Assembly (NCBI RefSeq): GCF_003721515.1
Contig: NZ_RJJD01000001.1
Coordinates: 434,001 to 498,000 of the forward strand
Source: Rufibacter latericius
GTDB lineage: Bacteria > Bacteroidota > Bacteroidia > Cytophagales > Hymenobacteraceae
Direction: 5' to 3'
DNA length: 64,000 bases
Position numbers and translations under genes: made by a program. Under the pieces are notes generated by a model that was given only the letters and a program-made list of their open reading frames with translations, had not been told where the DNA came from and searched no databases. Positions 1-64,000 of the stretch are shown in pieces (the first letter of the stretch is position 1; each line of letters opens with the position of its first letter).

Positions 1-1042
1 CACGCCCCCGTCTGGATTCCACTCTATCTTAAAGGAGTGTTTTTTGCCTTTCTGAAGCGGTGCCTTGAACACCGACATGCCCGGGTTCCAGGCTTCGCGC
101 CAGCGGTCTAACAGCAGTTTGTTGTCAATCCAGACCTTCACGTAGCCCGAGGAAGGCATCTCGAAGCGGTGATCGCCGGTGGCGTCGCTTTCAATAAAAC
201 CTTCCCAGGTCATCAGGCCGCCTTCCAGCGAATAACCCGCCGGAAACTGCTTCTGGTTTTCCAGAAATTCGTAGTTAATCTCAGATTCCTGACGAACGAT
301 GGGCGCTTTCCCGGCCTTTTTATCAAAAGCATAGGTAGCCGTAAGTCCGCCCGCTTTCTGGTCTTTGCCGTAGAGTTTCAGCTTAGAAAGTGGCTGGTAC
401 GGGCGCACATCCCCGAATTTGGTGATGGAGTTGTTGTCCCACAAAATGCCATAGTTTTTGCTGGATACCAGAAAAGGAACCACCGCCACAGAGTTGTACT
501 GCGTCAGGTCAATTTGCCAGCCCCTGTAGTTCATAAGGCCGGTTTGGTGTTGACCTAGCCCATAAAATGCCTCGTCTTTATCGGCTGTAAACGCTTTCTG
601 CAAACGATAACTCTGGGTATTCCCCAACTTCACCGGCGCAAAGGCTTGCTGGCCCTGGTTGTTTTCCTGCAGCAGCACTTTGCCGTTTTTATCAAAGAAG
701 GAAACGGCACCGTTGTCAGCCCCTACTTCCACCCGAAGGTCTTTGGTATTCAACACCAGGGTCTTTCCTTTTTCCTGAAGTTGCCAATCGGTTTTCCTGG
801 TTTTATCTTCCAGTACCATAAGGCTGGCTTCCTCCGAGAATTTCTCCACCGGCGTGGCCGATACCTGGATGATGTTGTCTGCCACTACCCGTACTTTCAC
901 AAACTGGGGATCGTTGGCTCCTCTCTGCTCCAATTTCACAAGGACTCCATCTGCCAGTTTCTGGTAGGTTTTCACCGCAGGCTCCTTAAAGGAAAAGAGC
1001 GTTCCGACGAGTGCTAAACAAAGCGTGTTTCTAATTTTCATT
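1..1042 (-). CDS. Glycoside hydrolase family 31 protein, N-terminal part (cut by window edge)
   Basis: The gene starts at ATG 1042-1040 and runs off the left edge, so only about 347 N-terminal residues are visible. A hydrophobic start (MKIRNTLCLALVGTLFS) suggests export. Next comes the GH31 N-terminal beta-sandwich, with the family hallmark FYGLGQ near residue 157 and the stretch VPFLVSSKNYGILWDN. The visible part ends in a PA14-like insertion (TWEGFIESDATGDHRF, then GYVKVWIDNKLLLDRWREAW). That architecture is typical of Bacteroidota alpha-xylosidases and alpha-glucosidases that release sugars from oligosaccharides in the periplasm. The catalytic domain lies outside the window, so the substrate cannot be given. 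It lies downstream of, and co-directional with, a hybrid two-component regulator that probably controls it (inference). Confidence 0.85.
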
Positions 1043-1284
1043 AGATGATTGGTAAGGTGAGTTTTTTGTTTGTTCCCCTTGAAAAGTCGAGCCTTTGCAA
1101 CTGTACTTTTTTAGGGAAAAATAATAGCTTGAAGGTAAGGAAGCCTTCAGGAGGGCATATGTATCAAATGTTTCCTAAGTATGTTCCATCCGTTAACAAA
1201 TGAAAAAACCTCATTTTTAAGCGATAAAAGCAGGTTTTATTTTGCAAAATGTTAACAAACCTCATCCCTTTCAGACACTCGCCC

Positions 1285-1320
1285 ATTTTGGGCCAGTTTT
1301 CAGAAAAGAAGCGGTGAAAG
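1285..1320. repeat. 36-base palindromic element, degenerate copy
   Basis: Left arm ATTTTGGGCC fits the family well. The inner part has TTTTC followed by AAAAG. The right arm GCGGTGAAAG has decayed and pairs poorly. Confidence 0.5.
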
Positions 1321-1489
1321 GAGAAGCGTTGGTCTGATAGAAGGGATTGATTGAAGATGTAGAACTGGTTTGGACCTGTTTTCCAGATTACAGCTCTAAA
1401 ATGGCAACAGCTAACCACGGTTCTCGGCACAGACGCTCGCAGGTCCTCTGGATGCTATCAGGTCTTTGGAGAAAGCTGTATAGCGGTAG

Positions 1490-1526
1490 CAAACAAAAAC
1501 ACCCCTCCTAGTTTAGGAGGGGTGCT
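1490..1526 (-). terminator. Rho-independent terminator of the hybrid regulator gene
   Basis: A 9-base stem CACCCCTCC / GGAGGGGTG (1500-1508 and 1516-1524) with a 7-base loop. On the minus strand it is followed by TTTTTGTTT. Confidence 0.85.
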
Positions 1527-1763
1527 CGGAGGGCGGGGTGGTGCAAATGCAGTTGAATGAGCGTAGACATGAATGACCAGCCATGCGCCTGTCGCAGCGA
1601 GGAAAGTCAGAGACTATCCAATCATGAGAGGCATGAGTTGCAAATTCGCGCCAGCTTTAAAAAAGGGAATTGATGTTGATGCGTTTAAGAGCTGCTTTCC
1701 AAAAACAATGCCTTAAATGACCACCAGCCCTTCCTCTTCCGCCAGCTTGCTGCCTCACAAAAT

Positions 1764-4700
1764 CTACGCAGTGGGCTGCGACTGCTTGCTTTCAGCGTAG
1801 ACCGATGGCAGCATGTGGTAGGCTTCTTTGAAATACTTAGAGAAGTAGCGCGGGTTGTTGAACCCTACGGCATAAGCGACCTCGGCCACCGTGAGTTGAC
1901 TTTTCTCCAGGAGTTGCGCCGCCCGCTCCAGCCTGATCTTCCGGATGAACTCTACCGGCGATTGCCCCGTGAGCGCCACGATTTTCTTGTACAGGTACAC
2001 CCGGCTGATACCCAGTTCGCGGCTCATCAGCTCCACCGAGAACTCCGGCGAATCTATGTTTTCTTCTACCACCTTGATGGCTCTCTGGATGAGTTTATCG
2101 TCCAGGGAGACAATGTCAATGGAACTGGTCTGTACGCTGATTTTCTTTCCGTAGGCTTTCTGTAGCAACTGGCACTGCGAGATGAGGTTAGACATGCGGG
2201 AAAGCAGCAGCTCAAAGTTGAATGGCTTGGTGATATAGTCATTGGCCCCAATGCCCAAGCCTTTCAGTTTCTGCTCCTCGGCGGTTTGGGCGGTTAGCAA
2301 GATGAACGGAATATGCGAGGTTCGGGCATCAGACTTGATCTTCTTGCAGAATTCAATCCCGTTTAGTTCGGGCATCATGAGATCGCTTACAATGAGGTCA
2401 GGCAACGCCGAAAGGGCCTTTTGCCAGCCCTCTTTCCCGTTTTTAGCTTCCAACACCGTAAAATGGGCGCTCAGGTTATCTTTGAGATAAGTCCTGAAAT
2501 CTTCGCTGTCTTCTACCAGCAGCACAACCAACTCGGGCTCCAGGGTTTCTCCGGAAAGGCGCTTCACTGGTTCTGGTTCCTTTTCTGCCAAGGCAACCTC
2601 GGAAGTGGTTTCGGGCTCAGGTTCTGAAAGCACAGCCCCGGTTACCTGGATGGGCAAGGTAACGGTAAAACAACTGCCCTGCCCCGGTTCGCTCTGCAGG
2701 TTGATCATGCCCCCATGGATTTTCACGAACTCACGGGTAATAGCCAACCCGATGCCGCTGCCTTGGTTCACCAGGTTATCGGGCACGTCTTCCCTGAAGA
2801 AGCGGTCAAAAACCTTCTCCTGGTTCTCTTTGGAGATGCCAATACCCGTATCAGATACCTTTATCTCCAGCAGGTGCAGACCAGGGGAATCGGAGTCATT
2901 CTCGTGGCAATTCACTTCTACTTTGATGTCTCCGTTCTCGGGTGTGAACTTAAAGGCATTGGAAAGCAGGTTGTACAGGATCTTGCCCAGTTTGTCCATG
3001 TCAAAAGAGGCATGCAGCTCGCGCACGGTGCTCTCAAAGGACAGGTTCACGTGGTTTTTCTCAGATAGATCCGAAAAAGAGTACACCGATTCCTTGATGA
3101 ACTTGATGATGTTTCCGTGCGAAGGCGCGAACGCCACTTCCTCCACTTCCAGTTTCCGAAAATCCAGGAGCTGATTCACCAGCAACAGCAGACGTTTGGC
3201 GTTCCGGTTGATCATCTGAAACTGCTTTGACTGCTCCGTATCTTGCGTGGTAGCCAACAGCCTTTCAAGGGGTGCTAAAATCAAAGTGAGCGGAGTCCTG
3301 AACTCATGGCTGATATTGGTGAAGAACTTGATTTTCATGAGGTGCAGTTCGCGCATGTGTTTCACCTCACGGCGCTCCCGCTCCAGCTCGAATTTCTCGT
3401 TCGCTTTCTGCTTCTCTACCCGGCGCACGACCACCAGCGTCAGAAAAGCCAGCAGGAAGTAAGAGACATAGGCCACATCGGAACGCCAGAACGGCACCTG
3501 TACCTCAATATCCAGACTGACACCTTTCCTGTTCCAGACACCGTCATTGTTTGAAGCCTTGACGATCAACTGATAGTTACCTGGATCTAAGTTGGTGTAG
3601 GTGATGCGGCGGTTTGCCCCGTCTGCGGTGTGCCATTCCTTGTCAAAGCCCTCCAGTTTGTAGAGGTACTTGTTTTTTTCTGAATGAAAGAAGTTAAGCG
3701 CCGCAAATTCCACAGTGAACATGTTCTGGTCATGCTGCAGCGTGATTTGGTCCAGATCTGCCAGGACTTTGGGCAAAATAACCTTACCGCCTACCTCCTC
3801 GCCCACCTTCAGGCTCTTGCTGAACAACTGGAAATCGGTGAAGACAATGGTCGGTACCACCTTGTTGGAAGTCAGGTCGCTGGGCTGGAAGAGGTTGAAT
3901 CCGTTGGGACCGCCAAACACCACCTCGCCTTTCCTGGTAAGGTAGGCGGCGTTTTCATTGAAGACCTTGCCCTGCAGTCCGTCAGATTCATCGTAATTGC
4001 GGGTCACAAAGGAAATCTCCCGCGCCAGGCGGCCTTTTATCTCCAGTTTTGAGATTCCGTTGGGCGTACTGATCCAGAGGTCATGGCGGCGATCTTCCAG
4101 GATGTTAAGGATGATGTTATCAGCTAAGCCATTCTCCTTGGTGAAAAGCCGGAAGGAATTAGTTTCAGGGTCAAAGAGGTTGAGGCCTTCGTTGGTTCCT
4201 ACCCACATCTGTTGGCGGCTGTCCCGGAAAATGCTTAAAACCGAGTTACTGCTCAGGCTTTGTGGGTTTTGAGGGTCGTTTCTGAAATGGGTCAGTTTTC
4301 CGGAGGCCAGGTTCAGGACTTCTACCCCAATGTCACCGCCCGTCCAGAGGTTGCCTTTTGCGTCTTCGGCAATGGCCGCTACGTACAACGCGGTGATCCC
4401 CGGCTTACCGGCCGCAAGCCGGTAAGGAATGAAGGTGCCGGTGGCAGGGTCTAGCCGCTGTAATCCTCCGCGCAGGGTACCCACCCAAATCTGGTTTTGG
4501 CTGTCTTGGAACAGCTCCCACACGTTGTCGTTGCTCAGGCTCAACGGGTTTCCTTCCTGGTGGCGGTACCGGATGAATTTCTGCCCGTCAAACTTGCTGA
4601 GGCCTCCTAGATAGGTACCCACCCAAAGGTTTTGCTCTTTGTCCAGCAGCAGACTTACAATCACGTTGCTACCCAGGCTATTTGGATCTTTGGGGTTATG

Positions 4701-5924
4701 CTGATACCGGGTATACTGCCCGGTGCTTCGGTTCCAGTAAAGCAGACCGCCGCCGTTTGTTCCTATCCAAAAGTTACCTTTGGCATCTTCTACAAACCGG
4801 TTGATGTCATCGTAGGGCAAGCTTCCTTTCACCAACAATTGGTGCTGGTGGTGCTGAAACCGCAGTAAGTTCTTGTGGTAGTAGTTGACGCCTTTTTTGT
4901 AGGTCCCCAGCCAGATGATTCCGTCTCGGTCTTTGTAAAGAGAGATAAGGCTGTTGTGTGACAGGCTGTTTTTTATTTCGGGCCCGTTTTGGACAAACTG
5001 CACCGAAAGCGTCTTTTTATCCACGATGTTGATGCCGCCATGGTCAGTGGCCAGCCAGATCTTTCCGTCCTCGTTTTCCACGATGCCCCGCACCAGGTTG
5101 GAGTTCAGCCGAAGGGTGGGCGCGTTCTCATGCAACTGCCTGAATGTTTTGGTGGAGGGAGTATACAGAAAAGCCCCCAGGCTCTCGGATAAAAAATAGA
5201 ACCACAAGTCGCCGTCCCGATCGGTGGTCATGGCGTAGGTCATGGACTGCCCGTTGAACCGCTCCTGCAATCCCTTTTCCTGCGCCTCAACTTTCAAGGT
5301 TTTCGGGTTGAGTTTCTGCAGCAGTCCGTCGGTGTGGAGCACCCAGAAATCGCCTTTATTGGTGAAAGACAGGGCATGAATTCTGGCATTTCCCTTGGAC
5401 CCCGGCAGCAGAACGGGGGTAGAAACCTTGTTTTTGGGGTTGTACCTGGTAATCCCCACACCGGTTTGCAGAAACCAGTAGTTGCCTTCGCGGTCCCGCA
5501 CAATGTCTTCTATCGGGGCCTGTGGAAGACCGTATTTTTTCAGGAAGGGTGCATAGTTCCGCTCAAACCGATCGGTGCCCGGATCATAGATGGTCAACCC
5601 TTTGAGGGAGGTGATCCAGAGGTTGCCGTCCGGGTCTTCAAACAATTTGCTGATGCTGTTGTCTCTAAGCGAAGCGGTAGTGCGGGAGTTATGCCGAAAA
5701 ACTTTGATACTGTAACCATCAAACCGGTTGAGGCCCGAGGAAGTACCAATCCAAAGATAACCTTGGCGGTCTTTCAGGAAACAGTTGACCTGGTTATGCG
5801 ATAAACCATTGTTAACGTCAAGATGCAGGAACCGGTGTTGTTCAGGCAGGGAGGCAAGCACCGGAAAGGCGGACCCCAGGAGGATAAAAGCAAAGGCAAT
5901 ATGTAAAAGAAAGCGTATTGACAT
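1764..5924 (-). CDS. Hybrid two-component system protein (sensor kinase, receiver and AraC regulator in one chain)
   Basis: A 1386-residue protein. Order of parts: signal peptide (1 to about 25); a long periplasmic region of two-component propeller repeats (LWIGTSSGLNRFD, IWLATDHGGI, LWVGTYLGGLSKFD and similar) to about residue 690; a Y_Y_Y domain (about 715-800, ending NLDPGNYQLIVKASN); one membrane helix (about 818-835); HisKA with the phospho-acceptor in ISHEFRTPL near residue 873; HATPase (DTGIGI, GSGIGLAI); a receiver with the aspartate in SDLMMPELNG near residue 1181; and a C-terminal AraC helix-turn-helix (AYAVGFNNPRYFSKYFK). In Bacteroidota such proteins sense a saccharide in the periplasm and activate nearby glycan genes. 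The adjacent co-directional GH31 gene fits that role. It ends at a strong terminator. Confidence 0.95.
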   Translation of the reverse strand: MSIRFLLHIAFAFILLGSAFPVLASLPEQHRFLHLDVNNGLSHNQVNCFLKDRQGYLWIGTSSGLNRFDGYSIKVFRHNSRTTASLRDNSISKLFEDPDGNLWITSLKGLTIYDPGTDRFERNYAPFLKKYGLPQAPIEDIVRDREGNYWFLQTGVGITRYNPKNKVSTPVLLPGSKGNARIHALSFTNKGDFWVLHTDGLLQKLNPKTLKVEAQEKGLQERFNGQSMTYAMTTDRDGDLWFYFLSESLGAFLYTPSTKTFRQLHENAPTLRLNSNLVRGIVENEDGKIWLATDHGGINIVDKKTLSVQFVQNGPEIKNSLSHNSLISLYKDRDGIIWLGTYKKGVNYYHKNLLRFQHHQHQLLVKGSLPYDDINRFVEDAKGNFWIGTNGGGLLYWNRSTGQYTRYQHNPKDPNSLGSNVIVSLLLDKEQNLWVGTYLGGLSKFDGQKFIRYRHQEGNPLSLSNDNVWELFQDSQNQIWVGTLRGGLQRLDPATGTFIPYRLAAGKPGITALYVAAIAEDAKGNLWTGGDIGVEVLNLASGKLTHFRNDPQNPQSLSSNSVLSIFRDSRQQMWVGTNEGLNLFDPETNSFRLFTKENGLADNIILNILEDRRHDLWISTPNGISKLEIKGRLAREISFVTRNYDESDGLQGKVFNENAAYLTRKGEVVFGGPNGFNLFQPSDLTSNKVVPTIVFTDFQLFSKSLKVGEEVGGKVILPKVLADLDQITLQHDQNMFTVEFAALNFFHSEKNKYLYKLEGFDKEWHTADGANRRITYTNLDPGNYQLIVKASNNDGVWNRKGVSLDIEVQVPFWRSDVAYVSYFLLAFLTLVVVRRVEKQKANEKFELERERREVKHMRELHLMKIKFFTNISHEFRTPLTLILAPLERLLATTQDTEQSKQFQMINRNAKRLLLLVNQLLDFRKLEVEEVAFAPSHGNIIKFIKESVYSFSDLSEKNHVNLSFESTVRELHASFDMDKLGKILYNLLSNAFKFTPENGDIKVEVNCHENDSDSPGLHLLEIKVSDTGIGISKENQEKVFDRFFREDVPDNLVNQGSGIGLAITREFVKIHGGMINLQSEPGQGSCFTVTLPIQVTGAVLSEPEPETTSEVALAEKEPEPVKRLSGETLEPELVVLLVEDSEDFRTYLKDNLSAHFTVLEAKNGKEGWQKALSALPDLIVSDLMMPELNGIEFCKKIKSDARTSHIPFILLTAQTAEEQKLKGLGIGANDYITKPFNFELLLSRMSNLISQCQLLQKAYGKKISVQTSSIDIVSLDDKLIQRAIKVVEENIDSPEFSVELMSRELGISRVYLYKKIVALTGQSPVEFIRKIRLERAAQLLEKSQLTVAEVAYAVGFNNPRYFSKYFKEAYHMLPSVYAESKQSQPTA

Positions 5925-6312
5925 ATCTATAACTTCACCTCCAAGAATTTTCCGGGCATCTCCTAAACCGCTCTTCTCTGATTTAACCCAGAAACCAAAG
6001 CCTGCTTTAATGCCCAGATGGGCTTCCCTCCTGCGCAGTGCTTTTTACCAGAGGCGTTTAGCTTGCTGATCCTGCGGCCTTTGCTGCGCAGGCGCTTACC
6101 TCTACTTTCTAAGCCAATGCAAGATAGGCTTTTTCACAAAAAAATGCCAGATTCTCTTCCAAAGCCTCAATCAATCCAAACATCCTCTGGCTGGCATTGT
6201 TAAAAATGCAACACAGGGCAGGAACGGAATCTCGCGCTAGTTTAAGTAAGAGAACCGCCTGTCTTGTGTTTTCGGGCCTTCAGTCTTAAAAGCACTTAAT
6301 TTCTTAAGGGAT

Positions 6313-6348
6313 GTTTTGGGCATACTTTAAGGAAAATTGGCTTAGAAC
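6313..6348. repeat. 36-base palindromic element
   Basis: Arms GTTTTGGGCA / GGCTTAGAAC with inner CTTTA and GAAAA. Exactly 36 bases, partly paired. Confidence 0.65.
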
Positions 6349-6464
6349 GGACTACGCCAAAAAGGGGTGGTCGCCAGGAAGCCATTGTTCTACTGTTCAG
6401 GAATATATAGGATCCATCATAGAGCAATGCCCGAAGAGGTGTCATCGTTTAAAAATTGTTTCCT

Positions 6465-6472
6465 TAACTTTG
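6465..6472 (+). promoter_or_regulatory. -7 box (TAACTTTG) of the lpx operon
   Basis: Matches the Bacteroidota TAnnTTTG -7 consensus. It ends only four bases before the lpxD ATG, so transcription would start at or just inside the start codon. No clear -33 TTG is seen at standard spacing. Confidence 0.55.
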
Positions 6473-6476
6473 CTCT

Positions 6477-7499
6477 ATGGAATTCACGGTACAACAGATT
6501 GCTGATCTGCTCCAGGGCCAGGTGCAGGGAGACGGTAACGCCAAGGTAAACAGACTGGCGAAAATTGAGGAAGGTGCTCCCGGCGCCCTTTCCTTCCTGT
6601 CTAACGCCAAGTATGAGCACTATCTTTATACCACCGGTGCCACTGCCGTGATTGTCTCCAAAAACTTGGAAATCAAGCAACTGGTTACCGCTAACCTGAT
6701 TCTGGTAGAAGACCCGTATTCTTCTTTCTCCACTTTATTGGAAGTGTACCAGCAAGCCGTGGCCGCTTCCCGCCAAGGTGTGGAAGAACCCTGTTTCATC
6801 GGGGAGAACTCCACCATCGGGGACCGCCATTATAGGGGTGCTTTCTCCTATATCGGCAAAAACTGCAAAATCGGAGACGGCGTACATATTTATCCGCAAG
6901 TATATATCGGGGACAACGTGACCATTGGTGACAATACCGTTCTGTTTGCCGGTGCCAAAATCTATGCCGACTGTGTGATTGGCGCATCCTGCACCATACA
7001 TGCCGGAGCCGTGATCGGGAGCGATGGGTTCGGGTTTGCCCCGCAGAAAGATGGCACCTACAAAGCCATTCCGCAGACGGGCAATGTGGTGTTGGAAGAC
7101 CATGTGCGCATTGGCGCTAATACTACAGTTGACTGCGCCACTATGGGCTCTACCATCATCAGAACCGGAACTAAGATCGATAACCTGGTGCAAGTAGCCC
7201 ATAACGTGGAAATCGGCCGTCATACCGTGGTAGCTGCGCAGACCGCATTTGCAGGTTCTTCCAAGGTGGGCAACTATTGCACTATTGCCGGACAGGTAGG
7301 GGTGGTGGGCCACGTGAGCATCGCAGACAGAACCATTGTAGGTGCCAAATCTGGCATCTCCAAAAACATCAAAGAAGAAGGTACTTTTGTGCAGGGAGCC
7401 CCTGCATTTGACTATAAACAGAACCTTAGGGCTATGGCCGTTTTCCGGAAACTACCCGAGTTGCAGAAACAGGTAGAGGAACTCAGAGAAAAGCTTTAA
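6477..7499 (+). CDS. lpxD: UDP-3-O-(3-hydroxyacyl)glucosamine N-acyltransferase
   Basis: Third step of lipid A synthesis: transfers a 3-hydroxyacyl group from acyl carrier protein to the glucosamine nitrogen. The 340-residue chain begins MEFTVQQIADLLQGQVQGD, the usual LpxD N-terminus. A long left-handed beta helix of hexapeptide repeats follows (IGDNVTIGDNTVLFAGA, IGASCTIHAGAVIGSDGFG). The conserved VQVAHNVEIG near residue 240 carries the catalytic histidine. A short helical C-terminus (FRKLPELQKQVEELREKL) closes it. Length is normal. It is the first gene of lpxD / lpxC-fabZ / lpxA, with a 31-base gap to the next gene. The start is fixed by homology and by the -7 box just ahead. Confidence 0.97.
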   Translation: MEFTVQQIADLLQGQVQGDGNAKVNRLAKIEEGAPGALSFLSNAKYEHYLYTTGATAVIVSKNLEIKQLVTANLILVEDPYSSFSTLLEVYQQAVAASRQGVEEPCFIGENSTIGDRHYRGAFSYIGKNCKIGDGVHIYPQVYIGDNVTIGDNTVLFAGAKIYADCVIGASCTIHAGAVIGSDGFGFAPQKDGTYKAIPQTGNVVLEDHVRIGANTTVDCATMGSTIIRTGTKIDNLVQVAHNVEIGRHTVVAAQTAFAGSSKVGNYCTIAGQVGVVGHVSIADRTIVGAKSGISKNIKEEGTFVQGAPAFDYKQNLRAMAVFRKLPELQKQVEELREKL

Positions 7500-7530
7500 C
7501 TTTAGCCCCTCTTTACCTATTTAGTGCTTC

Positions 7531-8925
7531 ATGAACGATAAACAGCATACCATAAAGGCGCCGGTGACGGTATCTGGGATTGGATTGCATACGGGAGTAG
7601 TGTCAAACATGACCTTCATGCCTGCTCCCATCAACCACGGGTATAAATTCCAACGCATTGATTTGCCTGAACAGCCTATAGTTGAGGCCGATGTAGACAA
7701 CGTGGTGGACCTCTCCCGCGGAACTACCATTGAACAGAACGGCGCCCGGGTGAACACCGTGGAGCACGTATTGGCCGCTTTGGTCGGGTTAGAGATTGAC
7801 AACGTCCTCATTCAAATTGACGGTCCAGAGCCTCCTATTATGGACGGTTCTTCCATCCTGTTTGTGCGGCCTCTTTTGGAAGTTGGCCTTCAGGAACAAA
7901 ACGCCCTGCGTAACTTCTTTGAGGTACCCGAGGAAATCATGTTCCGCGACGGCTCCCGCGAGACTGAGATCGCGATTCTTCCGCTGGATGATTACCGCGT
8001 GACCGTGATGGTTGATTACCATTCTCCGGTTCTGGGTTCTCAGCATGCTTCCTTGACGGATCTGAACCAGTTCAAAGACGAGATCGCTTCTTGCCGCACC
8101 TTCTGCTTCCTGCACGAGATTGAAATGCTCTACAAGCAAAACCTGATCAAAGGCGGCGACTTGAGCAACGCCATTGTGGTGGTTGACCGCGTGGTAGAAG
8201 ACAATGAACTAGATTATCTGTCTGACCTTCTGAAAAAGCCCAAAGTGGCCGTAAAGAAGGAAGGAATTCTGAATAACGTAGACCTGCGCTACAAAAACGA
8301 GCCTGCGCGCCACAAGCTCCTTGACCTGATCGGGGATTTGGCCTTAGTAGGACGTCCGTTGAAAGGACAGATTTTGGCGGCCCGGCCCGGACACGCGTCT
8401 AACGTGGCTTTCGCCAAGAAAATCAAGAAATACATCAAGGAGTCCTCGGTAAAAAACGTGCCGGTGTACGATCCCAAGAAGACGCCGGTGATGGACATCA
8501 ACCGCATCGAGCAGACCCTGCCGCATCGGTATCCGTTCCTGCTGATCGATAAGATCATTCATCTGGATGAAACCACCGTGACTGGCGTGAAGAACGTGAC
8601 CATGAACGAGTCTTTCTTCCAGGGCCATTTTCCGGGAAACCCTGTGATGCCGGGCGTCATCCTGATTGAGGCCATGGCCCAAACCGGTGGAATTTACGTA
8701 CTTAGCACCGTTCCGGACCCGGAAAATTACTGGACCTACTTTATGGGCGTGGACAAATGTCGTTTCCGCCGGAAAGTAGTGCCCGGAGATACTATTATTT
8801 TTAAATGCGAGCTGCTAGCGCCTATTAAAAGAGGCATTGCCAGAATGCAAGGCCAAGCCTATGTGGCCGGCCAATTGGTAATGGAGGCCGAAATGTTAGC
8901 AAGTATCGTAAGAAAAGACGCATGA
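7531..8925 (+). CDS. lpxC/fabZ: Bifunctional UDP-3-O-acyl-GlcNAc deacetylase / 3-hydroxyacyl-ACP dehydratase
   Basis: A 464-residue fusion, usual in Bacteroidota. The LpxC half (about 1-305) is the zinc deacetylase committing UDP-GlcNAc to lipid A. It shows [18 protein letters not shown] and [19 protein letters not shown], which carry the metal-binding and catalytic histidines. The FabZ half (about 320-464) is the hot-dog-fold dehydratase of fatty acid synthesis, with [13 protein letters not shown] (active histidine near 331) and [20 protein letters not shown] (active glutamate). Joining the two couples the lipid A and phospholipid branches, which compete for hydroxyacyl-ACP. It overlaps lpxA by four bases (ATGA), showing translational coupling. 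Confidence 0.97.
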
Positions 8926-9713
8926 ACCAGCCATTAGCTTACATCCACCCCGAAGCCAAAATCGCCACCAACGTTGTGGTAGAGCCGTTTACTACCATCT
9001 CTAAGAACGTGGAGATTGGCGAAGGCACCTGGATTGGCCCCAATGTTACCATCATGGAGGGTGCCCGCATAGGGAAAAACTGCCAGATTTACCCAGGCGC
9101 AGTGATTTCAGCACCACCGCAGGATTTAAAATACAAGGGCGAGCCCTCAACGGTTTCCATCGGGGACAACACCATCATCAGGGAGTGTGTGACCTTGAAC
9201 CGGGGCACGGCGCTGGATAAAAACACCACCGCTATTGGCACCAATTGCCTGATCATGGCCTACGTACACGTGGCCCATGACTGCATTATTGGTAACAACG
9301 TGATTGTGGCAAACGGTGTGCAGTTGGCGGGTCATATTGTCGTGCATGACCACGTGTTCATTGGCGGAACGTCGGCGGTGCACCAGTTTGTGAGCATTGG
9401 GGCGCATGCCATGGTGTCTGGCGGATCGTTGGTGCGCAAAGACGTGCCTCCGTTCATCAAAGCTGGTCGTGAGCCTTTGTCGTACGCCGGGGTAAACTCC
9501 ATTGGCCTGCGCCGCAGAGGATTCAGCAACGAGCAAATCACCGATATCCAACAGATCTACCGCATTCTGTTCATGAGCGGCCTGAACACGGCCTCAGCGG
9601 TAGAGAAAATAGAGATTGATTTAGCGCCTAGTTCAGAGCGTGACGAGATCCTGAATTTCGTACGTAACTCTGGCCGCGGCATTATCAAAGGCTATCAGCG
9701 CGATGCAGATTAA
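8922..9713 (+). CDS. lpxA: UDP-N-acetylglucosamine O-acyltransferase
   Basis: First step of lipid A synthesis: reversible transfer of a 3-hydroxyacyl group from ACP to the 3-hydroxyl of UDP-GlcNAc, in the cytoplasm. The 263 residues form a hexapeptide-repeat beta helix (IGEGTWIGPNVTIMEGARIGKNC) with the conserved MAYVHVAHDC carrying the catalytic histidine. The helical C-terminal domain includes INSIGLRRRGFSNEQI-type sequence (here VNSIGLRRRGFSNEQ). The start overlaps the stop of lpxC-fabZ as ATGA. Its end overlaps the next gene by 11 bases. Confidence 0.97.
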   Translation: MNQPLAYIHPEAKIATNVVVEPFTTISKNVEIGEGTWIGPNVTIMEGARIGKNCQIYPGAVISAPPQDLKYKGEPSTVSIGDNTIIRECVTLNRGTALDKNTTAIGTNCLIMAYVHVAHDCIIGNNVIVANGVQLAGHIVVHDHVFIGGTSAVHQFVSIGAHAMVSGGSLVRKDVPPFIKAGREPLSYAGVNSIGLRRRGFSNEQITDIQQIYRILFMSGLNTASAVEKIEIDLAPSSERDEILNFVRNSGRGIIKGYQRDAD

Positions 9714-10335
9714 GCTTACCTCTTTAGGCAAGCGTTTCAATTACGAGTGGATTTTCCGGAATCTGTCCTATGAGTTTGTCTCGGGCAAGGCGTATGCCGT
9801 GCTGGGGCACAATGGGTCCGGGAAATCCACTTTGCTTTCTATCCTAAGCGGTTTCCAGCTGCCCACCGAAGGCTCCACTGATTATTCCTCCGGCGGAAAA
9901 AACATTCCAGTAGAGGATTTGTACCGCTTTTTATCATTGGCGGCTCCATACCAAGATTTGCTGGAGGAATTCACCCTGGAGGAGATGATCCAGTTTCACA
10001 CCCGCTTCAAACCGTTGCGCGGCATTACCCCACAACAACTTCCCGACTTACTTCAACTTCAAGCTGCCAGACACAAACTGGTACGGGATTTTTCCTCGGG
10101 CATGCGCCAGCGCCTGAAATTGGGCCTTGCGCTCTACTCTGATACCCCGCTCCTTTTACTGGATGAACCTACCACCAACCTGGACCAAGCCGGGGTGGCT
10201 TGGTACCTGGAACACCTGGAACGCAACCGGCAAGCCCGGCTGGTGATCATCGGCTCCAACGTTCCCCACGAGTACAGCTTCTGCGACGAGCAACTCCCCA
10301 TCAACGAGTTCCACTACAAAGCCCCGAGAGGATAA
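9703..10335 (+). CDS. ABC transporter ATP-binding protein
   Basis: A 210-residue nucleotide-binding subunit. Walker A is GHNGSGKST (near residue 33-41), the signature is FSSGMRQRLKLG, and Walker B is LLLLDEPTTNLDQ. The fold is complete and soluble, so it needs a membrane partner, and none is encoded in the window. Its start lies 11 bases inside lpxA, so it belongs to the lipid A operon. A role in moving a lipid or envelope precursor is possible, but context is the only support. The C-terminus (NEFHYKAPRG) is short. Substrate unknown. Confidence 0.92.
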   Translation: MQIKLTSLGKRFNYEWIFRNLSYEFVSGKAYAVLGHNGSGKSTLLSILSGFQLPTEGSTDYSSGGKNIPVEDLYRFLSLAAPYQDLLEEFTLEEMIQFHTRFKPLRGITPQQLPDLLQLQAARHKLVRDFSSGMRQRLKLGLALYSDTPLLLLDEPTTNLDQAGVAWYLEHLERNRQARLVIIGSNVPHEYSFCDEQLPINEFHYKAPRG

Positions 10336-10348
10336 GAGTTTAAGTTGC

Positions 10349-10384
10349 GCTTTCTGCTGGTTTTAAAGAAATCTGCCTTAAAAC
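10349..10384. repeat. 36-base palindromic element
   Basis: Right half is canonical (GAAAT, then GCCTTAAAAC). The left arm GCTTTCTGCT is diverged. Lies just after the lipid A operon. Confidence 0.6.
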
Positions 10385-10474
10385 ACATTCAAGAGGCCGG
10401 ACAACTACACGGGATAGCCCCCACAAAAATCCTTTCGCACCCCTTTCCATAAACAAGCCTAAAAACACCTACAA

Positions 10475-10505
10475 TGAAAAAAGCCACCTCACCGGTGGCT
10501 TTCCC
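10475..10505 (-). terminator. Terminator of the erythromycin-esterase-like gene
   Basis: Seven-base stem AGCCACC / GGTGGCT (10482-10488, 10494-10500) followed on the minus strand by TTTTTT. It may also act weakly on the plus strand. Confidence 0.8.
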
Positions 10506-10563
10506 ATATATGTAGTAAGATGGCGCTAGTACTTCTTTAGGAACAGCTTCAGAACCAATTTGT

Positions 10564-11844
10564 TTACTCGTTGGCCGGATACATTTCTGGCGGTTCTTTC
10601 TCCCTCGTTTTGACAATGAACGGCCGAAGCGCCTCGGTTTCATCCAGGTACAAGAAAGCGTCGTAGCGCTCAGGGATAATGGTGGGCACGTAATTGCCGT
10701 ATTTCTCACGGTTGGGGTCATAGACTACGCCAATGGCGCGATGTCCAATTTGTTGCCGGGCTTCGCTGATGTCACGCAGTTCGCGGGATAGCAGGAGTTT
10801 ATCGGTGGCGCCCAGGTTGTGGAGCCAGTCTTCCCAGGAACCTTGCCGGGCGGGCGGCACTTCCATCTTCTTCATAGGCGCACCCCAGGAGTCGCCGGCG
10901 ATCACGGAACCTTCATACGACCCGAAACCGGCCAGGTACACGTTTTCGCGGCCGTATTGCTCGCGGGCCAATTGCCCGATGTTTACCATTCCGGCACGGG
11001 CCATGTCGGTGAAGCGGGCGTCGCCTACGTGGGTATTGTGTTCCCAGATAATCGCCTTGGAGTCCGGACCATGGAATTCTAGTAACCGGTTCAGGGTTTC
11101 CATCATGTGTCCGTCGCGCACGTTCCAGGAGTTTCCGCCGCCGCGTACCATTGATTTGTAGTAGCGTTCGGCATTCACTGCCACTAAGGCGTTCTGCTCG
11201 GCATCGAAAAGGGCTTCTGGATTGGTGGCTTCGCCTTGCTCGCGTTTGCCTAGTTCCTGCAGCATGGAAATGACTTCGTCTTCGCAGTCTTCAGAGACGT
11301 AGGCCACGGCCCGCGCGTATTCCTGCGGGTCTGAGCTATAGGGCTCAAAACATTTAAATGCTTCTTTGGCCGCCTTTACCGCATGTCCGTCCTTCTTCTC
11401 CAGGTACTTCATGATCTGGTTCAGCGAGTCCCAAAGGCTGTACACGTCCAGGCCGTAGAACCCTACTTTAGTTGTGTTAGGCCGATCGTTGTTTTCTTTG
11501 AGCCATTCCACCAGTGCCGCCACTTCCCAGTTCCCCCACATCCAGGTTGGCCAGCGGTTGAAATGTTTGAGCACATCAGACACTTTGGTGCCTGGCCGAC
11601 AGTAGCCGCGTATGAATTTATTGATTTGGTAGCAGTCTGGCCAGTCACCTTCCACCGCGATGAAGGTGAAGCCCTTCTCTTCTATGAGTCGCTTGGAGAT
11701 GGCAGTGCGCCAGGAGTAATATTCAGAGGTGCCGTGCGAGGCCTCTCCTAACATGACAATGCGGGCATCACCAATATCGTCCAGCAGAATATCTAAATCA
11801 GCTTTGTTCTCCAGCCGGTGGTACGGCAGTTTTGAATAAGTCAT
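10564..11844 (-). CDS. Erythromycin esterase family protein
   Basis: A 426-residue cytoplasmic protein of the Ere family (Pfam erythro_esteras). The N-terminal LGEASHGTSEYYSWR near residue 33-47 carries the conserved glutamate and histidine of the active site. IWEHNTHVGDARF near residue 264 carries a second conserved histidine. Family members close to EreA and EreB hydrolyse the macrolide lactone, but many chromosomal relatives have no known substrate and give no resistance. This one stands alone with its own terminator and no resistance or mobile genes around it, so a resistance role should not be assumed. Start MTYSKLPYHRLENKADLD fits the family. Confidence 0.88.
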   Translation of the reverse strand: MTYSKLPYHRLENKADLDILLDDIGDARIVMLGEASHGTSEYYSWRTAISKRLIEEKGFTFIAVEGDWPDCYQINKFIRGYCRPGTKVSDVLKHFNRWPTWMWGNWEVAALVEWLKENNDRPNTTKVGFYGLDVYSLWDSLNQIMKYLEKKDGHAVKAAKEAFKCFEPYSSDPQEYARAVAYVSEDCEDEVISMLQELGKREQGEATNPEALFDAEQNALVAVNAERYYKSMVRGGGNSWNVRDGHMMETLNRLLEFHGPDSKAIIWEHNTHVGDARFTDMARAGMVNIGQLAREQYGRENVYLAGFGSYEGSVIAGDSWGAPMKKMEVPPARQGSWEDWLHNLGATDKLLLSRELRDISEARQQIGHRAIGVVYDPNREKYGNYVPTIIPERYDAFLYLDETEALRPFIVKTREKEPPEMYPANE

Positions 11845-11906
11845 GGATAACGAGGGAAAAATGAACTCCCTGCCTTTTACCCCGCATCGCTTTTAAAAGT
11901 TTACCC

Positions 11907-11942
11907 GTTTTTGCCCTATTTTTTGAAACAAAGACCTAAACC
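11907..11942. repeat. 36-base palindromic element
   Basis: Arms GTTTTTGCCC / GACCTAAACC, inner TTTTT and AAACA. 36 bases, upstream of the esterase-like gene. Confidence 0.65.
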
Positions 11943-12172
11943 AACCCTCTGGAACAAACCACTTCTTAGAATAACTAAATTAAAGTGATGCCTTAGGTAC
12001 CCAAAAGGATAGGTGTTACTATTCCGACACCTTTATCATCACAAACCTCCTTGCATTGTATATATAATCAAAGCGGTACAGGATATCGTTCTCTAAAAAG
12101 CCATTTATTATTCAAAACTCTCTGCCTCCACAGCCTTAGGTAAGTTATTGGCTTTCTTTCAGTAAAAGGCAC

Positions 12173-12212
12173 GAAAAAGGGGCAGCTGTACTCGGTACAA
12201 CTGCCCCCTTCC
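12173..12212 (-). terminator. Terminator of the DUF4197 gene
   Basis: GGGGCAG and TGTAC pair with GTACA and CTGCCCC around a short loop. TTTTTCG follows on the minus strand. Confidence 0.8.
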
Positions 12213-12229
12213 TATAGGTTTCCTACAAC

Positions 12230-12976
12230 TTATTGCCGAGACCCGAACACGCGCTTGAGTAGCTCAGTAGTGCGGGCAATGGGGTTCTCGCGGATGTTGG
12301 CTTCCTCCTGGGCTACCAAGGTAAACAATCCGTCAATGGCTCTTTGGGTGGCATAAGACTCTAGATTTGGATCTGCTTTCTTTACCAGTGGGATTTTGTT
12401 GTAGCGGTTCACCAACTCAGAGTAGTACTTGGTGGCATTTACTTTGTCCAGCGACTGGCGCATAATTGGACTGAAGGCGCTGGTCAGTTGGCTGGTGGTG
12501 GTGCGTTTCAGGTACTGGGTGGCCGCATCGCGCTCGCCGCGCAGAATGTTCCAGACATCACTGAAGGTTAATTGTTTGATGGCGTTCAGGAAAATAGGAG
12601 CGGCGCTTTTGGCAGCATCCTCGGCGCCCCGGTTGAGGGTAAGGATGAATTTATCTACCTCTGAGTCCAGGCCGAGAGTACGCAGGGTATTTTCCACACG
12701 CTGCACATCCGGCGGAAAAGGAATTCTGATGAGGCTGTTTTTATAGAAACCATCGGTTTGGGAGGCTTGGGTAGCGCCTTTGTTGATGCCCTGTGAAAGC
12801 GCTTGTTTCAGGCCCGAGGCCACTTCGGTTTGGGTAAGCGCCCCAGACTGAGTGGTTTGTCCGGTTTGCTGCGCCACAGTGCCCAAGGCTTGCTCTATCT
12901 GAGCCGTAGTGCAGGACGTGAACCCGATTAAAATGAAGCCGCCCAAAACAAATAATGGGGAGACTAGTTTCTTCAT
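12230..12976 (-). CDS. DUF4197 domain lipoprotein
   Basis: A conserved family of unknown function. From ATG 12976 the chain is 248 residues (MKKLVSPLFVLGGFILIGF, then a cysteine at about 22). A second ATG at 12988 adds MYAR. Either start gives a signal peptide ending in FTSC, an imperfect lipobox, so a periplasmic lipoprotein is likely. The family core is all helical: ALSQGINKGATQASQTDGFY, IRIPFPPDVQRVENTLRTLG, FTLVAQEEANIRENP. Longer frames upstream would run into cinA on the other strand and are unlikely. It has its own terminator and is divergent from cinA. Confidence 0.88.
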   Translation of the reverse strand: MKKLVSPLFVLGGFILIGFTSCTTAQIEQALGTVAQQTGQTTQSGALTQTEVASGLKQALSQGINKGATQASQTDGFYKNSLIRIPFPPDVQRVENTLRTLGLDSEVDKFILTLNRGAEDAAKSAAPIFLNAIKQLTFSDVWNILRGERDAATQYLKRTTTSQLTSAFSPIMRQSLDKVNATKYYSELVNRYNKIPLVKKADPNLESYATQRAIDGLFTLVAQEEANIRENPIARTTELLKRVFGSRQ

Positions 12977-12994
12977 ACGTGCGTACATGTTTAT

Positions 12995-13002
12995 TACTTT
13001 TG
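12995..13002 (+). promoter_or_regulatory. -7 box (TACTTTTG) of cinA
   Basis: Exact TAnnTTTG match 45 bases before the cinA ATG, in the 58-70-base divergent region shared with the DUF4197 gene. Confidence 0.5.
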
Positions 13003-13046
13003 ATCGATGATGGTCAGGAGGGCATACGCATAAATCAAGCCAAATA

Positions 13047-14309
13047 ATGAAAAAGGAAATATCGGCAGAGATCATGACCATCGGCGACGAGCTGTTGTAC
13101 GGTCAGGTCATTGACACCAATTCTGCCTGGTTAGGTCAGGAACTAGGGAAAATAGGCATCAGGGTAAAACAAATCACCAGCATCTCTGACAACCCAGAGG
13201 CCATCTGCGAGGCCCTCACACAGGCTATCTCCCGCGTCGATATCGTGCTCATCACCGGGGGCCTTGGTCCCACCAAAGACGACCTCACCAAACATACACT
13301 GGCCCGCTATTTCAATTCAGAGCTGCAACTGCATCAACCGTCTTTGGAGGATGTAGAGAGCATTTTCAAACGCTTCAACCGTCCTATGTTGGAGGTGAAC
13401 CGTCAGCAGGCGTTTCTGCCAGCTTCGTGTACGCCCATCCGGAACGTGCTGGGCACCGCCCCGGGCATGCTTTTCCACGAGCAAGAAACCGTGATCGTGT
13501 CTATGCCCGGCGTGCCGTTTGAGATGAAACGCATGGTCACAGACACCGTGCTTCCCTACCTGCAGGACCACTTCCATTTGCCGCAGATCATCCATAAGGT
13601 AATACAGACCATCGGTATCGGGGAATCGTTTCTGGCCGAAAAGATAGCGGATTGGGAAGACAACCTGCCTGCTCATCTAAAACTCGCCTATCTCCCCTAT
13701 CTTGCCGGGGTGCGCCTACGTCTCACAGGTTTCTCTGATAACCAGCAGGAGCTGGAAACCCAACTACAGGAACAGGTTGACAGATTAACCGCCCTCATCC
13801 CAGACCACATCTTTGCCTACGGCGAAGTCACCCTAGAGGAAGCCATTGGCCAACTGCTGAAAGACCGCAACCTCACCATCTCCACTGCTGAGAGCTGCAC
13901 CGGCGGTTTGGTGGCCCACAAACTCACCAGCGTTCCCGGAAGCTCGGCCTACTTCATGGGCAGCGTGGTGGCTTACAACAACGAGGTGAAAAAAGCACAG
14001 TTAGGCGTAACAACGGAAATACTGGAGCAGCATGGTGCCGTGAGCGAGGAAACGGTACGCGCCATGGCAGAAGGCGTACGGAAACTTCTGAAAACTGATA
14101 TCGGGATTTCTACCAGCGGAATTGCGGGACCAGACGGCGGCACGCCCGACAAACCCGTGGGCACCATCTGGATTGCCTACGCTGATGCCCACCAAACCAT
14201 CGCCCGGAAAATCACCTACAACAAGACCCGTTTGCTCAATATCGAGTACACCACGTTGCAAGTGCTGGACCTTGTGCGGCAAAGTTTGCGCCGGCGGGTT
14301 GAGGAATAA
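13047..14309 (+). CDS. cinA: CinA: nicotinamide-nucleotide amidase / pyrophosphatase family
   Basis: A 420-residue two-domain protein. The N-terminal MoCF-type domain (1 to about 170; AEIMTIGDELLYGQVIDTNS, LITGGLGPTKDDLT) is the COG1058 ADP-ribose pyrophosphatase-like part. The C-terminal PncC domain (about 255-415; STAESCTGGLVAHKLTSVPGSS, GISGIAGPDGGTPDKPVGT-like) deamidates NMN to recycle pyridine nucleotides. The name comes from competence induction elsewhere; nothing here links it to DNA uptake. It stands alone, divergent from the DUF4197 gene. Confidence 0.94.
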   Translation: MKKEISAEIMTIGDELLYGQVIDTNSAWLGQELGKIGIRVKQITSISDNPEAICEALTQAISRVDIVLITGGLGPTKDDLTKHTLARYFNSELQLHQPSLEDVESIFKRFNRPMLEVNRQQAFLPASCTPIRNVLGTAPGMLFHEQETVIVSMPGVPFEMKRMVTDTVLPYLQDHFHLPQIIHKVIQTIGIGESFLAEKIADWEDNLPAHLKLAYLPYLAGVRLRLTGFSDNQQELETQLQEQVDRLTALIPDHIFAYGEVTLEEAIGQLLKDRNLTISTAESCTGGLVAHKLTSVPGSSAYFMGSVVAYNNEVKKAQLGVTTEILEQHGAVSEETVRAMAEGVRKLLKTDIGISTSGIAGPDGGTPDKPVGTIWIAYADAHQTIARKITYNKTRLLNIEYTTLQVLDLVRQSLRRRVEE

Positions 14310-14320
14310 GCAAAAAAGCC

Positions 14321-14328
14321 TAAATTTG
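14321..14328 (+). promoter_or_regulatory. -7 box (TAAATTTG) ahead of the E2 gene
   Basis: Exact TAnnTTTG match about 140 bases before the E2 start. The small inverted repeat CCTAAC / GTTAGG lies just after it and may be the cinA terminator or part of the leader. Confidence 0.4.
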
Positions 14329-14471
14329 CCTAACAACAGTTAGGTTTAAGGGACCTGTTGCGGCTTTCCGGTGATTATTCGCTGTTTTTCTGTAACATTG
14401 CACAAAACGTCCCGCTTACCTGACTGCGGTATTCTGATCTCAATAACCCAAAAAACTGACATACTCTTACT

Positions 14472-15839
14472 ATGGCTCTTGTAGAAATGGTGATGCCCAA
14501 AATGGGCGAAAGTATCATGGAAGGCACCGTGCTGAAATGGTTGAAGCAGGTAGGTGACACCATTGAGCAAGACGAGTCTGTTCTGGAAGTAGCCACTGAC
14601 AAAGTGGACACTGAGGTTCCCGCTATCCAAGCCGGTATTCTGAAAGAGATCCTGGTGCAGGAAGGTCAGGTAGTGGCTGTTGGGGCCCCAATCGCCATCA
14701 TCAACACCAACGGGGAAGACCAACCTACTTCGGCAGCCCCCACCCAACAGGAAGCTCCTGTTGCACAGCCTGAAGCACAACCCGCAGCGCAGGCCGCAGA
14801 GGCTCCACAGGCATCGGCACAGGTTTCTCAGCGTCTGGAGCAACCAGCATCCGGCCGTTTCTACTCTCCTTTGGTGCTGAACATCGCTCGTGAGGAGGGT
14901 ATTTCTATGCAGGAACTGGAATTCATCCCGGGTACCGGTAAAGAAGGCCGTGTCTCTAAAAAAGACATTCTGGATTATGTAGCAAACCGTCCGGAAGGAG
15001 GCGCTACAGTTGCCGCTACTCAACCATCTGCTGCAGCTCCCCAGGCGCCGCAAGCCGCACCTCAGCCACAACCGGTTCCCGTGCCACCGGCAGCCCAAGT
15101 TTCTACCGCTCCCGCCCAGTCGTACAGCGGCAATGTGGAGATCATTGAGATGGACCGAATGCGCAAGATGATTTCGCAGCGCATGGTGGACAGCAAGCGC
15201 ATCTCTCCGCACGTGACTTCTTTTGTGGAGGCCGATGTGACCAACATTGTCAACTGGCGAAACAAAACCAAAGACGCTTACAAAAAGCGCGAAGGCGAGA
15301 ACCTCACCTTTACGCCTATCTTCATTGAAGCCATCGTGAAAGCCATCAAAGACTTCCCGATGATCAACGTAAGCGTAGACGGTGACAAAATCATCAAGAA
15401 GCGCGACATCAACATTGGGGTAGCCGTGGCTCTGCCTTCCGGAAACCTGATTGTGCCCGTGATCCACAACGCGGACCAGATGAACCTGAACGGCATCTCC
15501 AAGCGCCTGAACGATCTGGCCTACCGCGCCCGTATCAACAAACTGACGCCGGCTGACCTGGCAGACCCAACCTATACCATCTCTAACGTAGGTTCTTTCG
15601 GGAACGTGATGGGCACGCCTATTATCATGCAACCGCAGGTGGCTATCATGGCCGTGGGCGCCATTAAGAAGAAGCCAGCTGTGATTGAAACACCGGAAGG
15701 GGATTTGATTGGCATCCGTCAGTTCATGTTCCTGTCGCACTCCTATGACCACCGCGTGGTAGACGGTTCCCTGGGAGGCATGTTCGTGCGCCGCGTAGCC
15801 GATTACCTGGAAGCCTTCGACCCGAATACCAGCATCTAA
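14472..15839 (+). CDS. 2-oxoacid dehydrogenase E2 (dihydrolipoamide acyltransferase)
   Basis: The acyltransferase core of a pyruvate, 2-oxoglutarate or branched-chain dehydrogenase complex. Parts of the 455 residues: lipoyl domain (1 to about 76, lysine in EVATDKVDTEVP near 46); Ala/Pro/Gln-rich linker; E3-binding domain (about 135-172, FYSPLVLNIAREEGISMQEL); a second Ala/Pro linker; catalytic domain (about 225-455) ending with the active-site motif HSYDHRVVDGSLGG. The single lipoyl domain and the EVATDKVDTEVPA form resemble the branched-chain or oxoglutarate type more than PDH E2. No E1 or E3 genes are near, so substrate class is left open. It ends in a strong terminator. Confidence 0.92.
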   Translation: MALVEMVMPKMGESIMEGTVLKWLKQVGDTIEQDESVLEVATDKVDTEVPAIQAGILKEILVQEGQVVAVGAPIAIINTNGEDQPTSAAPTQQEAPVAQPEAQPAAQAAEAPQASAQVSQRLEQPASGRFYSPLVLNIAREEGISMQELEFIPGTGKEGRVSKKDILDYVANRPEGGATVAATQPSAAAPQAPQAAPQPQPVPVPPAAQVSTAPAQSYSGNVEIIEMDRMRKMISQRMVDSKRISPHVTSFVEADVTNIVNWRNKTKDAYKKREGENLTFTPIFIEAIVKAIKDFPMINVSVDGDKIIKKRDINIGVAVALPSGNLIVPVIHNADQMNLNGISKRLNDLAYRARINKLTPADLADPTYTISNVGSFGNVMGTPIIMQPQVAIMAVGAIKKKPAVIETPEGDLIGIRQFMFLSHSYDHRVVDGSLGGMFVRRVADYLEAFDPNTSI

Positions 15840-15857
15840 TCTGATGAATTAAAAATA

Positions 15858-15920
15858 AGGAGATTTGAAAAGGATCTCCTGCGTTGAGAAAGCCTCTCCT
15901 TTCCCGGAGAGGCTTTTTTG
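15858..15920 (+). terminator. Double hairpin terminator of the E2 gene
   Basis: A first hairpin AGGAGAT / ATCTCCT (15858-15880) is followed by a strong one, AGCCTCTCC / GGAGAGGCT (15891-15899, 15906-15914), then TTTTT. Confidence 0.9.
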
Positions 15921-15928
15921 TGCGGTGT

Positions 15929-15964
15929 GCTTAAGGCCCGAAATACTAAAATCAGCCTTAAAAC
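15929..15964. repeat. 36-base palindromic element
   Basis: Arms GCTTAAGGCC / GCCTTAAAAC; the core TTAAGGC pairs fully with GCCTTAA. The inner part is diverged (AAATA, AAAAT). Follows the E2 terminator by 9 bases. Confidence 0.75.
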
Positions 15965-16047
15965 AGAAAAGCACAACCCACGTCTTTAGAATATAGTAAA
16001 AGTCTTATCTTGCCGGAACCAGACTTTTCCTGGCCCGCACCTACCCT

Positions 16048-16593
16048 ATGAAAAACGCCCTACTTCTGCTTGTCATCGCCTTTCTGCTGTTCTTGGCCAT
16101 CTTCTTCTACTGGAAGCAAAGCCAAGCTGAAAGCCAATTGGCAATGGCCAACGAGAAAATCACCAGCCTGGAGCAACAGGTGAGGCGCTATACCCACAAC
16201 GTTCCCGCCGAACCCGTGGCACCCACCCAATCTGAACAACCTGAGCTAACCACTACCCCAGACGCCGAGGAGAAAGTAACGCCTCCGGAGTCCACCTCCT
16301 TTGAGGAAGAGATTGGCACGCTCAGCGAACGAGATGTACAGCGCCTGAAACAGAAAGGCCTCAAAAACCCTGAAGCGGATCTCATGAACGACCTCATGCG
16401 CAAGCAGAAAAGCCTGCTAACAACTCGGGGTTCTGTGGGCGGCACCATGGCCATCCAGGACGTGCGCATCCTCAACGACCGCCATGCCCTCGCCTACTTT
16501 GAAGACGGCCACAACGGCGGCTACTTGCTCCTACGCTATGCCGTGAACAACGGCGCCATCACCTGGACCAGACTAGACTCATCCACCTTGTAG
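16048..16593 (+). CDS. Membrane-anchored protein of unknown function
   Basis: Not recognised. The 181 residues start with one strong membrane helix (residues 2-21). A likely coiled coil follows (SQAESQLAMANEKITSLEQQVRRY), then a Pro/Glu/Thr-rich linker (about 50-90). A compact C-terminal domain (about 100-181) contains VQRLKQKGLKNPEADLMNDL and a beta-rich end, IQDVRILNDRHALAYFEDGH. The topology suggests a small periplasmic domain tethered to the inner membrane. It stands alone between the E2 terminator and a bidirectional terminator. A possible -7 element TTATCTTG lies about 35 bases before the start. Confidence 0.7.
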   Translation: MKNALLLLVIAFLLFLAIFFYWKQSQAESQLAMANEKITSLEQQVRRYTHNVPAEPVAPTQSEQPELTTTPDAEEKVTPPESTSFEEEIGTLSERDVQRLKQKGLKNPEADLMNDLMRKQKSLLTTRGSVGGTMAIQDVRILNDRHALAYFEDGHNGGYLLLRYAVNNGAITWTRLDSSTL

Positions 16594-16594
16594 C

Positions 16595-16630
16595 GTTTAG
16601 AGGCTGATTTCTGTAAAACAGCCTCTGAAC
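16595..16630. repeat. 36-base palindromic element, well-paired copy
   Basis: Arms GTTTAGAGGC / GCCTCTGAAC pair throughout (one G-T). The change AGG to GAGG on the left is matched by CCTC on the right. It begins one base after the stop codon of the preceding gene. Confidence 0.85.
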
Positions 16631-16645
16631 GAATAATTCCTAAAA

Positions 16646-16684
16646 ACAAAAAGCGGCTGCCCCAGTTGGAGCAGCCGCTTTTAT
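16646..16684. terminator. Bidirectional terminator between the unknown gene and valS
   Basis: Perfect 10-base stem AAGCGGCTGC / GCAGCCGCTT (16651-16660, 16671-16680). A-rich to the left and TT to the right, so it best serves valS on the minus strand. Confidence 0.88.
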
Positions 16685-16700
16685 GTATCACATCAATTTT

Positions 16701-19334
16701 CTACTCAGCAGGTAAAGCAGCCAAGCTTTGTTCCAGGGCAGCAATTTTGGCTTCGGCGTCTGAGCGCTTTTTACGTTCAGCATTGATCACCGCTTCCGGG
16801 GCACCAGCAACGAAGCGCTCGTTACTCAACTTCTTGTCTACCGAGGTCAGGAAGCCTTTGGTGTAATCCAGTTCCTTCAGGATACGTTCGCGCTCGGCGG
16901 CGGCGTCAATGTTGCCCTCCATCGGAATGAAGAACTCCGCGCTTTCTACCACAAAGGACAAGGCATTGTCCAGCGGCTGCTCGGTTTCCTGAATCTCACT
17001 GAGGTTCGCCAGTTTGCTTACCAGAACCTCGTAACCTGCAATGGCACTCTTGCCTTCGGCCAGGCGAACATAAAGTGCCAGCTTTTTGGCCGGAGAGATG
17101 TTCTTGCTGTTCCGTTGGTTCCGGATTTGGCCTACCACGTTGAGGACGTATTCGGTCTGTTTTAGCAAATCAGGCTCAATTCTGCCTTTCTCTGGCCAAG
17201 AAGCAACAACCAGGCAATCTTTTGGCGCACGCTCTTTCATGGAGTTCCAGATTTCCTCGGTGATGAACGGCATGAACGGATGCAGCACCTTCATGAGTTT
17301 TTCCAGGAATTCATACGTCACCTTCAGGGTTTCCGCATCAATGGGTGACCCGAAAGCTGGTTTGATCATCTCTAGGTAATTGGAGCAGAAATCGTCCCAT
17401 ACCAGTTTGTAGACCGTGAGCAAGGCATCCGAAATCCGGAACTTGTCAAAGTGGTCTTCCAGCACGTTCAGCGCCTCGTTGTACTTAGAGTCAAACCACT
17501 TGATGGCTTTCTCGTTCGGGTTCGCCAACGTCTCGTCTACTTCCCAGCCGTTGATGAGGCGGAAAGCGTTCCAAATTTTGTTGCTGAAGTTACGGCCCTG
17601 CTCGCACAGCTTCTCATCAAACAACAGGTCATTTCCTGCTGGTGAGCTGAAGAGCATGCCTGCACGTACGCCATCGGCACCGTACTGCTCAATCAAGTTC
17701 AACGGATCCGGGGAGTTACCCAGCGACTTAGACATTTTACGTCCCTGCGCGTCACGTACAATCCCGGTGAGGTACACGTTCTGGAACGGCAGTTCCTTAC
17801 GGAACTCATAGCCAGCCATAATCATGCGGGCTACCCAGAAGAACAGAATCTCAGGAGCAGTCACCAGGTCATTGGTAGGGTAATAGTACAGGATATCTTC
17901 GTTGTCCGGGTCTTTGAAACCGTCAAACACCGAGATTGGCCATAACCACGAAGAGAACCAGGTATCCAGCACGTCTTCGTCCTGACGCAGGTCTGTCAAT
18001 TGCAACTCTGGGTTACTGGTCTTGGTACGGGCTTCTTCCAAGGCTTCCTCAGCAGTGCGGGCCACTACAAACGTGCCATCGGGCAGGTAGTACGCCGGAA
18101 TCTGCTGTCCCCACCACAGTTGGCGCGAGATACACCAGTCGTGCACGTTCTCCATCCAGGAACGGTACATGTTCTTGAACTTAGCCGGGTGCAGCTTAAT
18201 GGTGTCGTTCATCACGTTCTCTAGGGCCGGTTTGGCCATCTGGTCCATTTTGCACCACCACTGCATAGACAGTTTTGGCTCAATTACGGCATCAGTACGC
18301 TCAGAGAAACCTACGTTAGAAACGGAGTCCTCTACTTTCTCCAGCAGGCCCTGGGCATCCAGATCCTTCGTGATTTTCTTACGCACTACGAAGCGGTCCT
18401 CGCCTACATAGAGGCCAGCGCGCTCATGGATAGTTCCGTTGTCGTTAAGCACGTCAATGCTAGGTAGGTTGTGTTTCTGGCCCAGTTCATAGTCATTGAT
18501 ATCGTGCGCCGGAGTTACCTTCAATACCCCCGTTCCGAACTCGCGGTCTACGTACTCGTCAAAGATGATAGGGATGGTGCGGTTCACCAACGGAATGATG
18601 GCTTTCTTGCCCGCCAGATGCTTGTAGCGCTCGTCTTCAGGGTGTACGCAGATAGCCACGTCGCCCATGATGGTCTCAGGGCGTTTGGTAGCAACTGTCA
18701 ACACCTCTTCGGAGCCTTCTATGGCGTAGCGCAGATAGTACAGCTTGCCGTTTACCTGCTTGAAGTTTACTTCCTCATCAGATAGTGCGGTCATGCCTTG
18801 CGGGTCCCAATTCACCATGCGCACGCCGCGATAGATCTGCCCTTTGCGGTACAGATCCACGAATACCTGGATTACGGCATCCGTTAAGGTTGGCTCCATG
18901 GTGAAACGGGTGCGGTCCCAGTCACAGGAGGCGCCCAGTTTTTTCAGCTGCTCCAGGATGATGCCGCCGTATTTCTCTTTCCACTCAAAGGCGTATTGCA
19001 GGAACTCCTCGCGGGTAAGGTCACTTTTGCTGATGCTCTTTTCCTTGAGCATGGCTACCACTCGGGCCTCCGTAGCGATGGACGCGTGGTCCGTACCCGG
19101 TACCCAGCAGGCCTCTTTGCCTTGCATACGGGCACGGCGCACCAACACATCTTGGATGGTGTTGTTGAGCATGTGGCCCATGTGCAGTACGCCCGTTACG
19201 TTGGGCGGCGGAATCACTACGGTATAAGGCTGCTTTTTAGGGTTTGGTTTGGACTTGAAAAAGCCGCGCTCCAGCCAGGTGGCGTACCACTTGTCTTCTA
19301 CTTCTTTGGGGTTATAGGTCTTCGGAATGGACAT
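16701..19334 (-). CDS. valS: Valyl-tRNA synthetase
   Basis: Class I aminoacyl-tRNA synthetase of 877 residues, charging tRNA-Val in the cytoplasm. The HIGH-type motif is [16 protein letters not shown] (near 43-58) and the KMSKS loop is [10 protein letters not shown] (near 535). The CP1 editing domain lies between them. The anticodon-binding helical domain includes [12 protein letters not shown]-terminal coiled-coil arm ([17 protein letters not shown] to the end) binds the tRNA elbow. Length is typical. Transcription probably starts at the TATTTTTG box at 19412-19419. The leader contains a short four-unit heptad array. Confidence 0.98.
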
Positions 19335-19343
19335 CTTGGTTTG

Positions 19344-19371
19344 GTATCAGGTGGCAGGTATCGGGTAGCAC
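19344..19371. repeat. Short array: four 7-base units
   Basis: GTATCAG, GTGGCAG, GTATCGG, GTAGCAC in register. It lies in the untranslated leader of valS, 10 bases from the start codon. Confidence 0.6.
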
Positions 19372-19411
19372 GTTTTTGTTTACGAATCGATGCCACGCCA
19401 CAATTGAAAAA

Positions 19412-19419
19412 CAAAAATA
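19412..19419 (-). promoter_or_regulatory. -7 box (TATTTTTG) of valS
   Basis: Exact TAnnTTTG match on the minus strand, about 78 bases before the valS start. Confidence 0.5.
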
Positions 19420-19483
19420 GCAAATTGTAATTAGAAGCCTGTAGATGTTGCGGATTAGACCACAGGCTTGAAACCCGATTTCT

Positions 19484-19519
19484 GTTTTGGGCCCGTTTCG
19501 TGTGAATTGGCTCCAACAA
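19484..19519. repeat. 36-base palindromic element, left half well kept
   Basis: Left arm GTTTTGGGCC; the right arm GCTCCAACAA is diverged. The right end runs into the ferredoxin terminator. Confidence 0.55.
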
Positions 19520-19541
19520 AAAACCCGCACGAGGCGGGTTC
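19514..19541 (-). terminator. Terminator of the ferredoxin gene
   Basis: Stem AACCCGC / GCGGGTT (19522-19528, 19534-19540) with a 5-base loop, followed on the minus strand by TTTTTTG. Confidence 0.85.
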
Positions 19542-19562
19542 CTGAATAGCTTTATGCAAAGA

Positions 19563-19934
<372 letters not shown>

Positions 19935-19938
19935 TTAG

Positions 19939-19946
19939 TAATTTTG
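19939..19946 (+). promoter_or_regulatory. -7 box (TAATTTTG) of the acyl-CoA reductase gene
   Basis: Exact TAnnTTTG match 93 bases ahead of the plus-strand start. Confidence 0.5.
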
Positions 19947-19976
19947 CACCCATTATCAGGTACGCCATCCCGCGCG

Positions 19977-19984
19977 CAAAAGTA
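19977..19984 (-). promoter_or_regulatory. -7 box (TACTTTTG) of the ferredoxin gene
   Basis: Exact TAnnTTTG match on the minus strand, about 64 bases ahead of the start. Confidence 0.5.
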
Positions 19985-20038
19985 ATACGTAGCGCGCATT
20001 GTATCAAACGTTTCTCACGCATCCACTGTTACCCCTTC

Positions 20039-21058
20039 ATGCTAACTTTAGAAAATAGAATTTCTGCATTTATAAAACTAGGCGATTACCTACGGAATCT
20101 TCCGGAGGAGGATCGTAACTATATGGTCCGCCGGGCCGGAGAGCACAATAACTTCTTTGACCGCCCTAATGTTTCTGCTGCCCTTACCGGAATAGCCGCC
20201 ATGCTGGAGAAAACCAAGCTGGAATCCTGGATTGCCTCCTACAATCTGCCCCAGGTAAACGAAAACCCGAAGAAGGTAGGCGTGGTGATGGCGGGCAATA
20301 TTCCGGCCGTAGGTTTCCATGATGCGCTTTGCATTCTGATCTCTGGTCATATTCTGCAGGCCAAGCCCAGTTCGGATGATCCTTTCCTGCTTCCGCACCT
20401 GCTGAACAAATTGTGCGAGATTGAGCCCGCTTTCCAGGAGCAGATTCAGTTGGTGATGATGCTGAAAGAATCTGATGCCATCATTGCCACCGGCTCAGAC
20501 AATACGGCCCGCTACTTTGAATTTTATTTCGCAAAGCGGCCGCACATCATCAGAAAGAACCGCACCAGTGTGGCCGTGCTCACCGGAAAAGAGACCAAAG
20601 AGGAACTGACTGCCCTAGGCGATGATATTCTGCGCTATTATGGATTAGGCTGCCGCAACGTGGCCAAGGCGTTTGTTCCCGCCGAGTACGACTTCACCGC
20701 GTTCTTTGAGGCGATGGAGTACAAGAAAGAGGTGGTGAACCATCACAAATACCAAAACAACTACGACTACAACAAGTCAATTTACCTGGTGAACGGCGTG
20801 CCGCACCTGGACAATGGCTTCATGATGGTAACCGAAAGCCAGCAGCTGGTCTCCCCTATTTCGGTGCTGTTCTATGAAACCTATGCCGATGACCAGGAGC
20901 TGGAACAAAAGCTGGAGGCCATTCAGGAAAAGCTGCAGTGTGTGGTTTCGCAGGAAGCCATCTGGCCCAACAGCTACGCCTTCGGGCAGGCCCAGTGCCC
21001 GTCCGTGAGCGATTACGCCGACGGGGTGGACACTATGGCCTTTCTGAAAAATCTTTAA
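20039..21058 (+). CDS. Acyl-CoA reductase (LuxC-like family)
   Basis: A 339-residue member of the LuxC/acyl-CoA reductase family (aldehyde dehydrogenase fold). It has a nucleotide-binding segment (VGVVMAGNIPAVGFHDALCILISGH), IATGSDNTARYFEFYF, and YYGLGCRNVAKAF near residue 200, whose cysteine is the expected acyl-thioester nucleophile. The family reduces fatty acyl-CoA or acyl-enzyme to the aldehyde with NAD(P)H. The natural substrate in Bacteroidota is not settled. In relatives it often neighbours ferredoxin and serine-biosynthesis genes; only the ferredoxin is here, divergently placed. No luciferase genes are present. Confidence 0.9.
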   Translation: MLTLENRISAFIKLGDYLRNLPEEDRNYMVRRAGEHNNFFDRPNVSAALTGIAAMLEKTKLESWIASYNLPQVNENPKKVGVVMAGNIPAVGFHDALCILISGHILQAKPSSDDPFLLPHLLNKLCEIEPAFQEQIQLVMMLKESDAIIATGSDNTARYFEFYFAKRPHIIRKNRTSVAVLTGKETKEELTALGDDILRYYGLGCRNVAKAFVPAEYDFTAFFEAMEYKKEVVNHHKYQNNYDYNKSIYLVNGVPHLDNGFMMVTESQQLVSPISVLFYETYADDQELEQKLEAIQEKLQCVVSQEAIWPNSYAFGQAQCPSVSDYADGVDTMAFLKNL

Positions 21059-21061
21059 AAT

Positions 21062-21097
21062 ATTTTAGGGCCATTTTCAAGAAAATAGCCTTTAAAC
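21062..21097. repeat. 36-base palindromic element, near-consensus copy
   Basis: Arms ATTTTAGGGC / GCCTTTAAAC around a perfect inner palindrome ATTTTC AA GAAAAT. Three bases after the acyl-CoA reductase stop. Confidence 0.85.
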
Positions 21098-21212
21098 ACC
21101 ATTTTTGGCAGGTATAACAGTTTTTCCGTAGACTTATTGTGTTAAATACCGTTTGTAGATGTAAGAAATTCTTTCTTCATTGGTCTACAGACTAACACCA
21201 AACACGCGTACC

Positions 21213-21515
21213 ATGGAAAATAACACCGTGCTCCATCATCAGCTGATTGAAAAGGAAAGCATCCCGCAACTGCAGTTCGGGCATGACGATGTCTTGCAGG
21301 AAAAAGAAATGAAAGTAAGACGCCAGCATGACCTGGAGCGAGCCAGCCGGCTGGGCAACGGCTACCAGGGAAAAGTGGAAATCACATTTCAGGTAGCCTC
21401 GGGTGAAATCCTGCGGGTCCAGACTACCATCTGGCAAGCCGACAAGGAGTTTACCACCATTAAGTCGGGGGTTACGTTACCAACCCACTCCATTTTAGGG
21501 GTAGAATTCTTTTAG
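21213..21515 (+). CDS. Small conserved-looking protein of unknown function
   Basis: Not recognised. The start MENNTVLHHQLIEKES at 21213 is preferred to an in-frame non-ATG start 33 bases upstream. The 100 residues are soluble, with an acidic/basic N-terminal half (KEMKVRRQHDLERASRLGNGY) and a beta-rich C-terminal half (GKVEITFQVASGEILRVQTTI, then THSILGVEFF). The ordered, protein-like composition and a strong terminator right after it support a real gene. It could act with the upstream acyl-CoA reductase gene on the same strand, but a 154-base gap holding a 36-base element separates them. Confidence 0.65.
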   Translation: MENNTVLHHQLIEKESIPQLQFGHDDVLQEKEMKVRRQHDLERASRLGNGYQGKVEITFQVASGEILRVQTTIWQADKEFTTIKSGVTLPTHSILGVEFF

Positions 21516-21586
21516 ATCTTTTGCCTGACCTTAAAAGCCAGGTTGGTCACTTTCTTACAAAGCGATCAGGCTTTCTTATAACTTAT

Positions 21587-21630
21587 CCATTAAAAAGGCC
21601 TTTAGAGTTCTCTAAAGGCCTTTTTAATGG
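21587..21630. terminator. Bidirectional terminator, perfect 20-base stem
   Basis: CCATTAAAAAGGCC continues through TTTAGA and pairs perfectly with 21611-21630 around a 4-base loop GTTC. T-runs lie on both sides. It separates two convergent genes. Confidence 0.93.
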
Positions 21631-21638
21631 ATTCTGTT

Positions 21639-22502
21639 CTATATCCTATCCAGGACTTTCACAATCAGGTCATCAATCACCTGGTCGGCGTTTGCCGCGA
21701 ACTGGTGGTTGATGCGGTTAGCCACAATAGCATTGAGTGAGAGCACCTCGTGGCCCAACAACCTACCCAGGCTGTAGATGCCGGCGGTTTCCATCTCGAA
21801 GTTGGTGAACCGCACATCCTCAAACCGGAAATTGCTTAGTTTTTGGATCACTTCCTCTATTTTGGGCTGTAAACGCAACAAACGACCCTGCGGCGCATAG
21901 AACCCTGGGCACGTAATGGTATTCCCATGGATCATGTCAAACCCGATCTGCTCCCGGAGAATGTCAGAGCCTTTTGCGCAGTACGGCAAGAACCCAATTC
22001 CCAGAGCCAACTGCATGTTCACCGCGATCTCGGTCTCGTAACCGGTTTCCATGAGCGGGTAAAACTGCATAAGGGTGTCCAGGCCCAGAGCATATTCGGT
22101 GGCCAGGTGGCTACCCAGCGGCACATCTTCCTGCAAAGCACCCGAGGTCCCAATCCGAACGATCTTCAGGGAAATGCGGTCATCGTGCTCCAATGCCTCA
22201 CGGCTCACAAAGTCTATGTTCACCAGCGCATCCAGCTCGTTCAACACGATGTCAATGTTATCCGTCCCAATGCCGGTAGAAACCACGGAAATGCGTTTGC
22301 CCTTGTAGTAGCCGGTGTGCGTCACAAACTCGCGCTTGGCCACTTCCACTTCTATGGAATCAAAATGGCGGCTCACCCGGGCCACACGGTCCTGGTCACC
22401 CACCGTGATGATGGTATCGGAAATCTGCTCGGGCAGCAGGTTCAGGTGATAAATGCTGCCATCGGCGTTCAGGATTAATTCAGACTCAGGGATACGGGCC
22501 AT
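21639..22502 (-). CDS. Nucleoside phosphorylase (PNP/UDP phosphorylase family)
   Basis: A 287-residue cytoplasmic enzyme splitting a nucleoside with phosphate into base and ribose 1-phosphate. Phosphate/ribose-site segments are ITVGDQDRVARVSRHF and VVSTGIGTDNIDIVLNEL; GTSGALQEDVPLGS is the family glycine-rich loop. NFEMETAGIYSLGRLLGHE carries the glutamate-methionine-glutamate that binds ribose. Overall it is closer to uridine phosphorylase than to trimeric PNP, but base specificity cannot be read from sequence. Single gene, with the perfect terminator above. Confidence 0.92.
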   Translation of the reverse strand: MARIPESELILNADGSIYHLNLLPEQISDTIITVGDQDRVARVSRHFDSIEVEVAKREFVTHTGYYKGKRISVVSTGIGTDNIDIVLNELDALVNIDFVSREALEHDDRISLKIVRIGTSGALQEDVPLGSHLATEYALGLDTLMQFYPLMETGYETEIAVNMQLALGIGFLPYCAKGSDILREQIGFDMIHGNTITCPGFYAPQGRLLRLQPKIEEVIQKLSNFRFEDVRFTNFEMETAGIYSLGRLLGHEVLSLNAIVANRINHQFAANADQVIDDLIVKVLDRI

Positions 22503-22590
22503 GGTTTCATAGTTTTTAGGTAGGACAAAAGATCGTTGCGTGCTGCCTCATCACCCCTCCTTTGTGGGCCGATGATCTAAGTAAATGTAT

Positions 22591-22635
22591 AAAAAAAGCG
22601 CCGACTCCTTGCTTTGCAGCAACAAGCGGCGCTTT
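22591..22635 (-). terminator. Terminator of trhO
   Basis: Outer stem AAGCGCCG / CGGCGCTT encloses an inner stem TTGCT / AGCAA. TTTTTTT follows on the minus strand. Confidence 0.88.
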
Positions 22636-22653
22636 CCCTTAAATGCTTTTGGT

Positions 22654-23622
22654 TTATACGGCCTTTGGCTGCTCCGTCTTGCGGCGGTTCAAGCCTTTGT
22701 ACGGGTTATAGCCGTTGGTGTTCTTCTGGTAATAGCCGGTTCCATCATAGGGGCGTTTGTCTGGGTGTTCCTGGCAAGTGGTAGAGCAGGCACCATCCAT
22801 TTCAGTGCCGCAGTTCTCACAAATGGGCACGTGCAGGTTGCAATGCGGATTGGCGCAGTTCACCATCCTGGCCGATGGCTTTTCGCAGACATGACAGCGG
22901 GAAATCACCACGGGGTTCACTGTGTTCACGTCTACGGCCACACGGTTATCGAACACATAGCATTTGCCCTCGAAGTCCTCACCCCCGGCTTCCATGCCGT
23001 ACTTGATGATGCCGCCGTGCAACTGGTACACGTTCTCGAAGCCTTTCTCCAGCAAAAACGCGCTCGCCTTCTCGCACTTGATGCCGCCGGTGCAATACGT
23101 CAGGATTTTCTTGCCTTCGTACTTTTCCTTCAGCTCATCAATCTTCTCCGGAAACTCCCGGAAGTTCTCAATGTCCAGCGTGACGGCGTTCTTGAACTTG
23201 CCCATGCTGTGCTCATAGTCTGAGCGCACGTCCAGCACCACCACGTCTTCCTGGTCTTTCATCTCCTTGAACTCCTGCGGCGAAAGGTGCACGCCAGTGC
23301 GTTCCGTAGGGTCAATGTTGCGAAGGCCGGCATGTACGATCTCCGGTTTGTGACGCACGTGCAATTTGGTGAACGCATGTTCATCGGCGTAATCCACCTT
23401 GAAGTCGATGCCTTCAAACCGAAGATCGGCCTTCACAGCGGCCATGTAGGCTTCGCAATCCTCCACTAGGCCAGATACCGTTCCGTTCAAGCCTTCCGGA
23501 GCCACAATGATACGGCCTAACAAATTCAGGTTAAGACACAGCAGGTGGTGCTCCTCACGGAACACCTCAGGGTCTTCAATTTTGGTGTAATGGTAATAGA
23601 GTAAGATACTGTACTTTTTCAT
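22654..23622 (-). CDS. trhO: tRNA uridine(34) hydroxylase (rhodanese-related)
   Basis: Oxygen-dependent 5-hydroxylation of U34 in tRNA, the first step to cmo5U/mo5U wobble bases. The 322 residues contain an N-terminal acylphosphatase-like domain (YYHYTKIEDPEVFREEH), then a rhodanese domain (about 120-220, VVVLDVRSDYEHSMGKF) with YCTGGIKCEKAS, cysteines 177 and 183; the first is the family's essential residue. After this comes a cysteine-rich tail (CHVCEKPSARMVNC, CNLHVPICENCG), probably zinc-binding. An inverted repeat (23627-23643) sits just before the start codon, and an octad array (23658-23689) further up. Confidence 0.94.
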   Translation of the reverse strand: MKKYSILLYYHYTKIEDPEVFREEHHLLCLNLNLLGRIIVAPEGLNGTVSGLVEDCEAYMAAVKADLRFEGIDFKVDYADEHAFTKLHVRHKPEIVHAGLRNIDPTERTGVHLSPQEFKEMKDQEDVVVLDVRSDYEHSMGKFKNAVTLDIENFREFPEKIDELKEKYEGKKILTYCTGGIKCEKASAFLLEKGFENVYQLHGGIIKYGMEAGGEDFEGKCYVFDNRVAVDVNTVNPVVISRCHVCEKPSARMVNCANPHCNLHVPICENCGTEMDGACSTTCQEHPDKRPYDGTGYYQKNTNGYNPYKGLNRRKTEQPKAV

Positions 23623-23626
23623 ACGG

Positions 23627-23643
23627 CTTAGTTTCAGACTAAG
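23627..23643 (-). promoter_or_regulatory. Inverted repeat just ahead of trhO
   Basis: CTTAGT TTCAG ACTAAG ends five bases before the trhO start. It could be an operator or a leader hairpin affecting translation. Only the symmetry supports this. Confidence 0.35.
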
Positions 23644-23657
23644 TGTAACAGGTGAAT

Positions 23658-23689
23658 GTGCTTATTATTTAATGTGCTGATGTGCTAAC
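23658..23689. repeat. Short array: four 8-base units
   Basis: GTGCTTAT, TATTTAAT, GTGCTGAT, GTGCTAAC in register; unit consensus GTGCTRAT. The same unit recurs as a four-unit array at 62394-62425. Confidence 0.6.
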
Positions 23690-23710
23690 CTCGGCAACAA
23701 CAGCTTCTGC

Positions 23711-23746
23711 ATTTTGGTGCGAATTTAAGGAAAACAGCCCTGAAAC
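23711..23746. repeat. 36-base palindromic element
   Basis: Arms ATTTTGGTGC / GCCCTGAAAC with inner ATTTA and GAAAA. Confidence 0.7.
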
Positions 23747-23761
23747 AGAAAATGATAAAAA

Positions 23762-23796
23762 TCAGTGCTGAGTTCTGAGTCTTTAGTCCTGAGTCT
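23762..23796. repeat. Short array: five 7-base units
   Basis: TCAGTGC, TGAGTTC, TGAGTCT, TTAGTCC, TGAGTCT in register. It shares a 19-of-20 match, in inverted orientation, with the array at 53281-53308. Confidence 0.6.
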
Positions 23797-23823
23797 GTTT
23801 ATAAGAATCAGAAATTATAAAAG

Positions 23824-23851
23824 TCTAATATCCAGCCTCTAACTTCTAGCG
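23824..23851. repeat. Short array: four 7-base units
   Basis: TCTAATA, TCCAGCC, TCTAACT, TCTAGCG in register, immediately downstream of the stop codon of the acyltransferase gene (minus strand). Confidence 0.5.
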
Positions 23852-23856
23852 TCAAT

Positions 23857-24489
23857 TTAAACAGGTTTGGCCGGGTTCCCGAAAACGGTTTGCTTCGCGG
23901 CGACATCGGCGACCACCACGGCCCCGGCTCCCACGCGCGCGTTTTTCCCGATCTTTACGCCAGACACGATCACGGCTCCAGTACCAATAAAGGCTCCCTC
24001 TGCAATGGATACCCCGGAGTTGACCATCGCCCCGGCGCCCAACTGTACATGATCGGCTATAACGGCGTTGGCATCCACGACTGCGCGTGAACCGATGATG
24101 CAGTTATCACCCACCTTCGCGTTGGAATTCACGATGGCCCCGGCCTGAATGAAGTTTCCGTGACCCAACCACGCGTGCTCAGAGACATAGCTGAACTTAT
24201 GGATGGCATTTACCGGAACCACCTTGTAGTCTTCCTTCAACATATTGGTCAAGCTTTTGCGGGCGGCGGTGTCCTCGGCGGCCACAAACACATCACATTT
24301 CTTGCCTAACAGTTTGAGGATATTCTCATCCTCGGTGTTGCCCATGACGGTAATCTCATTCACCTCTTTCTGCTGTAAGGCTACCTGATCGTCTAGGAAA
24401 CAATACACCACTACGTCATTGCTTTGGAAAGCATCTAACGCCAAAACACCCAATTCCTGGGCACCTAATATGATTACTGGATTTTGCAT
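23857..24489 (-). CDS. NeuD/PglD-like sugar acyltransferase
   Basis: A 210-residue hexapeptide-repeat transferase. The N-terminal Rossmann-like part (IILGAQELGVLALDAFQSNDV, FLDDQV) is the PglD/NeuD N-terminal domain that binds the nucleotide sugar. From about residue 95 a left-handed beta helix (GNFIQAGAIVNSNAKVGDNCIIGSRAVVDANAVI) binds acetyl-CoA, with the active histidine expected near SYVSEHAWLGHG. The family O- or N-acetylates sugars for surface glycans. The start MQNPVIILGAQ is chosen because upstream codons (MSRIKRLSTEK) do not fit the family. No glycan cluster adjoins, except a polytopic membrane protein upstream. Confidence 0.85.
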   Translation of the reverse strand: MQNPVIILGAQELGVLALDAFQSNDVVVYCFLDDQVALQQKEVNEITVMGNTEDENILKLLGKKCDVFVAAEDTAARKSLTNMLKEDYKVVPVNAIHKFSYVSEHAWLGHGNFIQAGAIVNSNAKVGDNCIIGSRAVVDANAVIADHVQLGAGAMVNSGVSIAEGAFIGTGAVIVSGVKIGKNARVGAGAVVVADVAAKQTVFGNPAKPV

Positions 24490-24581
24490 AGGTTTCTTTT
24501 CGGTTGATAATCGTTTTATGCGGCTCATCCCCAATGATGACGGCACTTCTCCCTTTTTAATTAGAACGGGATATTGTCTTC

Positions 24582-24617
24582 GTTTTGAGTCCGTTTTTCG
24601 AAAACAAGGCTTTAAAC
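24582..24617. repeat. 36-base palindromic element
   Basis: Arms GTTTTGAGTC / GGCTTTAAAC, inner GTTTTT and GAAAAC. It lies in the leader of the acyltransferase gene, between its -7 box and its start. Confidence 0.75.
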
Positions 24618-24628
24618 AGAAGAGCCTG

Positions 24629-24636
24629 CAAAAATA
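24629..24636 (-). promoter_or_regulatory. -7 box (TATTTTTG) of the acyltransferase gene
   Basis: Exact TAnnTTTG match on the minus strand about 140 bases ahead of the start. Confidence 0.45.
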
Positions 24637-24656
24637 GGCAAAGAAAACGGATTAGG

Positions 24657-25952
24657 TTAACTCCGGCGTTTTTGCCATTGGTGCAGCCACCCCGGAACAG
24701 GTCCCCAAGCCAGCACCACCATGAATAGGAAAGGCAGTAAAGGTGCCCGGTACCGGTGCAGCGACCCCAGGTTGGGGGTAGGCAACGTTACCAGCACCGC
24801 CGAGACACAGAAGAACACCAAGAGTACAGCCAGAAAAGAAGGAACCGCCGGAACTTGCCTTCTGCGCACCAGATGCACAACAGTCAATAAAGTCAGCAGC
24901 AGCAATAACAGGTTTTCCACCGCCATTAGTTTATAGAAAAAAGGCGCCGATTCCCAAATAAACGGCCGCGTAAGCATCTGAAAAATGGCGGATGGCGCAT
25001 GCGCTGCTACTGACCATAGGGTGGGTTGCAGATCAGGGAAGGACAACAGCGGGCTAGCGGGGTCAGACGCAGCTACAATGTTCCTGTAATTCCAGAGAAT
25101 ATGCTCAACAAAAAAACCTAGGTTGAACGTAGGGTGTGTAAAGGATGCCACAAAGGCTAAAATACCAAGAATTCCACACCAAATCAGAAAGCGTCGTGTT
25201 TTAGATCGGAGGTTGGGGAACTGTCTTGCCATCCATTTGGTGACTAGCAGCGCCCCTAGGAGCACCAACAAAACAGCCGCAAGAAAAAATTTTACTCGCC
25301 ACAGCAAGTAAATCAAAGGCACATACAGAATAAGTTTTTTCACTGCCTCCATAGAGTTAATGGCATTATATAGCTGTATAAACAAGCCAACTGTAAGGCA
25401 AAGACTACCCATAAATAGGGAATCTTTGACAACTCCACTTGTCCAGAATACCACCGAGGGGAACAGAAGGAACACTATGTCTGCCGAGGTATGGTATACC
25501 GGAAAATACTTTTGAATTTGCTGCACCAGAAAGCAACATCCCCAGAAACTAAATAAGGATAAGTAAAGACTGCTGGCCCAGTAGGAACTGCCGGTCAGGA
25601 AATAAAGGAGGCTTAGCAGCTTTACAAAAAAGAAGGAATTGGAATACTGAGGCCATTTGGCAAACCCAATGGGGATGTCTCCTATTTCATTGAACAAGAG
25701 CAACCGAAGGTACTGGCTCCCATTGAGCTGTGCCGAATTTTTCACCTCAACAGCCTGCTTATGGTAGACCCAAGTATCCCCTCCTCCCAAATACTCTAGG
25801 TATAAATACCCCAACAGCAAGCCCGCTGACAACTTCAAGCCCAAACTAACCCAAAAGAAAGTCCTTAGACTCTCAGAGTGTTGGGCATATCTCCACAGCA
25901 GGTAAACTAAAAATAAGAAAATCGGAAGGTGCAGCCAGTTTTGAAGGTTCAT
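24657..25952 (-). CDS. Polytopic membrane protein of unknown function (GT-C- or polymerase-like)
   Basis: A 431-residue protein with about ten hydrophobic helices. The start ATG 25952 forms ATGA with the stop of the DUF2851 gene, giving MNLQNWLHLPIFLFLVYLLW and ruling out the longer frame. An acidic loop after helix 2 (EYLGGGDTWVYHKQ) and the segment FPSVVFWTSGVVKDSLFMGS recall membrane glycosyltransferases or O-antigen polymerases of Bacteroidota, but I see no decisive motif. The C-terminus is basic (HQWQKRRS). Coupling to DUF2851 is a frequent pairing type without known meaning. A glycan role would fit the NeuD-like gene downstream (inference). Confidence 0.75.
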   Translation of the reverse strand: MNLQNWLHLPIFLFLVYLLWRYAQHSESLRTFFWVSLGLKLSAGLLLGYLYLEYLGGGDTWVYHKQAVEVKNSAQLNGSQYLRLLLFNEIGDIPIGFAKWPQYSNSFFFVKLLSLLYFLTGSSYWASSLYLSLFSFWGCCFLVQQIQKYFPVYHTSADIVFLLFPSVVFWTSGVVKDSLFMGSLCLTVGLFIQLYNAINSMEAVKKLILYVPLIYLLWRVKFFLAAVLLVLLGALLVTKWMARQFPNLRSKTRRFLIWCGILGILAFVASFTHPTFNLGFFVEHILWNYRNIVAASDPASPLLSFPDLQPTLWSVAAHAPSAIFQMLTRPFIWESAPFFYKLMAVENLLLLLLTLLTVVHLVRRRQVPAVPSFLAVLLVFFCVSAVLVTLPTPNLGSLHRYRAPLLPFLFMVVLAWGPVPGWLHQWQKRRS

Positions 25953-27253
25953 GCAGAGGTTAGGTTCTGTTTCATCAGGTGGTGCCCGATGGCGCAATGT
26001 ACGCATTTCTGGGGAGCGCAGTACGTTTGGTAAAGGCCTATCAACGCCTGAGAATCTGCCGCGGTTTTGTTCATGAAGCCCAATCCGGCATACAACCGGG
26101 TAATTTTGTTTTGCTCTTTGGAAAGGTCTTCCAGCAATTCTACCGCTTTCTCCTGATAAGCTGCATTGTCCGTACGGCGGCTATAGGCTACTAACAGGGG
26201 TGCAATTACGTTGATCAATAGCCCCTGAATGCTTTCGTCCCCAATCCGGGTGAAAGGTTGCGCAGATGTTTTCGCTGGAGCATAATGCTGCTGCCAATAA
26301 TCAGGCGGAGTCTGCCGGAAGAAGCTGAAAAAATCATCCTTAGTCTCGCAGTACAGAATGCCCGACCACAGATGCGGATGTGCCTGCAACACTGCCAGCC
26401 ATTGCCCCAATCGTACCGCCGGAAAATTTGAAGGTCTTAGCCGCAGGAGATTCCAGGCGCTTTTGGGCAAAGGTGCCGGCAAAGAATGTTTTTGGGTCAA
26501 GTACTGGTGTTCTTTGGTTAAGCTTAGCAAATACTCCTCCTGAGACTCCTGCTCCTCTTTCAAGGATAACATACCCGCCTGTCCAAAAACCACCGCTTCG
26601 AGTTGCTTTGGAGAGGAACGGTACCGGTTCACCAGATTCCAGGGGAGCACTTGGGTGAGTTGCAGAAAGCCCTGCTGGTTGATCTTGAACCCGAACCCGG
26701 CGGCTAAAGTCTGGTACACGGTACTTTCCCAATTCTGTCGGTTTTGTTCCAGCCGCTCAAGAATCAGGTTTGCTTTTGTTTCCAGTCGCTCCAGTAAGGT
26801 GCGGTCCATCATGGCAGATTTGTAGATGGAATCTACCTGCCAGACTTGGGTGGCGCAGGGCAGCACATCCTGGCTCCAGAGCAGTTCCTGGTATTTGGCC
26901 TGCAAGGGCAACGCCACTCTCCCCTGCAGTTCCAGGGTAGGCATGACCGTTCCTTCTTCCCTTTGAACAGTTTCATCGTTTTCCCAGACCACGTGCAGCA
27001 CCACTTGGTTGTATTTGCCATCGTGCTGGTGTTGGTGGCGACGCCAGTCGGAGGCTTTCACATGGATTTCTACACTGCCCACCCATTCTGTGGCTCCAAT
27101 CTTAATGCGGGCGCCGGAGAAATCTGGGCCGGCGTCTGAACGGTTGTAAAAGCCGGGATGCAGCACCATAACCTCCTCACCTGCCGAAGTCAGCAACTGT
27201 TCCTTCCGGAAGTATTGGTAGCGCCAGATGTAGTGCAGGAAATCCTCTTTCAT
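25949..27253 (-). CDS. DUF2851 family protein
   Basis: A Bacteroidota family of unknown function; 434 residues, the usual length. The start MKEDFLHYIWRYQYFRKEQLL and the segment VLHPGFYNRSDAGPDFSGARIKIG are characteristic. VEIHVKASDWRRHQHQHDGKYNQVVLHVVWEND recalls a nuclease-like beta sheet with conserved E and H residues, but activity is unproven. The C-terminus has a cysteine pair (CAPQKCVHCAIG). The leader contains a large hairpin (27258-27322) that ends four bases before the start codon. It is translationally coupled to the membrane protein downstream. Confidence 0.9.
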   Translation of the reverse strand: MKEDFLHYIWRYQYFRKEQLLTSAGEEVMVLHPGFYNRSDAGPDFSGARIKIGATEWVGSVEIHVKASDWRRHQHQHDGKYNQVVLHVVWENDETVQREEGTVMPTLELQGRVALPLQAKYQELLWSQDVLPCATQVWQVDSIYKSAMMDRTLLERLETKANLILERLEQNRQNWESTVYQTLAAGFGFKINQQGFLQLTQVLPWNLVNRYRSSPKQLEAVVFGQAGMLSLKEEQESQEEYLLSLTKEHQYLTQKHSLPAPLPKSAWNLLRLRPSNFPAVRLGQWLAVLQAHPHLWSGILYCETKDDFFSFFRQTPPDYWQQHYAPAKTSAQPFTRIGDESIQGLLINVIAPLLVAYSRRTDNAAYQEKAVELLEDLSKEQNKITRLYAGLGFMNKTAADSQALIGLYQTYCAPQKCVHCAIGHHLMKQNLTSA

Positions 27254-27257
27254 AGAA

Positions 27258-27322
27258 AACCGGAACAGCCTTTCAAACCTTCTGTGTACATACGCAGGAG
27301 GACTCGAAAGGCTGTTCCGGTT
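27258..27322 (-). promoter_or_regulatory. Large leader hairpin of the DUF2851 gene (or pyrF terminator)
   Basis: A perfect 17-base stem (27258-27274 with 27306-27322; AACCGGAACAGCC on one side) and a 31-base loop. On the minus strand the hairpin is followed by TTCT and then the ATG of DUF2851. It could end pyrF transcripts and also regulate DUF2851. Confidence 0.75.
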
Positions 27323-27337
27323 ATTTTAGACGCTGCT

Positions 27338-27373
27338 GATTTTAAGGTATTTTCGGAAAACAGGCCCTAAAAC
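27338..27373. repeat. 36-base palindromic element
   Basis: Arms GATTTTAAGG / GCCCTAAAAC around inner TTTTC GG AAAAC. Between pyrF and DUF2851. Confidence 0.75.
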
Positions 27374-27404
27374 AATTGGCCGAGCCAAATGACTTATAAA
27401 CAGT

Positions 27405-28235
27405 TTAGCGGGGCAGGTATTCATTCAGGTAACGTTCCATTTCCTGCTGCACAGCCAGAGCCGCAGCCCGGGCTTTCTCGGCGAAATCTTCGCCCTGGGA
27501 AGTGTAGATAATCTGACGGGCGGAGTTCACCAACAAGCCTCCTTGTTTGTTCAAGCCATACCGTGACACTTCCTCCAAATTGCCGCCTTGGGCACCCACG
27601 CCGGGCACCAGCAGGAAGTGGTCGGGGGCCAGTTCGCGCACGCGCTCAATGTAATCGTGGCGGGTGGCCCCGATGACGTACATCATGTTATCGGCGGAGC
27701 CCCAGGCCTGGCTGTTCTGGATGACCTTCTCAAACATGAAGTAGGACTTGCCTTCAGACACCACGCTCAGCAACTGGAAATCGTCGTGGCCGGGGTTAGA
27801 GGTGAGCGCCAGCAGAATCACCCATTTGTTGGGGAACTGCAGGAACGGCGTCACAGAATCAATGCCCATGTAAGGCGCCACGGTAAGCGAATCGAAGGAC
27901 AGTTGGTCAAAGAAAGCACGCGCGTAAAGCTCAGAGGTGTTTCCGATGTCGCCGCGTTTGGCATCGGCGATGGTGAAAATGTCTTTCGGGATGACGCTTA
28001 AGGTGCGCTCCAGGCTCACCCAGCCTTTGGGGCCGTGCGCCTCGTAAAACGCGATGTTTGGTTTGTAAGCCACGCACAGGTCCGAAGTGGCTTCTATGAT
28101 CTGCCGGTTGAACTCAAAAATCGGGTCCTCCAGTTGGAGCAGGTGCGGCGGAATTTTCTTGATATCAGTATCTAACCCAATGCATAGGTAGGAACGTTTG
28201 CGCTGGATCTGTTCAAAGAGTTCTTGTCTGGTCAT
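27405..28235 (-). CDS. pyrF: Orotidine 5'-phosphate decarboxylase
   Basis: Last step of UMP synthesis. The 276 residues from ATG 28235 ([24 protein letters not shown]) match type-2 OMP decarboxylases. The catalytic Asp/Lys signature is [15 protein letters not shown]. The phosphate-binding loop is [15 protein letters not shown]. An upstream extension of the frame passes through two 36-base elements and is not coding. pyrD lies 3.7 kb upstream on the same strand but in a separate unit. Confidence 0.95.
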
Positions 28236-28257
28236 GGGCCGAAGTGTAAGTTGGTAC

Positions 28258-28293
28258 AAATCTAACCTGTTTTCGGGAAAACAGGCAAAAAAT
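28258..28293. repeat. 36-base palindromic element, inner palindrome perfect
   Basis: The inner CCTGTTTTC GG GAAAACAGG is perfect; the outer arms AAATCTAACC / GGCAAAAAAT are only paired at the inner ends. 23 bases ahead of pyrF. Confidence 0.75.
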
Positions 28294-28321
28294 GGAGGCT
28301 TTGCTCCGTTAGGGATCAGCC

Positions 28322-28357
28322 GTTTTAAGGCTAATTCCCCAAAAATTGCCCTAAAAC
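28322..28357. repeat. 36-base palindromic element
   Basis: Outer arms GTTTTAAGGC / GCCCTAAAAC pair well; the inner part is diverged. Second element in the lolA-pyrF gap, next to the lolA terminator. Confidence 0.8.
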
Positions 28358-28362
28358 CCACC

Positions 28363-28398
28363 CACAAAAAAGGCCCCTGCTAATTAGCAGGGGCCTTG
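28363..28398 (-). terminator. Terminator of the LolA-like gene
   Basis: Perfect palindrome AAGGCCCCTGCTAA / TTAGCAGGGGCCTT (loop TAATTA in practice), then TTTTTT on the minus strand. Confidence 0.9.
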
Positions 28399-28434
28399 AT
28401 CTTTTTCCGGAGGTTTACTTATGATGAATCCAGC

Positions 28435-29088
28435 TTACCGCAGGTCTACCACTTTCAGGCCTTTGTACTTGGTGCGGTTGAACACAAACGTGTTGGCGTC
28501 TACCGGCGGGTTTGGCGTGAACTTGTTGATCTTATAGGTATAGCGGTTGCCGTTCTTCCGGAACATCTTCCAGGATTTCAACGAGTTGTCTTTCTTGCTG
28601 ATGTGCAGGCGCACCTTGAAGATCTGGTTCTCGCGGTCTTCAGGGGTCAGGTCAACCACGTGCACGGCCTCGCCGCCTTCTTTCTCCTCCCCGGCATACA
28701 CGTAACGGTAGCCTTTCTTGTAGAGGTTATAGATTTGGTTCGGGGTCATTTCCTGCTCATCGGGGTCGTTGTCAGCGATGGTTACTTCGCCTTCTTTCTT
28801 CATGATAGTCCAGATGGTGGCGCCGTTGTTGATGATTTCCTGCCCGGCCACCATCAGCCGGTATTTGTTTCCGGAAACCGTGATATCACCGTTGATGGAT
28901 TCCTTTGCTTTCGCCGATGGACTTTCAACCGTCTGCGTAAATCCTACCTTGAACGCGTTCATGGCCTGGTATTTTTTGCTCATGGCATCCAGCACTTTCT
29001 CGGCTTGGGGGTCTTTCTGCACGTTCTGGGCCTGGGCTAGTTGAACCACGGTCAATAACGCGAGCAGAAATGAAAAGTATCGTTTCAT
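28435..29088 (-). CDS. LolA-like outer-membrane lipoprotein carrier
   Basis: A periplasmic chaperone that ferries lipoproteins from the inner to the outer membrane. The 217 residues begin with a signal peptide (MKRYFSFLLALLTVVQLAQA). The LolA fold follows: KYQAMNAFKVGFTQTVESP, INGDITVSGNKYRLMVAGQEI, IWTIMKKEGEVTIADND. The family C-terminus is PPVDANTFVFN. It lies 38 bases after ftsK on the same strand, so the two are probably co-transcribed, a common Bacteroidota arrangement. Confidence 0.9.
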   Translation of the reverse strand: MKRYFSFLLALLTVVQLAQAQNVQKDPQAEKVLDAMSKKYQAMNAFKVGFTQTVESPSAKAKESINGDITVSGNKYRLMVAGQEIINNGATIWTIMKKEGEVTIADNDPDEQEMTPNQIYNLYKKGYRYVYAGEEKEGGEAVHVVDLTPEDRENQIFKVRLHISKKDNSLKSWKMFRKNGNRYTYKINKFTPNPPVDANTFVFNRTKYKGLKVVDLR

Positions 29089-29126
29089 GGGTTTGTCTTA
29101 AAGTTTAGATAACTGCAAGGAAAAGC

Positions 29127-31817
29127 TTACGGTTGCATGTTATTCAATAACTGTTCCAAACTGTATTCATCCGGAATTAAAACTTCGCGAGCCTTGCTTC
29201 CCTCAAACGGACCTACCACGCCGGCTGCTTCCAATTGGTCAATCAGACGACCAGCGCGGTTGTAACCCAGTTTCAGACGACGCTGCAACAAAGAGGTACT
29301 TCCCTGTTGGTGCGTCACCACAATACGGGCGGCCTCCTCAAACATCGCATCCTTGTTGCTCGGGTCGAACTCAGCTTTCTCGTTTCCGCTTTCATCTCCC
29401 AGGAATTCCGGCAACAGATACGCATCTGAATAGCCCTGCTGCTCGCCGATGAAATCACAGATGCGGTCCACCTCCGGCGTATCCACGAACGCGCACTGTA
29501 CCCTGATCAGGTCTGAGCCCAAAGAGAACAGCATATCCCCCTGGCCAATCAACTGGTCGGCGCCGCCGGTGTCCAGAATGGTACGGGAGTCAATCTTAGA
29601 CGTTACCTTGAAAGAAATACGCGCCGGAAAGTTCGCCTTGATGATACCCGTAATGACGTTCACCGATGGACGCTGTGTGGCCACCACTAAGTGAATCCCA
29701 ATAGCCCGCGCCAGCTGCGCCAGACGCGCGATAGGCGTTTCCACCTCTTTCCCGGCGGTCATCATCAAGTCAGCCAACTCATCAATCACCAGCACGATGT
29801 ACGGCATGAACTTGTGGCCTTTCTTGGGGTTCAGGCGGCGCTCTACAAACTTGAGGTTGTATTCCTTCAGATTCCGGCAGCCGGCGTCTTTCAAGAGATC
29901 ATAGCGCTGGTCCATCTCCATACAGAGCGAATTCAGCGTGTTCACTACTTTCTTGGTATCGGTTATAATGGCCTCATCGGTATCGGGCAGTTTGGCCAGG
30001 AAATGGCGCTCAATCTTGTTGAACAGCGACAATTCTACCTTTTTAGGATCTACCAGTACAAACTTCAATTGCGAAGGATGGCGCTTGTACAGCAGGGAAG
30101 TAAGAATTGCATTCAGGCCCACCGATTTACCCTGACCCGTGGCACCCGCCATGAGTAAGTGGGGCATTTTGGCCAGATCGGTGATAAAGACCTCATTGGT
30201 GATGGTTTTCCCGAAGGCGATAGGCAACTCCATCTCGCTCTTCATGAACTTCTCGGTGCTCAGGATAGACTTGATGGGCACCATCTCCTTTTTCTTGTTC
30301 GGCACCTCAATCCCGATGGTTCCTTTACCTGGAATCGGGGCAATAATCCGGATACCTAAGGCAGCCAAACTCAACGCAATATCGTCTTCCAGGCTCTTGA
30401 TCTTGGAGATTCGCACGCCGGCTTCGGGTACGATCTCATACAGCGTTACAGTTGGCCCGATGGTGGCTTTGATGCTTGCGATGCCGATGTTGTAGTTCCC
30501 CAGTGTTTCTACAATGCGGTCTTTATTGGCTTCCAGTTCTTCCTTGGTTACCTGCACTTTCGCTACGCCATAATCAGTGAGCAGTTCAATGGACGGGTAT
30601 TGGTAGCGCGGGAGATCCAAAGTAGGGTCGTAGTTTTCGCTGACCTCCAGGTTGTCTACTTCTTCCTCTACGGCCAGATTAGCAATATCCAGCTCTACTT
30701 CCTCCTCGGGCTCTTCCAGCAAAACATCATCGTCCTGCTCTACTTCCAAAGATAGGGGAACAGATGCCAGAGGAACCGCGGCGCGCGGCGTTACCGGCAA
30801 TTCGTTCACGGTGAACAAATCTTCCTGCGGTTCTTCTACCTCTTCTTCGTCGTCAAAGTCTTCCTCTTCCTGGTCGTCGTAGAACTCATCGTCCAGCGGT
30901 TGGTCTTCGTCGTACTCCTCTTCCTCTGATTCGTCCTGCTTTACCAGAAAAGGGGCCGGAAACGCGGGTTCCTCTTTCTCAGGTTCAAAAGTGCCGCTAG
31001 GGTTCGTAAGATGGTTCATACCCGCCGATGGCGAAGCATAGACGCCAGTTTCTGGTCTTTCCACAGCCGCTGCCATGGCAGGCGCAGGAGTCGGAGCAGT
31101 CTCGGTTTTAGGGAATCTTGGACGGCCCAGGGTGGTGATATTGAAGAAGAACATCACGAAGGCAATCAGGGCAAAGCCCATCAGAAGGCCGGTTCCCCAG
31201 CCCAGAAGGCTCTGCAGCCACAAAGCGGTCTCGTAGCCGATGCCACCGCTCATGAAGCCATAGGTATCAGTAGCCTGGTTTAAAAGGACCAGATAACCTG
31301 CGGTCACGCAGCCCCACAAAAGCCCGAAGAGGCAAAGGGTGACTACCGAGGAAAGGGTGATGGAAGTGCGGCGGAAAACGATTTTATACCCGATGTAGAA
31401 CACCACCGGCACAAAGAAAAACGAGGCAATACCGAACCAGCGGTTGATGAAGTAATCAGAGATCCAGGCTCCGAAGAGGCCCAGCCAGTTTTCAGACTCC
31501 AGCCCGGCGGCTTTCACATCCTCGGGCGTCACGGACTCCACAATGCTCTGATCGGCGGTGCCGGTGAACAGGAACGAGACAAACGCGATGGTCAGGTACA
31601 GCGAAGACAACAGGAAGAAAAACCCGATGAACAGCTGAAGCCGTCGGTCTTTCAGGAAATTAAAGGAAAGCTGAGGTTTGGGCAGCGACCTCTTGGGCTT
31701 AGCCTCTTTTGGTGCGCGCGTCTCTGTCTTTCCCTTCGGTTCATTCTGCGGAATCCGAGGCGCATTTTTAGGCCGCGGACTTGTCCCTACTTCCCGTTTA
31801 TATGTGTTCGTTGCCAT
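29127..31817 (-). CDS. ftsK: DNA translocase FtsK/SpoIIIE
   Basis: Hexameric septal DNA pump for chromosome segregation. The 896 residues from ATG 31817 (MATNTYKREVGTS) show four membrane helices (about 60-230), a long acidic linker (about 280-410, rich in E and D), then the motor. The motor has an alpha domain, Walker A GATGQGKSVGLN, Walker B FVLVDPKK and YIVLVIDELADLM, and the C-terminal gamma winged helix (LLQRRLKLGYNRAGRLIDQLEAAGVVGPFEG) that reads polar DNA motifs. GGAG lies five bases before this ATG, and a TAGATTTG -7 box at 31833-31840 implies a very short leader. Confidence 0.97.
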   Translation of the reverse strand: MATNTYKREVGTSPRPKNAPRIPQNEPKGKTETRAPKEAKPKRSLPKPQLSFNFLKDRRLQLFIGFFFLLSSLYLTIAFVSFLFTGTADQSIVESVTPEDVKAAGLESENWLGLFGAWISDYFINRWFGIASFFFVPVVFYIGYKIVFRRTSITLSSVVTLCLFGLLWGCVTAGYLVLLNQATDTYGFMSGGIGYETALWLQSLLGWGTGLLMGFALIAFVMFFFNITTLGRPRFPKTETAPTPAPAMAAAVERPETGVYASPSAGMNHLTNPSGTFEPEKEEPAFPAPFLVKQDESEEEEYDEDQPLDDEFYDDQEEEDFDDEEEVEEPQEDLFTVNELPVTPRAAVPLASVPLSLEVEQDDDVLLEEPEEEVELDIANLAVEEEVDNLEVSENYDPTLDLPRYQYPSIELLTDYGVAKVQVTKEELEANKDRIVETLGNYNIGIASIKATIGPTVTLYEIVPEAGVRISKIKSLEDDIALSLAALGIRIIAPIPGKGTIGIEVPNKKKEMVPIKSILSTEKFMKSEMELPIAFGKTITNEVFITDLAKMPHLLMAGATGQGKSVGLNAILTSLLYKRHPSQLKFVLVDPKKVELSLFNKIERHFLAKLPDTDEAIITDTKKVVNTLNSLCMEMDQRYDLLKDAGCRNLKEYNLKFVERRLNPKKGHKFMPYIVLVIDELADLMMTAGKEVETPIARLAQLARAIGIHLVVATQRPSVNVITGIIKANFPARISFKVTSKIDSRTILDTGGADQLIGQGDMLFSLGSDLIRVQCAFVDTPEVDRICDFIGEQQGYSDAYLLPEFLGDESGNEKAEFDPSNKDAMFEEAARIVVTHQQGSTSLLQRRLKLGYNRAGRLIDQLEAAGVVGPFEGSKAREVLIPDEYSLEQLLNNMQP

Positions 31818-31832
31818 ACTGTCTCCAAACTT

Positions 31833-31840
31833 CAAATCTA
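31833..31840 (-). promoter_or_regulatory. -7 box (TAGATTTG) of ftsK
   Basis: Exact TAnnTTTG match 15 bases ahead of the ftsK start on the minus strand. Confidence 0.5.
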
Positions 31841-31901
31841 CACTATTCCGTTCAATAAGCCTTGAACAATTTACCTGTATATGATATTCAAAATATAGTA
31901 T

Positions 31902-32930
31902 TTACCTGAGTAAGCGCTCGTTAATCTGCCGGATCAAACTAGGCCCCTCGTAAATAAAACCGGTATATAATTGTACCAAATCGGCACCGGCGGCTAGTTT
32001 CTCAACAGCATCCTCGGGGGTCATGATGCCGCCCACGCCTATGAGCCGGATGGCCTCGGGCAACTGTTTTCTAAGGTACCGCAGCACCTCGGTGGAAGCG
32101 CTGGTGAGGGGTTTCCCGCTGAGGCCACCCGCCCCGATCTCAGTAATTCGCTGGCCTGAGGTCTGCAAACCCTCCCGGCTGATGGTGGTATTGGTCCCGA
32201 TGACACCGGAAAGCTGGGTTTGGGCCGCAATCTCCACGATATCGTCCAACTGGGCCTGGTTCAGGTCCGGGGCGATTTTCAGGAGCAACGGCTTAGGTTT
32301 GGCTTTGCCCTGGTTGCGGTTCTGCAGGTTGCTCAAAAGATCGCGCAGCGGTTCTTTTTCCTGTAACGCGCGCAGATCAGGCGTATTGGGCGAGCTCACG
32401 TTCACCACAAAATAATCTACCACGTCATAGAGTGCGTCAAAGCAGTAGAGGTAATCCTGCAGGGCCTGCTCATTGGGCGTGACCTTGTTCTTGCCGATGT
32501 TTCCGCCCACGATCACGTTGCTCTTGCGGCTGCGCAGGCGCTCCACGGCCTGGTCCACCCCCTCGTTGTTGAAGCCCATCCGGTTGATGATAGCGCCGTC
32601 CTGCGGCAGACGGAACAGGCGCGGCTTGGGATTGCCTGCCTGCGGCTTGGGCGTGAGCGTGCCTATCTCAATGAAACCGAACCCCATCTCGGCGAACTCA
32701 TCTATGAGGCGGGCATCTTTGTCGAAACCAGCCGCTAAACCCACCGGGTTAGGGAAGGTGAGCCCGAAGACTTTCCGCTCCAGCCGCTTGTCAGAAACCT
32801 GGAACATACCCCTACTAATGGCCTTGGCCAACGGCAACTGAAACCCGGTTTTCAACGCGGAGGTGGTCAAATGGTGCACCTTTTCAGGATCTACCTTGAA
32901 AAGTAACGGACGGAGGAGATTTTTATACAC
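31902..32930 (-). CDS. pyrD: Dihydroorotate dehydrogenase (quinone), class 2
   Basis: Fourth step of pyrimidine synthesis, at the inner membrane with quinone as acceptor. The 342 residues start at a GTG codon ([22 protein letters not shown]), which matches the class-2 N-terminus. [16 protein letters not shown] and [14 protein letters not shown] are the FMN/substrate region. [15 protein letters not shown] carries the catalytic serine typical of class 2. [27 protein letters not shown] binds FMN phosphate. A TATCTTTG -7 box lies 18 bases upstream. Confidence 0.96.
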
Positions 32931-32947
32931 GGCAAAACAGGTTTAGG

Positions 32948-32955
32948 CAAAGATA
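32948..32955 (-). promoter_or_regulatory. -7 box (TATCTTTG) of pyrD
   Basis: Exact TAnnTTTG match on the minus strand, 18 bases ahead of the GTG start. Confidence 0.5.
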
Positions 32956-33078
32956 AAAAATAGCCTGCTACCGGTTTCAATTAAATCAAGGGTTGCGGGA
33001 CTCGGCCTTTCTACAAAGCTTTCGGTAACTGCTTCAATTGCGCCTAGGTCCAGAACCCGAGGCTTGGCCCAAAGCATG

Positions 33079-33114
33079 GTTTTAGGCCCATTTTAGAGAA
33101 AACTGCCTTAAAAC
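33079..33114. repeat. 36-base palindromic element, near-consensus copy
   Basis: Arms GTTTTAGGCC / GCCTTAAAAC with inner TTTTA GA GAAAA. Confidence 0.85.
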
Positions 33115-33268
33115 ATCAGAATATAAGCAGTACCAGTTACTTTGGGCGGACTTTTCCTTGTTTGATGGCCTTTTAAGGTCTAATTTTCCATCAGAATAAT
33201 AACTAAGAAAGCCACAAAGGGCATGACTTTTGCTTTTTAGGGTAAGAGGATAATAAGCCTCTTTTGCA

Positions 33269-33802
33269 ATGTTAGAAACCTGGAACCCTAAATTAGAAGT
33301 AGTATGGAACGCTGATGAGACCGCGATCCTGGATTCTGCCGTGCTGCTGACCCAGCATTCTGAACAGGCTTCTTTTGTTTCTGACGTGCTTATGTTTCTG
33401 TACCAGCACTCTGGGGCAGACATCATCATGATTTGCCATAAGACGAAACTGGCTGGCGAGATGAAGATTCTGGAGATTCTCTTCAAGGGACAGCTTTTCC
33501 CCGCCCAGGCTACCTATCCGCTGCAGGGAACGCCCTGCGCCAACGTTACCCGGCACGGAGTTCGGTATTTCGCCTCGGGTGTGAAAGACCGGTTCCCGCT
33601 GGATTCTTACCTGCGGAAATATGAGATTGAGAGTTATTTCGGGGCTCCGCTCATGGGCTCCTCTGATGATTTGATTGGCGTAGTGGCCTTGCAGCACCAA
33701 AAAACGTTAGAGAATCCGTATTTACTTGAATTATTGCTCACCATTCTTTCCCCTTCCCTGGAAGCCCGGCTTGACCGGATTGTTTCCCAAGCCACCTCAT
33801 GA
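33269..33802 (+). CDS. Stand-alone GAF domain protein
   Basis: A 177-residue soluble protein that is essentially one GAF domain: SFVSDVLMFLYQHSGADIIMI, YPLQGTPCANVTRHGVRYFASGV, YEIESYFGAPLMGSSDDLIGVVAL. GAF domains bind small ligands such as cyclic nucleotides, haem or chromophores; here the ligand is unknown and no output domain is attached. The last four bases overlap the next start (ATGA), so it is translationally coupled to a zinc-ribbon membrane protein. TTTTG lies directly before the ATG, suggesting a very short leader. Confidence 0.75.
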   Translation: MLETWNPKLEVVWNADETAILDSAVLLTQHSEQASFVSDVLMFLYQHSGADIIMICHKTKLAGEMKILEILFKGQLFPAQATYPLQGTPCANVTRHGVRYFASGVKDRFPLDSYLRKYEIESYFGAPLMGSSDDLIGVVALQHQKTLENPYLLELLLTILSPSLEARLDRIVSQATS

Positions 33803-34095
33803 AACACAGCAAGAAATGTCCGCATTGTGGCCATTGGTCTGCCTGGAGCCAAGGCGTTTCTGACCGTTGCGAGCATTGCCAGGGTATTCTGGATCCTTCC
33901 GCGCTGAAGCGGCAAACTGCCCAGGAAGAACGCAAAGAAGAAGAGGGAAAGCGGTTCACCGTTGATTTCATCCAGATCCACGCCTCAGATTCTGCCTTCA
34001 CCAAGTTCCTGAAAAGCATAGGCCTTAGATTTCAATTGGCCTTTGTGGGCATCGTCTCATTCTTTCTATGGCTTATCGCGTTACTGGCCGGCTGA
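33799..34095 (+). CDS. Zinc-ribbon protein with one C-terminal membrane helix
   Basis: A 98-residue protein. The N-terminus holds a four-cysteine ribbon (CPHCGHWSAWSQGVSDRCEHC). The middle is charged (RQTAQEERKEEEGKRFTVDFI). The end is one membrane helix (FQLAFVGIVSFFLWLIALLAG). It is coupled by ATGA to the GAF gene, and its 3' end overlaps the next gene by 28 bases. The layout suggests a cytoplasmic zinc domain held at the inner membrane, perhaps as part of a small sensor unit. Function unknown. Confidence 0.75.
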   Translation: MKHSKKCPHCGHWSAWSQGVSDRCEHCQGILDPSALKRQTAQEERKEEEGKRFTVDFIQIHASDSAFTKFLKSIGLRFQLAFVGIVSFFLWLIALLAG

Positions 34096-34448
34096 ACTGG
34101 CGCACCTTTACGCCCCTTTTCTGGATTTTGGCGGCTTTGTACCTGGCACACCGCAGCTTGGTTCTCCTGGAGGTGTCCCGCCCAGCATGGCTTAGGTTTT
34201 ACCTGGATGACCTGCTTTGCCTGCCCTTGCTGCTTACCGTTACCTTGTTCCTGATGCGGTTTCTTTACGGCCCCCAGGTTCGCTTCACTAAATACCACGT
34301 GGGCTTTGTGATACTCTATGTTTCCCTGGCGTTTGAGCTGGTTTTCCCCACGTTTTTGCCGCGCTACACCGGTGACCCCGTAGACGTTTTGCTGTACGCA
34401 GTAGGCGGATGGCTATTCTACCGTTTCCTGAACCCCGCCTACTCCTAA
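34068..34448 (+). CDS. Small polytopic membrane protein
   Basis: A 126-residue protein with about four membrane helices (FTPLFWILAALYLAHRSLVLL, LLCLPLLLTVTLFLMRFL, KYHVGFVILYVSLAFELVF, VDVLLYAVGGWLFYRFL). The motif FYLDDLLCLPLLLT and the segment FLPRYTGDPVDVLLY look conserved. Similar short Bacteroidota proteins are sometimes labelled magnesium-citrate transporter-like, which is unproven and implausible for such a small chain. Its start lies 28 bases inside the zinc-ribbon gene, so the three genes form one tight unit. A later start is possible. Confidence 0.65.
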   Translation: MAYRVTGRLNWRTFTPLFWILAALYLAHRSLVLLEVSRPAWLRFYLDDLLCLPLLLTVTLFLMRFLYGPQVRFTKYHVGFVILYVSLAFELVFPTFLPRYTGDPVDVLLYAVGGWLFYRFLNPAYS

Positions 34449-34452
34449 TTTC

Positions 34453-34487
34453 GTTTTTAAGCCGATTTCCAAAAAAGCACCCAAAAC
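34453..34487. repeat. 36-base palindromic element, one base short
   Basis: Left GTTTTTAAGC, right ACCCAAAAC, inner ATTTC and AAAAA; 35 bases. The only recognised copy with a length change. Confidence 0.6.
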
Positions 34488-34532
34488 CCAGATGGACTGA
34501 ACCTGTCTTTGCCGATGCGTATAAGGAGGGCT

Positions 34533-35273
34533 ATGCAGGAAACCGGAACCATCTACATTGGCACCTCGGGGTGGCACTACAATCATTGGAAGGGCAAGTT
34601 CTATCCAGAGGGGGTTACGCCGAAGCAGTTCACCGAGTATTATCTGCGCTTCTTCAGGACCGTGGAGATCAACAATTCCTTTTACCGCTTGCCCTCTGCC
34701 GAGACGTTTGCCACCTGGCGCACCAGCGTGCCCCCTGATTTTCTGTTCTCGGTGAAAGCCAGCCGATACATCACGCACATGAAGAAGCTTAAGGACCCGC
34801 AGCAGAGCCTGGCGCAGTTCTTAGGCAATGCCTTGGCGTTGGAAGAGAAACTGGGTCCTATTCTGTTTCAGTTGCCACCTGTCTGGCGCCTGAACCTGGA
34901 GCGTTTCCATGACTTTCTGAAGGCCCTGCCGCCCTACCACCGGTATACTTTTGAGTTCAGGGACCAGAGCTGGTACAACCCCGAAGTCTTTGCCTTGCTC
35001 CAGCAATACAACCATGCTTTTTGCATCTACGACCTGGCCGGTCACCTGTCGCCCCTGGAAGTCACCGCAGGTTTTGTGTACGTGCGCCTGCACGGCCCCG
35101 AAGGAAAATACGCGGGAAGCTACTCAGAGGAAACCCTGCAATTTTGGGCCTCCCACTGCCGTACCTGGGCCGCCGCCGGCAAAGATGTGTTTGTGTACTT
35201 TGACAATGACATTGGAAGCCACGCGCCTTTCAACGCCATTGCCTTGCAGGAACTGGTAAAAAAAAACAGCTAA
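34533..35273 (+). CDS. DUF72 domain protein
   Basis: A TIM-barrel-like family (YecE) of unknown function, often near ferredoxin-dependent or nuclease genes. The 246 residues include YIGTSGWHYNHWKGKFYP, FRTVEINNSFYRLPS, FSVKASRYITHMKKL and VYVRLHGPEGKYAG, all family signatures. The purine run AAGGAGGG ends three bases before ATG 34533, supporting this start, though spacing is short; MRIRRAM at 34515 is the alternative. The C-terminal codons contain a run of A's that doubles as the tail of the opposing gene's terminator. Confidence 0.9.
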   Translation: MQETGTIYIGTSGWHYNHWKGKFYPEGVTPKQFTEYYLRFFRTVEINNSFYRLPSAETFATWRTSVPPDFLFSVKASRYITHMKKLKDPQQSLAQFLGNALALEEKLGPILFQLPPVWRLNLERFHDFLKALPPYHRYTFEFRDQSWYNPEVFALLQQYNHAFCIYDLAGHLSPLEVTAGFVYVRLHGPEGKYAGSYSEETLQFWASHCRTWAAAGKDVFVYFDNDIGSHAPFNAIALQELVKKNS

Positions 35274-35294
35274 TAGTTTTTAAACCATTAGCTG
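35257..35294 (-). terminator. Terminator of the 60-residue protein gene, overlapping DUF72 coding sequence
   Basis: Stem CAGCTAAT / ATTAGCTG (35267-35274, 35287-35294), then a run of at least nine T's on the minus strand. The T-run lies inside the DUF72 coding end. Confidence 0.85.
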
Positions 35295-35301
35295 CGCAGT
35301 C

Positions 35302-35484
35302 TTATACTGGTTTTATGCCACCAACCGGCATTAGTTCCCGGTCATAATACACCAGTTCAGGGTGAGAAGGGTTTTCTGCTACCGTGCAATAGTACACACG
35401 TTTTGCGTATCGTCTTATTGTTAACTTAAGGGTAGGATTTACTTTGGCGAAAACAGTTGAGCCTTGGGGATATTGATTTTCCAT
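35302..35484 (-). CDS. Small soluble protein of unknown function
   Basis: Sixty residues from ATG 35484 (a second ATG is at 35487). The sequence is ordered and protein-like: QGSTVFAKVNPTLKLTIRRY, RVYYCTVAENPSHPELVYYD, ending RELMPVGGIKPV. It resembles a small beta-barrel of SH3 type. A dedicated strong terminator supports a real gene. I recall similar short proteins in Cytophagales but cannot name a family. Confidence 0.65.
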   Translation of the reverse strand: MENQYPQGSTVFAKVNPTLKLTIRRYAKRVYYCTVAENPSHPELVYYDRELMPVGGIKPV

Positions 35485-35587
35485 CATCTTGTAAGATACG
35501 GATAAACCCAGGACTTCACCGGATATATCTTCCCTCTTAGGGAAATAGATTTTCTATGCCTCCTTTCCCTAAGCCGCCCCCGCCTGG

Positions 35588-35806
35588 TTAGGAATGACGG
35601 ACCAACAGATACGTAGTGGCAAGAATGGCGTTCTGCCTGGTACCCTCGTCCACTCCGGGGCTTAATTGGGTAGCCACCATCTGTATCTCGAACCCGTTTT
35701 CCAGGAACTGCGCTACTTGATTGGTAGTATCATTAGAAGAAATCTGGTTGTTTCCTGGCTTTGGATACTCCACCCTGCTCAAAACCGTTATTACCCGCTG
35801 TTCCAT
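35588..35806 (-). CDS. Small protein of unknown function
   Basis: Seventy-two residues starting MEQRVITVLSRVEYPKPGN and ending RQNAILATTYLLVRHS. A -7 box (TAAATTTG) lies 24-31 bases ahead of the start, inside a 36-base element, which supports expression. No signal peptide or membrane segment. Together with the neighbouring 60-residue gene it forms a pair of small minus-strand genes. Not recognised. Confidence 0.55.
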   Translation of the reverse strand: MEQRVITVLSRVEYPKPGNNQISSNDTTNQVAQFLENGFEIQMVATQLSPGVDEGTRQNAILATTYLLVRHS

Positions 35807-35819
35807 AAAGCCTTTGCTT

Positions 35820-35855
35820 GTTTAAGGGCCAAATTTACTGAAATGAGGCAGAAAC
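35820..35855. repeat. 36-base palindromic element carrying a -7 box
   Basis: Arms GTTTAAGGGC / AGGCAGAAAC, inner AATTT AC TGAAA. Bases 35830-35837 read TAAATTTG on the minus strand. Confidence 0.65.
35830..35837 (-). promoter_or_regulatory. -7 box (TAAATTTG) of the 72-residue protein gene
   Basis: Exact TAnnTTTG match on the minus strand, 24 bases ahead of the start, within a palindromic element. Confidence 0.45.
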
Positions 35856-35871
35856 ATCTTGAAATATATTC

Positions 35872-36897
35872 TTAGGCCGGGATCAGCCCATATGCCTCAG
35901 CCAGCAGTTCATAGCTGCGCAGACGGTCCTGAAAATCATAGGTGATGGTGACTATTACTATCTCATCCACGTTGTAGGCCTCGGCCAGGGCATCCAGCTT
36001 TGCTTTCACTTGATCTGGAGTGCCTACCACCATCCGTTGGCGATTGTACTGCACCTGGGCGAGTTCATCGGGTTCCAGGTCATCGTAGAAGGCTTTGGCG
36101 GTTTCAAAGGAAGGCACGCCGCTGGCTTTTCCCTGCCGGATGTGCAGCATGAGCATGTCCATGGAGAGTTGCAGTTCCTCGGCCTTCTGCTGGGTATCGG
36201 CGCAAAGCACAAAGATTCCGAAGTTACCGGCGGGTTTCTTCAACAAAGCCGAAGGCGTGAACCGGGTCTGGTAGGCTTGCATCATCTCTGGGCCGCCTTT
36301 AGGGTTAATGAAATGGGCAAAAGAGAATCCCATGCCAAAATGTGCCGCAAACACGCCGCTCTGTCCGCTGGAACTCAGAAGCCAGCGCTCTGGGGTGGTG
36401 GCCGAGCGGGGCGTTACCTTCACCTCCGCGGCTTCGGATCCGTTGAGGCCGTCCTGCAGGTAGCGGTCCAGGTTGATGAGTTGGTCCACGAAATCCTGCT
36501 CGTTAAATTGGTTGTAGGGGTTGAGCAAGGCGGCGGTTTTGCGGTCAGTTCCCGGGGCCCGACCGATGCCTAGGTCAATTCGGTTGGGATACAGCGCTTC
36601 CAGTAACCTGAAATTCTGGGCCACCTTCAAAGCACTGTAATGCGGCAACATCACCCCGCCCGAGCCAATGCGCAGGTGTTGGGTATGGGCAGCCAGGTAC
36701 GGAATCAACACTTCGGGCGAGGGGCCCGCCAAGCCTAGGGAATTATGGTGCTCGGAGACCCAGTAGCGGGTGTAGCCTAGCCTATCCGCCAGTTTGGCTA
36801 GTTCCAGGGTTTCCTTCAGAGCTTGTTCTGCCGTGCCGCCCGCCCGCACCGGCGTCTGGTCCAACACACTTAATTTAATCTTTTTCGCTTCAGCCAT
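35872..36897 (-). CDS. LLM-class flavin-dependent oxidoreductase (luciferase-like)
   Basis: A 341-residue alkanal-monooxygenase-like TIM barrel from ATG 36897 (MAEAKKIKLSVLDQTPV). Family motifs: YTRYWVSEHHNSLGLAGPSPEVLI, LRIGSGGVMLPHYSALKVAQNF, RIDLGIGRAPGTD, and LLSSSGQSGVFAAHFGMGFSFAHFINP. Members use FMNH2 with oxygen on small organic substrates; many annotated ones are inactive or unknown. It is a single gene divergent from PBP1A, with a 36-base element between. The longer frame (MSASYYLTPLGINL) does not fit the family. Confidence 0.9.
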   Translation of the reverse strand: MAEAKKIKLSVLDQTPVRAGGTAEQALKETLELAKLADRLGYTRYWVSEHHNSLGLAGPSPEVLIPYLAAHTQHLRIGSGGVMLPHYSALKVAQNFRLLEALYPNRIDLGIGRAPGTDRKTAALLNPYNQFNEQDFVDQLINLDRYLQDGLNGSEAAEVKVTPRSATTPERWLLSSSGQSGVFAAHFGMGFSFAHFINPKGGPEMMQAYQTRFTPSALLKKPAGNFGIFVLCADTQQKAEELQLSMDMLMLHIRQGKASGVPSFETAKAFYDDLEPDELAQVQYNRQRMVVGTPDQVKAKLDALAEAYNVDEIVIVTITYDFQDRLRSYELLAEAYGLIPA

Positions 36898-36957
36898 CAG
36901 GTTGATTCCTAAGGGAGTTAAGTAATAAGACGCAGACACGAAACCTCTGCCGCCTTC

Positions 36958-36993
36958 GTTTTACGGCTAATTTGAATAAAACGCGCTTAAAAC
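36958..36993. repeat. 36-base palindromic element
   Basis: Arms GTTTTACGGC / CGCTTAAAAC, inner ATTTG and TAAAA. In the divergent promoter region of the flavin monooxygenase and PBP1A genes. Confidence 0.75.
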
Positions 36994-37059
36994 GGCGCAA
37001 CCTTTGCAGTATCCTTGAGGTAAGCATAGCCTTTGCTTACGTTTATACGTTTTTAGCGC

Positions 37060-39549
37060 ATGCCCTTTTTCAATTCGTACTTCGGAAGCTTCTCAGAGTG
37101 GATCAATTCCCGGCGCAAGCGCTGGATTGCACGGCATGGGCAGAAGTTAAGCCTTACTTACTGGCGGTCACTGGACCGGAAGGGCTGGCTGCGGGTCATC
37201 GGGAAAATCCTGTCGGCGATACTGCTGCTGTTGTTTTTGTTTTACCTGGCCGTGTACTTCGGGCTGTTCGGTTGGCTGCCCACCAAGCGCCAGCTCAAAG
37301 CCGTGCAGAACAACATGCCTTCTGAGGTCTACACCGCCGACAGCGTGCTCATTGGCCGGTATTTCATCCAGGACCGCACCAACGTGGCCTATGACAAGAT
37401 TGCCGAACCTGCCATTAAAGCCCTGATCGCTACCGAGGATGTCCGCTTCTACGAGCACGACGGCGTGGATTACCGAAGCCTGGCCCGCGTGTTCATCAAA
37501 TCGCTGCTGTTGCAGGAAGAAAGCTCCGGCGGGGGCAGTACCCTCAGCCAGCAGCTGGCCAAGAACCTGTTTCCGCGCAAGAACCTGGGCATTCTTTCCA
37601 TGCCTGTGAACAAGCTGCGCGAAGCCATTCTGGCCCGCCGTTTTGAGGCCATTTACACCAAAGAAGAGATCTTGCAGCTGTACCTGAACACCGTGCCCAT
37701 GGGCGGAAACGTGTACGGCATTGAATCAGCTGCCCGGCGTTTCTTCAGCACCTCCGCCGATTCGCTGAAAACCGAGGAAGCTGCCGTGCTCATCGGGTTG
37801 CTGAAAGGCACTACCATGTACCACCCCAAGCTGTACCCAGATCGTTCTTTGCAGCGCCGAAACGTGGTGCTGGCCCAGATGGCCAAGTATGGCTATCTCT
37901 CTCCTGCCCAGAAAGACTCGCTACAGAAACGCCCGCTCAAGCTCAGGTACAACCTTTACTCGCACCACAGCGGCCTGGCACCTTACTTCCGGGAACAGCT
38001 TCGGAAGGAATTGGATTTGTGGGCGGCGCTCCAGAAAGACGCCGAAGGAGAGCCGTACAACCTCTACAACGACGGTCTTAAAATCTACACTTCCCTGGAC
38101 AGCAAATTACAGCGCCACGCCGAACTTGCTTTGAAGCAACGCATGAAAGCTTTGCAGATAGATTTCGATAAACACTGGGGAAACAAAGCACCCTGGACGG
38201 GTCAACCCGATGTCCTGCAAGCCGCCAAGCTCCGGTCGTTGCGCTACAAACGCCACAAAGCCGCTGGCCTTTCAGACGATGAGATTGACGAGATTTTCAA
38301 CATGCCGCGCAAGATGCAGGTGTTCCGGTGGCGGGGCGAAACCACCCGCACCATCAGCCCAATGGATTCGCTCCGGCATTACCTACGCTACCTAAACGCC
38401 GGTTTCGTAGCCATGGAGCCTAACAGCGGATTTGTACGTGCCTGGGTAGGCGGCATCAACCATAATTTCTTCCAGTATGACCACGTGCGGTCGCGCCGGC
38501 AGGTTGGTTCCACGTTTAAGCCCATCGTGTACGCCGCTGCCCTGGACCGCGGCATCGCACCTTGCTCCTATTTCCCGAATGAGCGCCGCGTGTTCCCGGA
38601 ATACGACAACTGGTCACCGCGCAACTCTGATGACCAGTACGGCGGAGCCTATTCCATGACCGGGGCGCTTACACAATCCATCAACACGGTGTCGGTGAAT
38701 GTGGCCTTGCAAGTGGGTATTCCTAAGATTGTGCAACTGGCCCATAACTTGGGCATCACGGGGGAACTTCCTTCCACCCCATCTCTGGCCTTAGGCACCG
38801 CAGATGCCAGTCTTCTGGAGATGGTGGCTGCCTACGCCGCCTTGGCCAACGGAGGTTACCAGATCAAACCACGATACCTTTTGCGCATCACCGATCGGCA
38901 AGGCACCGTGCTCTTGGACCAAAGCAACCCTAACGGCCACGGGCAGCATGTACTCTCCAGCCAAGCCACCGCCCTTCTGCGCCCCATGCTGGAAAGCGTG
39001 GTGCAGGAAGGGACCGGCCGCCGCCTCCGGAATGAATTTCGCCTGAACATGGACATTGCGGGAAAGACGGGCACCACTCAATCGCACGCCGATGGCTGGT
39101 TTATTGGGTTCACACCTGATCTGGTGGCAGGAGCTTGGGTGGGAGGCGAAGACCGGCGCATCCGGTTCAGGGACCTGGAAAAGGGCGGCGGTGCCAACAC
39201 CGCATTGCCTATCTGGGGCAACTTCTTCCAGCGCCTCAGCTCAGACCGGGACTACCGCCGCTATTCCTACAGCCGCTTCGCCCCGCTTCCTTCACACTTG
39301 CAGAGTTACCTTAACTGTCCGCCGTACCAGCCGCCCTTTGTGGAGGCTCCGGTCATAGAAGAAGACCGCGGCATTGACGAGTTTTTCAAAAGAAGCGGCC
39401 GCAAGCTTAAAGACCTTTTCAAGAAGAGAGACAAGAAGGAACGCGAAAAAGAACGAGACCGTGAAAAAGACTGGCAGAAAGACCTGGAGAAGGAATTAGA
39501 AAAGAGGGGAAGAGGCAACGGTCGTGGCCGCTGGGGCAGGGAAGATTAG
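37060..39549 (+). CDS. Penicillin-binding protein 1A (transglycosylase/transpeptidase)
   Basis: Bifunctional class A PBP of 829 residues, building peptidoglycan at the outer face of the inner membrane. Order: basic cytoplasmic N-terminus; one membrane helix (about 50-70, ILSAILLLLFLFYLAVYFGL); GT51 transglycosylase with EDVRFYEHDGVD near 126 and GGGSTLSQQLAKN; a PBP-type transpeptidase with active serine in GSTFKPIVY near 484, SITQSINT-type second motif (TQSINTVSVNV), and KTGTTQSHADGW near 668. The last 60 residues (from about 768) are almost entirely K, R, E, D and G, probably a disordered charged tail. Confidence 0.95.
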   Translation: MPFFNSYFGSFSEWINSRRKRWIARHGQKLSLTYWRSLDRKGWLRVIGKILSAILLLLFLFYLAVYFGLFGWLPTKRQLKAVQNNMPSEVYTADSVLIGRYFIQDRTNVAYDKIAEPAIKALIATEDVRFYEHDGVDYRSLARVFIKSLLLQEESSGGGSTLSQQLAKNLFPRKNLGILSMPVNKLREAILARRFEAIYTKEEILQLYLNTVPMGGNVYGIESAARRFFSTSADSLKTEEAAVLIGLLKGTTMYHPKLYPDRSLQRRNVVLAQMAKYGYLSPAQKDSLQKRPLKLRYNLYSHHSGLAPYFREQLRKELDLWAALQKDAEGEPYNLYNDGLKIYTSLDSKLQRHAELALKQRMKALQIDFDKHWGNKAPWTGQPDVLQAAKLRSLRYKRHKAAGLSDDEIDEIFNMPRKMQVFRWRGETTRTISPMDSLRHYLRYLNAGFVAMEPNSGFVRAWVGGINHNFFQYDHVRSRRQVGSTFKPIVYAAALDRGIAPCSYFPNERRVFPEYDNWSPRNSDDQYGGAYSMTGALTQSINTVSVNVALQVGIPKIVQLAHNLGITGELPSTPSLALGTADASLLEMVAAYAALANGGYQIKPRYLLRITDRQGTVLLDQSNPNGHGQHVLSSQATALLRPMLESVVQEGTGRRLRNEFRLNMDIAGKTGTTQSHADGWFIGFTPDLVAGAWVGGEDRRIRFRDLEKGGGANTALPIWGNFFQRLSSDRDYRRYSYSRFAPLPSHLQSYLNCPPYQPPFVEAPVIEEDRGIDEFFKRSGRKLKDLFKKRDKKEREKERDREKDWQKDLEKELEKRGRGNGRGRWGRED

Positions 39550-39642
39550 TGTAGGAACACCTTGTAGTTGCCTTTGATGGTTGAACGCACTGGAAAGGGC
39601 AGCCACAAGGGATTGCCCCTACTGGTATTAAATAGAAAAAAG

Positions 39643-39680
39643 AAAAAGCCTCACCCGTTTAGCTACGGGTGAGGCTTTTT
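39643..39680. terminator. Bidirectional terminator between PBP1A and folB
   Basis: Perfect 16-base stem AAAAAGCCTCACCCGT / ACGGGTGAGGCTTTTT with a 6-base loop, T-rich on both sides. Confidence 0.93.
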
Positions 39681-39687
39681 TGTTTCT

Positions 39688-39723
39688 CATTTTTAACCTT
39701 GTTTCTCAAAACAGGCTGAAAGC
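39688..39723. repeat. 36-base palindromic element
   Basis: Arms CATTTTTAAC / GGCTGAAAGC, inner TGTTT and CAAAA. Begins eight bases after the bidirectional terminator. Confidence 0.7.
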
Positions 39724-39744
39724 AGGAATTGTATCAATCTAACC

Positions 39745-40104
39745 TCAGGTACGGCTCTTCTCCAGCGTGATCCTGGCCCGGTGGCAAATGCCGCCCAGCG
39801 GAGGGTTGAACTTGGAGACGCTTACCTTTACCTGCTCCACAAAGGGGAACTCCTGGAAGATAGCTTCCAGAATGCGGTGCCCCAGGTGCTCTAAAAGACG
39901 GGCCGGAGTGACCATCTCGTGGAGGACCAGTTTGTAGAGCCTTTCGTAATTCACGGTCTCGTCCAGGTTGTCTGAGGCACCGGCGGCGTGCAGATCGGTT
40001 TCTATGTACAGGTCTACCCCGTACTTGTTGCCTATTTTCTGCTCCTCGTCATAGAACCCGTGGAAGGCGAAGAACTCCAGGCCTTCCAGCGCAATCTGCC
40101 CCAT
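39745..40104 (-). CDS. folB: Dihydroneopterin aldolase
   Basis: Folate pathway: cleaves dihydroneopterin to hydroxymethyl-dihydropterin and glycolaldehyde. 119 residues, the usual size. The start MGQIALEGLEFFAFHGFYDEEQKIGN contains the family FHG.YDEE motif with the catalytic glutamate, and the C-terminus has VKVSVSKFNPPLGG, with the catalytic lysine expected. It is the last gene of an operon after a WD40 and a DivIVA-domain gene, 11 bases behind the latter. Confidence 0.95.
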   Translation of the reverse strand: MGQIALEGLEFFAFHGFYDEEQKIGNKYGVDLYIETDLHAAGASDNLDETVNYERLYKLVLHEMVTPARLLEHLGHRILEAIFQEFPFVEQVKVSVSKFNPPLGGICHRARITLEKSRT

Positions 40105-40115
40105 CCTATCTAGAA

Positions 40116-41147
40116 CTAGATTTCGTCAAAGAAAGACCCGCCGCTCACCGCTACCGCAGGAGCTGGTTTAACTTGACTGGTTCCCGGAGGTTGTACCTCT
40201 GGTTTCTCTGGTAATGGATGCTCACGCTCTGGTTCCGGCTCCTCTACTGGTGTGGGGCTTGGGGCTGGCGGAAGATCTGGTTTCGGTTCCTCTCTTCTGG
40301 GAGGGTCAATGGACGGCGTGGGGATGTGCGGAGGCACGATCTCTGGGGTACGCGGATGCACATCAGGGGCCGGGTTTGGCGTATGTACCGGCGGAATAGT
40401 GCCTGGCGTAGACGGAATAGACTCGCGGCTTCCGCCCCCGCCTATTTCGTAACCACCAGCCAGTGGCTGGTCTGTGAAGTTTGCAGCCGGAACATTGTCC
40501 ACTCTGGGGGCCGGAACTACAGGTGTTATGGGCGTTGAAATAAATGCATTCATAGTAGTATCTTTTTCGTCCTCGGGCCGCTGCGCTTTAATTTGAGCGG
40601 CTCTTTGTAAGATACTGGCAAGTGAGGCTTTAGGTTTTGACCTGGTTTTCTCCACCTTATCAAGGGCATCAGAGGCCAGGTTCTGTAGGTCACGTACCAT
40701 GTTCTCCAGGTAATCTTCCAGGCGCAGGTAATCCTGCTCCAGGTTTTTCACCTCTGCGTGCATTTCGGCTACAGTTTTGTCGGCTTGCATGTAGGCACTT
40801 TCCAGCACACTGCGGGCTTTCTGACGAGCGGCTTCTAATACCTGATCGGCTTTCAATTGGGCTTCACGCACCTGCAGATCAGCGGCTTTGGTGGCCTGGT
40901 CTACAATGCTGGTGCTGGTGTCTTCGGCGGTCTTGAGGGTTTTGTAGAGCGATGATTCCACCTCACGTAGTTTCTGGACTTCGCGGCCGGCCACTTCCAA
41001 CTTCATGCGCAGGTCTTTGTTTTCGTCCTGCAGTTTTTCCCATTGCTGGGAAAGCGTGAGCAGAAACGCCTGCACCTCATCCTTGTCCAAGCCCCTAAAC
41101 GCCTTCTCAAACGTTTTCTGTCTGATTTCTAACGGAGTAATCTTCAT
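40116..41147 (-). CDS. DivIVA domain-containing coiled-coil protein
   Basis: A 343-residue protein. The N-terminal 60 residues (MKITPLEIRQKTFEKAFRGL, DKDEVQAFLLTL) form a DivIVA membrane-curvature-binding domain. A coiled coil follows to about residue 170 (VREAQLKADQVLEAARQKA). The last 150 residues are rich in Pro and Glu (TPSIDPPRREEPKPDLPPAP) and probably disordered. DivIVA-like proteins act as polar or septal scaffolds; in Bacteroidota their role is little known. The start ATG 41147 overlaps the WD40 stop as ATGA, so the two are co-translated. Confidence 0.9.
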   Translation of the reverse strand: MKITPLEIRQKTFEKAFRGLDKDEVQAFLLTLSQQWEKLQDENKDLRMKLEVAGREVQKLREVESSLYKTLKTAEDTSTSIVDQATKAADLQVREAQLKADQVLEAARQKARSVLESAYMQADKTVAEMHAEVKNLEQDYLRLEDYLENMVRDLQNLASDALDKVEKTRSKPKASLASILQRAAQIKAQRPEDEKDTTMNAFISTPITPVVPAPRVDNVPAANFTDQPLAGGYEIGGGGSRESIPSTPGTIPPVHTPNPAPDVHPRTPEIVPPHIPTPSIDPPRREEPKPDLPPAPSPTPVEEPEPEREHPLPEKPEVQPPGTSQVKPAPAVAVSGGSFFDEI

Positions 41148-42073
41148 ATTTCCTTCAAGGTTAACGCCCAAACCGCAATGCTGCGGTCATCACTACACGA
41201 AACTAACTGATTCCAATGAGCCGACCAAAACAATTTGTTCACCGACGTACCGTGGCCGGCATGCCGGGCTTTGTCGATCACTTTCAATAATTTGAACGTT
41301 TGAGCATCCCACACCTTCACACTTTTATCCATGCTGCAGGTGGCAAAAAGCCGCCCGTTGGGACTGAACGCAATATGGTTTAGGGTGAACAGATGGGCGA
41401 TGATACTGGTATGTTCATGGTACTGGTTTTCTACCTCCCAAACCCGTAAATGGGCATCACGACTGCCGCTGAGCAGGTATTCCCCGCTTGGCGTATAGGC
41501 CAGAGTGAACACCGAGCCGGTATGCCCCTCTAACGTCTGCTTTACCTCCAGCGTCTCTGCGTCCAGAATTAAAATCCGCTGATCGCTCAGACCCAGCGCC
41601 AGTTCTGCTTTCTGCGGGTGCACCGCCACCGTCCGGATGCTTTTCTCTGAGTACCGTCTGACTTTCTGTATCTCCAGTTTTTCCAGGTTTACCACCAGTA
41701 AAGAACCATCGCTTAATGCAAGGTAGGCTTGTTGCGTCTCCCAGAAGTATTGGATGTCAAAGATGGCGGCGGGCGGAAGTGGAATGGTTTTCACGATGGC
41801 TTTGGCCGGCAGATCCAGCACTTCCAGGCTGTTGTGGTTGTGCCCAATGAGGAGCCATTCTTTTTCGGGCACGTATTTGAGGGCGTACACGCTGGAACTC
41901 ACCCGGGCCACCAATTGGCCGTTCTCGGGTTGGGTCAGGTCCCATTGCACCACCAAGCCATCGGCCCCGGAGGAAAAAAACTTCTGCGGCTCGGGGGCTC
42001 GTTCCAGGGTATAAACGCAGTCGCGGTGACCGGTAAGAGTAGTGACTTTCTGAACCTGAAACGGGCTGGCCAT
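41144..42073 (-). CDS. WD40 repeat protein
   Basis: A 309-residue beta-propeller with about seven WD repeats, such as LTGHRDCVYTLERAPE, LEGHTGSVFTLAYTPSGEYLLSGSRDAHLRVWE, and IAFSPNGRLFATCSMDKSVKVWDA. No signal peptide, so it is a cytoplasmic scaffold. Its stop overlaps the DivIVA gene start, which suggests the propeller and the DivIVA protein act as partners. Substrate or ligand unknown. Confidence 0.92.
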   Translation of the reverse strand: MASPFQVQKVTTLTGHRDCVYTLERAPEPQKFFSSGADGLVVQWDLTQPENGQLVARVSSSVYALKYVPEKEWLLIGHNHNSLEVLDLPAKAIVKTIPLPPAAIFDIQYFWETQQAYLALSDGSLLVVNLEKLEIQKVRRYSEKSIRTVAVHPQKAELALGLSDQRILILDAETLEVKQTLEGHTGSVFTLAYTPSGEYLLSGSRDAHLRVWEVENQYHEHTSIIAHLFTLNHIAFSPNGRLFATCSMDKSVKVWDAQTFKLLKVIDKARHAGHGTSVNKLFWSAHWNQLVSCSDDRSIAVWALTLKEI

Positions 42074-42099
42074 GGGGTACGGGAAAAGGGACGGAAGTT

Positions 42100-42135
42100 A
42101 TTTTTGTCTAAATTTACCAAAAACAGGTCAAAAAC
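42100..42135. repeat. 36-base palindromic element, diverged copy
   Basis: Arms ATTTTTGTCT / GGTCAAAAAC; seven of ten positions pair. Lies in the divergent WD40 / phosphopantetheinyl transferase gap and ends 22 bases before the latter. Confidence 0.5.
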
Positions 42136-42157
42136 CGTTTCCGCTCCTTCGCCTCCT

Positions 42158-42808
42158 ATGCCGCTTCACCAGTTTACGCCGCTTTCTTCTACTTCTCTTT
42201 TAGGGCTTTGGCGGGTAGATGAAACTATTGCCGAACTCCGCGAGATGTTGCTCTCCCAGCGACCCAATCACGAAATACCGGTATTTAAATCAGAGCTTCG
42301 GACCCGCGAATGGCTGGCGGTGCGCCTTCTGGCGTATCTATTATTGGAAAAGCTTTCAGCCCCTGAGATGTACCTGCAAACCCAGGAAACCGGCGGCCCG
42401 GTGTGTACAGATCCTTCTTGGCACGTATCGCTCACGCATTCCGGGGTGTGGGTGGGGGCTATCGTTTCCAGCTCGCAGGAAGTTGGCATAGATCTTGAAA
42501 TAAAGGGAGACAAGGCCCCGCGGTTGGCTCCGCGGTTCCTGAACGAGAAAGAACTGTTGGCCTCGGCCGATGATCCGGAGAAAATTCACCTGTACTGGAG
42601 CGCCAAGGAAACACTTTACAAAGTGTATCGGAACAAAAGCCTGCACTTCAAGGAGAATTTGCTGCTTGAGGATTTTGATCGGCAAACGGCCGGCACCTTC
42701 TTTGGGCGCGTCCTCACCCATACGTTTGAGCAAAGCTACACCGTTCACTATGAAGTTCACCCCGCGTTTGTCTTGACGTATGTGCTGGCACCGCCTTCGT
42801 TTATTTGA
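42158..42808 (+). CDS. 4'-phosphopantetheinyl transferase (Sfp type)
   Basis: Transfers phosphopantetheine from CoA to a serine of acyl or peptidyl carrier proteins. The 216 residues from ATG 42158 (MPLHQFTPLSSTSLLGLW) show VSLTHSGVWVGAIVS, the magnesium-site EVGIDLEIKG, and YWSAKETLYKVY (WxxKExxxK). Length suits the Sfp/EntD group rather than the short AcpS group. The frame is open far upstream, but that part is antisense to the WD40 gene. A redoxin gene follows. Confidence 0.92.
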   Translation: MPLHQFTPLSSTSLLGLWRVDETIAELREMLLSQRPNHEIPVFKSELRTREWLAVRLLAYLLLEKLSAPEMYLQTQETGGPVCTDPSWHVSLTHSGVWVGAIVSSSQEVGIDLEIKGDKAPRLAPRFLNEKELLASADDPEKIHLYWSAKETLYKVYRNKSLHFKENLLLEDFDRQTAGTFFGRVLTHTFEQSYTVHYEVHPAFVLTYVLAPPSFI

Positions 42809-42870
42809 GTCGCTTTTACTTCCGGAGGATCGTCCTTCGGAAAACAAATACCACCTTTGGACCCAACGTT

Positions 42871-43464
42871 ATGAGATCATTCTTTACCTTTTTACTGGCC
42901 ATCGTTTTCACCACCGGCGCGTTTGCCCAGACCGGTTACCGTATCGGGACCAAAGTGGAAAACTTCACCCTGAAAGATGCCCAGAACCAGTCGGTGGAGT
43001 TGGCTAACTTCAAAGACGCGCCTTTGCTGGTGGTGGTTTTCACCAGCGTAAGCTGCCCCTACGCCAAACTCTATGAGAACCGTCTGCAGAACCTTTCTCA
43101 GACATACAGCGGCAAAGGTGTGCGGTTTGTGTACGTGAACACCAACATAGGCCTGGAAGAAGGCAGCCAAACCGATAAAGCTCAACCCGACCGTCCCAGT
43201 ACCCAGAAATTCCCCTACTTGATTGACGAAGGCCAGCAACTGAGCAAGCAGTTCGGGGCCACCAAAGCCCCTGAGGTGTTTGTGCTCCAAAACTCCACTG
43301 ACGGTTTCTACCTCCGCTACAAAGGCGCTATTGACGACAATCCGCAGGCCGAAAACTACGTGAAAGAACGGCATTTAGCGGGGGCCTTGGATGCACTTCT
43401 GGCAGGACGTTCGGTGGCGAACGCTGAGCGCCGGGCTTCCGGTTGTTTGATCAAGAAATTTTAG
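42871..43464 (+). CDS. Exported redoxin (peroxiredoxin-like)
   Basis: A 197-residue protein with a signal peptide (MRSFFTFLLAIVFTTGAFAQ). The AhpC/TSA-type fold follows: IGTKVENFTLKDAQNQSVELANF, then VFTSVSCPYAKLYENRL, whose cysteine near 62 takes the place of the usual CxxC (here CPYA, no second cysteine). FGATKAPEVFVLQ is the conserved cis-proline region. Related PRX-like proteins act in thiol-based redox chemistry; with one active cysteine, peroxidase or reductase activity in the periplasm is a guess. A terminator follows. Confidence 0.85.
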   Translation: MRSFFTFLLAIVFTTGAFAQTGYRIGTKVENFTLKDAQNQSVELANFKDAPLLVVVFTSVSCPYAKLYENRLQNLSQTYSGKGVRFVYVNTNIGLEEGSQTDKAQPDRPSTQKFPYLIDEGQQLSKQFGATKAPEVFVLQNSTDGFYLRYKGAIDDNPQAENYVKERHLAGALDALLAGRSVANAERRASGCLIKKF

Positions 43465-43472
43465 AATCGTCT

Positions 43473-43508
43473 GCTTTAAGCCTGTTTTCAGGAAAAGAGT
43501 TTTAAAAC
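43473..43508. repeat. 36-base palindromic element
   Basis: Arms GCTTTAAGCC / GTTTTAAAAC around inner CCTGTTTTCAGG. Nine bases after the redoxin stop. Confidence 0.75.
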
Positions 43509-43521
43509 AATTCTTCCTGTG

Positions 43522-43557
43522 TGAGCCTGTCGTTTCCTCGGCAGGCTTCTTTTTTGA
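43522..43557 (+). terminator. Terminator of the redoxin gene
   Basis: Stem GCCTGTCG / CGGCAGGC with one G-T pair and a 6-base loop, then TTCTTTTTTG. Confidence 0.85.
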
Positions 43558-43584
43558 TCCCAATTAGAGGGAAAGCAGCATTCT

Positions 43585-43620
43585 GCTTTAAGCCCGTTTC
43601 TGGAAAAAGAAGTTAAAAGC
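43585..43620. repeat. 36-base palindromic element
   Basis: Arms GCTTTAAGCC / AGTTAAAAGC, inner TTTCT and AAAAA. Its left arm is identical to that of the copy 110 bases upstream. Confidence 0.75.
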
Positions 43621-43642
43621 CCACTCCTAACCTTTGCAGCTT

Positions 43643-43650
43643 TACCTTTG
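43643..43650 (+). promoter_or_regulatory. -7 box (TACCTTTG) of the O-methyltransferase gene
   Basis: Exact TAnnTTTG match 37 bases before the start. A near match lies 15 bases further up. Confidence 0.5.
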
Positions 43651-43686
43651 CCCATCCTATTTTTCACTTCTAATTCCAACCAAAGA

Positions 43687-44331
43687 ATGGACTTCCTGGA
43701 CCCAGACCTGAACGCCTACGCCGAGGCGCATACCACTCCTGAGACCCCGTTGTTGCACCGCCTGAACCGCGAGACGCACCTGAATGTGATGAAGCCACGC
43801 ATGCTGTCTGGGCATTTGCAGGGAAGAACGCTGGCCATGTTTTCGCAGATGCTGCGCCCACGCCGGATTCTGGAAATTGGGACGTATACGGGCTACTCCG
43901 CGCTTTGCCTGGCCGAGGGATTGACCGAAGACGGCGTGCTGCACACCATTGACGTGAACGATGAGTTAGAGGACATGGTGCGGAAGTACATCTCGGAGGC
44001 AGGTCTGGAGCAGAAGATTCAGCTGCACATTGGGCAGGCCGCGGAAGTCATTCCAACCTTGCACGAGCCATGGGACCTGGTGTTCATTGACGCCGATAAG
44101 AAAAGCAACGGTCTCTATTTTGATATGGTCATCGACAAAGTGCGCCCCGGCGGGTTCATTCTCACGGATAATGTGCTTTGGAGCGGCAAAGTGGTGGAGA
44201 AATTCAGGCCTAAGCTGGACAAAGACACCGAACTGGTGCTGGACTTCAACCGCAAGGTACACGAAGACCCACGGGTTGAAAACCTGCTGCTGCCCATCAG
44301 AGACGGCATTCTGGTGGCCCGCAAGAAGTAA
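43687..44331 (+). CDS. O-methyltransferase (family 3, SAM-dependent)
   Basis: A 214-residue catechol/caffeoyl-CoA-type methyltransferase. SAM-site motifs: ILEIGTYTGYSALCLAEGL and LHTIDVNDELEDMVRKY. The metal-site aspartates are in LVFIDADKKSNGLYFDMV and ILTDNVLWSGKV. The start MDFLDPDLNAYAEAH fits the family; the frame upstream of it is not typical. Substrate unknown. The stop codon overlaps the first of a cluster of DnaA-box-like 9-mers. Confidence 0.93.
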   Translation: MDFLDPDLNAYAEAHTTPETPLLHRLNRETHLNVMKPRMLSGHLQGRTLAMFSQMLRPRRILEIGTYTGYSALCLAEGLTEDGVLHTIDVNDELEDMVRKYISEAGLEQKIQLHIGQAAEVIPTLHEPWDLVFIDADKKSNGLYFDMVIDKVRPGGFILTDNVLWSGKVVEKFRPKLDKDTELVLDFNRKVHEDPRVENLLLPIRDGILVARKK

Positions 44332-44373
44332 TCCACAACTTGTGGACAACCCCGTGGAAAAGCGCGTGGATAA
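44329..44373. other. Cluster of DnaA-box-like 9-mers, possible origin part
   Basis: Against TTATCCACA / TGTGGATAA: TAATCCACA (44329-44337, 8 of 9), TGTGGACAA (44341-44349, 8 of 9), CGTGGAAAA (44352-44360, 7 of 9), CGTGGATAA (44365-44373, 8 of 9). AT-rich AAATTTTTA follows. Confidence 0.4.
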
Positions 44374-44538
44374 ATTTTTACCTACCCCCTGCTTCCTTTA
44401 CCCCCTCAAAATCACCTACTTTGTAGTACCACCTGTGCTTACAACTGATTACCGGATAGCTACTTAGACCGCCGTAATTCCAGTTTTACAAGAACATAGG
44501 TTTTCTGCTATTCTTTTACCAATCCCCACGATAATCAG

Positions 44539-46794
44539 ATGAAAAAATCATTATCGCTCCTGTTACTCAGCCTGTTATGTCTGGTAGCGCAAGCCCAAAG
44601 ACCCGTTGTTCCAAACAACATCTACTTCGCAGACATCCATCTGCAGATCCAGGAAAGCGCCCGGACCGAAATCCAGAAAGTAGTGGATGCCCTGACCAAG
44701 CATCCGGCTTATTTCCAGAAGAAAGTGGATTTAGCCGATGCCTATTTCCCGTTTATTGAGCAGGCGTTCAAACAAGAAGGCGTTCCCTCAGATTTCAAAT
44801 ACCTGGTTCTGCAGGAAAGCGGCCTGGTATCTGATGCCGTTTCCACCTCTAACGCAGTAGGTTTCTGGCAGTTCAAGGAAGGCTCTGCCACTGAACTGGG
44901 CATCAAGGTGAACAGCCTGGTGGATGAGCGCAAGCACATCATTGAATCTAGCCGTGGGGCTGCCCGTTACATGCTGCGCAGCAACGCCTATTACAAAAAC
45001 TGGTTTAACACCCTGCTTTCTTACTACCAGGGCTTGAACGGAACCAAAGCGCTGACCAAAACCTCAGACATCGGGTCTAAGAACATGGAGGTTACGGGCC
45101 AGACAAACAAGTACCTGCTTACGTTCCTGGCGCACAAAGTGGCCTATGAAAACGCCATCGGGAAAAACCCTAACCCTACCATTACCTTACAGCCGGTAAA
45201 AGCGACTCCGGGCCAAACCCTCACCGAGATTGCCATGGCCGCCCAAGCCGATGCCGCCGAAGTAGAGCGTTACAACAAGTGGCTCATGGCCTCTACCGTG
45301 CCCGCCGACAAGGAATATACCGTGATGATACCGTATGTTTCTGGTGCCCCTCGCCCCGTATTGGCCAGCGCCGGACCGGTAAGAACTTCCAGCAACTCGG
45401 CTTCAAAAGCCACCGCGAACAAACCACAGGACAGCGTGAGCAGAATCAGTGGTTTCTTCCAGACCATTAAAGCGAAACTCAACAATACCTACACGCCTGC
45501 CTCGGTGGTAGCCCAAACCGGTGACACCAAAGAAATGCTGGCCCTGAAAGGCAATATCTCAACCAGCAAATTCCTGCGGGTGAACGACCTGCGCCCTACC
45601 GATGAAGTGGTAGCCGGCAAAACGTATTATTTCCAAGCCAAACGCGCCAAAGCCAAGGACACCGAGTTCCACGTAGCGCAACGCGGCGAAACCATGCACG
45701 ACATCTCCCAGAAATACGCGGTAAAGCTGAACAAGCTCCTTTCTAAAAACCGCATGCAGAAAACCGAGAGCGTGGAGCCCGGCCGCGTAGTTTGGTTACA
45801 GGAAACCCGCCCTTCCAGCATTCCGGTGGAAATTAGACCTCTGGAAGAAGAAACCACAACCGATGTTCTGGCCCAGACGTCTGCCCCAGCCGCTCAGCCA
45901 ATTGCCTCAGCTCCTAAAACCACCCCTGCTGCTACGCCAAAAACAGGTGCCATCAGTGTGGAAGTAGAGGACACCACCGTTCCTCCGTATGTTAAGAAGA
46001 CGCCCAAAGACGAAGTAGCTACAGCGCCTGCTTCGGCCACGTATCCCGCCAAGGCTCCGGCTGCCTCCTCTAAACCAGCCCCTGTTTTAGAACGCAAAGC
46101 CCCAACCGAAACCGTGATTTCTGATGTTAAAGTAGCCCCTGCCCAACCAGTTGCCATTCCAGCTTCGGGTACGCACCTGGTGGAAAAAGGCGAGACCTTT
46201 TACTCGATCTCTAGAAAATATGGCATCTCCGTTGCAAATCTTCTGGCTTGGAACAACATGGACGGTAGCACCCCCTTGGCCCTCGGGAAAGAACTGGTGT
46301 TAACGGGTGAGGCAACGGCCGCTACAACGGCCCCGGTTTCTACACCAGTTCCCGCAACTACCACTGCCCCAACTTCCGCCACTGCTCCGGTAACCGCTTC
46401 CGCTCCTGTAAAAGCAACTCCGGCCATCGCTCCTGTCGCTTCTTCTGGAACCGAGCACACCGTGGCTCCGAGCGAAACCCTGTATGCGATCTCCCGCAAA
46501 TACGGCGTATCGGTGCAAGACCTGCAGACCTGGAACAACCTGGGCACCGGAGCCATTTCCATCGGACAAAAACTGGTGGTATCCGCTCCCGCTGCTCCTG
46601 TTGAAACCATTCAAGCTGATTCTGCCGCCACTCCTGGCACAGCCACCATCACCCACAAAGTAGCGGCCGGTGAATCTATGTATGCCATCTCCCGCAAATA
46701 CGGCGTCACCGTTCAGCAAATCCAGGAATGGAACAACAAGACAGACCACAACGTGAGTGTAGGCGAAAGCCTGATCATCAAACCGAAACAATAA
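44539..46794 (+). CDS. Membrane-bound-type lytic transglycosylase with LysM repeats (MltD-like)
   Basis: A 751-residue exported peptidoglycan hydrolase. Signal peptide 1-19; SLT transglycosylase domain (about 60-215) with the catalytic glutamate in LVLQESGLVSDAVSTSNAVG near 93 and FWQFKEGSATELGI. LysM domains start near 371 (FHVAQRGETMHDISQKYAV), 543 (HLVEKGETFYSISRKYGI), 636 (HTVAPSETLYAISRKYGV) and 703 (HKVAAGESMYAISRKYGV); a weaker one may lie near 215-265. Linkers are rich in Ala, Thr and Pro. LysM binds glycan strands and keeps the enzyme on the wall. It ends at a very long hairpin that contains half of a 36-base element. Confidence 0.94.
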   Translation: MKKSLSLLLLSLLCLVAQAQRPVVPNNIYFADIHLQIQESARTEIQKVVDALTKHPAYFQKKVDLADAYFPFIEQAFKQEGVPSDFKYLVLQESGLVSDAVSTSNAVGFWQFKEGSATELGIKVNSLVDERKHIIESSRGAARYMLRSNAYYKNWFNTLLSYYQGLNGTKALTKTSDIGSKNMEVTGQTNKYLLTFLAHKVAYENAIGKNPNPTITLQPVKATPGQTLTEIAMAAQADAAEVERYNKWLMASTVPADKEYTVMIPYVSGAPRPVLASAGPVRTSSNSASKATANKPQDSVSRISGFFQTIKAKLNNTYTPASVVAQTGDTKEMLALKGNISTSKFLRVNDLRPTDEVVAGKTYYFQAKRAKAKDTEFHVAQRGETMHDISQKYAVKLNKLLSKNRMQKTESVEPGRVVWLQETRPSSIPVEIRPLEEETTTDVLAQTSAPAAQPIASAPKTTPAATPKTGAISVEVEDTTVPPYVKKTPKDEVATAPASATYPAKAPAASSKPAPVLERKAPTETVISDVKVAPAQPVAIPASGTHLVEKGETFYSISRKYGISVANLLAWNNMDGSTPLALGKELVLTGEATAATTAPVSTPVPATTTAPTSATAPVTASAPVKATPAIAPVASSGTEHTVAPSETLYAISRKYGVSVQDLQTWNNLGTGAISIGQKLVVSAPAAPVETIQADSAATPGTATITHKVAAGESMYAISRKYGVTVQQIQEWNNKTDHNVSVGESLIIKPKQ

Positions 46795-46800
46795 GGTTCA

Positions 46801-46869
46801 CACAGAATAGCCCTAAAACAGAAGGAGCCCGCAGATTGTGGGCTCCTTCTGTTTTAGGGCTATTTTGTG
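46801..46869 (+). terminator. Terminator with a 30-base stem built on a palindromic element
   Basis: Bases 46801-46830 pair with 46840-46869 at 29 of 30 positions (9-base loop). The distal stem AGAAGGAGCCC / GGGCTCCTTCT is followed by GTTTT, the start of a 36-base element. Confidence 0.88.
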
Positions 46870-46886
46870 TAAAACAAGCCTGAAAT
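46851..46886. repeat. 36-base palindromic element
   Basis: Arms GTTTTAGGGC / AGCCTGAAAT, inner ATTTTG and TAAAAC. Its left half pairs with an inverted half-copy at 46801-46819. Confidence 0.8.
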
Positions 46887-46965
46887 GAGTTGCTTGAGTT
46901 TCGGTTTTAGGGTCAGTTTGGGTTTCGCTAGTTATTGGGCTGGTCGTTTTGGATACGCTAATCTG

Positions 46966-47099
46966 GTTGTTGGTGAGAACACCAACAACGGCAGTGGAAA
47001 TCAGGATAGTTGCAAAAAATCAAGAATACTTTAGTTTGAGGCTAGTGCCTCACTGCAGTTGCAAACTGCAGGTCATAATGAGTCCAAGTCACAGACTTG
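46966..47099. repeat. Run of four small perfect hairpins (REP-like)
   Basis: GTTGTTGGTG AGAA CACCAACAAC (46966-46989); TGAGGC TAGT GCCTCA (47037-47052); CTGCAGTT GCA AACTGCAG (47053-47071); CAAGTC ACA GACTTG (47085-47099). The last three are nearly contiguous. Confidence 0.75.
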
Positions 47100-47494
47100 A
47101 ACCATGAAAATTTGAATGAAAATACGCTGACGAAGAATGAAAATAAACTGCTTTGCTATACAACGCCCCAGTTGAAAGAACCCTATTCCAGTCTTTCGGG
47201 TGAGCGCCTAGGCAGGTTCCGTTGCCGACAGGCATTGCGACCTTTAGGGAGCAAAGGAAGCTGGCACAGCGCGAACCCGGAAGACGGGGCCTCGCGGCCG
47301 TGAGTGCTCGGAGCTCAGCGATAAAACAACTACGCCCATGCACTCATGCAAACTGCGGCCTTTCGCCAGAACAAGCAGATTGCGTGCACAAGCTAACAAC
47401 AGAAAGCCGGCCTTCACGCAAGAGAACACCCAAAGGAAAATTCAAAACACATCGTTTTACACCTACTTTCTCCAAAACACCTCAAAAACCAGCC

Positions 47495-48838
47495 TCACAT
47501 TTTCCCTCCCTCCGGAGGAGAAGAAAGAGTAGAAGCCGTCTGCAGACCATCGGCAATCTCCGGCAGGATACCTAAGCGCTGATAAATAGGCCGTACCAAC
47601 TCCCTTGACCGGGGAAGGCTCCGCACAAAAGGCACAATACTCACCAGGCAGATAATGCCGCAGCCCAGCAAGGTATACGCCACCCCGATGCGCTCCGCGA
47701 CCCAACCAGCCAAAAGGCTCCCGATGGGGGCCATTCCCATGAACGCCATGGAGTAGAAGCTCATTACGCGACCCCGCTTGTCATCATCCACAATGGTTTG
47801 CAGGAGCGTGTTGCTGGAGGCCATGCGCAGGATCATGCCCAAGCCCACCACAAAAATCCCAACCATAGAAAGCAGCATGGTTTTGGAAAGGGCAAAGCCA
47901 ATTAGCCCCACCCCAAACAGGACAGAGGCACCCACAATGACCCGCCCTAGACCCAGCACTGATTTTCGGGAAGCCAGGTACAAAGCCCCGATCAAGGCAC
48001 CTACCCCGGAGGCGCCCATGAGCAGACCCAAGGTACTGGCATCGCCACCCAACACATCACGGGCAATGGCGGGCATGAGCACTGTGAACGGCATCCCGAA
48101 CAGGCTTAGCGTGGCAATGAGTACCAGAATATCTCGGATCGGCGCAAACCCGAAGGCGTAACGGAAACCTTCGCCCAAGGATTTCAGCACCTGCGTGTCT
48201 TGCACCTTTCGTTCCATTACGGGCAAGCGCATCAACAGCAGGGAAGTCAGGACTGCCAGGTAACTGAGGGCATTGATCAGGAAACAAACCCCTTCGCCCA
48301 AGGTAGCAATGATTCCTCCGGCTACGGATGGGCCCACCAACCGTGCCATGTTAAACATGGAGGAATTGAGGGCGATGGCGTTGCTCATGTCCTCGCGTTT
48401 TTCCACCAGTTGAACCACCAAGGCCTGCCGGGCACTCATGTCAAAGGCATTCACGATGCCCGCGAAAACACCCAGGGCCAGAATGTAGTGAATGGTAATG
48501 GTATCGGTGAGCACCAGTGCGGCGAGGATACTGGCTTCTAACAAAAACAGGAATTGCGTGAGCAACAATACGCGGTGGCGGTTGAACCGGTCTGAGATGA
48601 CCCCGGCAAATGGCCCCAGCAGAAAAGACGGAATCTGGTTGGCGAAACTCACCATGCCCAGCAGGAAAACCGAATCGGTGAGGCGGTACACAAGCCAACT
48701 CATGGCAATCTGCTGCATCCAGGTACCAATGAGGGAAATACTCTGCCCCATGAAGAAGAGGCGGTAATTACGGTATTTGAGCGCCCGAAACATGCCGCCC
48801 AGGCGCGACGGTTTCTCTGCTGTTGATGTCTCTTCCAT
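47495..48838 (-). CDS. MFS exporter (EntS-like, MFS_3 family)
   Basis: A 447-residue transporter with twelve predicted helices. The start MEETSTAEKPSRLGGMFRAL at ATG 48838 is preferred over a TTG codon nine bases upstream. Conserved segments: YRNYRLFFMGQSISLIGTWMQQIAMSWLVYRLT, FAGVISDRFNRHRVLLLTQ (the MFS A-motif between helices 2 and 3), and LVVQLVEKREDMSNAIALNSSMFN. The MFS_3 group includes enterobactin and drug exporters; the substrate here is unknown. It is a single gene beside the unusual non-coding zone. Confidence 0.92.
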   Translation of the reverse strand: MEETSTAEKPSRLGGMFRALKYRNYRLFFMGQSISLIGTWMQQIAMSWLVYRLTDSVFLLGMVSFANQIPSFLLGPFAGVISDRFNRHRVLLLTQFLFLLEASILAALVLTDTITIHYILALGVFAGIVNAFDMSARQALVVQLVEKREDMSNAIALNSSMFNMARLVGPSVAGGIIATLGEGVCFLINALSYLAVLTSLLLMRLPVMERKVQDTQVLKSLGEGFRYAFGFAPIRDILVLIATLSLFGMPFTVLMPAIARDVLGGDASTLGLLMGASGVGALIGALYLASRKSVLGLGRVIVGASVLFGVGLIGFALSKTMLLSMVGIFVVGLGMILRMASSNTLLQTIVDDDKRGRVMSFYSMAFMGMAPIGSLLAGWVAERIGVAYTLLGCGIICLVSIVPFVRSLPRSRELVRPIYQRLGILPEIADGLQTASTLSSPPEGGKM

Positions 48839-48911
48839 GGGTTCCAACCCTTTTAGGCCGAACCTGTGTACGAGGCAAACTCCTCCTTTTGTTTAAAAAC
48901 AATTCATCTGT

Positions 48912-48947
48912 GCTTTTGGCTTGTTTTCGTAAAAACGGCCCTTAAAT
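48912..48947. repeat. 36-base palindromic element
   Basis: Arms GCTTTTGGCT / GCCCTTAAAT, inner TGTTTTC GT AAAAACG. In the MFS / AI-2E divergent gap. Confidence 0.75.
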
Positions 48948-48955
48948 ACACTATC

Positions 48956-48969
48956 GCATATGCATATGC
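48956..48969. promoter_or_regulatory. Perfect 14-base palindrome ahead of the AI-2E gene
   Basis: GCATATGCATATGC, nine bases after the 36-base element and about 120 bases before the gene. Possible operator; symmetry is the only support. Confidence 0.3.
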
Positions 48970-49091
48970 TTTTGTGCCTTATTTTTCTAAGCCACTAAAA
49001 CTTTCTACATCCCCCTGATTATCACCTCCAACCTCCTTCCCAGAAGAACCTCAACTCTTTTCGGCAAAAACGTATTATCTGAATTAATACT

Positions 49092-50171
49092 ATGAAAAAC
49101 GTCACCCTCCCTCGTGTAAATGCCATGCTGCTCCTAGCTTTTCTAGGGGTGGTTGTTCTGTATTACGGCAGGTTGTTCCTGATTCCGGTGGGGTTTGCCC
49201 TGCTCTTTTCCATGCTGATGTTACCGGTAGCCCGGAAGCTGGAGCGTTGGGGAGTAGACAGAATTCCGTCTACGTTGCTGTGCATCTTACTTATTCTGCT
49301 GTTTCTGGCCGGAGTCTTACTGCTCATCATCGCGCAAGCGGTAACCATCTCCGAAGACTGGCCCCAGATGCAACCCAAGTTACAGCAATTGGTGGCCAGC
49401 GTGCAGGAATGGATCAGGCAGCAGTTTGGCGTGGCGCCGCAGGAGCAGATCAAGGTGGTGCAGGAACAGATCCAGAAATTCTCGCAGTCGGCGAACCAAT
49501 TAGGCACCAGCATCCTGAAGGGTTCTTTGGGCTTGGTGACTTCTTTTGCTTTGGTGCTGCTGTACATGTTCTTCCTGCTCTGGAAACGGGAGAAATACCG
49601 CGAGTTTTTCCTACGGCTGTACCAGGAAGAGCGTCACGCAGAGGTGAACCAGGTGCTGAACCAGATCACGAAAGTAGCGGGGCAGTACCTGGCGGGCCGC
49701 TTGATCTCCATTGTCTTTATTGCCGTCATTTATGCCATTGGGTTCTCCATCATTGGGCTGCCGAATGCCTTGCTACTTGCCCCCATCGCGGCCCTACCTA
49801 TTTTGATTCCGTACGTGGGGGCGTTTGTGGGGGCCGTGTTCCCTTTGGTGTTTTCTTTGGTGGGTGGCTCTACCGGAATGGTACTTCCCACCATGGGAGT
49901 ACTGGTAGTGGCTCAGGTTCTGGATAACAACCTGGTGGAACCTATTGTGATGGGCGCAAAACTAAACCTCAGTCCTATTTTCACCATTATCGCGGTGGTC
50001 TCGGGGGAACTGATCTGGGGCGTGGCGGGCATGATTCTGTTTGAGCCTTTGTTCGCCGTGATAAAGATTCTGTGTGACCATGTACAACCGCTCCATCCGT
50101 ACGGCTTTCTGCTGGGAAACGAAGTAAAAGAACCCGGCTGGCTGAAGAAACTGAAACAGACATTCAGTTAA
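49092..50171 (+). CDS. AI-2E family transporter (TqsA/PerM-like permease)
   Basis: A 359-residue polytopic protein with about eight helices. The N-terminal pair (VNAMLLLAFLGVVVLYYGRLFLIPVGFALLFSML) is followed by a periplasmic amphipathic stretch (MQPKLQQLVASVQEWIRQQF). The typical core is LIPYVGAFVGAVFPLVFSL and VLDNNLVEPIVMGAKLNLSPIF. Family members include exporters of autoinducer-2 and Na+/H+ antiporters; many have no known substrate. It ends with a basic tail. Single gene. Confidence 0.9.
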   Translation: MKNVTLPRVNAMLLLAFLGVVVLYYGRLFLIPVGFALLFSMLMLPVARKLERWGVDRIPSTLLCILLILLFLAGVLLLIIAQAVTISEDWPQMQPKLQQLVASVQEWIRQQFGVAPQEQIKVVQEQIQKFSQSANQLGTSILKGSLGLVTSFALVLLYMFFLLWKREKYREFFLRLYQEERHAEVNQVLNQITKVAGQYLAGRLISIVFIAVIYAIGFSIIGLPNALLLAPIAALPILIPYVGAFVGAVFPLVFSLVGGSTGMVLPTMGVLVVAQVLDNNLVEPIVMGAKLNLSPIFTIIAVVSGELIWGVAGMILFEPLFAVIKILCDHVQPLHPYGFLLGNEVKEPGWLKKLKQTFS

Positions 50172-50216
50172 ACGTAACTTCTCCAGACCCGGAATGCACC
50201 CTTTCTCCACCATCGG

Positions 50217-50252
50217 TTTTTGGGGCTTATTTTCAGAAAACACCCCCAAAAT
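50217..50252. repeat. 36-base palindromic element, compensated arms
   Basis: Arms TTTTTGGGGC / CCCCCAAAAT: TTTTGGGG pairs fully with CCCCAAAA in a one-base shifted register. Inner ATTTT CA GAAAA. Confidence 0.8.
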
Positions 50253-50279
50253 GAACGGTAGAAACACTCTCCCTGCACG

Positions 50280-50291
50280 GGGCAATTGCCC
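50280..50291. promoter_or_regulatory. 12-base palindrome GGGCAATTGCCC
   Basis: A perfect palindrome about 95 bases ahead of the SDR gene. Possible operator; unproven. Confidence 0.25.
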
Positions 50292-50384
50292 ACTTCTTAG
50301 AACTTCTTGAATCTTAAGCGACTAGTCCCCGTAAAAAAATACCTATTGTCGTTTGAAATAATTCAACATTCCCAACTAAAAGAC

Positions 50385-51575
50385 ATGAAATATTCACTAA
50401 AACCACTTAACGAACAGGTAATTGTTATTACGGGTGCCTCCAGCGGAATCGGGTTGGCAACAGCCCTGGCCGCCGCAAAAAAAGGCGCCAAGGTGGTATT
50501 GGCCGCCCGCAACCGGGAAGCCTTGCTGGCCATTGAGCAGCAGATCAGAGACGAGGGCGGACAGGCCTTCCATTGCGTAGCCGATGTAGGGCGCAAAGAA
50601 GAAGTGCAATGGATCGCCAACGTGGCCATTCAGGAATTCGGGGGATTTGACACCTGGGTGAACGATGCCGGGGTCTCCATCTACGGCCGCATTGCCGAGG
50701 TAAGCGACGAAGACAACCACCGTCTGTTTGACACCAACTTCTGGGGCGTGGTGTACGGCTCCAAAGTGGCGGCCCAGCACCTCAGCCACAAAGGCGGCGC
50801 CATCATCAACGTGGGCAGCGAGGTTTCTGATATCAGCATCCCGCTCCAAGGCATGTACGCTGCCAGCAAGCACGCCGTAAAAGGCTTCACCGATGCCCTG
50901 CGCATTGAGCTGATGGAAGAAAAGGCTCCGGTTTCGGTGACCCTGATCAAACCCGCCGGAATTGACACCCCTTACCCAGAACACGCTAAAAACTACACAG
51001 ACAAAGCCCTTACCCTTCCCGCTCCGGTGTATACGCCTGAGGAGGTAGCCGCCGCTATTCTGCACGCCGCCGTGCACCCGCACCGCGACATCATGGTAGG
51101 CGGAGGCGCCAAGGCGATGAGCGCTTTAAACAAACGGTTCCCGGGAGCCATGGATTGGATCAGTTCCAAGATCATGAGCAAAGAACAATTGGAAGATGCG
51201 CCGCCCGTGAACAGAGCCGGTTCCCTGCACCGTCCTTCCAATGATGGCAACGTGCACGGAAACCACAAAGGCTACGTAATGAAAACCAGCCTGTACACCC
51301 GTGCCGTGATGCACCCGGTAGCTACCAGCGCCTTGTTTGTGGCCGCCGGAGCTGCTGTGTATGCGCTCATGAACAAGAACGCGTTGAAGAACCTCAGCCT
51401 TCCTAAAAACGGCCGATCTTCCAATAGAGACACTCAGCCAGAAGTAGATGCTATCATCGTGACTACCACTTACGTGGAGGATGACAGCTACCTGAATAAT
51501 GACGCTACTCCCCGGAACGATCCTTACCAAGGAACATCCGGCGGCACTTTGGGAAGAGACCCTTACTTAAAATAG
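50385..51575 (+). CDS. Short-chain dehydrogenase/reductase with a C-terminal membrane extension
   Basis: A 396-residue protein from ATG 50385. The classical SDR domain covers about 1-255: ITGASSGIGLATALAAAKKG (NAD(P) loop), NDAGVS-type NNAG variant (WVNDAGVSIYG), active-site serine in INVGSEVS, and YAASKHAVKGF (Tyr and Lys). An extension follows with one hydrophobic helix (about 312-335, TSALFVAAGAAVYALMN) and a polar Asn/Asp-rich tail. SDRs with such a tail occur in Cytophagales; substrate unknown. The replacement NDAG in the NNAG motif is worth noting. Two terminators follow. Confidence 0.88.
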   Translation: MKYSLKPLNEQVIVITGASSGIGLATALAAAKKGAKVVLAARNREALLAIEQQIRDEGGQAFHCVADVGRKEEVQWIANVAIQEFGGFDTWVNDAGVSIYGRIAEVSDEDNHRLFDTNFWGVVYGSKVAAQHLSHKGGAIINVGSEVSDISIPLQGMYAASKHAVKGFTDALRIELMEEKAPVSVTLIKPAGIDTPYPEHAKNYTDKALTLPAPVYTPEEVAAAILHAAVHPHRDIMVGGGAKAMSALNKRFPGAMDWISSKIMSKEQLEDAPPVNRAGSLHRPSNDGNVHGNHKGYVMKTSLYTRAVMHPVATSALFVAAGAAVYALMNKNALKNLSLPKNGRSSNRDTQPEVDAIIVTTTYVEDDSYLNNDATPRNDPYQGTSGGTLGRDPYLK

Positions 51576-51586
51576 ACTAACCTAGA

Positions 51587-51612
51587 GAAGCGACTCACTC
51601 GCTTCCTTTTTG
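51587..51612 (+). terminator. Terminator of the SDR gene
   Basis: Stem GAAGCGA / TCGCTTC, loop CTCAC, then CTTTTT. Confidence 0.85.
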
Positions 51613-51615
51613 CAT

Positions 51616-51668
51616 GAGAAGGGTACTCCTGGGCTTCGGCACCGGGAGTACCCTTTCTGCTTTTTCGG
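51616..51668 (+). terminator. Second terminator-like hairpin
   Basis: Stem AGAAGGGTACTCC / GGAGTACCCTTTCT (one bulge), then GCTTTTT. It follows the first terminator by a few bases with no gene between. Confidence 0.7.
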
Positions 51669-51694
51669 GTTTCTTTCAGGCAGGAATTAAAAAC
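51659..51694. repeat. Possible 36-base palindromic element, decayed
   Basis: GCTTTTTCGG / AATTAAAAAC with diverged inner part. Starts in the T-run of the second terminator. Confidence 0.35.
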
Positions 51695-51789
51695 ATCAGC
51701 ATACAGATACTTCAACTTCTTTCCACCAAAGTGCTAATTCTCCGTATAGGAAATACCCCCTTAACAAGACACACTTACACTATTTTGGT

Positions 51790-52683
51790 ATGGCAAGCGA
51801 AAAAAGAGTTAAGGTTCCTGAATCACGGGCTTCAAAAATCATCCCGAAAGGAAAATTATTGGCGATTGGCGGCAAGGAAGACAAGGGAGGAGGCCAGCCG
51901 AAAGACCAAACCCAGAACATCAACTTTATAGGGGAGCAGATCATGAAACGATTTGTTTCTGAACTGAAGGGCAAAGAACCGTTGATAGTAATCATCCCCA
52001 CCGCCTCCGAGATTCCGGAGGAGTCGGCCCAGGATTATGTGGCCCTTTTCAAGGATCTGGGCATCCACAATGTACAGGTGGCAGACATCCGCACCCGCCA
52101 GGACGCCAACAAACCAGAATATGTAAACTTGATTTCCAAGGCTGCGGGCATCATGATGACCGGCGGCGACCAGCTTCGGCTCACCGCCCTGCTGGGTGGC
52201 ACCGATGTGCTGCAGATTCTGAAAGAACGGTACATGTTCTCAGATATCATCATTGCCGGAACCAGCGCCGGCGCTACGGCCATGTCTACGCCCATGATCT
52301 ATGAAGGGGAATCTGAGGGAGGCTATATTAAAGGCGATGTAAGAATGACTACCGGTCTGGAGTTTCTCAAAAACGTAGCCATTGACACCCACTTTCTCAC
52401 CCGCGGCCGCATTGTGCGCATGACCCAGGCTATCTGCACCAACCCAGAGTGTATTGGCATTGGCCTGGAAGAAGACACCGCCATCCTGGTCACCGACGGA
52501 GGAAATATAGAAGTGGTGGGCAGCGGCCTGGTCACCGTGGTAGATGGCATGGGCCTCACCGAAACCAACATCTACGCCATTGAGAACGGCCAGCCCTTCA
52601 CCGCCAAAGGCCTGAAGGTGCACTTATTGGGTGACGAGGAGAAATACGTCATTCCGCCGTACCAAAGAATCCAACTGCAGTAA
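51790..52683 (+). CDS. Cyanophycinase-like serine peptidase (S51 family)
   Basis: A 297-residue protein. The nucleophile serine is in IIAGTSAGATAMSTPMI near 158, the S51 elbow. Other family segments: LLAIGGKEDKGGG, PLIVIIPTASEIPEESAQDY, GIMMTGGDQLRLTALLGGTD, and DTHFLTRGRIVRMTQAI with the conserved histidine. True cyanophycinases cut beta-Asp-Arg dipeptides from cyanophycin. No cyanophycin synthetase or dipeptidase gene is in the window, so another peptide substrate is possible. No signal peptide. Confidence 0.9.
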   Translation: MASEKRVKVPESRASKIIPKGKLLAIGGKEDKGGGQPKDQTQNINFIGEQIMKRFVSELKGKEPLIVIIPTASEIPEESAQDYVALFKDLGIHNVQVADIRTRQDANKPEYVNLISKAAGIMMTGGDQLRLTALLGGTDVLQILKERYMFSDIIIAGTSAGATAMSTPMIYEGESEGGYIKGDVRMTTGLEFLKNVAIDTHFLTRGRIVRMTQAICTNPECIGIGLEEDTAILVTDGGNIEVVGSGLVTVVDGMGLTETNIYAIENGQPFTAKGLKVHLLGDEEKYVIPPYQRIQLQ

Positions 52684-52691
52684 CCTTTCCT

Positions 52692-52727
52692 GTTTCGGGG
52701 CAGATTTCCAGAAAGCGGCCCCGAAAC
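52692..52727. repeat. 36-base palindromic element with perfect, compensated arms
   Basis: GTTTCGGGGC pairs perfectly with GCCCCGAAAC; the differences from the consensus arm (TTTTA to TTTCG) are matched on the other side. Inner ATTTC CA GAAAG. It may double as the terminator of the convergent genes. Confidence 0.9.
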
Positions 52728-52731
52728 AAGT

Positions 52732-53040
52732 TTAACCCTCTTGTTCTTCTTTCGCTATTTTCTTGTCCAGCACAAACGTTCCGAAGGGAATCAACGAGGC
52801 AACGAACGCCATAACTACTTTCCAGAAGGACCATTTGTATTTCACCCACACCTGCAGCAGCAAACCCACAAACAGCACAAACAACACGCCGTGCGCCCAG
52901 CCCACGTACTTTACCGGCTCTGGGATACCGGCCAGGTATTTCATGGGCATAGCAATGATCAGCAAAACTAAAAACGAAATACCTTCCAGAATGGCAATGG
53001 ACCGGAAACGGTTGAGAGGAGTATCGAAGGAAAAATGCAT
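52732..53040 (-). CDS. DUF3817 family small membrane protein
   Basis: A 102-residue protein with three membrane helices from ATG 53040 (MHFSFDTPLNRFRSIAILEG). Family features: FRSIAILEGISFLVLLIIAMPMKYLA, VGWAHGVLFVLFVGLLLQVWV (conserved HG), and ASLIPFGTFVLDKKI. Function unknown across the family; some members neighbour transport genes. Convergent with the cyanophycinase-like gene; the 48-base gap is almost filled by one 36-base element. Confidence 0.88.
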   Translation of the reverse strand: MHFSFDTPLNRFRSIAILEGISFLVLLIIAMPMKYLAGIPEPVKYVGWAHGVLFVLFVGLLLQVWVKYKWSFWKVVMAFVASLIPFGTFVLDKKIAKEEQEG

Positions 53041-53162
53041 AAGAGGAAACGTTTGAAAACGCAAAGGTACGCCACAAGCGTCTAAACCTCACGCCCATTA
53101 CCAATCGGTCGCCAGATAATTGCTTCGGCACCCTGATTTTCAGGTCAGTTCTCCCCTATTCC

Positions 53163-53198
53163 GTTTAGGGCCTGATTTCCGGAAAACAGGGCAAAAGC
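53163..53198. repeat. 36-base palindromic element
   Basis: Arms GTTTAGGGCC / GGGCAAAAGC; inner part TTTCC GGAAA within CCTG / CAGG. Confidence 0.75.
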
Positions 53199-53259
53199 GC
53201 CAATTAAATGGGCAACTTTTCCGCCGCGCTCCGGTGTTTTCTTTGTATCTTCGTAGTCC

Positions 53260-53308
53260 GTTTCGGGTCCATTTTCAACCCTGGACTCAAGACTCAGAAC
53301 TCTAGACT
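53260..53308. repeat. Half palindromic element joined to a four-unit heptad array
   Basis: The left half of a 36-base element (GTTTCGGGTC, CA, TTTTC, AA; 53260-53278) stops where an array begins: CTGGACT, CAAGACT, CAGAACT, CTAGACT (53281-53308). It ends 10 bases before the dnaE start. Confidence 0.6.
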
Positions 53309-53318
53309 ATTTACCGCT

Positions 53319-56300
53319 GTGCCAGATTTTTCCCACCTCCATACCCACACCCAGTACTCGTTGCTAGACGGAGCCGCCAGCATTGGCGCGCTCATGAAAA
53401 AGGCTTCGGCCGATGGCATGAAAGCCATCGCCATGACCGACCACGGCAACATGTTTGGGGCGTTCAACTTCGTGGCCGAGGCCAACAAGTACAACGTGAA
53501 ACCCATTGTGGGCTGTGAGTTCTACCTGGTAAATGACCGCCACCAGAAGACGTTTACCAAAGAGCAGAAAGACGTGCGCCACCACCAGTTGCTGTTGGCC
53601 AAAGACCAGGAAGGCTACCAGAACCTGGCCAAGCTCTGCTCCTACTCCTACATTGACGGTCTGTACAGCAAGTGGCCGCGCATTGACAAGGAACTGCTGG
53701 TGAAATACCACAAAGGCCTCATCGCTACCTCCTGCTGCATAGGTGCGGAACTACCCCAAGCCATTCTCTGGAAAGGCGAAGAGGAAGCCGAGAAACTGCT
53801 CAAATGGTGGCTGGATTTGTTTGGCGACGATTTCTACATTGAAATTCAGCGCCACGGCCTCATGAACATTGACGGCACCGGCCTGAGCCAGGAAGATGTG
53901 AACCAGGTGCTCTTAAAGTGGGCTATTAAGTACAACGTCAAGGTGATCTGCACGAACGACTCCCACTACGTGGAGAAGTCTGACTGGAACGCGCACGACA
54001 TTCTCTTGTGCGTGAATACCGGTGAGCAGGAAACTGTGCCCGTGGGTGATTTCCAGACGCAGTACTTCAGAATGATGTCCGGCAGCGGCGAGGTCATTTA
54101 TGATACGCTGACCAACATTAGAAACACCTACGGCCATGACGAGAACGTGCGCCGCATGTTGTACCGCATTGAAGAAGAACAGCAGAAACCGCGTCCGCAA
54201 GACCGCTTCGGGTTCCCGAACGACCAGTTCTACTTCAAGAACCAGGCCGAGATGAACCAGCTGTTTTCTGATGTTCCGTTTGCGGTAGACAACACCAACG
54301 AGATCGTGGACAAGATTACGCCGCCCAAGCTGCAGCGCGATATCCTGTTGCCCAACTTCCCGCTGCCTCCGGAGCACCCCACCGCCGATTTGTTCCTGCG
54401 CCACTTAACCTTTGAAGGCGCCAAGAAGCGCTACCACGAGATTACACCCGAGGTAGAGGAACGCCTGAACTACGAGTTGGGCATCATTGAGACCATGGGT
54501 TTTGCGGGGTACTTCCTCATCACCCAGGATTTCATCAACAAAGGCCGCAGCATGGGCGTGGCCGTGGGCCCGGGTCGGGGATCGGCGGCGGGTTCTGCCG
54601 TGGCCTACTGCGTGGGGATCACTAACATCGACCCGATTAAGTACTCGCTGCTGTTTGAGCGTTTCCTGAACCCGGAGCGGGTGTCTATGCCCGATATTGA
54701 TATTGACTTTGATGACGTGAACCGCCAGCGCGTGATTGACTACGTGGTAGACAAGTACGGCAAAACGCAGGTGGCCCAGATCATCACCTTTGGTACCATG
54801 GCCGCCAAATCGTCTATCAAAGACGTGGCGCGGGTGCTGGATCTGCCATTGTCAGAGGCGAACGAACTGGCCAAAATGGTCCCGGAAGTCCCGGGCACCA
54901 CGCTGGCCAAAGCTTTCATTGAATCGCCGGAACTGGCCGCCATCCGGGACGGAAACGATTTAAAGGCCAGAACGCTAAAACTAGCCGAGAAACTGGAAGG
55001 CTCCGTTCGGAACACCGGCATCCACGCGGCGGGCGTGATCATCGCGCCAGATGACATCACCAATTACATCCCGGTGTCCACCTCCAAGGACTCTGACCTA
55101 TTGGTGACCCAGTTTGACGGAAAGGTAATTGAAAGTGCGGGCATGTTGAAAATGGACTTTTTGGGTCTCAAAACCCTGTCCATCCTGAAAGATGCCATGG
55201 CGCTCATCAAGCGGAACCACGGCGTGGAGATCGACATTGATAACATTCCGCTGGACGATGAGAAGACCTACGCTCTTTATCAGCGTGGCGATACCATTGG
55301 TACGTTCCAGTTCGAGTCCGAGGGCATGCGCATGTACCTTAAGGACCTGAAGCCGACCAACATTGAAGACTTGATTGCCATGAACGCCTTGTACCGGCCG
55401 GGCCCGATGCAGTTCATCCCGAACTTCATCAACCGGAAGCAGGGCAAGGAAGAAGTGGAGTACCCGCACATCCTGCTGGAACCGCTCTTGAAGAACACCT
55501 ACGGGATCATGGTGTACCAGGAGCAGATTATGCAAACGGCGCAGGTACTGGCGGGCTACTCCCTGGGAGGCGCCGACTTGCTGCGCCGTGCGATGGGTAA
55601 GAAGGACATGAAGAAAATGGCCCTGGAGCGCGAGAAATTCGTGGCCGGTGCCAAAGAGATCCATAACATTCCGGCCAAGCACGCTTCTGAGGTGTTTGAC
55701 GTGATGGAGAAGTTCGCGCAGTACGGCTTCAACCGCTCGCACTCCGCTGCTTACTCGGTAGTTGCGTATCAGACCGGTTATCTCAAGGCCCACTACCCGG
55801 CTGAGTACATGGCCGCCGTGCTCACCCACAACATGAACGACATCAAAAAGGTGACGTTCTTTATTGAGGAGGCACGCAAGCAGCAGATTCAGGTATTGGG
55901 GCCCGATGTGAACGAATCCATCCACCAGTTCAACGTGAACCAGCAGGGGCAAATCCGTTTCGGGATGGGTGCCGTGAAAGGCACCGGCGAGGCCGCCGTG
56001 GAAGCCATCATCGAGGAGCGCGAGAAAACCGGTCCGTACACCGATATCTTTGACTTCGCGAAGCGCGTGAACCTGCGCGCCGTGAACAAGAAGACCTTTG
56101 AAAGCCTGGCCCAGGCAGGAGCCTTCGACTCGTTTGAACGCTATCACCGCGCCCAGTACCTGGAAACCCCGGAAGGCGAAAGCATCAACCTCATTGAAAA
56201 GGCGGTACGCTTCGGAAACCAATTCCAGGCCGAGAAAAACGCCGCCCAGCAGTCTTTATTCGGTGGCGGTGGAGCCGTGGATATGCCGTTGCCCAAAGTA

Positions 56301-56954
56301 CCAGACGTACAGCCTTGGACATTGACCGAGATGCTTCGCCGCGAGAAGGAAGTAATCGGTTTCTACCTCTCAGGCCACCCGCTGGATCAGTTCAAGCTGG
56401 AGATTGACTCGTACTGCACCTGCAGCCTGGACCGTATTGCGGAGTTCAAGAACCGTGACGTGAACGTAGCCGGCATCATCAGCAACGTGGTCATGCGCAC
56501 CGGTAAAAATGGCAACCCGTTCCTGCTCTTCTCTTTGGAGGACTACGATAACACCATGGGTCTAGCCTTGTTTGGGGAAGACTTCGTGAAATTCTCGCCC
56601 TACGTGAAAGAAGGCATGTACCTGTTCATCCGGGCCAAAGTGACGCTCCGCTATAAATCTGAAGACCAGTGGGAGTTGAAGCCCATCTCCATGCAGCTCC
56701 TAAGTGACGTAGCTGATAAAATGGCCAAAGGCGTGCGCATGGACATCGACATCCGGAACATCAACGCCATGCTCATTGACCGCCTGGAGGAAGCCGCCAT
56801 CAACAGCCCCGGCCAAAAGAAGCTGGAACTGGTACTCACCGAGCCCGGCGAACGCCTATCCGTGGAACTGTTCTCCCGCCGTTACCGCATTGACCCGAAA
56901 GCGTTTTTGAACAATGTGAAGGATTTGGAAGTAGCTACCTGCCAGTTGATTTAG
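53319..56954 (+). CDS. dnaE: DNA polymerase III alpha subunit
   Basis: The replicative polymerase, 1211 residues from a GTG start (MPDFSHLHTHTQYSLLDG). The N-terminal PHP domain shows HLHTHTQYSLLDGA and MTDHGNMFGAF. The palm holds the catalytic aspartates in PDIDIDFDD near 457-463. QFESEGMRMYLKDLKP and YRPGPMQFIPNFINRK are family segments, and FNRSHSAAYSVVAYQTGYLK lies near 803. An OB-fold starts near 1045 (VNVAGIISNVVMRTGKNGNPF). The alternative upstream frame passes through the heptad array and is not coding. Length fits the short DnaE1 type of Bacteroidota. Ends in a strong terminator. Confidence 0.97.
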   Translation: MPDFSHLHTHTQYSLLDGAASIGALMKKASADGMKAIAMTDHGNMFGAFNFVAEANKYNVKPIVGCEFYLVNDRHQKTFTKEQKDVRHHQLLLAKDQEGYQNLAKLCSYSYIDGLYSKWPRIDKELLVKYHKGLIATSCCIGAELPQAILWKGEEEAEKLLKWWLDLFGDDFYIEIQRHGLMNIDGTGLSQEDVNQVLLKWAIKYNVKVICTNDSHYVEKSDWNAHDILLCVNTGEQETVPVGDFQTQYFRMMSGSGEVIYDTLTNIRNTYGHDENVRRMLYRIEEEQQKPRPQDRFGFPNDQFYFKNQAEMNQLFSDVPFAVDNTNEIVDKITPPKLQRDILLPNFPLPPEHPTADLFLRHLTFEGAKKRYHEITPEVEERLNYELGIIETMGFAGYFLITQDFINKGRSMGVAVGPGRGSAAGSAVAYCVGITNIDPIKYSLLFERFLNPERVSMPDIDIDFDDVNRQRVIDYVVDKYGKTQVAQIITFGTMAAKSSIKDVARVLDLPLSEANELAKMVPEVPGTTLAKAFIESPELAAIRDGNDLKARTLKLAEKLEGSVRNTGIHAAGVIIAPDDITNYIPVSTSKDSDLLVTQFDGKVIESAGMLKMDFLGLKTLSILKDAMALIKRNHGVEIDIDNIPLDDEKTYALYQRGDTIGTFQFESEGMRMYLKDLKPTNIEDLIAMNALYRPGPMQFIPNFINRKQGKEEVEYPHILLEPLLKNTYGIMVYQEQIMQTAQVLAGYSLGGADLLRRAMGKKDMKKMALEREKFVAGAKEIHNIPAKHASEVFDVMEKFAQYGFNRSHSAAYSVVAYQTGYLKAHYPAEYMAAVLTHNMNDIKKVTFFIEEARKQQIQVLGPDVNESIHQFNVNQQGQIRFGMGAVKGTGEAAVEAIIEEREKTGPYTDIFDFAKRVNLRAVNKKTFESLAQAGAFDSFERYHRAQYLETPEGESINLIEKAVRFGNQFQAEKNAAQQSLFGGGGAVDMPLPKVPDVQPWTLTEMLRREKEVIGFYLSGHPLDQFKLEIDSYCTCSLDRIAEFKNRDVNVAGIISNVVMRTGKNGNPFLLFSLEDYDNTMGLALFGEDFVKFSPYVKEGMYLFIRAKVTLRYKSEDQWELKPISMQLLSDVADKMAKGVRMDIDIRNINAMLIDRLEEAAINSPGQKKLELVLTEPGERLSVELFSRRYRIDPKAFLNNVKDLEVATCQLI

Positions 56955-56979
56955 AACAGTAGCAAGTACCACAATGATT

Positions 56980-57026
56980 AAAAGCCCAGTTGAGGATCGC
57001 TTCCTCAACCGGGCTTTTCTGTTTTT
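56980..57026 (+). terminator. Terminator of dnaE
   Basis: AAAAGCCC-A-GTTGAGG pairs with CCTCAAC-C-GGGCTTTT (one mismatch) around a 7-base loop. The T-run continues into the GTTTTT of a 36-base element. Confidence 0.9.
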
Positions 57027-57056
57027 GGAGTGTTTTCACAAAACCAATCCAAAAAC
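57021..57056. repeat. 36-base palindromic element, compensated arms
   Basis: GTTTTTGGA pairs fully with TCCAAAAAC; inner GTTTT CAC AAAAC. Fused to the dnaE terminator. Confidence 0.85.
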
Positions 57057-57127
57057 TAGAACCTGATTCATCTAGGCTATAGGCTTTCTCCTATATTCAC
57101 CAGGAGAAAACCTATCGAAACACCGCC

Positions 57128-57865
57128 ATGCGTCTTCACCTTACTCCAAAGAATACCATTGCATTTCTGGCACTTCTGTTCATCTGCCATGAGCTGCATG
57201 AACTGGTTCACATCTTAACCGGGTACTTTTTGTGCGGATGCTTCGGAACGCGGGACTTTGAGGGTTGGGAAGTTTGCACGGCTTGTCCGCCCTCCGTCAC
57301 CATTGCCTGGATTACGTTTGCAGGGCCTTTCCTCACCTATGGGCTTATGTGGGTGGCTTTCTGGCTGATGTCCTGCCGGAAAACAGCAGGGCAACGGGCA
57401 ATAGGATTCGCCTTGCTGTTCGCCAATCTGCCATTAGGCCGCATTTTACCGGTCCTGAACCGAGAAGGTGATGAATCGTTTATTACCCGCCAGATAATCC
57501 AGAAAACGTCAATGACGGTAATGTCCTGGGGAACGGAAATGGTGATTGTTTTTCTGCTCACAGTGCCGGTGCTCATCAGGGCTTGGCAGTTACTGCATCC
57601 CAAATACCGGCTCTTTGTTTTCACTGGCTTCTTAATGGTCCCGCTGCTGGCAGAATCGGTGTTGATGAACAAACTGGCTAATGGCCTGCTCCACCAAGGT
57701 GTTTTAGCCGGAACCGGAATTCTGGGGAGTCCGGTGCTGGTGAATGTCTGGAATGCCCTGTGGCTGCTGGTTTTGGTTCTTACCTTCTGGCATTTATCTA
57801 CCCTTCTTACCGTGGCTGAAGAGAAGCAAGTACCTGCCAGGAAGGTGCTGGAGGAGGCATCCTAA
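57128..57865 (+). CDS. Polytopic membrane protein with an HExxH zinc motif (M50-like)
   Basis: A 245-residue protein with about six membrane helices. The first helix carries CHELHELVHILTGYF, which contains HELVH, an HExxH metalloprotease signature. About 90 residues later, ANLPLGRILPVLNREGDE stands where M50 (site-2) proteases have their Asn-Pro-Asp metal-binding segment. This suggests an intramembrane or membrane-bound metalloprotease, though length and order differ from typical M50 proteins, and a degenerate non-enzyme is possible. Four cysteines lie in the first loop (CGCF, VCTAC). Single gene between dnaE and trxA. Confidence 0.7.
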   Translation: MRLHLTPKNTIAFLALLFICHELHELVHILTGYFLCGCFGTRDFEGWEVCTACPPSVTIAWITFAGPFLTYGLMWVAFWLMSCRKTAGQRAIGFALLFANLPLGRILPVLNREGDESFITRQIIQKTSMTVMSWGTEMVIVFLLTVPVLIRAWQLLHPKYRLFVFTGFLMVPLLAESVLMNKLANGLLHQGVLAGTGILGSPVLVNVWNALWLLVLVLTFWHLSTLLTVAEEKQVPARKVLEEAS

Positions 57866-57973
57866 AGTCAGGAAACGCTCCTTCTCTCCCGCTTGAGACC
57901 CCGCCATTCTGTCATTTCAGCTTCTTTCTTCCTCAGGCCCAACCTTTTCCGTATGAATCAGTAGATATACTAC

Positions 57974-58009
57974 GTTTCTGCCTCGCTTTCCGGGAAACAG
58001 CCTCGAAAC
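57974..58009. repeat. 36-base palindromic element
   Basis: Arms GTTTCTGCCT / GCCTCGAAAC, with GTTTC / GAAAC paired and inner CTTTC CG GGAAA. Upstream of trxA. Confidence 0.7.
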
Positions 58010-58078
58010 GGTATCCTTTAGGATAGTGACAAACCTGACACAAATGCGTTAGTTTTACTGTTCAAAGGGAGTTGGTTC

Positions 58079-58086
58079 TATTTTTG
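58079..58086 (+). promoter_or_regulatory. -7 box (TATTTTTG) of trxA
   Basis: Exact TAnnTTTG match 46 bases before the trxA start. Confidence 0.5.
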
Positions 58087-58131
58087 AACGGCATCTTTCA
58101 TCATTTTTGATACTTATATAAACCGAAAATT

Positions 58132-58458
58132 ATGGCACATAAAGCAATCGAGCTCACCGATGCGAACTTCGAGGAGATCATCAATTCAGATAAACCTGTA
58201 CTGGTAGACTTTTGGGCAGAGTGGTGCGGACCTTGCCGCATGGTAGGTCCGGTAGTAGAAGAACTGGCCGGCGACTATGAAGGCCGCGTGGTAGTGGGTA
58301 AAGTAGACGTAGACGCTAATCCGCAAACTTCTGCCAAATTTGGTATCCGCAGCATCCCTACTCTGCTTGTTTTCAAAAACGGACAAGTAGTAGACAAACA
58401 AGTAGGCGCAGTTCCTAAGAACGTATTGGCCCAGAAATTAGACGGTCAGTTAGCATAA
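58132..58458 (+). CDS. trxA: Thioredoxin
   Basis: Cytoplasmic dithiol reductant, 108 residues. The active site is [18 protein letters not shown] near residues 26-42 (Cys-Gly-Pro-Cys). [23 protein letters not shown] contains the conserved cis-proline and C-terminal strands. A classic Trx1-type protein with no extension. It has its own -7 box and ends in a bidirectional terminator. Confidence 0.97.
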
Positions 58459-58475
58459 TATACCTGTCAGTTTAC

Positions 58476-58517
58476 AAGCAGAAAAGCCTCCCCTTCACCG
58501 GAGAGGCTTTTCTGCTT
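58476..58517. terminator. Bidirectional terminator between trxA and the exported unknown
   Basis: Perfect 15-base stem AAGCAGAAAAGCCTC / GAGGCTTTTCTGCTT (58476-58490, 58503-58517). The right arm overlaps the start of a 36-base element. Confidence 0.9.
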
Positions 58518-58549
58518 CAGGCCTTTTTTGGAGAAAATGGCCCAAAAAG
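58514..58549. repeat. 36-base palindromic element
   Basis: Arms GCTTCAGGCC / GCCCAAAAAG, inner TTTTT and GAAAA. It overlaps the end of the trxA terminator. Confidence 0.7.
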
Positions 58550-58566
58550 GAACTCGATCTTAGAGG

Positions 58567-60495
58567 CTAGTCGCAGCCGCAGAGGTTCTTCTCGGCGGTG
58601 CAGATATCGGCGTAGCCTTGGTCAAGACGACGCAGGAATCCGCTAAGGCGTTGGTTGTGTTCTTTTACCTCCTCCAGCTTCAGCTCTTTGGGGGGAGATT
58701 TGTAGAGTGCTTCCAGCTCCCCTATGTGCTTTCTGAGTTCCAGTTTCTTTTCGTAGAGCCGTTGCACGTACTCCGGCAGGGACTCGGCGGGGTATTGCGT
58801 TTTGAAGGCGTTTTCCATACAATCATCCTTTTTCAGGTAGCCCAGGATCTTACGCTCCACTTGCAGATTCAGGTCAAGAAGCCGGGCCTTTTCCTTTTCC
58901 AGCAGCTGCTCGTCCAGGCGTTGGTTGAAAAGGCGGGCGGCTTGTTTCACTTCCTCGCGGCAGGTACGGCACTTGGTAGCGTTGGCTTTCTCCAGCAAGT
59001 TGTTCCTGAAAGTGATGTTCTCCTCGGTAGGGGCCATATCGCGCAGGCGGGAGACTTCTTTGGCGTACACCTCATTGTACAAGGTAGACTCCAGCCGGTT
59101 CAGGTGCTTTGACAACCCTTCGCCCTCCAGGGTGCTTGCAAGGAACTCGGGGTTGGGCAGCTCTACTGAATACAGTTTGTTCAGGTACTGCTCGCGTTGG
59201 GCGATGGAGTAAGTTTTAGCCTGCTCCTGATCCAGATCCAGCAGGGTATTCACCATTTCTTTACCGTTTTTCAGGTTGTAGTCAGATTCCATGTAGCTAT
59301 CGGCGTTGGAAAGGATGGAGTTGTACTCGCCTTTGAAAATACGTTGGTACGTGTGGTTGCGGGAAAACTCCCGGTCACGCTGATAGGCCAGGGTTTTTAG
59401 GCGTTTGTAGTCCTGCACCACCGTGAACAACGTTTTGGCGTTGGCCTCAGGGCTATTGTTTTTGTAGTTAAGCCGATAGTTGTTCAGGTTCTGCTTCAGG
59501 TCGCTGAAATTGCGCAGGAACTCCACGAACAGCTTTTCCTGCTTGTAGGCATCGTCAGTCACCAAGCCGGCCGTGTAGGCCTGCTCAATGCGCACGCGGC
59601 GTTTTTCAATGGTCTCCGAGGTGATGTCGCTACCTGTCAAAGCATCCATCTTGTAGAGCGATTTGTAGTTGGCTACTACCAGCACCGGGTAGTCTTTGAA
59701 GTTGAGGGCCGCCTCCAGTTTCTGGCGTTCAAACCCTTGCGGGCTGTTGCTCAGCAGCTCAGTAAGCCGAACCGTGCGTAATGCGGGCAGTTTCGCAAAA
59801 GAAGGCACAAACACGTACACCCGCACCGAGTGCAGGCGCGTGTCAAAGTTCTGACCTTCGTAGAGCCTGATGGTAGAGCTGAATTTATATTCCTTGCGCT
59901 GAGCGCTGTTCCTGATCAGGTTCCCGAACTCCCCCACCAATGACAACATGGCGGCCTGAGGCGTCATCAATTTGGAAATATTGGTGAGCTGGTTGGCGAT
60001 GAGGCTGAAGAAGAGTTCGCGGCTATCTGAGGTGAACAGTTTAGCTTCTACCGTGGCGTCTATGTTGCGCTCATCAGCGGCTAGCGGCAGTTTGTCAATG
60101 ATCCGGATGGCCTCAATGTTGTCCGAGATACGCGATGAGTAATTCTTTTTGTCATTGGCCGGCTCCAACGCGAAATTGTACAACGGATAGACCACCGGCT
60201 CCTGCCCAAACAGCTTGGCGTTCTTGAGCTGCGCCGAAATAAACAAAGACTCCAGGTTGATGTAATCGCGGCGGCGGGCCTTAGTGGTTCCCTGCTCTAG
60301 TTCATTGATTACTTTGGTGAACTGGCCTGGGTTGAACAAATACATGTCGGTGGTGAGGTACTGCCACTCGTCTGTGAACTCAAACTTGTCCAGGTAATTG
60401 TAGCCCAATCGGGTTTGGATCATGTCCTGTGCCTGGCCGGTAAAGGCACACAGCAGCAGGAAAAGCAGGAAGGAGCGGGTAATGCTTAGCTTCAT
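58567..60495 (-). CDS. Large exported protein of unknown function
   Basis: Not recognised. The 642 residues start with a signal peptide (MKLSITRSFLLFLLLCAFTGQAQ). There are no further membrane helices. Much of it is helical and charged, with coiled-coil-like stretches (LLEKEKARLLDLNLQVERKI, and KLELRKHIGELEALYKSPPK). Cysteines are confined to the last third: KCRTCREE, KKDDCMEN, and the end DICTAEKNLCGCD, so disulfides or a metal site at the C-terminus are likely. The N-terminal MIQTRLGYNYLDKFEF and a middle beta-rich part (SVRVYVFVPSFAKLPALR) suggest several domains. It has its own terminator. Confidence 0.8.
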   Translation of the reverse strand: MKLSITRSFLLFLLLCAFTGQAQDMIQTRLGYNYLDKFEFTDEWQYLTTDMYLFNPGQFTKVINELEQGTTKARRRDYINLESLFISAQLKNAKLFGQEPVVYPLYNFALEPANDKKNYSSRISDNIEAIRIIDKLPLAADERNIDATVEAKLFTSDSRELFFSLIANQLTNISKLMTPQAAMLSLVGEFGNLIRNSAQRKEYKFSSTIRLYEGQNFDTRLHSVRVYVFVPSFAKLPALRTVRLTELLSNSPQGFERQKLEAALNFKDYPVLVVANYKSLYKMDALTGSDITSETIEKRRVRIEQAYTAGLVTDDAYKQEKLFVEFLRNFSDLKQNLNNYRLNYKNNSPEANAKTLFTVVQDYKRLKTLAYQRDREFSRNHTYQRIFKGEYNSILSNADSYMESDYNLKNGKEMVNTLLDLDQEQAKTYSIAQREQYLNKLYSVELPNPEFLASTLEGEGLSKHLNRLESTLYNEVYAKEVSRLRDMAPTEENITFRNNLLEKANATKCRTCREEVKQAARLFNQRLDEQLLEKEKARLLDLNLQVERKILGYLKKDDCMENAFKTQYPAESLPEYVQRLYEKKLELRKHIGELEALYKSPPKELKLEEVKEHNQRLSGFLRRLDQGYADICTAEKNLCGCD

Positions 60496-60659
60496 GTAGG
60501 CACTTGGTTTAGTATCTGTTCCCGGAATAACGCAACTCTGCGCTAACACGTGTGTGGTGACACAAAGTTCGTTCCTAAAATGCCCATTCCCAAAGGAATA
60601 CCCATTGCTTTGTGTAAACTTTCTCCCGACCTTCCGGCTTTTTCAAGACCTTCTGGCCT

Positions 60660-62291
60660 GTGCATTCTTTTATTTCGGTAATTCCCCGGGTTTTCTCATC
60701 GGCCCGCTTCTGGTTTCTGGCTGTCTGCGCCTTTACCCTGTTGTATTTTTTTCTGGAGCACGAAGGCTTCTATTTCGGGGACGATTATTCCTATAGCCTT
60801 TACGCCCACCAACTCCTGCACGGCGGTTTTCACTTTGACGATTACTCCTTTTGCCACCGGTTCATGGTGTTTGTGCCCACCGCCCTGTTTTACTGGCTCT
60901 GGGGAATGAACGTGTACACCACCACTCTGTGGCCGCTTCTGTGCACCCTGGGCACCTTGCTCTTGCTGTATCTTACCTTACGGAAAGACCACCCTATTGC
61001 TACTTCCTGGGCTTTGGTGCTGCTCGGCCTCTATTATTTTCAGCTGAATACCGTCAATTACCTCTACCCAGACAACATCCTGCTGTTTTTTACCACGGCC
61101 TGCCTTTTGGTGCTTTACAAAGCCAGAAAACCTCTGCCTTCGGTAAAAAAGGAAGTTCTCTGGGGAATGGCTTTTGCCACCCTGAATCTGCTGGCTTTTC
61201 TCACCAAGGAGACCATTGTCTATACCGTTCCATTCTACCTGGCCCTTTTCCTGTATCACCTCCTCCGGCGCAAGAACTTGCGGTTCTGGGCGGCAGCGGC
61301 CCTCACCGGCATCTTGCTTTTAGGTGGGTACTTTCTTTTGTACAAAATCTTTTCGGGCGATGCGTTTCAGCGGTTCTATGACATCAAAGCCACTAACACC
61401 GCCGAGACAAAGCAGGCCTATTTAGACACCAGATCAGCTACCCTTTTCCCCCGCCTCACTTATGGCCCCATCCTATTTTTCATTGGCTCAGGGCTGGCAA
61501 TTCCGCTGGTGTTTACCCTCCTTTTATTTTTTGCCTCAACAAAACGGCACCTCTCCTCTTTAGGCGCTCCGCTGGGTTTCTGGCTGTTTGCCCTATTGGG
61601 GATGTTGTTGCCCATTTGGTTCGGGACCGCCACGGTAGATTTTTACAAACCCATGCCTTTGGTACCGCGCATGTTTCACCCCCTTTTGCCTGCCTTTTGC
61701 CTGGTTGCGGGCTTGACCATAGAACAAATCTGGAACAATCGCAACCACTACCTCCTCCTCGCTCTCCTTTTCGGTAGTTGCGCTTTGCTCACCGATAAGA
61801 ACATGATGGTCATGTACGCTCCTTTAGCAGCCTTTTTCGCGGGGTTGTTCCTCTGGAAAAAGCCATGGCCCCAGTGGTTAGGTTTGCTGGCAGTAGCAGT
61901 GGTCCTTTGCATTAGGCCGGTCTATTTCATGCTGAAGCCTACGGTATCTTATTATTTTGAACAGAAAAGCGTGGTAGACCAGCACCTGAAACACCCTACC
62001 GGAAGGTATGTGGTCCTCATGGATTCGGTGATGTTAAGCCGTTATGAATACTTCTATGGCTTTGACGTTCCAGAAAACTATTCCTTTTTGAAATACGCTT
62101 CCTACCCCAACCCTACGGCGCAAGCGGCAGACACCACCTTCCTGTTGATCAACAACGGCGTGCTGGAACATCCTGAACTAATGGTGAAGCAGCGGGAAAA
62201 GGATATTCTGCCGCTCTTCCCTTCGGCTCAACTCCTTCGGCAAAAAGGCAAGGTGAAACTCTTCTACCTTCCCACAGACACCCTTCAGTAA
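60660..62291 (+). CDS. Polytopic membrane protein, GT-C glycosyltransferase-like
   Basis: A 543-residue protein with about eleven helices, starting at GTG 60660 (MHSFISVIPRVFSSARFW). After helix 1 an acidic motif EGFYFGDDYSYSLYAHQLL fits the first external loop of GT-C (PMT/ArnT-type) transferases, where a DD or ED pair binds the metal or lipid-sugar donor. A second aspartate-rich element is HFDDYSFCHRF. The C-terminal part after residue 420 is a soluble domain. Such enzymes move a sugar from a polyprenyl phosphate to lipids or proteins. Acceptor and sugar are unknown. It ends with a terminator. Confidence 0.75.
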   Translation: MHSFISVIPRVFSSARFWFLAVCAFTLLYFFLEHEGFYFGDDYSYSLYAHQLLHGGFHFDDYSFCHRFMVFVPTALFYWLWGMNVYTTTLWPLLCTLGTLLLLYLTLRKDHPIATSWALVLLGLYYFQLNTVNYLYPDNILLFFTTACLLVLYKARKPLPSVKKEVLWGMAFATLNLLAFLTKETIVYTVPFYLALFLYHLLRRKNLRFWAAAALTGILLLGGYFLLYKIFSGDAFQRFYDIKATNTAETKQAYLDTRSATLFPRLTYGPILFFIGSGLAIPLVFTLLLFFASTKRHLSSLGAPLGFWLFALLGMLLPIWFGTATVDFYKPMPLVPRMFHPLLPAFCLVAGLTIEQIWNNRNHYLLLALLFGSCALLTDKNMMVMYAPLAAFFAGLFLWKKPWPQWLGLLAVAVVLCIRPVYFMLKPTVSYYFEQKSVVDQHLKHPTGRYVVLMDSVMLSRYEYFYGFDVPENYSFLKYASYPNPTAQAADTTFLLINNGVLEHPELMVKQREKDILPLFPSAQLLRQKGKVKLFYLPTDTLQ

Positions 62292-62299
62292 AAGAATAA

Positions 62300-62330
62300 A
62301 GGCCGGATACGTTTCCGGCCTCTTTTATTA
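62300..62330 (+). terminator. Terminator of the GT-C-like gene
   Basis: Stem AGGCCGGA / TCCGGCCT with loop TACGTT, then CTTTTATT. Confidence 0.87.
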
Positions 62331-62393
62331 AAAATAGGTTAAAAACAGGTACTACCTGCACCTATGGTTTACAGACCTAGTCACACACTCCCA

Positions 62394-62425
62394 ATTAGCA
62401 CATCAGTACATTAGAGAATTAGCAC
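62394..62425. repeat. Short array: four 8-base units
   Basis: ATTAGCAC, ATCAGTAC, ATTAGAGA, ATTAGCAC in register, next to the stop codon of the lipoprotein gene. Same unit, inverted, as the array at 23658-23689. Confidence 0.6.
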
Positions 62426-62426
62426 C

Positions 62427-62993
62427 TTACTGCCCCTGCTCTTTCTTGATGCGCTGGTAATCCCTGAGATCTGCTTTGTTCTCAAGGGTTACATACTCGG
62501 CCTGCAAGGCTCTGATTTTAGTGGCGTGACGGAGGATGATGTCATCGTGCAGGGCTCTTTCGCGGTCGTTCAGGCGTTTGTAGATGTTGTTGGCGTAATC
62601 CCAATCTTCGGTGGTCCAGACTTCTTTGCGGTCACGTACCTGTTGCAGGAAATACACATAAGCATCGCGCAGGCTATCGGCGGGAACCTGGGAGAGGATT
62701 CTGTACTGACCCAGCAGTTCGCGTTCCATTTGGGCTTGCTTTCCGGCTACAGGGCCACGGGCTTCGCGGGCCTTCCGTTCGGCGCGTTGGCGGGCAAGGG
62801 CCTTACCGGCTTCTTTCAATTCGTCCTTGGTTTTCACGGCAGCCGCATTGGCCTTTTCATCTAATTTCTCCAGCTCACGGGAAGCTATTTCCTTGCGCTC
62901 ACGAGGGGTGGTCTCACAGGAAGTAACCAGGAGGGCGCCCAGCAACGCGGGCAACACCCAGCGGTATAAGTAAAACTGATTTGCTTTTTTCAT
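62427..62993 (-). CDS. Lipoprotein of unknown function, helical
   Basis: A 188-residue protein. The N-terminus (RWVLPALLGALLVTSCETT) has a lipobox LVTSC with the cysteine near 26. The rest is highly charged and helical (ERKEIASRELEKLDEKANAAAVKTKDELKEAG), then WTTEDWDYANNIYKRLNDRERALHDDIILRHATKIRALQAEY, which I give in part only as WTTEDWDYANNIYKRLND. A role in envelope structure or as a periplasmic spacer is possible. No family recognised. It ends directly at an octad array. Confidence 0.75.
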   Translation of the reverse strand: MKKANQFYLYRWVLPALLGALLVTSCETTPRERKEIASRELEKLDEKANAAAVKTKDELKEAGKALARQRAERKAREARGPVAGKQAQMERELLGQYRILSQVPADSLRDAYVYFLQQVRDRKEVWTTEDWDYANNIYKRLNDRERALHDDIILRHATKIRALQAEYVTLENKADLRDYQRIKKEQGQ

Positions 62994-63032
62994 AGTAGAA
63001 CAGGAAAGTAAACACCCCGCATACGCAAGCTA

Positions 63033-63056
63033 CCCAAATTTGGGTGCCTAGGCACC
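63033..63056 (+). promoter_or_regulatory. Two overlapping palindromes ahead of the DUF4385 gene
   Basis: CCCAAATTTGGG (63033-63044) and GGTGCCTAGGCACC (63043-63056) share two bases. They precede a near -7 box (CACCTTTG, 63053-63060) and lie 16 bases before the start codon. Confidence 0.45.
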
Positions 63057-63071
63057 TTTGTACCCACTTCT

Positions 63072-63602
63072 ATGGCAAAAAACGGCTTTAACTATTCCCT
63101 GGATTTCAAGACCACCGATTTCCGGCAACATCCTGAACTGTACCGTGTGGGCGTAGGTGAACAGGGTGTTTTGCTGGTAGAGCCGTTTAAAAGTGAGATA
63201 CTGCCGCACTGGCGGTTCAAGAATGTGGAAGTGGCTAGTGCATCGGCGGAGAAGATTTACGGGTTATTTGAAGCGTATTTGGCACAAGAGGAGTTTGTGG
63301 GTGCCGACATGGCCCGGAAGTTCCTGCAGATGGGCTTCACCCGCGCCCGCCGCTACGCCAATCACAAGGGTGGCCGCAAATACACACCCTCACCGGAAGA
63401 TAATAACGAAGGACTCCCCTACCCTTATTCCTCAGGTAGTGCGCACAAGGGAAATGCTGTCCTTCCGCAGGAGGCTGATGCCCTCACGAATGAAAAAGCA
63501 CAGGCGGCAGCTATCTTCAAGGAATATTGGTTTAAGGCCAAAGAACACCCCGAGTACCTGCGCCAGAAACAGGCTTTCAGAGAGAAGTATTACGAGAAGT
63601 AA
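63072..63602 (+). CDS. DUF4385 family protein
   Basis: A 176-residue cytoplasmic protein of a conserved family of unknown function. Signature segments: NYSLDFKTTDFRQHPELYRVG, GEQGVLLVEPFKSEILPHWRF, FVGADMARKFLQMGFTRARRYANHKGG. The C-terminus, KEYWFKAKEHPEYLRQKQ, is basic and could contact nucleic acid (inference only). The start is followed at once by the family N-terminus. Two overlapping palindromes cover its promoter, suggesting regulated expression. A terminator follows. Confidence 0.88.
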   Translation: MAKNGFNYSLDFKTTDFRQHPELYRVGVGEQGVLLVEPFKSEILPHWRFKNVEVASASAEKIYGLFEAYLAQEEFVGADMARKFLQMGFTRARRYANHKGGRKYTPSPEDNNEGLPYPYSSGSAHKGNAVLPQEADALTNEKAQAAAIFKEYWFKAKEHPEYLRQKQAFREKYYEK

Positions 63603-63603
63603 C

Positions 63604-63639
63604 GTTTCGGGCGTGTTTCTGTGAAAGGAATCCCAAAAC
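63604..63639. repeat. 36-base palindromic element
   Basis: Arms GTTTCGGGCG / ATCCCAAAAC, with GGG / CCC paired; inner TTTCT GT GAAAG. One base after the DUF4385 stop. Confidence 0.7.
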
Positions 63640-63677
63640 GCAAGCAGCTTATTCCTGACGGATGGGATATTTATGAT

Positions 63678-63711
63678 GGCCCGACCCATAAAGCAATCGG
63701 GCTTCTGTTTT
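63678..63711 (+). terminator. Terminator of the DUF4385 gene
   Basis: Stem GCCCGA / TCGGGC (63679-63684, 63697-63702), then TTCTGTTTT. The T-run is the start of the next palindromic element. Confidence 0.75.
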
Positions 63712-63751
63712 GAGGCAGTTTTGCGAGAAACCTGCTCAAAACAGAAGCCCG
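63698..63751. repeat. Long inverted repeat built around a palindromic element
   Basis: A 17-base perfect stem (63698-63714 with 63735-63751; CGGGCTTCT outside GTTTTGAG). Its left arm also takes part in the terminator hairpin just before, so the two folds exclude each other. Confidence 0.8.
63707..63742. repeat. 36-base palindromic element, compensated arms
   Basis: GTTTTGAG pairs fully with CTCAAAAC; arms GTTTTGAGGC / TGCTCAAAAC, inner TTTTG and AGAAA. Confidence 0.85.
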
Positions 63752-63779
63752 GAAAGTATTGGAGTTTCTGAAGCTCAGG

Positions 63780-64000
63780 TTACATCACCGGCTGCTGATG
63801 CGCTTTGTAAGCGGCTACCCCGGCATCCAGGAACTTGACGAAGTTCTGCACATTAAGCTCGTAGGCAATGGGGGTCACCAGGGGATTCTCGTTGGCGTCC
63901 ATCAGCACGTAATAAGGCTGGGCGTTGACGTTGAACTTGGTGATCTGGTAATCGGCGTACTTCTTGCCCAGGGTGGTTTTCTGTTTTTGGTCATAGGCGC
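63780..64000 (-). CDS. C-terminal end of a DsbD-like thiol:disulfide interchange protein (cut by window edge)
   Basis: The stop TAA is at 63782-63780 and the frame stays open to the right edge, giving about 73 residues. The visible sequence (KKYADYQITKFNVNAQPYY, VLMDANENPLVTPIAYEL, NVQNFVKFLDAG) is the C-terminal half of a thioredoxin-fold domain. The cis-proline is in NAQPYYVL, as in the DsbD gamma domain or related cytochrome c biogenesis proteins of Bacteroidota. The CxxC and any membrane part lie outside the window. A simple exported thioredoxin is the alternative. Confidence 0.7.
   Translation of the reverse strand, partial: AYDQKQKTTLGKKYADYQITKFNVNAQPYYVLMDANENPLVTPIAYELNVQNFVKFLDAGVAAYKAHQQPVM

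Follow-up and report, generated by a model that had tools for sequence, protein, structure and literature searches.

The question raised by this locus is what function can be assigned to a short, two-fold symmetric sequence that recurs in the spacers between genes throughout a 64-kb stretch of DNA (the window). In the original prediction, about 31 copies of a palindromic plan with a single length (36 bases, one copy of 35) were reported, none inside a coding sequence, and a binding site, an RNA fold or a mobile REP/MITE-like unit was suggested. Copy number, geometry, selection at the sequence level, position relative to genes, vertical inheritance and species dialects were observed directly; protein binding, its being due to one protein, and a boundary role are what we infer. 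The sites in the window were scored in bits with a profile derived from 460 kb of the window genome, the window included. Intergenic sites with scores of 16 bits or more numbered 38, and 2 weak sites lay within genes. They are listed by position and without strand, together with dnaE, the anchor for the comparison between species.

1285..1320, 36-base element, intergenic, 25.0 bits
1367..1402, 36-base element, intergenic, 27.9 bits
1683..1718, 36-base element, intergenic, 26.5 bits
4975..5010, weaker site within gene 1764-5924, 22.2 bits
6313..6348, 36-base element, intergenic, 24.8 bits
10349..10384, 36-base element, convergent gap, 27.7 bits
10431..10466, 36-base element, convergent gap, 22.6 bits
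11907..11942, 36-base element, intergenic, 28.1 bits
12144..12179, 36-base element, weak, 19.8 bits (11.4 in the G292 orthologous gap)
14373..14408, 36-base element, weak, 18.7 bits (11.5 in the G295 and G292 orthologous gap)
15929..15964, 36-base element, intergenic, 26.4 bits
16595..16630, 36-base element, convergent gap, 1 base past a stop codon, 29.4 bits
19484..19519, 36-base element, weak, 17.2 bits
21062..21097, 36-base element, intergenic, 36.0 bits
23711..23746, 36-base element, intergenic, 29.5 bits
24582..24617, 36-base element, intergenic, 34.3 bits
27338..27373, 36-base element, intergenic, 31.0 bits
28258..28293, 36-base element, intergenic, 25.7 bits
28322..28357, 36-base element, intergenic, 33.6 bits
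30928..30963, weaker site within gene 29127-31610, 18.9 bits
33079..33114, 36-base element, divergent gap, 36.8 bits
34453..34488, 36-base element, intergenic, 30.7 bits
35820..35855, 36-base element, convergent gap, 20.4 bits
36958..36993, 36-base element, divergent gap, 32.4 bits
39688..39723, 36-base element, convergent gap, weak, 18.2 bits
42100..42135, 36-base element, intergenic, 26.8 bits
43473..43508, 36-base element, intergenic, 35.9 bits
43585..43620, 36-base element, intergenic, 28.5 bits
46851..46886, 36-base element, convergent gap, 33.5 bits
47454..47489, 36-base element, convergent gap, 30.3 bits
48912..48947, 36-base element, divergent gap, 34.0 bits
50217..50252, 36-base element, intergenic, 32.8 bits
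52692..52727, 36-base element in convergent gap g4-g5, filled in 8/8 genomes compared, 31.9 bits
53163..53198, 36-base element, divergent gap g5-g6 ahead of dnaE, filled in 15/15 genomes compared, 35.7 bits
53319..56954, forward strand, dnaE (DNA polymerase III alpha; Pfam PF07733, PF17657, PF02811)
57021..57056, 36-base element directly past the T-tract of the dnaE terminator-like hairpin, 32.9 bits
57974..58009, 36-base element, intergenic, 28.3 bits
58514..58549, 36-base element, intergenic, 30.3 bits
62311..62346, 36-base element in convergent gap g8-g9, filled in 7/7 genomes compared, 33.8 bits
63604..63639, 36-base element, convergent gap g10-g11, 27.1 bits
63707..63742, 36-base element in convergent gap g10-g11, arms extending outward, 29.1 bits

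The 13 copies singled out as good in the original prediction were all read out, and they followed the plan with some mismatches at 29-37 bits. The family was real, but the count of about 31 was low. The exclusion from coding sequence had been put too strongly: apart from the site at 4975, the window genome had 33 sites of at least 18 bits across 314 kb of coding sequence, compared with 0.1 when codons were shuffled. The same match rate was reproduced neither in shuffled intergenic DNA nor in coding DNA. For the intergenic DNA of genome G000, 219 sites reached 18 bits, whereas five shuffles gave 1.2 on average, and the density was approximately 1.87 per kb in noncoding and 0.12 per kb in coding DNA. 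Moreover, 20 positions in the window agreed with 22 or more of the 30 fixed letters (mean 0.0 in 20 Markov samples), and 460 kb of the window genome contained 250 sites of at least 20 bits, with 0 in one shuffled set.

The scan of the whole genome and its relatives, as proposed with the original prediction, gave 947-1007 copies of a loose pattern in the window genome and 267-1947 per genome in the genus, with all 16 genomes positive. The reversed pattern, used as a control, gave 0 matches. The 188 remaining family genomes had 0-3 matches each, and the element is confined to one genus. Profiles suggest approximately 1,600-3,350 copies per genome. The nearest named relative among the matches listed for dnaE was Adhaeribacter aerolatus (82%), whose genome had a single element match, the same as one of the genomes counted within the family; the window accordingly belongs to the family of Adhaeribacter. 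Isolated copies, up to 3 per genome, were also observed at unrelated places in the genus labelled g3, and some of them adjoined frames that were judged by eye to be transposase-, HNH- or SMI1-like. They look like passengers of transferred DNA; the idea that they represent the ancestral operator of a putative binding protein was dropped. A 42-base consensus had no match in the plasmid and phage collections, and one contig in IMG/VR contained an exact degenerate match.

The consensus, (Y)GTTTTnRGSCTGTTTTC-NN-GAAAACAGSCYnAAAAC(R), is two-fold symmetric. Each half-site carries two GTTTT boxes in the same orientation, 11 bases or about one helical turn apart. The predicted single length was kept in all sampled sites of G228 (79/79) and G302 (75/75) but not in the window genome, where 38 of 285 sites had 35 bases and 13 had 37. 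The paired 10-base arms hardly marked the length of 36. With 9 of 10 pairs required, this length was found at 10 places and other lengths from 28 to 45 at 3-8 places each; with 7, 8 or 10 pairs, it was no outlier. Arm complementarity peaked only slightly at 36: what carries the signal is sequence boxes, not perfect inverted repeats. The fixed feature is a set of short A/T boxes and GSC blocks at constant spacing. The central step was pyrimidine-purine in most copies of G302 (64/71) and G240 (55/75) and in a minority in G228 (24/76) and G000 (73/234).

No two copies were identical in the samples of G000, G240, G196 and G228, and columns that were neither neighbours nor partners were close to independence in these species (mean z -0.02 to 0.33). 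G302 was the exception, with an orientation of its copies, 66 distinct sequences among 71 copies, some linked half-site types and column linkage (z above 3 in 12% of pairs). The information content, R_sequence, was 23-48 bits, compared with an R_frequency of approximately 11. This is far beyond what locating a site requires, so that either strong selection at every site or some additional driving process has to be assumed.

The occupancy of gaps of 90-400 bases depended on the orientation of the flanking genes: 54/59 convergent, 130/196 tandem and 31/57 divergent gaps contained an element (convergent against divergent, p=6e-6). In 46 of 184 gaps, the stretch from the element to the next gene carried an exact TAnnTTTG box; the opposite strand of this stretch had one in 5 gaps, and the other side of the element in 6. 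The remaining 138 gaps had no such box ahead of the next gene. Among 146 tandem gaps, a terminator was located ahead of the element in 29 and past it in 7, and simple motif rules gave none in 109. For the 54 convergent gaps, the values were 12 ahead and 12 past. The position relative to terminators and promoters is thus partly shown, as the motif rules find them in a minority of gaps.

Copies are vertically inherited. In four genome pairs, 147 of 159 mapped orthologous places were occupied; among the remaining 12, 3 were decayed, 8 were of other kinds and 1, in the pair G240/G297, was flagged empty although a shortened element-like stretch was left. The divergent gap ahead of dnaE held an element in 15/15 genomes, and two gaps were conserved as empty (g7-g8, 0/13 genomes; g9-g10, 0/7). 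The gap downstream of dnaE contained a terminator-like hairpin and no element in G196, G240 and G294. Across seven ortholog comparisons, which share genomes, the identity of columns 3, 4, 14 and 15 was 0.86-1.00. Column 16 had values of 0.87-0.90 in five comparisons and of 0.79 and 0.70 in the other two, and columns 6, 7, 12, 17 and 18 were mostly near the flank level, less so in G240/G297. Furthermore, each species had its own consensus at the same loci, that is, a dialect. Held-out copies were scored best by the profile of their own species in 7/7 cases for G240, 10/11 for G302 and 7/10 for G228, and in only 1/9 for the loose G196.

According to these results, the elements are probably DNA-binding sites, as one reading of the original prediction had it. 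The columns are largely independent, the geometry is fixed, the position is conserved and selection acts at the sequence level, all of which support this reading. With two boxes in the same orientation per half, four T/A boxes lie on 36 bases, which would fit a dimer with two contacts per subunit or two dimers. Whether the elements are two-fold symmetric sites of one abundant putative protein, restricted to the genus and with a boundary role, is in our judgement an even call. Such a protein would be seated in the spacer between transcription units, between the terminator of the preceding gene and the promoter of the following one, where it could act as a roadblock against read-through in either direction and as a barrier to supercoiling; with such a role, it might perhaps serve as a nucleoid anchor too. 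A wider proposal is more tentative: a single genus-specific putative protein on approximately 1,600-3,350 long dyad sites might separate transcription units along the whole chromosome, with the protein dialect and its sites changing together by species, as a counterpart of insulator systems.

Candidates for the binder were also considered. HU was rejected, as there was one strong match to each genome and the proteins of the 10 genus genomes and the 10 others compared were nearly the same, and so was HU-HIG, the true form of which was present only in G302 among 14 genus genomes searched. A screen of small basic proteins gave no candidate in the sampled DNA (about 8% of the window genome, with a crude gene caller). 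No dense cluster of elements, a possible mark of the gene of the binding protein, was found in the sampled DNA.

A rather unlikely alternative is that the element is a self mark of DNA uptake or exchange, in which biased uptake and recombination (molecular drive) would keep the copies and shift the dialects. Copy number, dialects, excess information, nearly independent columns and fixed loci would all fit drive without copying. Empty gaps were closer to other copies than occupied gaps (medians 939 and 1136 bases, p=0.003), and 48 copies within genes kept a greater distance from intergenic copies (median 1264) than coding positions chosen at random (median 771; p=0.006). The uptake sequences (DUS) of Neisseria likewise exist in dialects, one of them counted 2787 times in one genome and 3603 times in another; they form pairs at terminators, and a single dyad arrangement has been noted (PMC3630211). 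However, the type IV pilus/T2S ATPase PF00437 exceeded the cut-off in 0 of the 11 genus genomes searched (of 16), and DUS are often intragenic (PMC3630211), whereas the element is rare in genes.

An RNA hairpin at transcript ends, as a bidirectional terminator or 3'-end stabiliser, is improbable as the main function. The preference for convergent gaps agrees with it, and at least 20 of 41 copies abutted terminator T-tracts within -7 to +1 bases. Pairing was extended outward by at least 6 bases in 36/319 convergent and tandem copies compared with 2/51 divergent copies, the partner columns 5/32 and 6/31 covaried in several species, and of 111 initially paired positions changed on both sides, 67 stayed paired (24 of the 67 from G240/G297). 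However, an intrinsic terminator is a hairpin followed by a U-tract at the transcript end, and the element ends in A (AAAAC) with no U-tract, although some copies lie within or beside terminators; an ordinary terminator-like hairpin adjoins several copies. Single changes broke pairs 415 times and made pairs 409 times in the seven comparisons with shared genomes, and in none of five species did columns 9, 10, 12 and 13 covary positively with their partners to a significant degree. Because the short A/T boxes are under selection, pair losses equal gains and copies are kept between divergent genes, as ahead of dnaE, the element is not mainly an RNA fold. The RNA reading of the original prediction applies at most to the minority of copies with extended pairing. 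Rfam gave 0 matches at the gathering score in the window.

A mobile REP/MITE-like unit that spreads by copying, also raised in the original prediction, is very unlikely. The elements are palindromic, intergenic, genus-specific and high in copy number, as would be expected of such units. Furthermore, the linked half-site types of G302, the dnaE-downstream hairpins without an element and the G240/G297 place flagged empty would agree with mobility. However, no clean empty site was found among the 159 mapped places, and the filled orthologous places, the little column linkage in four of five species and the existence of a copy-rich genome without a Y1 transposase argue against it. The Y1_Tnp domain was matched in 13 of 14 genus genomes searched and in genomes of other genera without elements, and had 0 matches in G240 despite its 1279 loose-pattern copies; the link to such a transposase suggested with the original prediction did not hold up. 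The tetranucleotide GTAG was near just 19 of 1094 element ends, and GGAG near 13. Empty sites with copy subfamilies, which define MITEs, were not observed apart from some linkage in G302.

A target of gyrase or another topoisomerase at gene ends, as with BIMEs, is highly improbable, for although convergent gene ends, where positive supercoils collect, are preferred, the motif is limited to one genus with dialects that differ between species, and gyrase is, to our knowledge, universal. The reading as a CRISPR repeat was rejected, as there was no array (no run of at least 4 copies spaced by less than 450 bases at the sampled loci of five genomes) and Cas1 was present in just 2/16 genus genomes.

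The binding-site reading thus remains preferred. Should the marks be read by a protein, a genome-wide system of high-information boundary sites would have evolved in a bacterium, and the 16 sequenced species with their differing dialects would make protein-site co-evolution measurable over thousands of loci. If drive maintains the elements instead, they would mark the DNA much as uptake sequences do, though with no type IV pilus ATPase. The original prediction knew of no described family that matches; among REP, MITE, uptake sequence, terminator, CRISPR repeat and HU site, the known kinds tested, none answers to its own definition. The literature searched, with bioRxiv and most subscription papers outside the search, contained nothing on intergenic palindromes in Rufibacter or Hymenobacter, and a broader search gave nothing on point among the matches listed. 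The main text of a REP survey has no mention of Rufibacter, Hymenobacter or Cytophag- (PMC12306157).

Compared with known systems, the element shares with type II CRISPR repeats the length of 36 bases and the GTTTT and AAAAC ends, but it occurs in dispersed single copies. Similar to the sites of HU/IHF, GapR and other nucleoid-associated or roadblock proteins, it has A/T boxes a helical turn apart and a genome-wide spread, and the IHF footprint of approximately 36 bases is close to its length; however, its information is much higher, its dyad geometry is fixed and it has dialects. REP/BIME are small, mostly intergenic palindromes with hundreds to thousands of copies (PMC8266576), which the element resembles; unlike REP/BIME with TnpA-REP, however, it lacks GTAG and does not depend on a Y1 transposase, its orthologous places are filled, and four of the five species show no copy subfamilies. 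With the DUS of Neisseriaceae and the USS of Pasteurellaceae, it has in common thousands of copies, species dialects, inverted pairs at terminators and the dyad arrangement (PMC3630211); it differs from them as a 36-base, two-fold symmetric and mostly intergenic element in a genus with no pilus ATPase above the cut-off in 11 genomes.

The elements constitute a real, dense and genus-restricted family of dyad-symmetric DNA sites, which lie in intergenic gaps, favour transcript ends, are conserved in place and evolve as species dialects. In the window, the originally proposed consensus matched at least 22 of 30 letters at 20 positions, at least 23 at 12 and at least 24 at 8, versus a mean of 0.0 at each level in 20 first-order Markov samples. 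The plan of arms was present, with some mismatches, in all 13 copies that the original prediction had singled out as good. A symmetric profile was trained on 460 kb of the genome that contains the window (G000), made up of the window plus twenty other stretches; 377 sites scored at least 10 bits and 250 at least 20 bits, versus 20 and none in one second-order shuffle. The proposed comparison with shuffled intergenic sequence gave far fewer sites in the shuffles for all five species. At an 18-bit threshold, intergenic sites numbered 219 in G000 and, in four other genomes of the genus, 72 (G240), 71 (G196), 70 (G302) and 73 (G228), versus means over five shuffles of 1.2, 0.0, 0.4, 0.0 and 0.0, respectively. 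The reversed pattern had 0 matches in all 16 genus genomes.

The consensus was GTTTTnRGSCTGTTTTC-NN-GAAAACAGSCYnAAAAC, preceded by Y and followed by R, with two GTTTT boxes per half spaced 11 bases. The length of 36 bases, thought to be fixed, was invariant in G228 (79/79 sites) and G302 (75/75) and was found at 74/79 sites in G240, 91/124 in G196 and 230/285 in G000, where 35 bases (38 sites) and 37 bases (13 sites) also occurred. The central dinucleotide was CA, TG, TA or CG at 64/71 sites in G302 and 55/75 in G240, and less often in G228 (24/76), G196 (32/92) and G000 (73/234).

A loose pattern allowing up to 3 mismatches occurred at 1007 places in G000 and at 267 to 1947 across the 16 genus genomes. 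Elsewhere in the family (204 genomes in all), 13 of 188 genomes had any match, at most 3 each. When 291 genomes were sampled across the order, more than one match was found only in the four genus members drawn, G000 included. With species-trained profiles, the density at 18 bits was 0.38 to 0.57 per kb in the five species (200 kb sampled per species, 460 kb for G000); the extrapolated total at 16 bits was about 1,600-3,350 per genome. A 42-base consensus had no match in plasmid and phage collections. One IMG/VR contig (IMGVR_UViG_2839759663_000002, locus L276) carried an exact copy of a degenerate form, a single element between phage-like frames. Another genus of the family had isolated copies, differing from the loose pattern by 0-3 mismatches, at unrelated loci (L264, L265, L268-L275); in two of its genomes copies were paired 70 and 74 bases apart. 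These isolated copies are probably passengers of transferred DNA and could therefore perhaps be used to mark the donor genus. Two further loci of G000 were as follows.

L050:7882-7917 (G000:C16:377882-377917), a single strong element (46.0 bits) between two small genes; the only one in a prophage-like segment of 16.9 kb, one gene of which matches PHROG 53 (head maturation protease)
L056:1-15600 (G000:C23:200001-215600), a polysaccharide/sialic-acid type gene island, nearly without elements despite its A/T richness (GC about 33%); the dense one-strand arrangement of its genes leaves few gaps

The dialects were GTTTTcGGGCTCATTTC in G302, GTTTTTGGCCTGTTTTC in G240 and GTTTTgGGCCTGTTTTC in G228, and they held at orthologous loci too. 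Held-out copies scored best with their own profile in 10/11 cases for G302, 7/7 for G240, 7/10 for G228 and 1/9 for G196. The identity of dnaE, a gene of the window, was 89-91% among G302, G240, G228 and G297. About 11 bits are needed for locating the sites. The information per element was 48.5 bits in G302, 42.3 in G240 and 41.3 in G228, as well as 28.5 in G000 and 22.8 in G196, where site scores were continuous and the figure is somewhat inflated by hit selection. The high values in G302, G240 and G228 were not a threshold effect, because hardly any of their sites scored 10 to 22 bits.

If an RNA hairpin were the selected thing, as one original reading suggested, partner covariation and a rarity of broken pairs would be expected. 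In G000, partner columns (positions along the element) covaried only at 5, 6 and weakly 7; columns 9 to 13 had no covariation with their partners, and columns 11 and 18 covaried in the opposite direction. Seven ortholog comparisons with overlapping sets of genomes yielded 415 single changes that disrupted a pair and 409 that created one, ranging from 48 versus 19 (G000/G291) to 50 versus 82 (G240/G297); what the species comparisons show conserved is the box sequence. Among initially paired positions changed on both sides, 67/111 were still paired (24 of these 67 from G240/G297), and arm pairing extended at least 6 pairs beyond the 36 bases in 19/98 convergent, 17/221 tandem and 2/51 divergent copies. 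Pairing therefore has some importance, chiefly in a minority of copies at transcript ends that double as part of a terminator-like hairpin. A DNA-binding site is the reading we consider quite probable for the element.

A mobile REP/MITE-like unit, also proposed originally, is made unlikely by the occupancy of orthologous places, counted only where an element's flanks had a mapped counterpart in the other genome of the pair.

Occupancy of orthologous places in four genome pairs of the genus
G000/G295: 31/34 occupied, 4 elements unmappable
G000/G292: 28/32 occupied, 6 elements unmappable
G295/G292: 38/39 occupied, 6 elements unmappable
G240/G297: 50/54 occupied, 27 elements unmappable

Of the 12 exceptions, 3 were decayed copies, 8 had another sequence or an alignment shift (in some cases still element-like), and 1 was flagged empty by script, with a shortened element-like stretch remaining there; none was a clean empty site. 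Columns that were neither neighbours nor partners showed almost no dependence on each other in G000, G240, G196 and G228 (mean z -0.02 to 0.33), and were linked in G302 (mean z about 0.6; z over 3 in 12% of pairs), whose elements show an orientation. The suspected link to a Y1 REP-type transposase was not borne out: such genes occurred in 13/14 searched genus genomes and in other genera as well, with none in G240. Over longer times, places were gained and lost; the element downstream of dnaE was absent in G196, G240 and G294, with a terminator-like hairpin there instead. In G291, G293, G296, G297 and G302, Y1_Tnp-like genes (open frames of about 180-300 aa) were seen no more than about 2 kb downstream of dnaE.

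Candidate readers of the probable DNA-binding site were also searched. HU gave one strong match per genome in 60/60 family genomes and was rejected, as it hardly differs among 10 genomes from inside and 10 from outside the genus. True HU-HIG was present in 1/14 searched genus genomes (G302) and Cas1 in only 2/16; no type IV pilus ATPase exceeded the cut-off in 11/11 searched. From these and the Y1 results, the reader is therefore a putative protein, and its mechanism is one that we infer.

In five species, gaps of 90-400 bases held the element in 54/59 convergent, 130/196 tandem and 31/57 divergent cases (convergent versus divergent, p=6e-6), these classes being approximate because the gene caller was simple (coding fraction 73%). 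The divergent gap upstream of dnaE held an element in 15/15 genomes (G301 not among them). In the six genomes with a listed distance, this element lay 121-135 bases from the start of dnaE, even where the gap had widened to about 765 bases. A further two divergent gaps were empty in 13/13 and 7/7 genomes. Genes were supposed to be free of elements, but those of G000 held 33 weak sites of at least 18 bits versus 0.1 with shuffled codons, and such sites lay at greater distances from intergenic copies than did randomly chosen coding positions (p=0.006); G302 had 3 and G240 had 1. A terminator finder placed terminators before the element in 29/146 tandem gaps, behind it in 7 and inside it in 1, with none found in 109; for convergent gaps, the counts were 12/54 before, 12 behind and 30 none found. 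Tandem gaps had a terminator in 39/154 cases with an element and 12/83 without. The whole reading, a DNA-binding site with a boundary role, has about an even chance of being right. Among the 184 tandem or divergent gaps that contained a single element, exact TAnnTTTG, the Bacteroidota -7 box, lay between the element and the next gene in 46, versus 5 on the opposite strand of the same stretch and 6 beyond the element on its other side, a stretch of different length.
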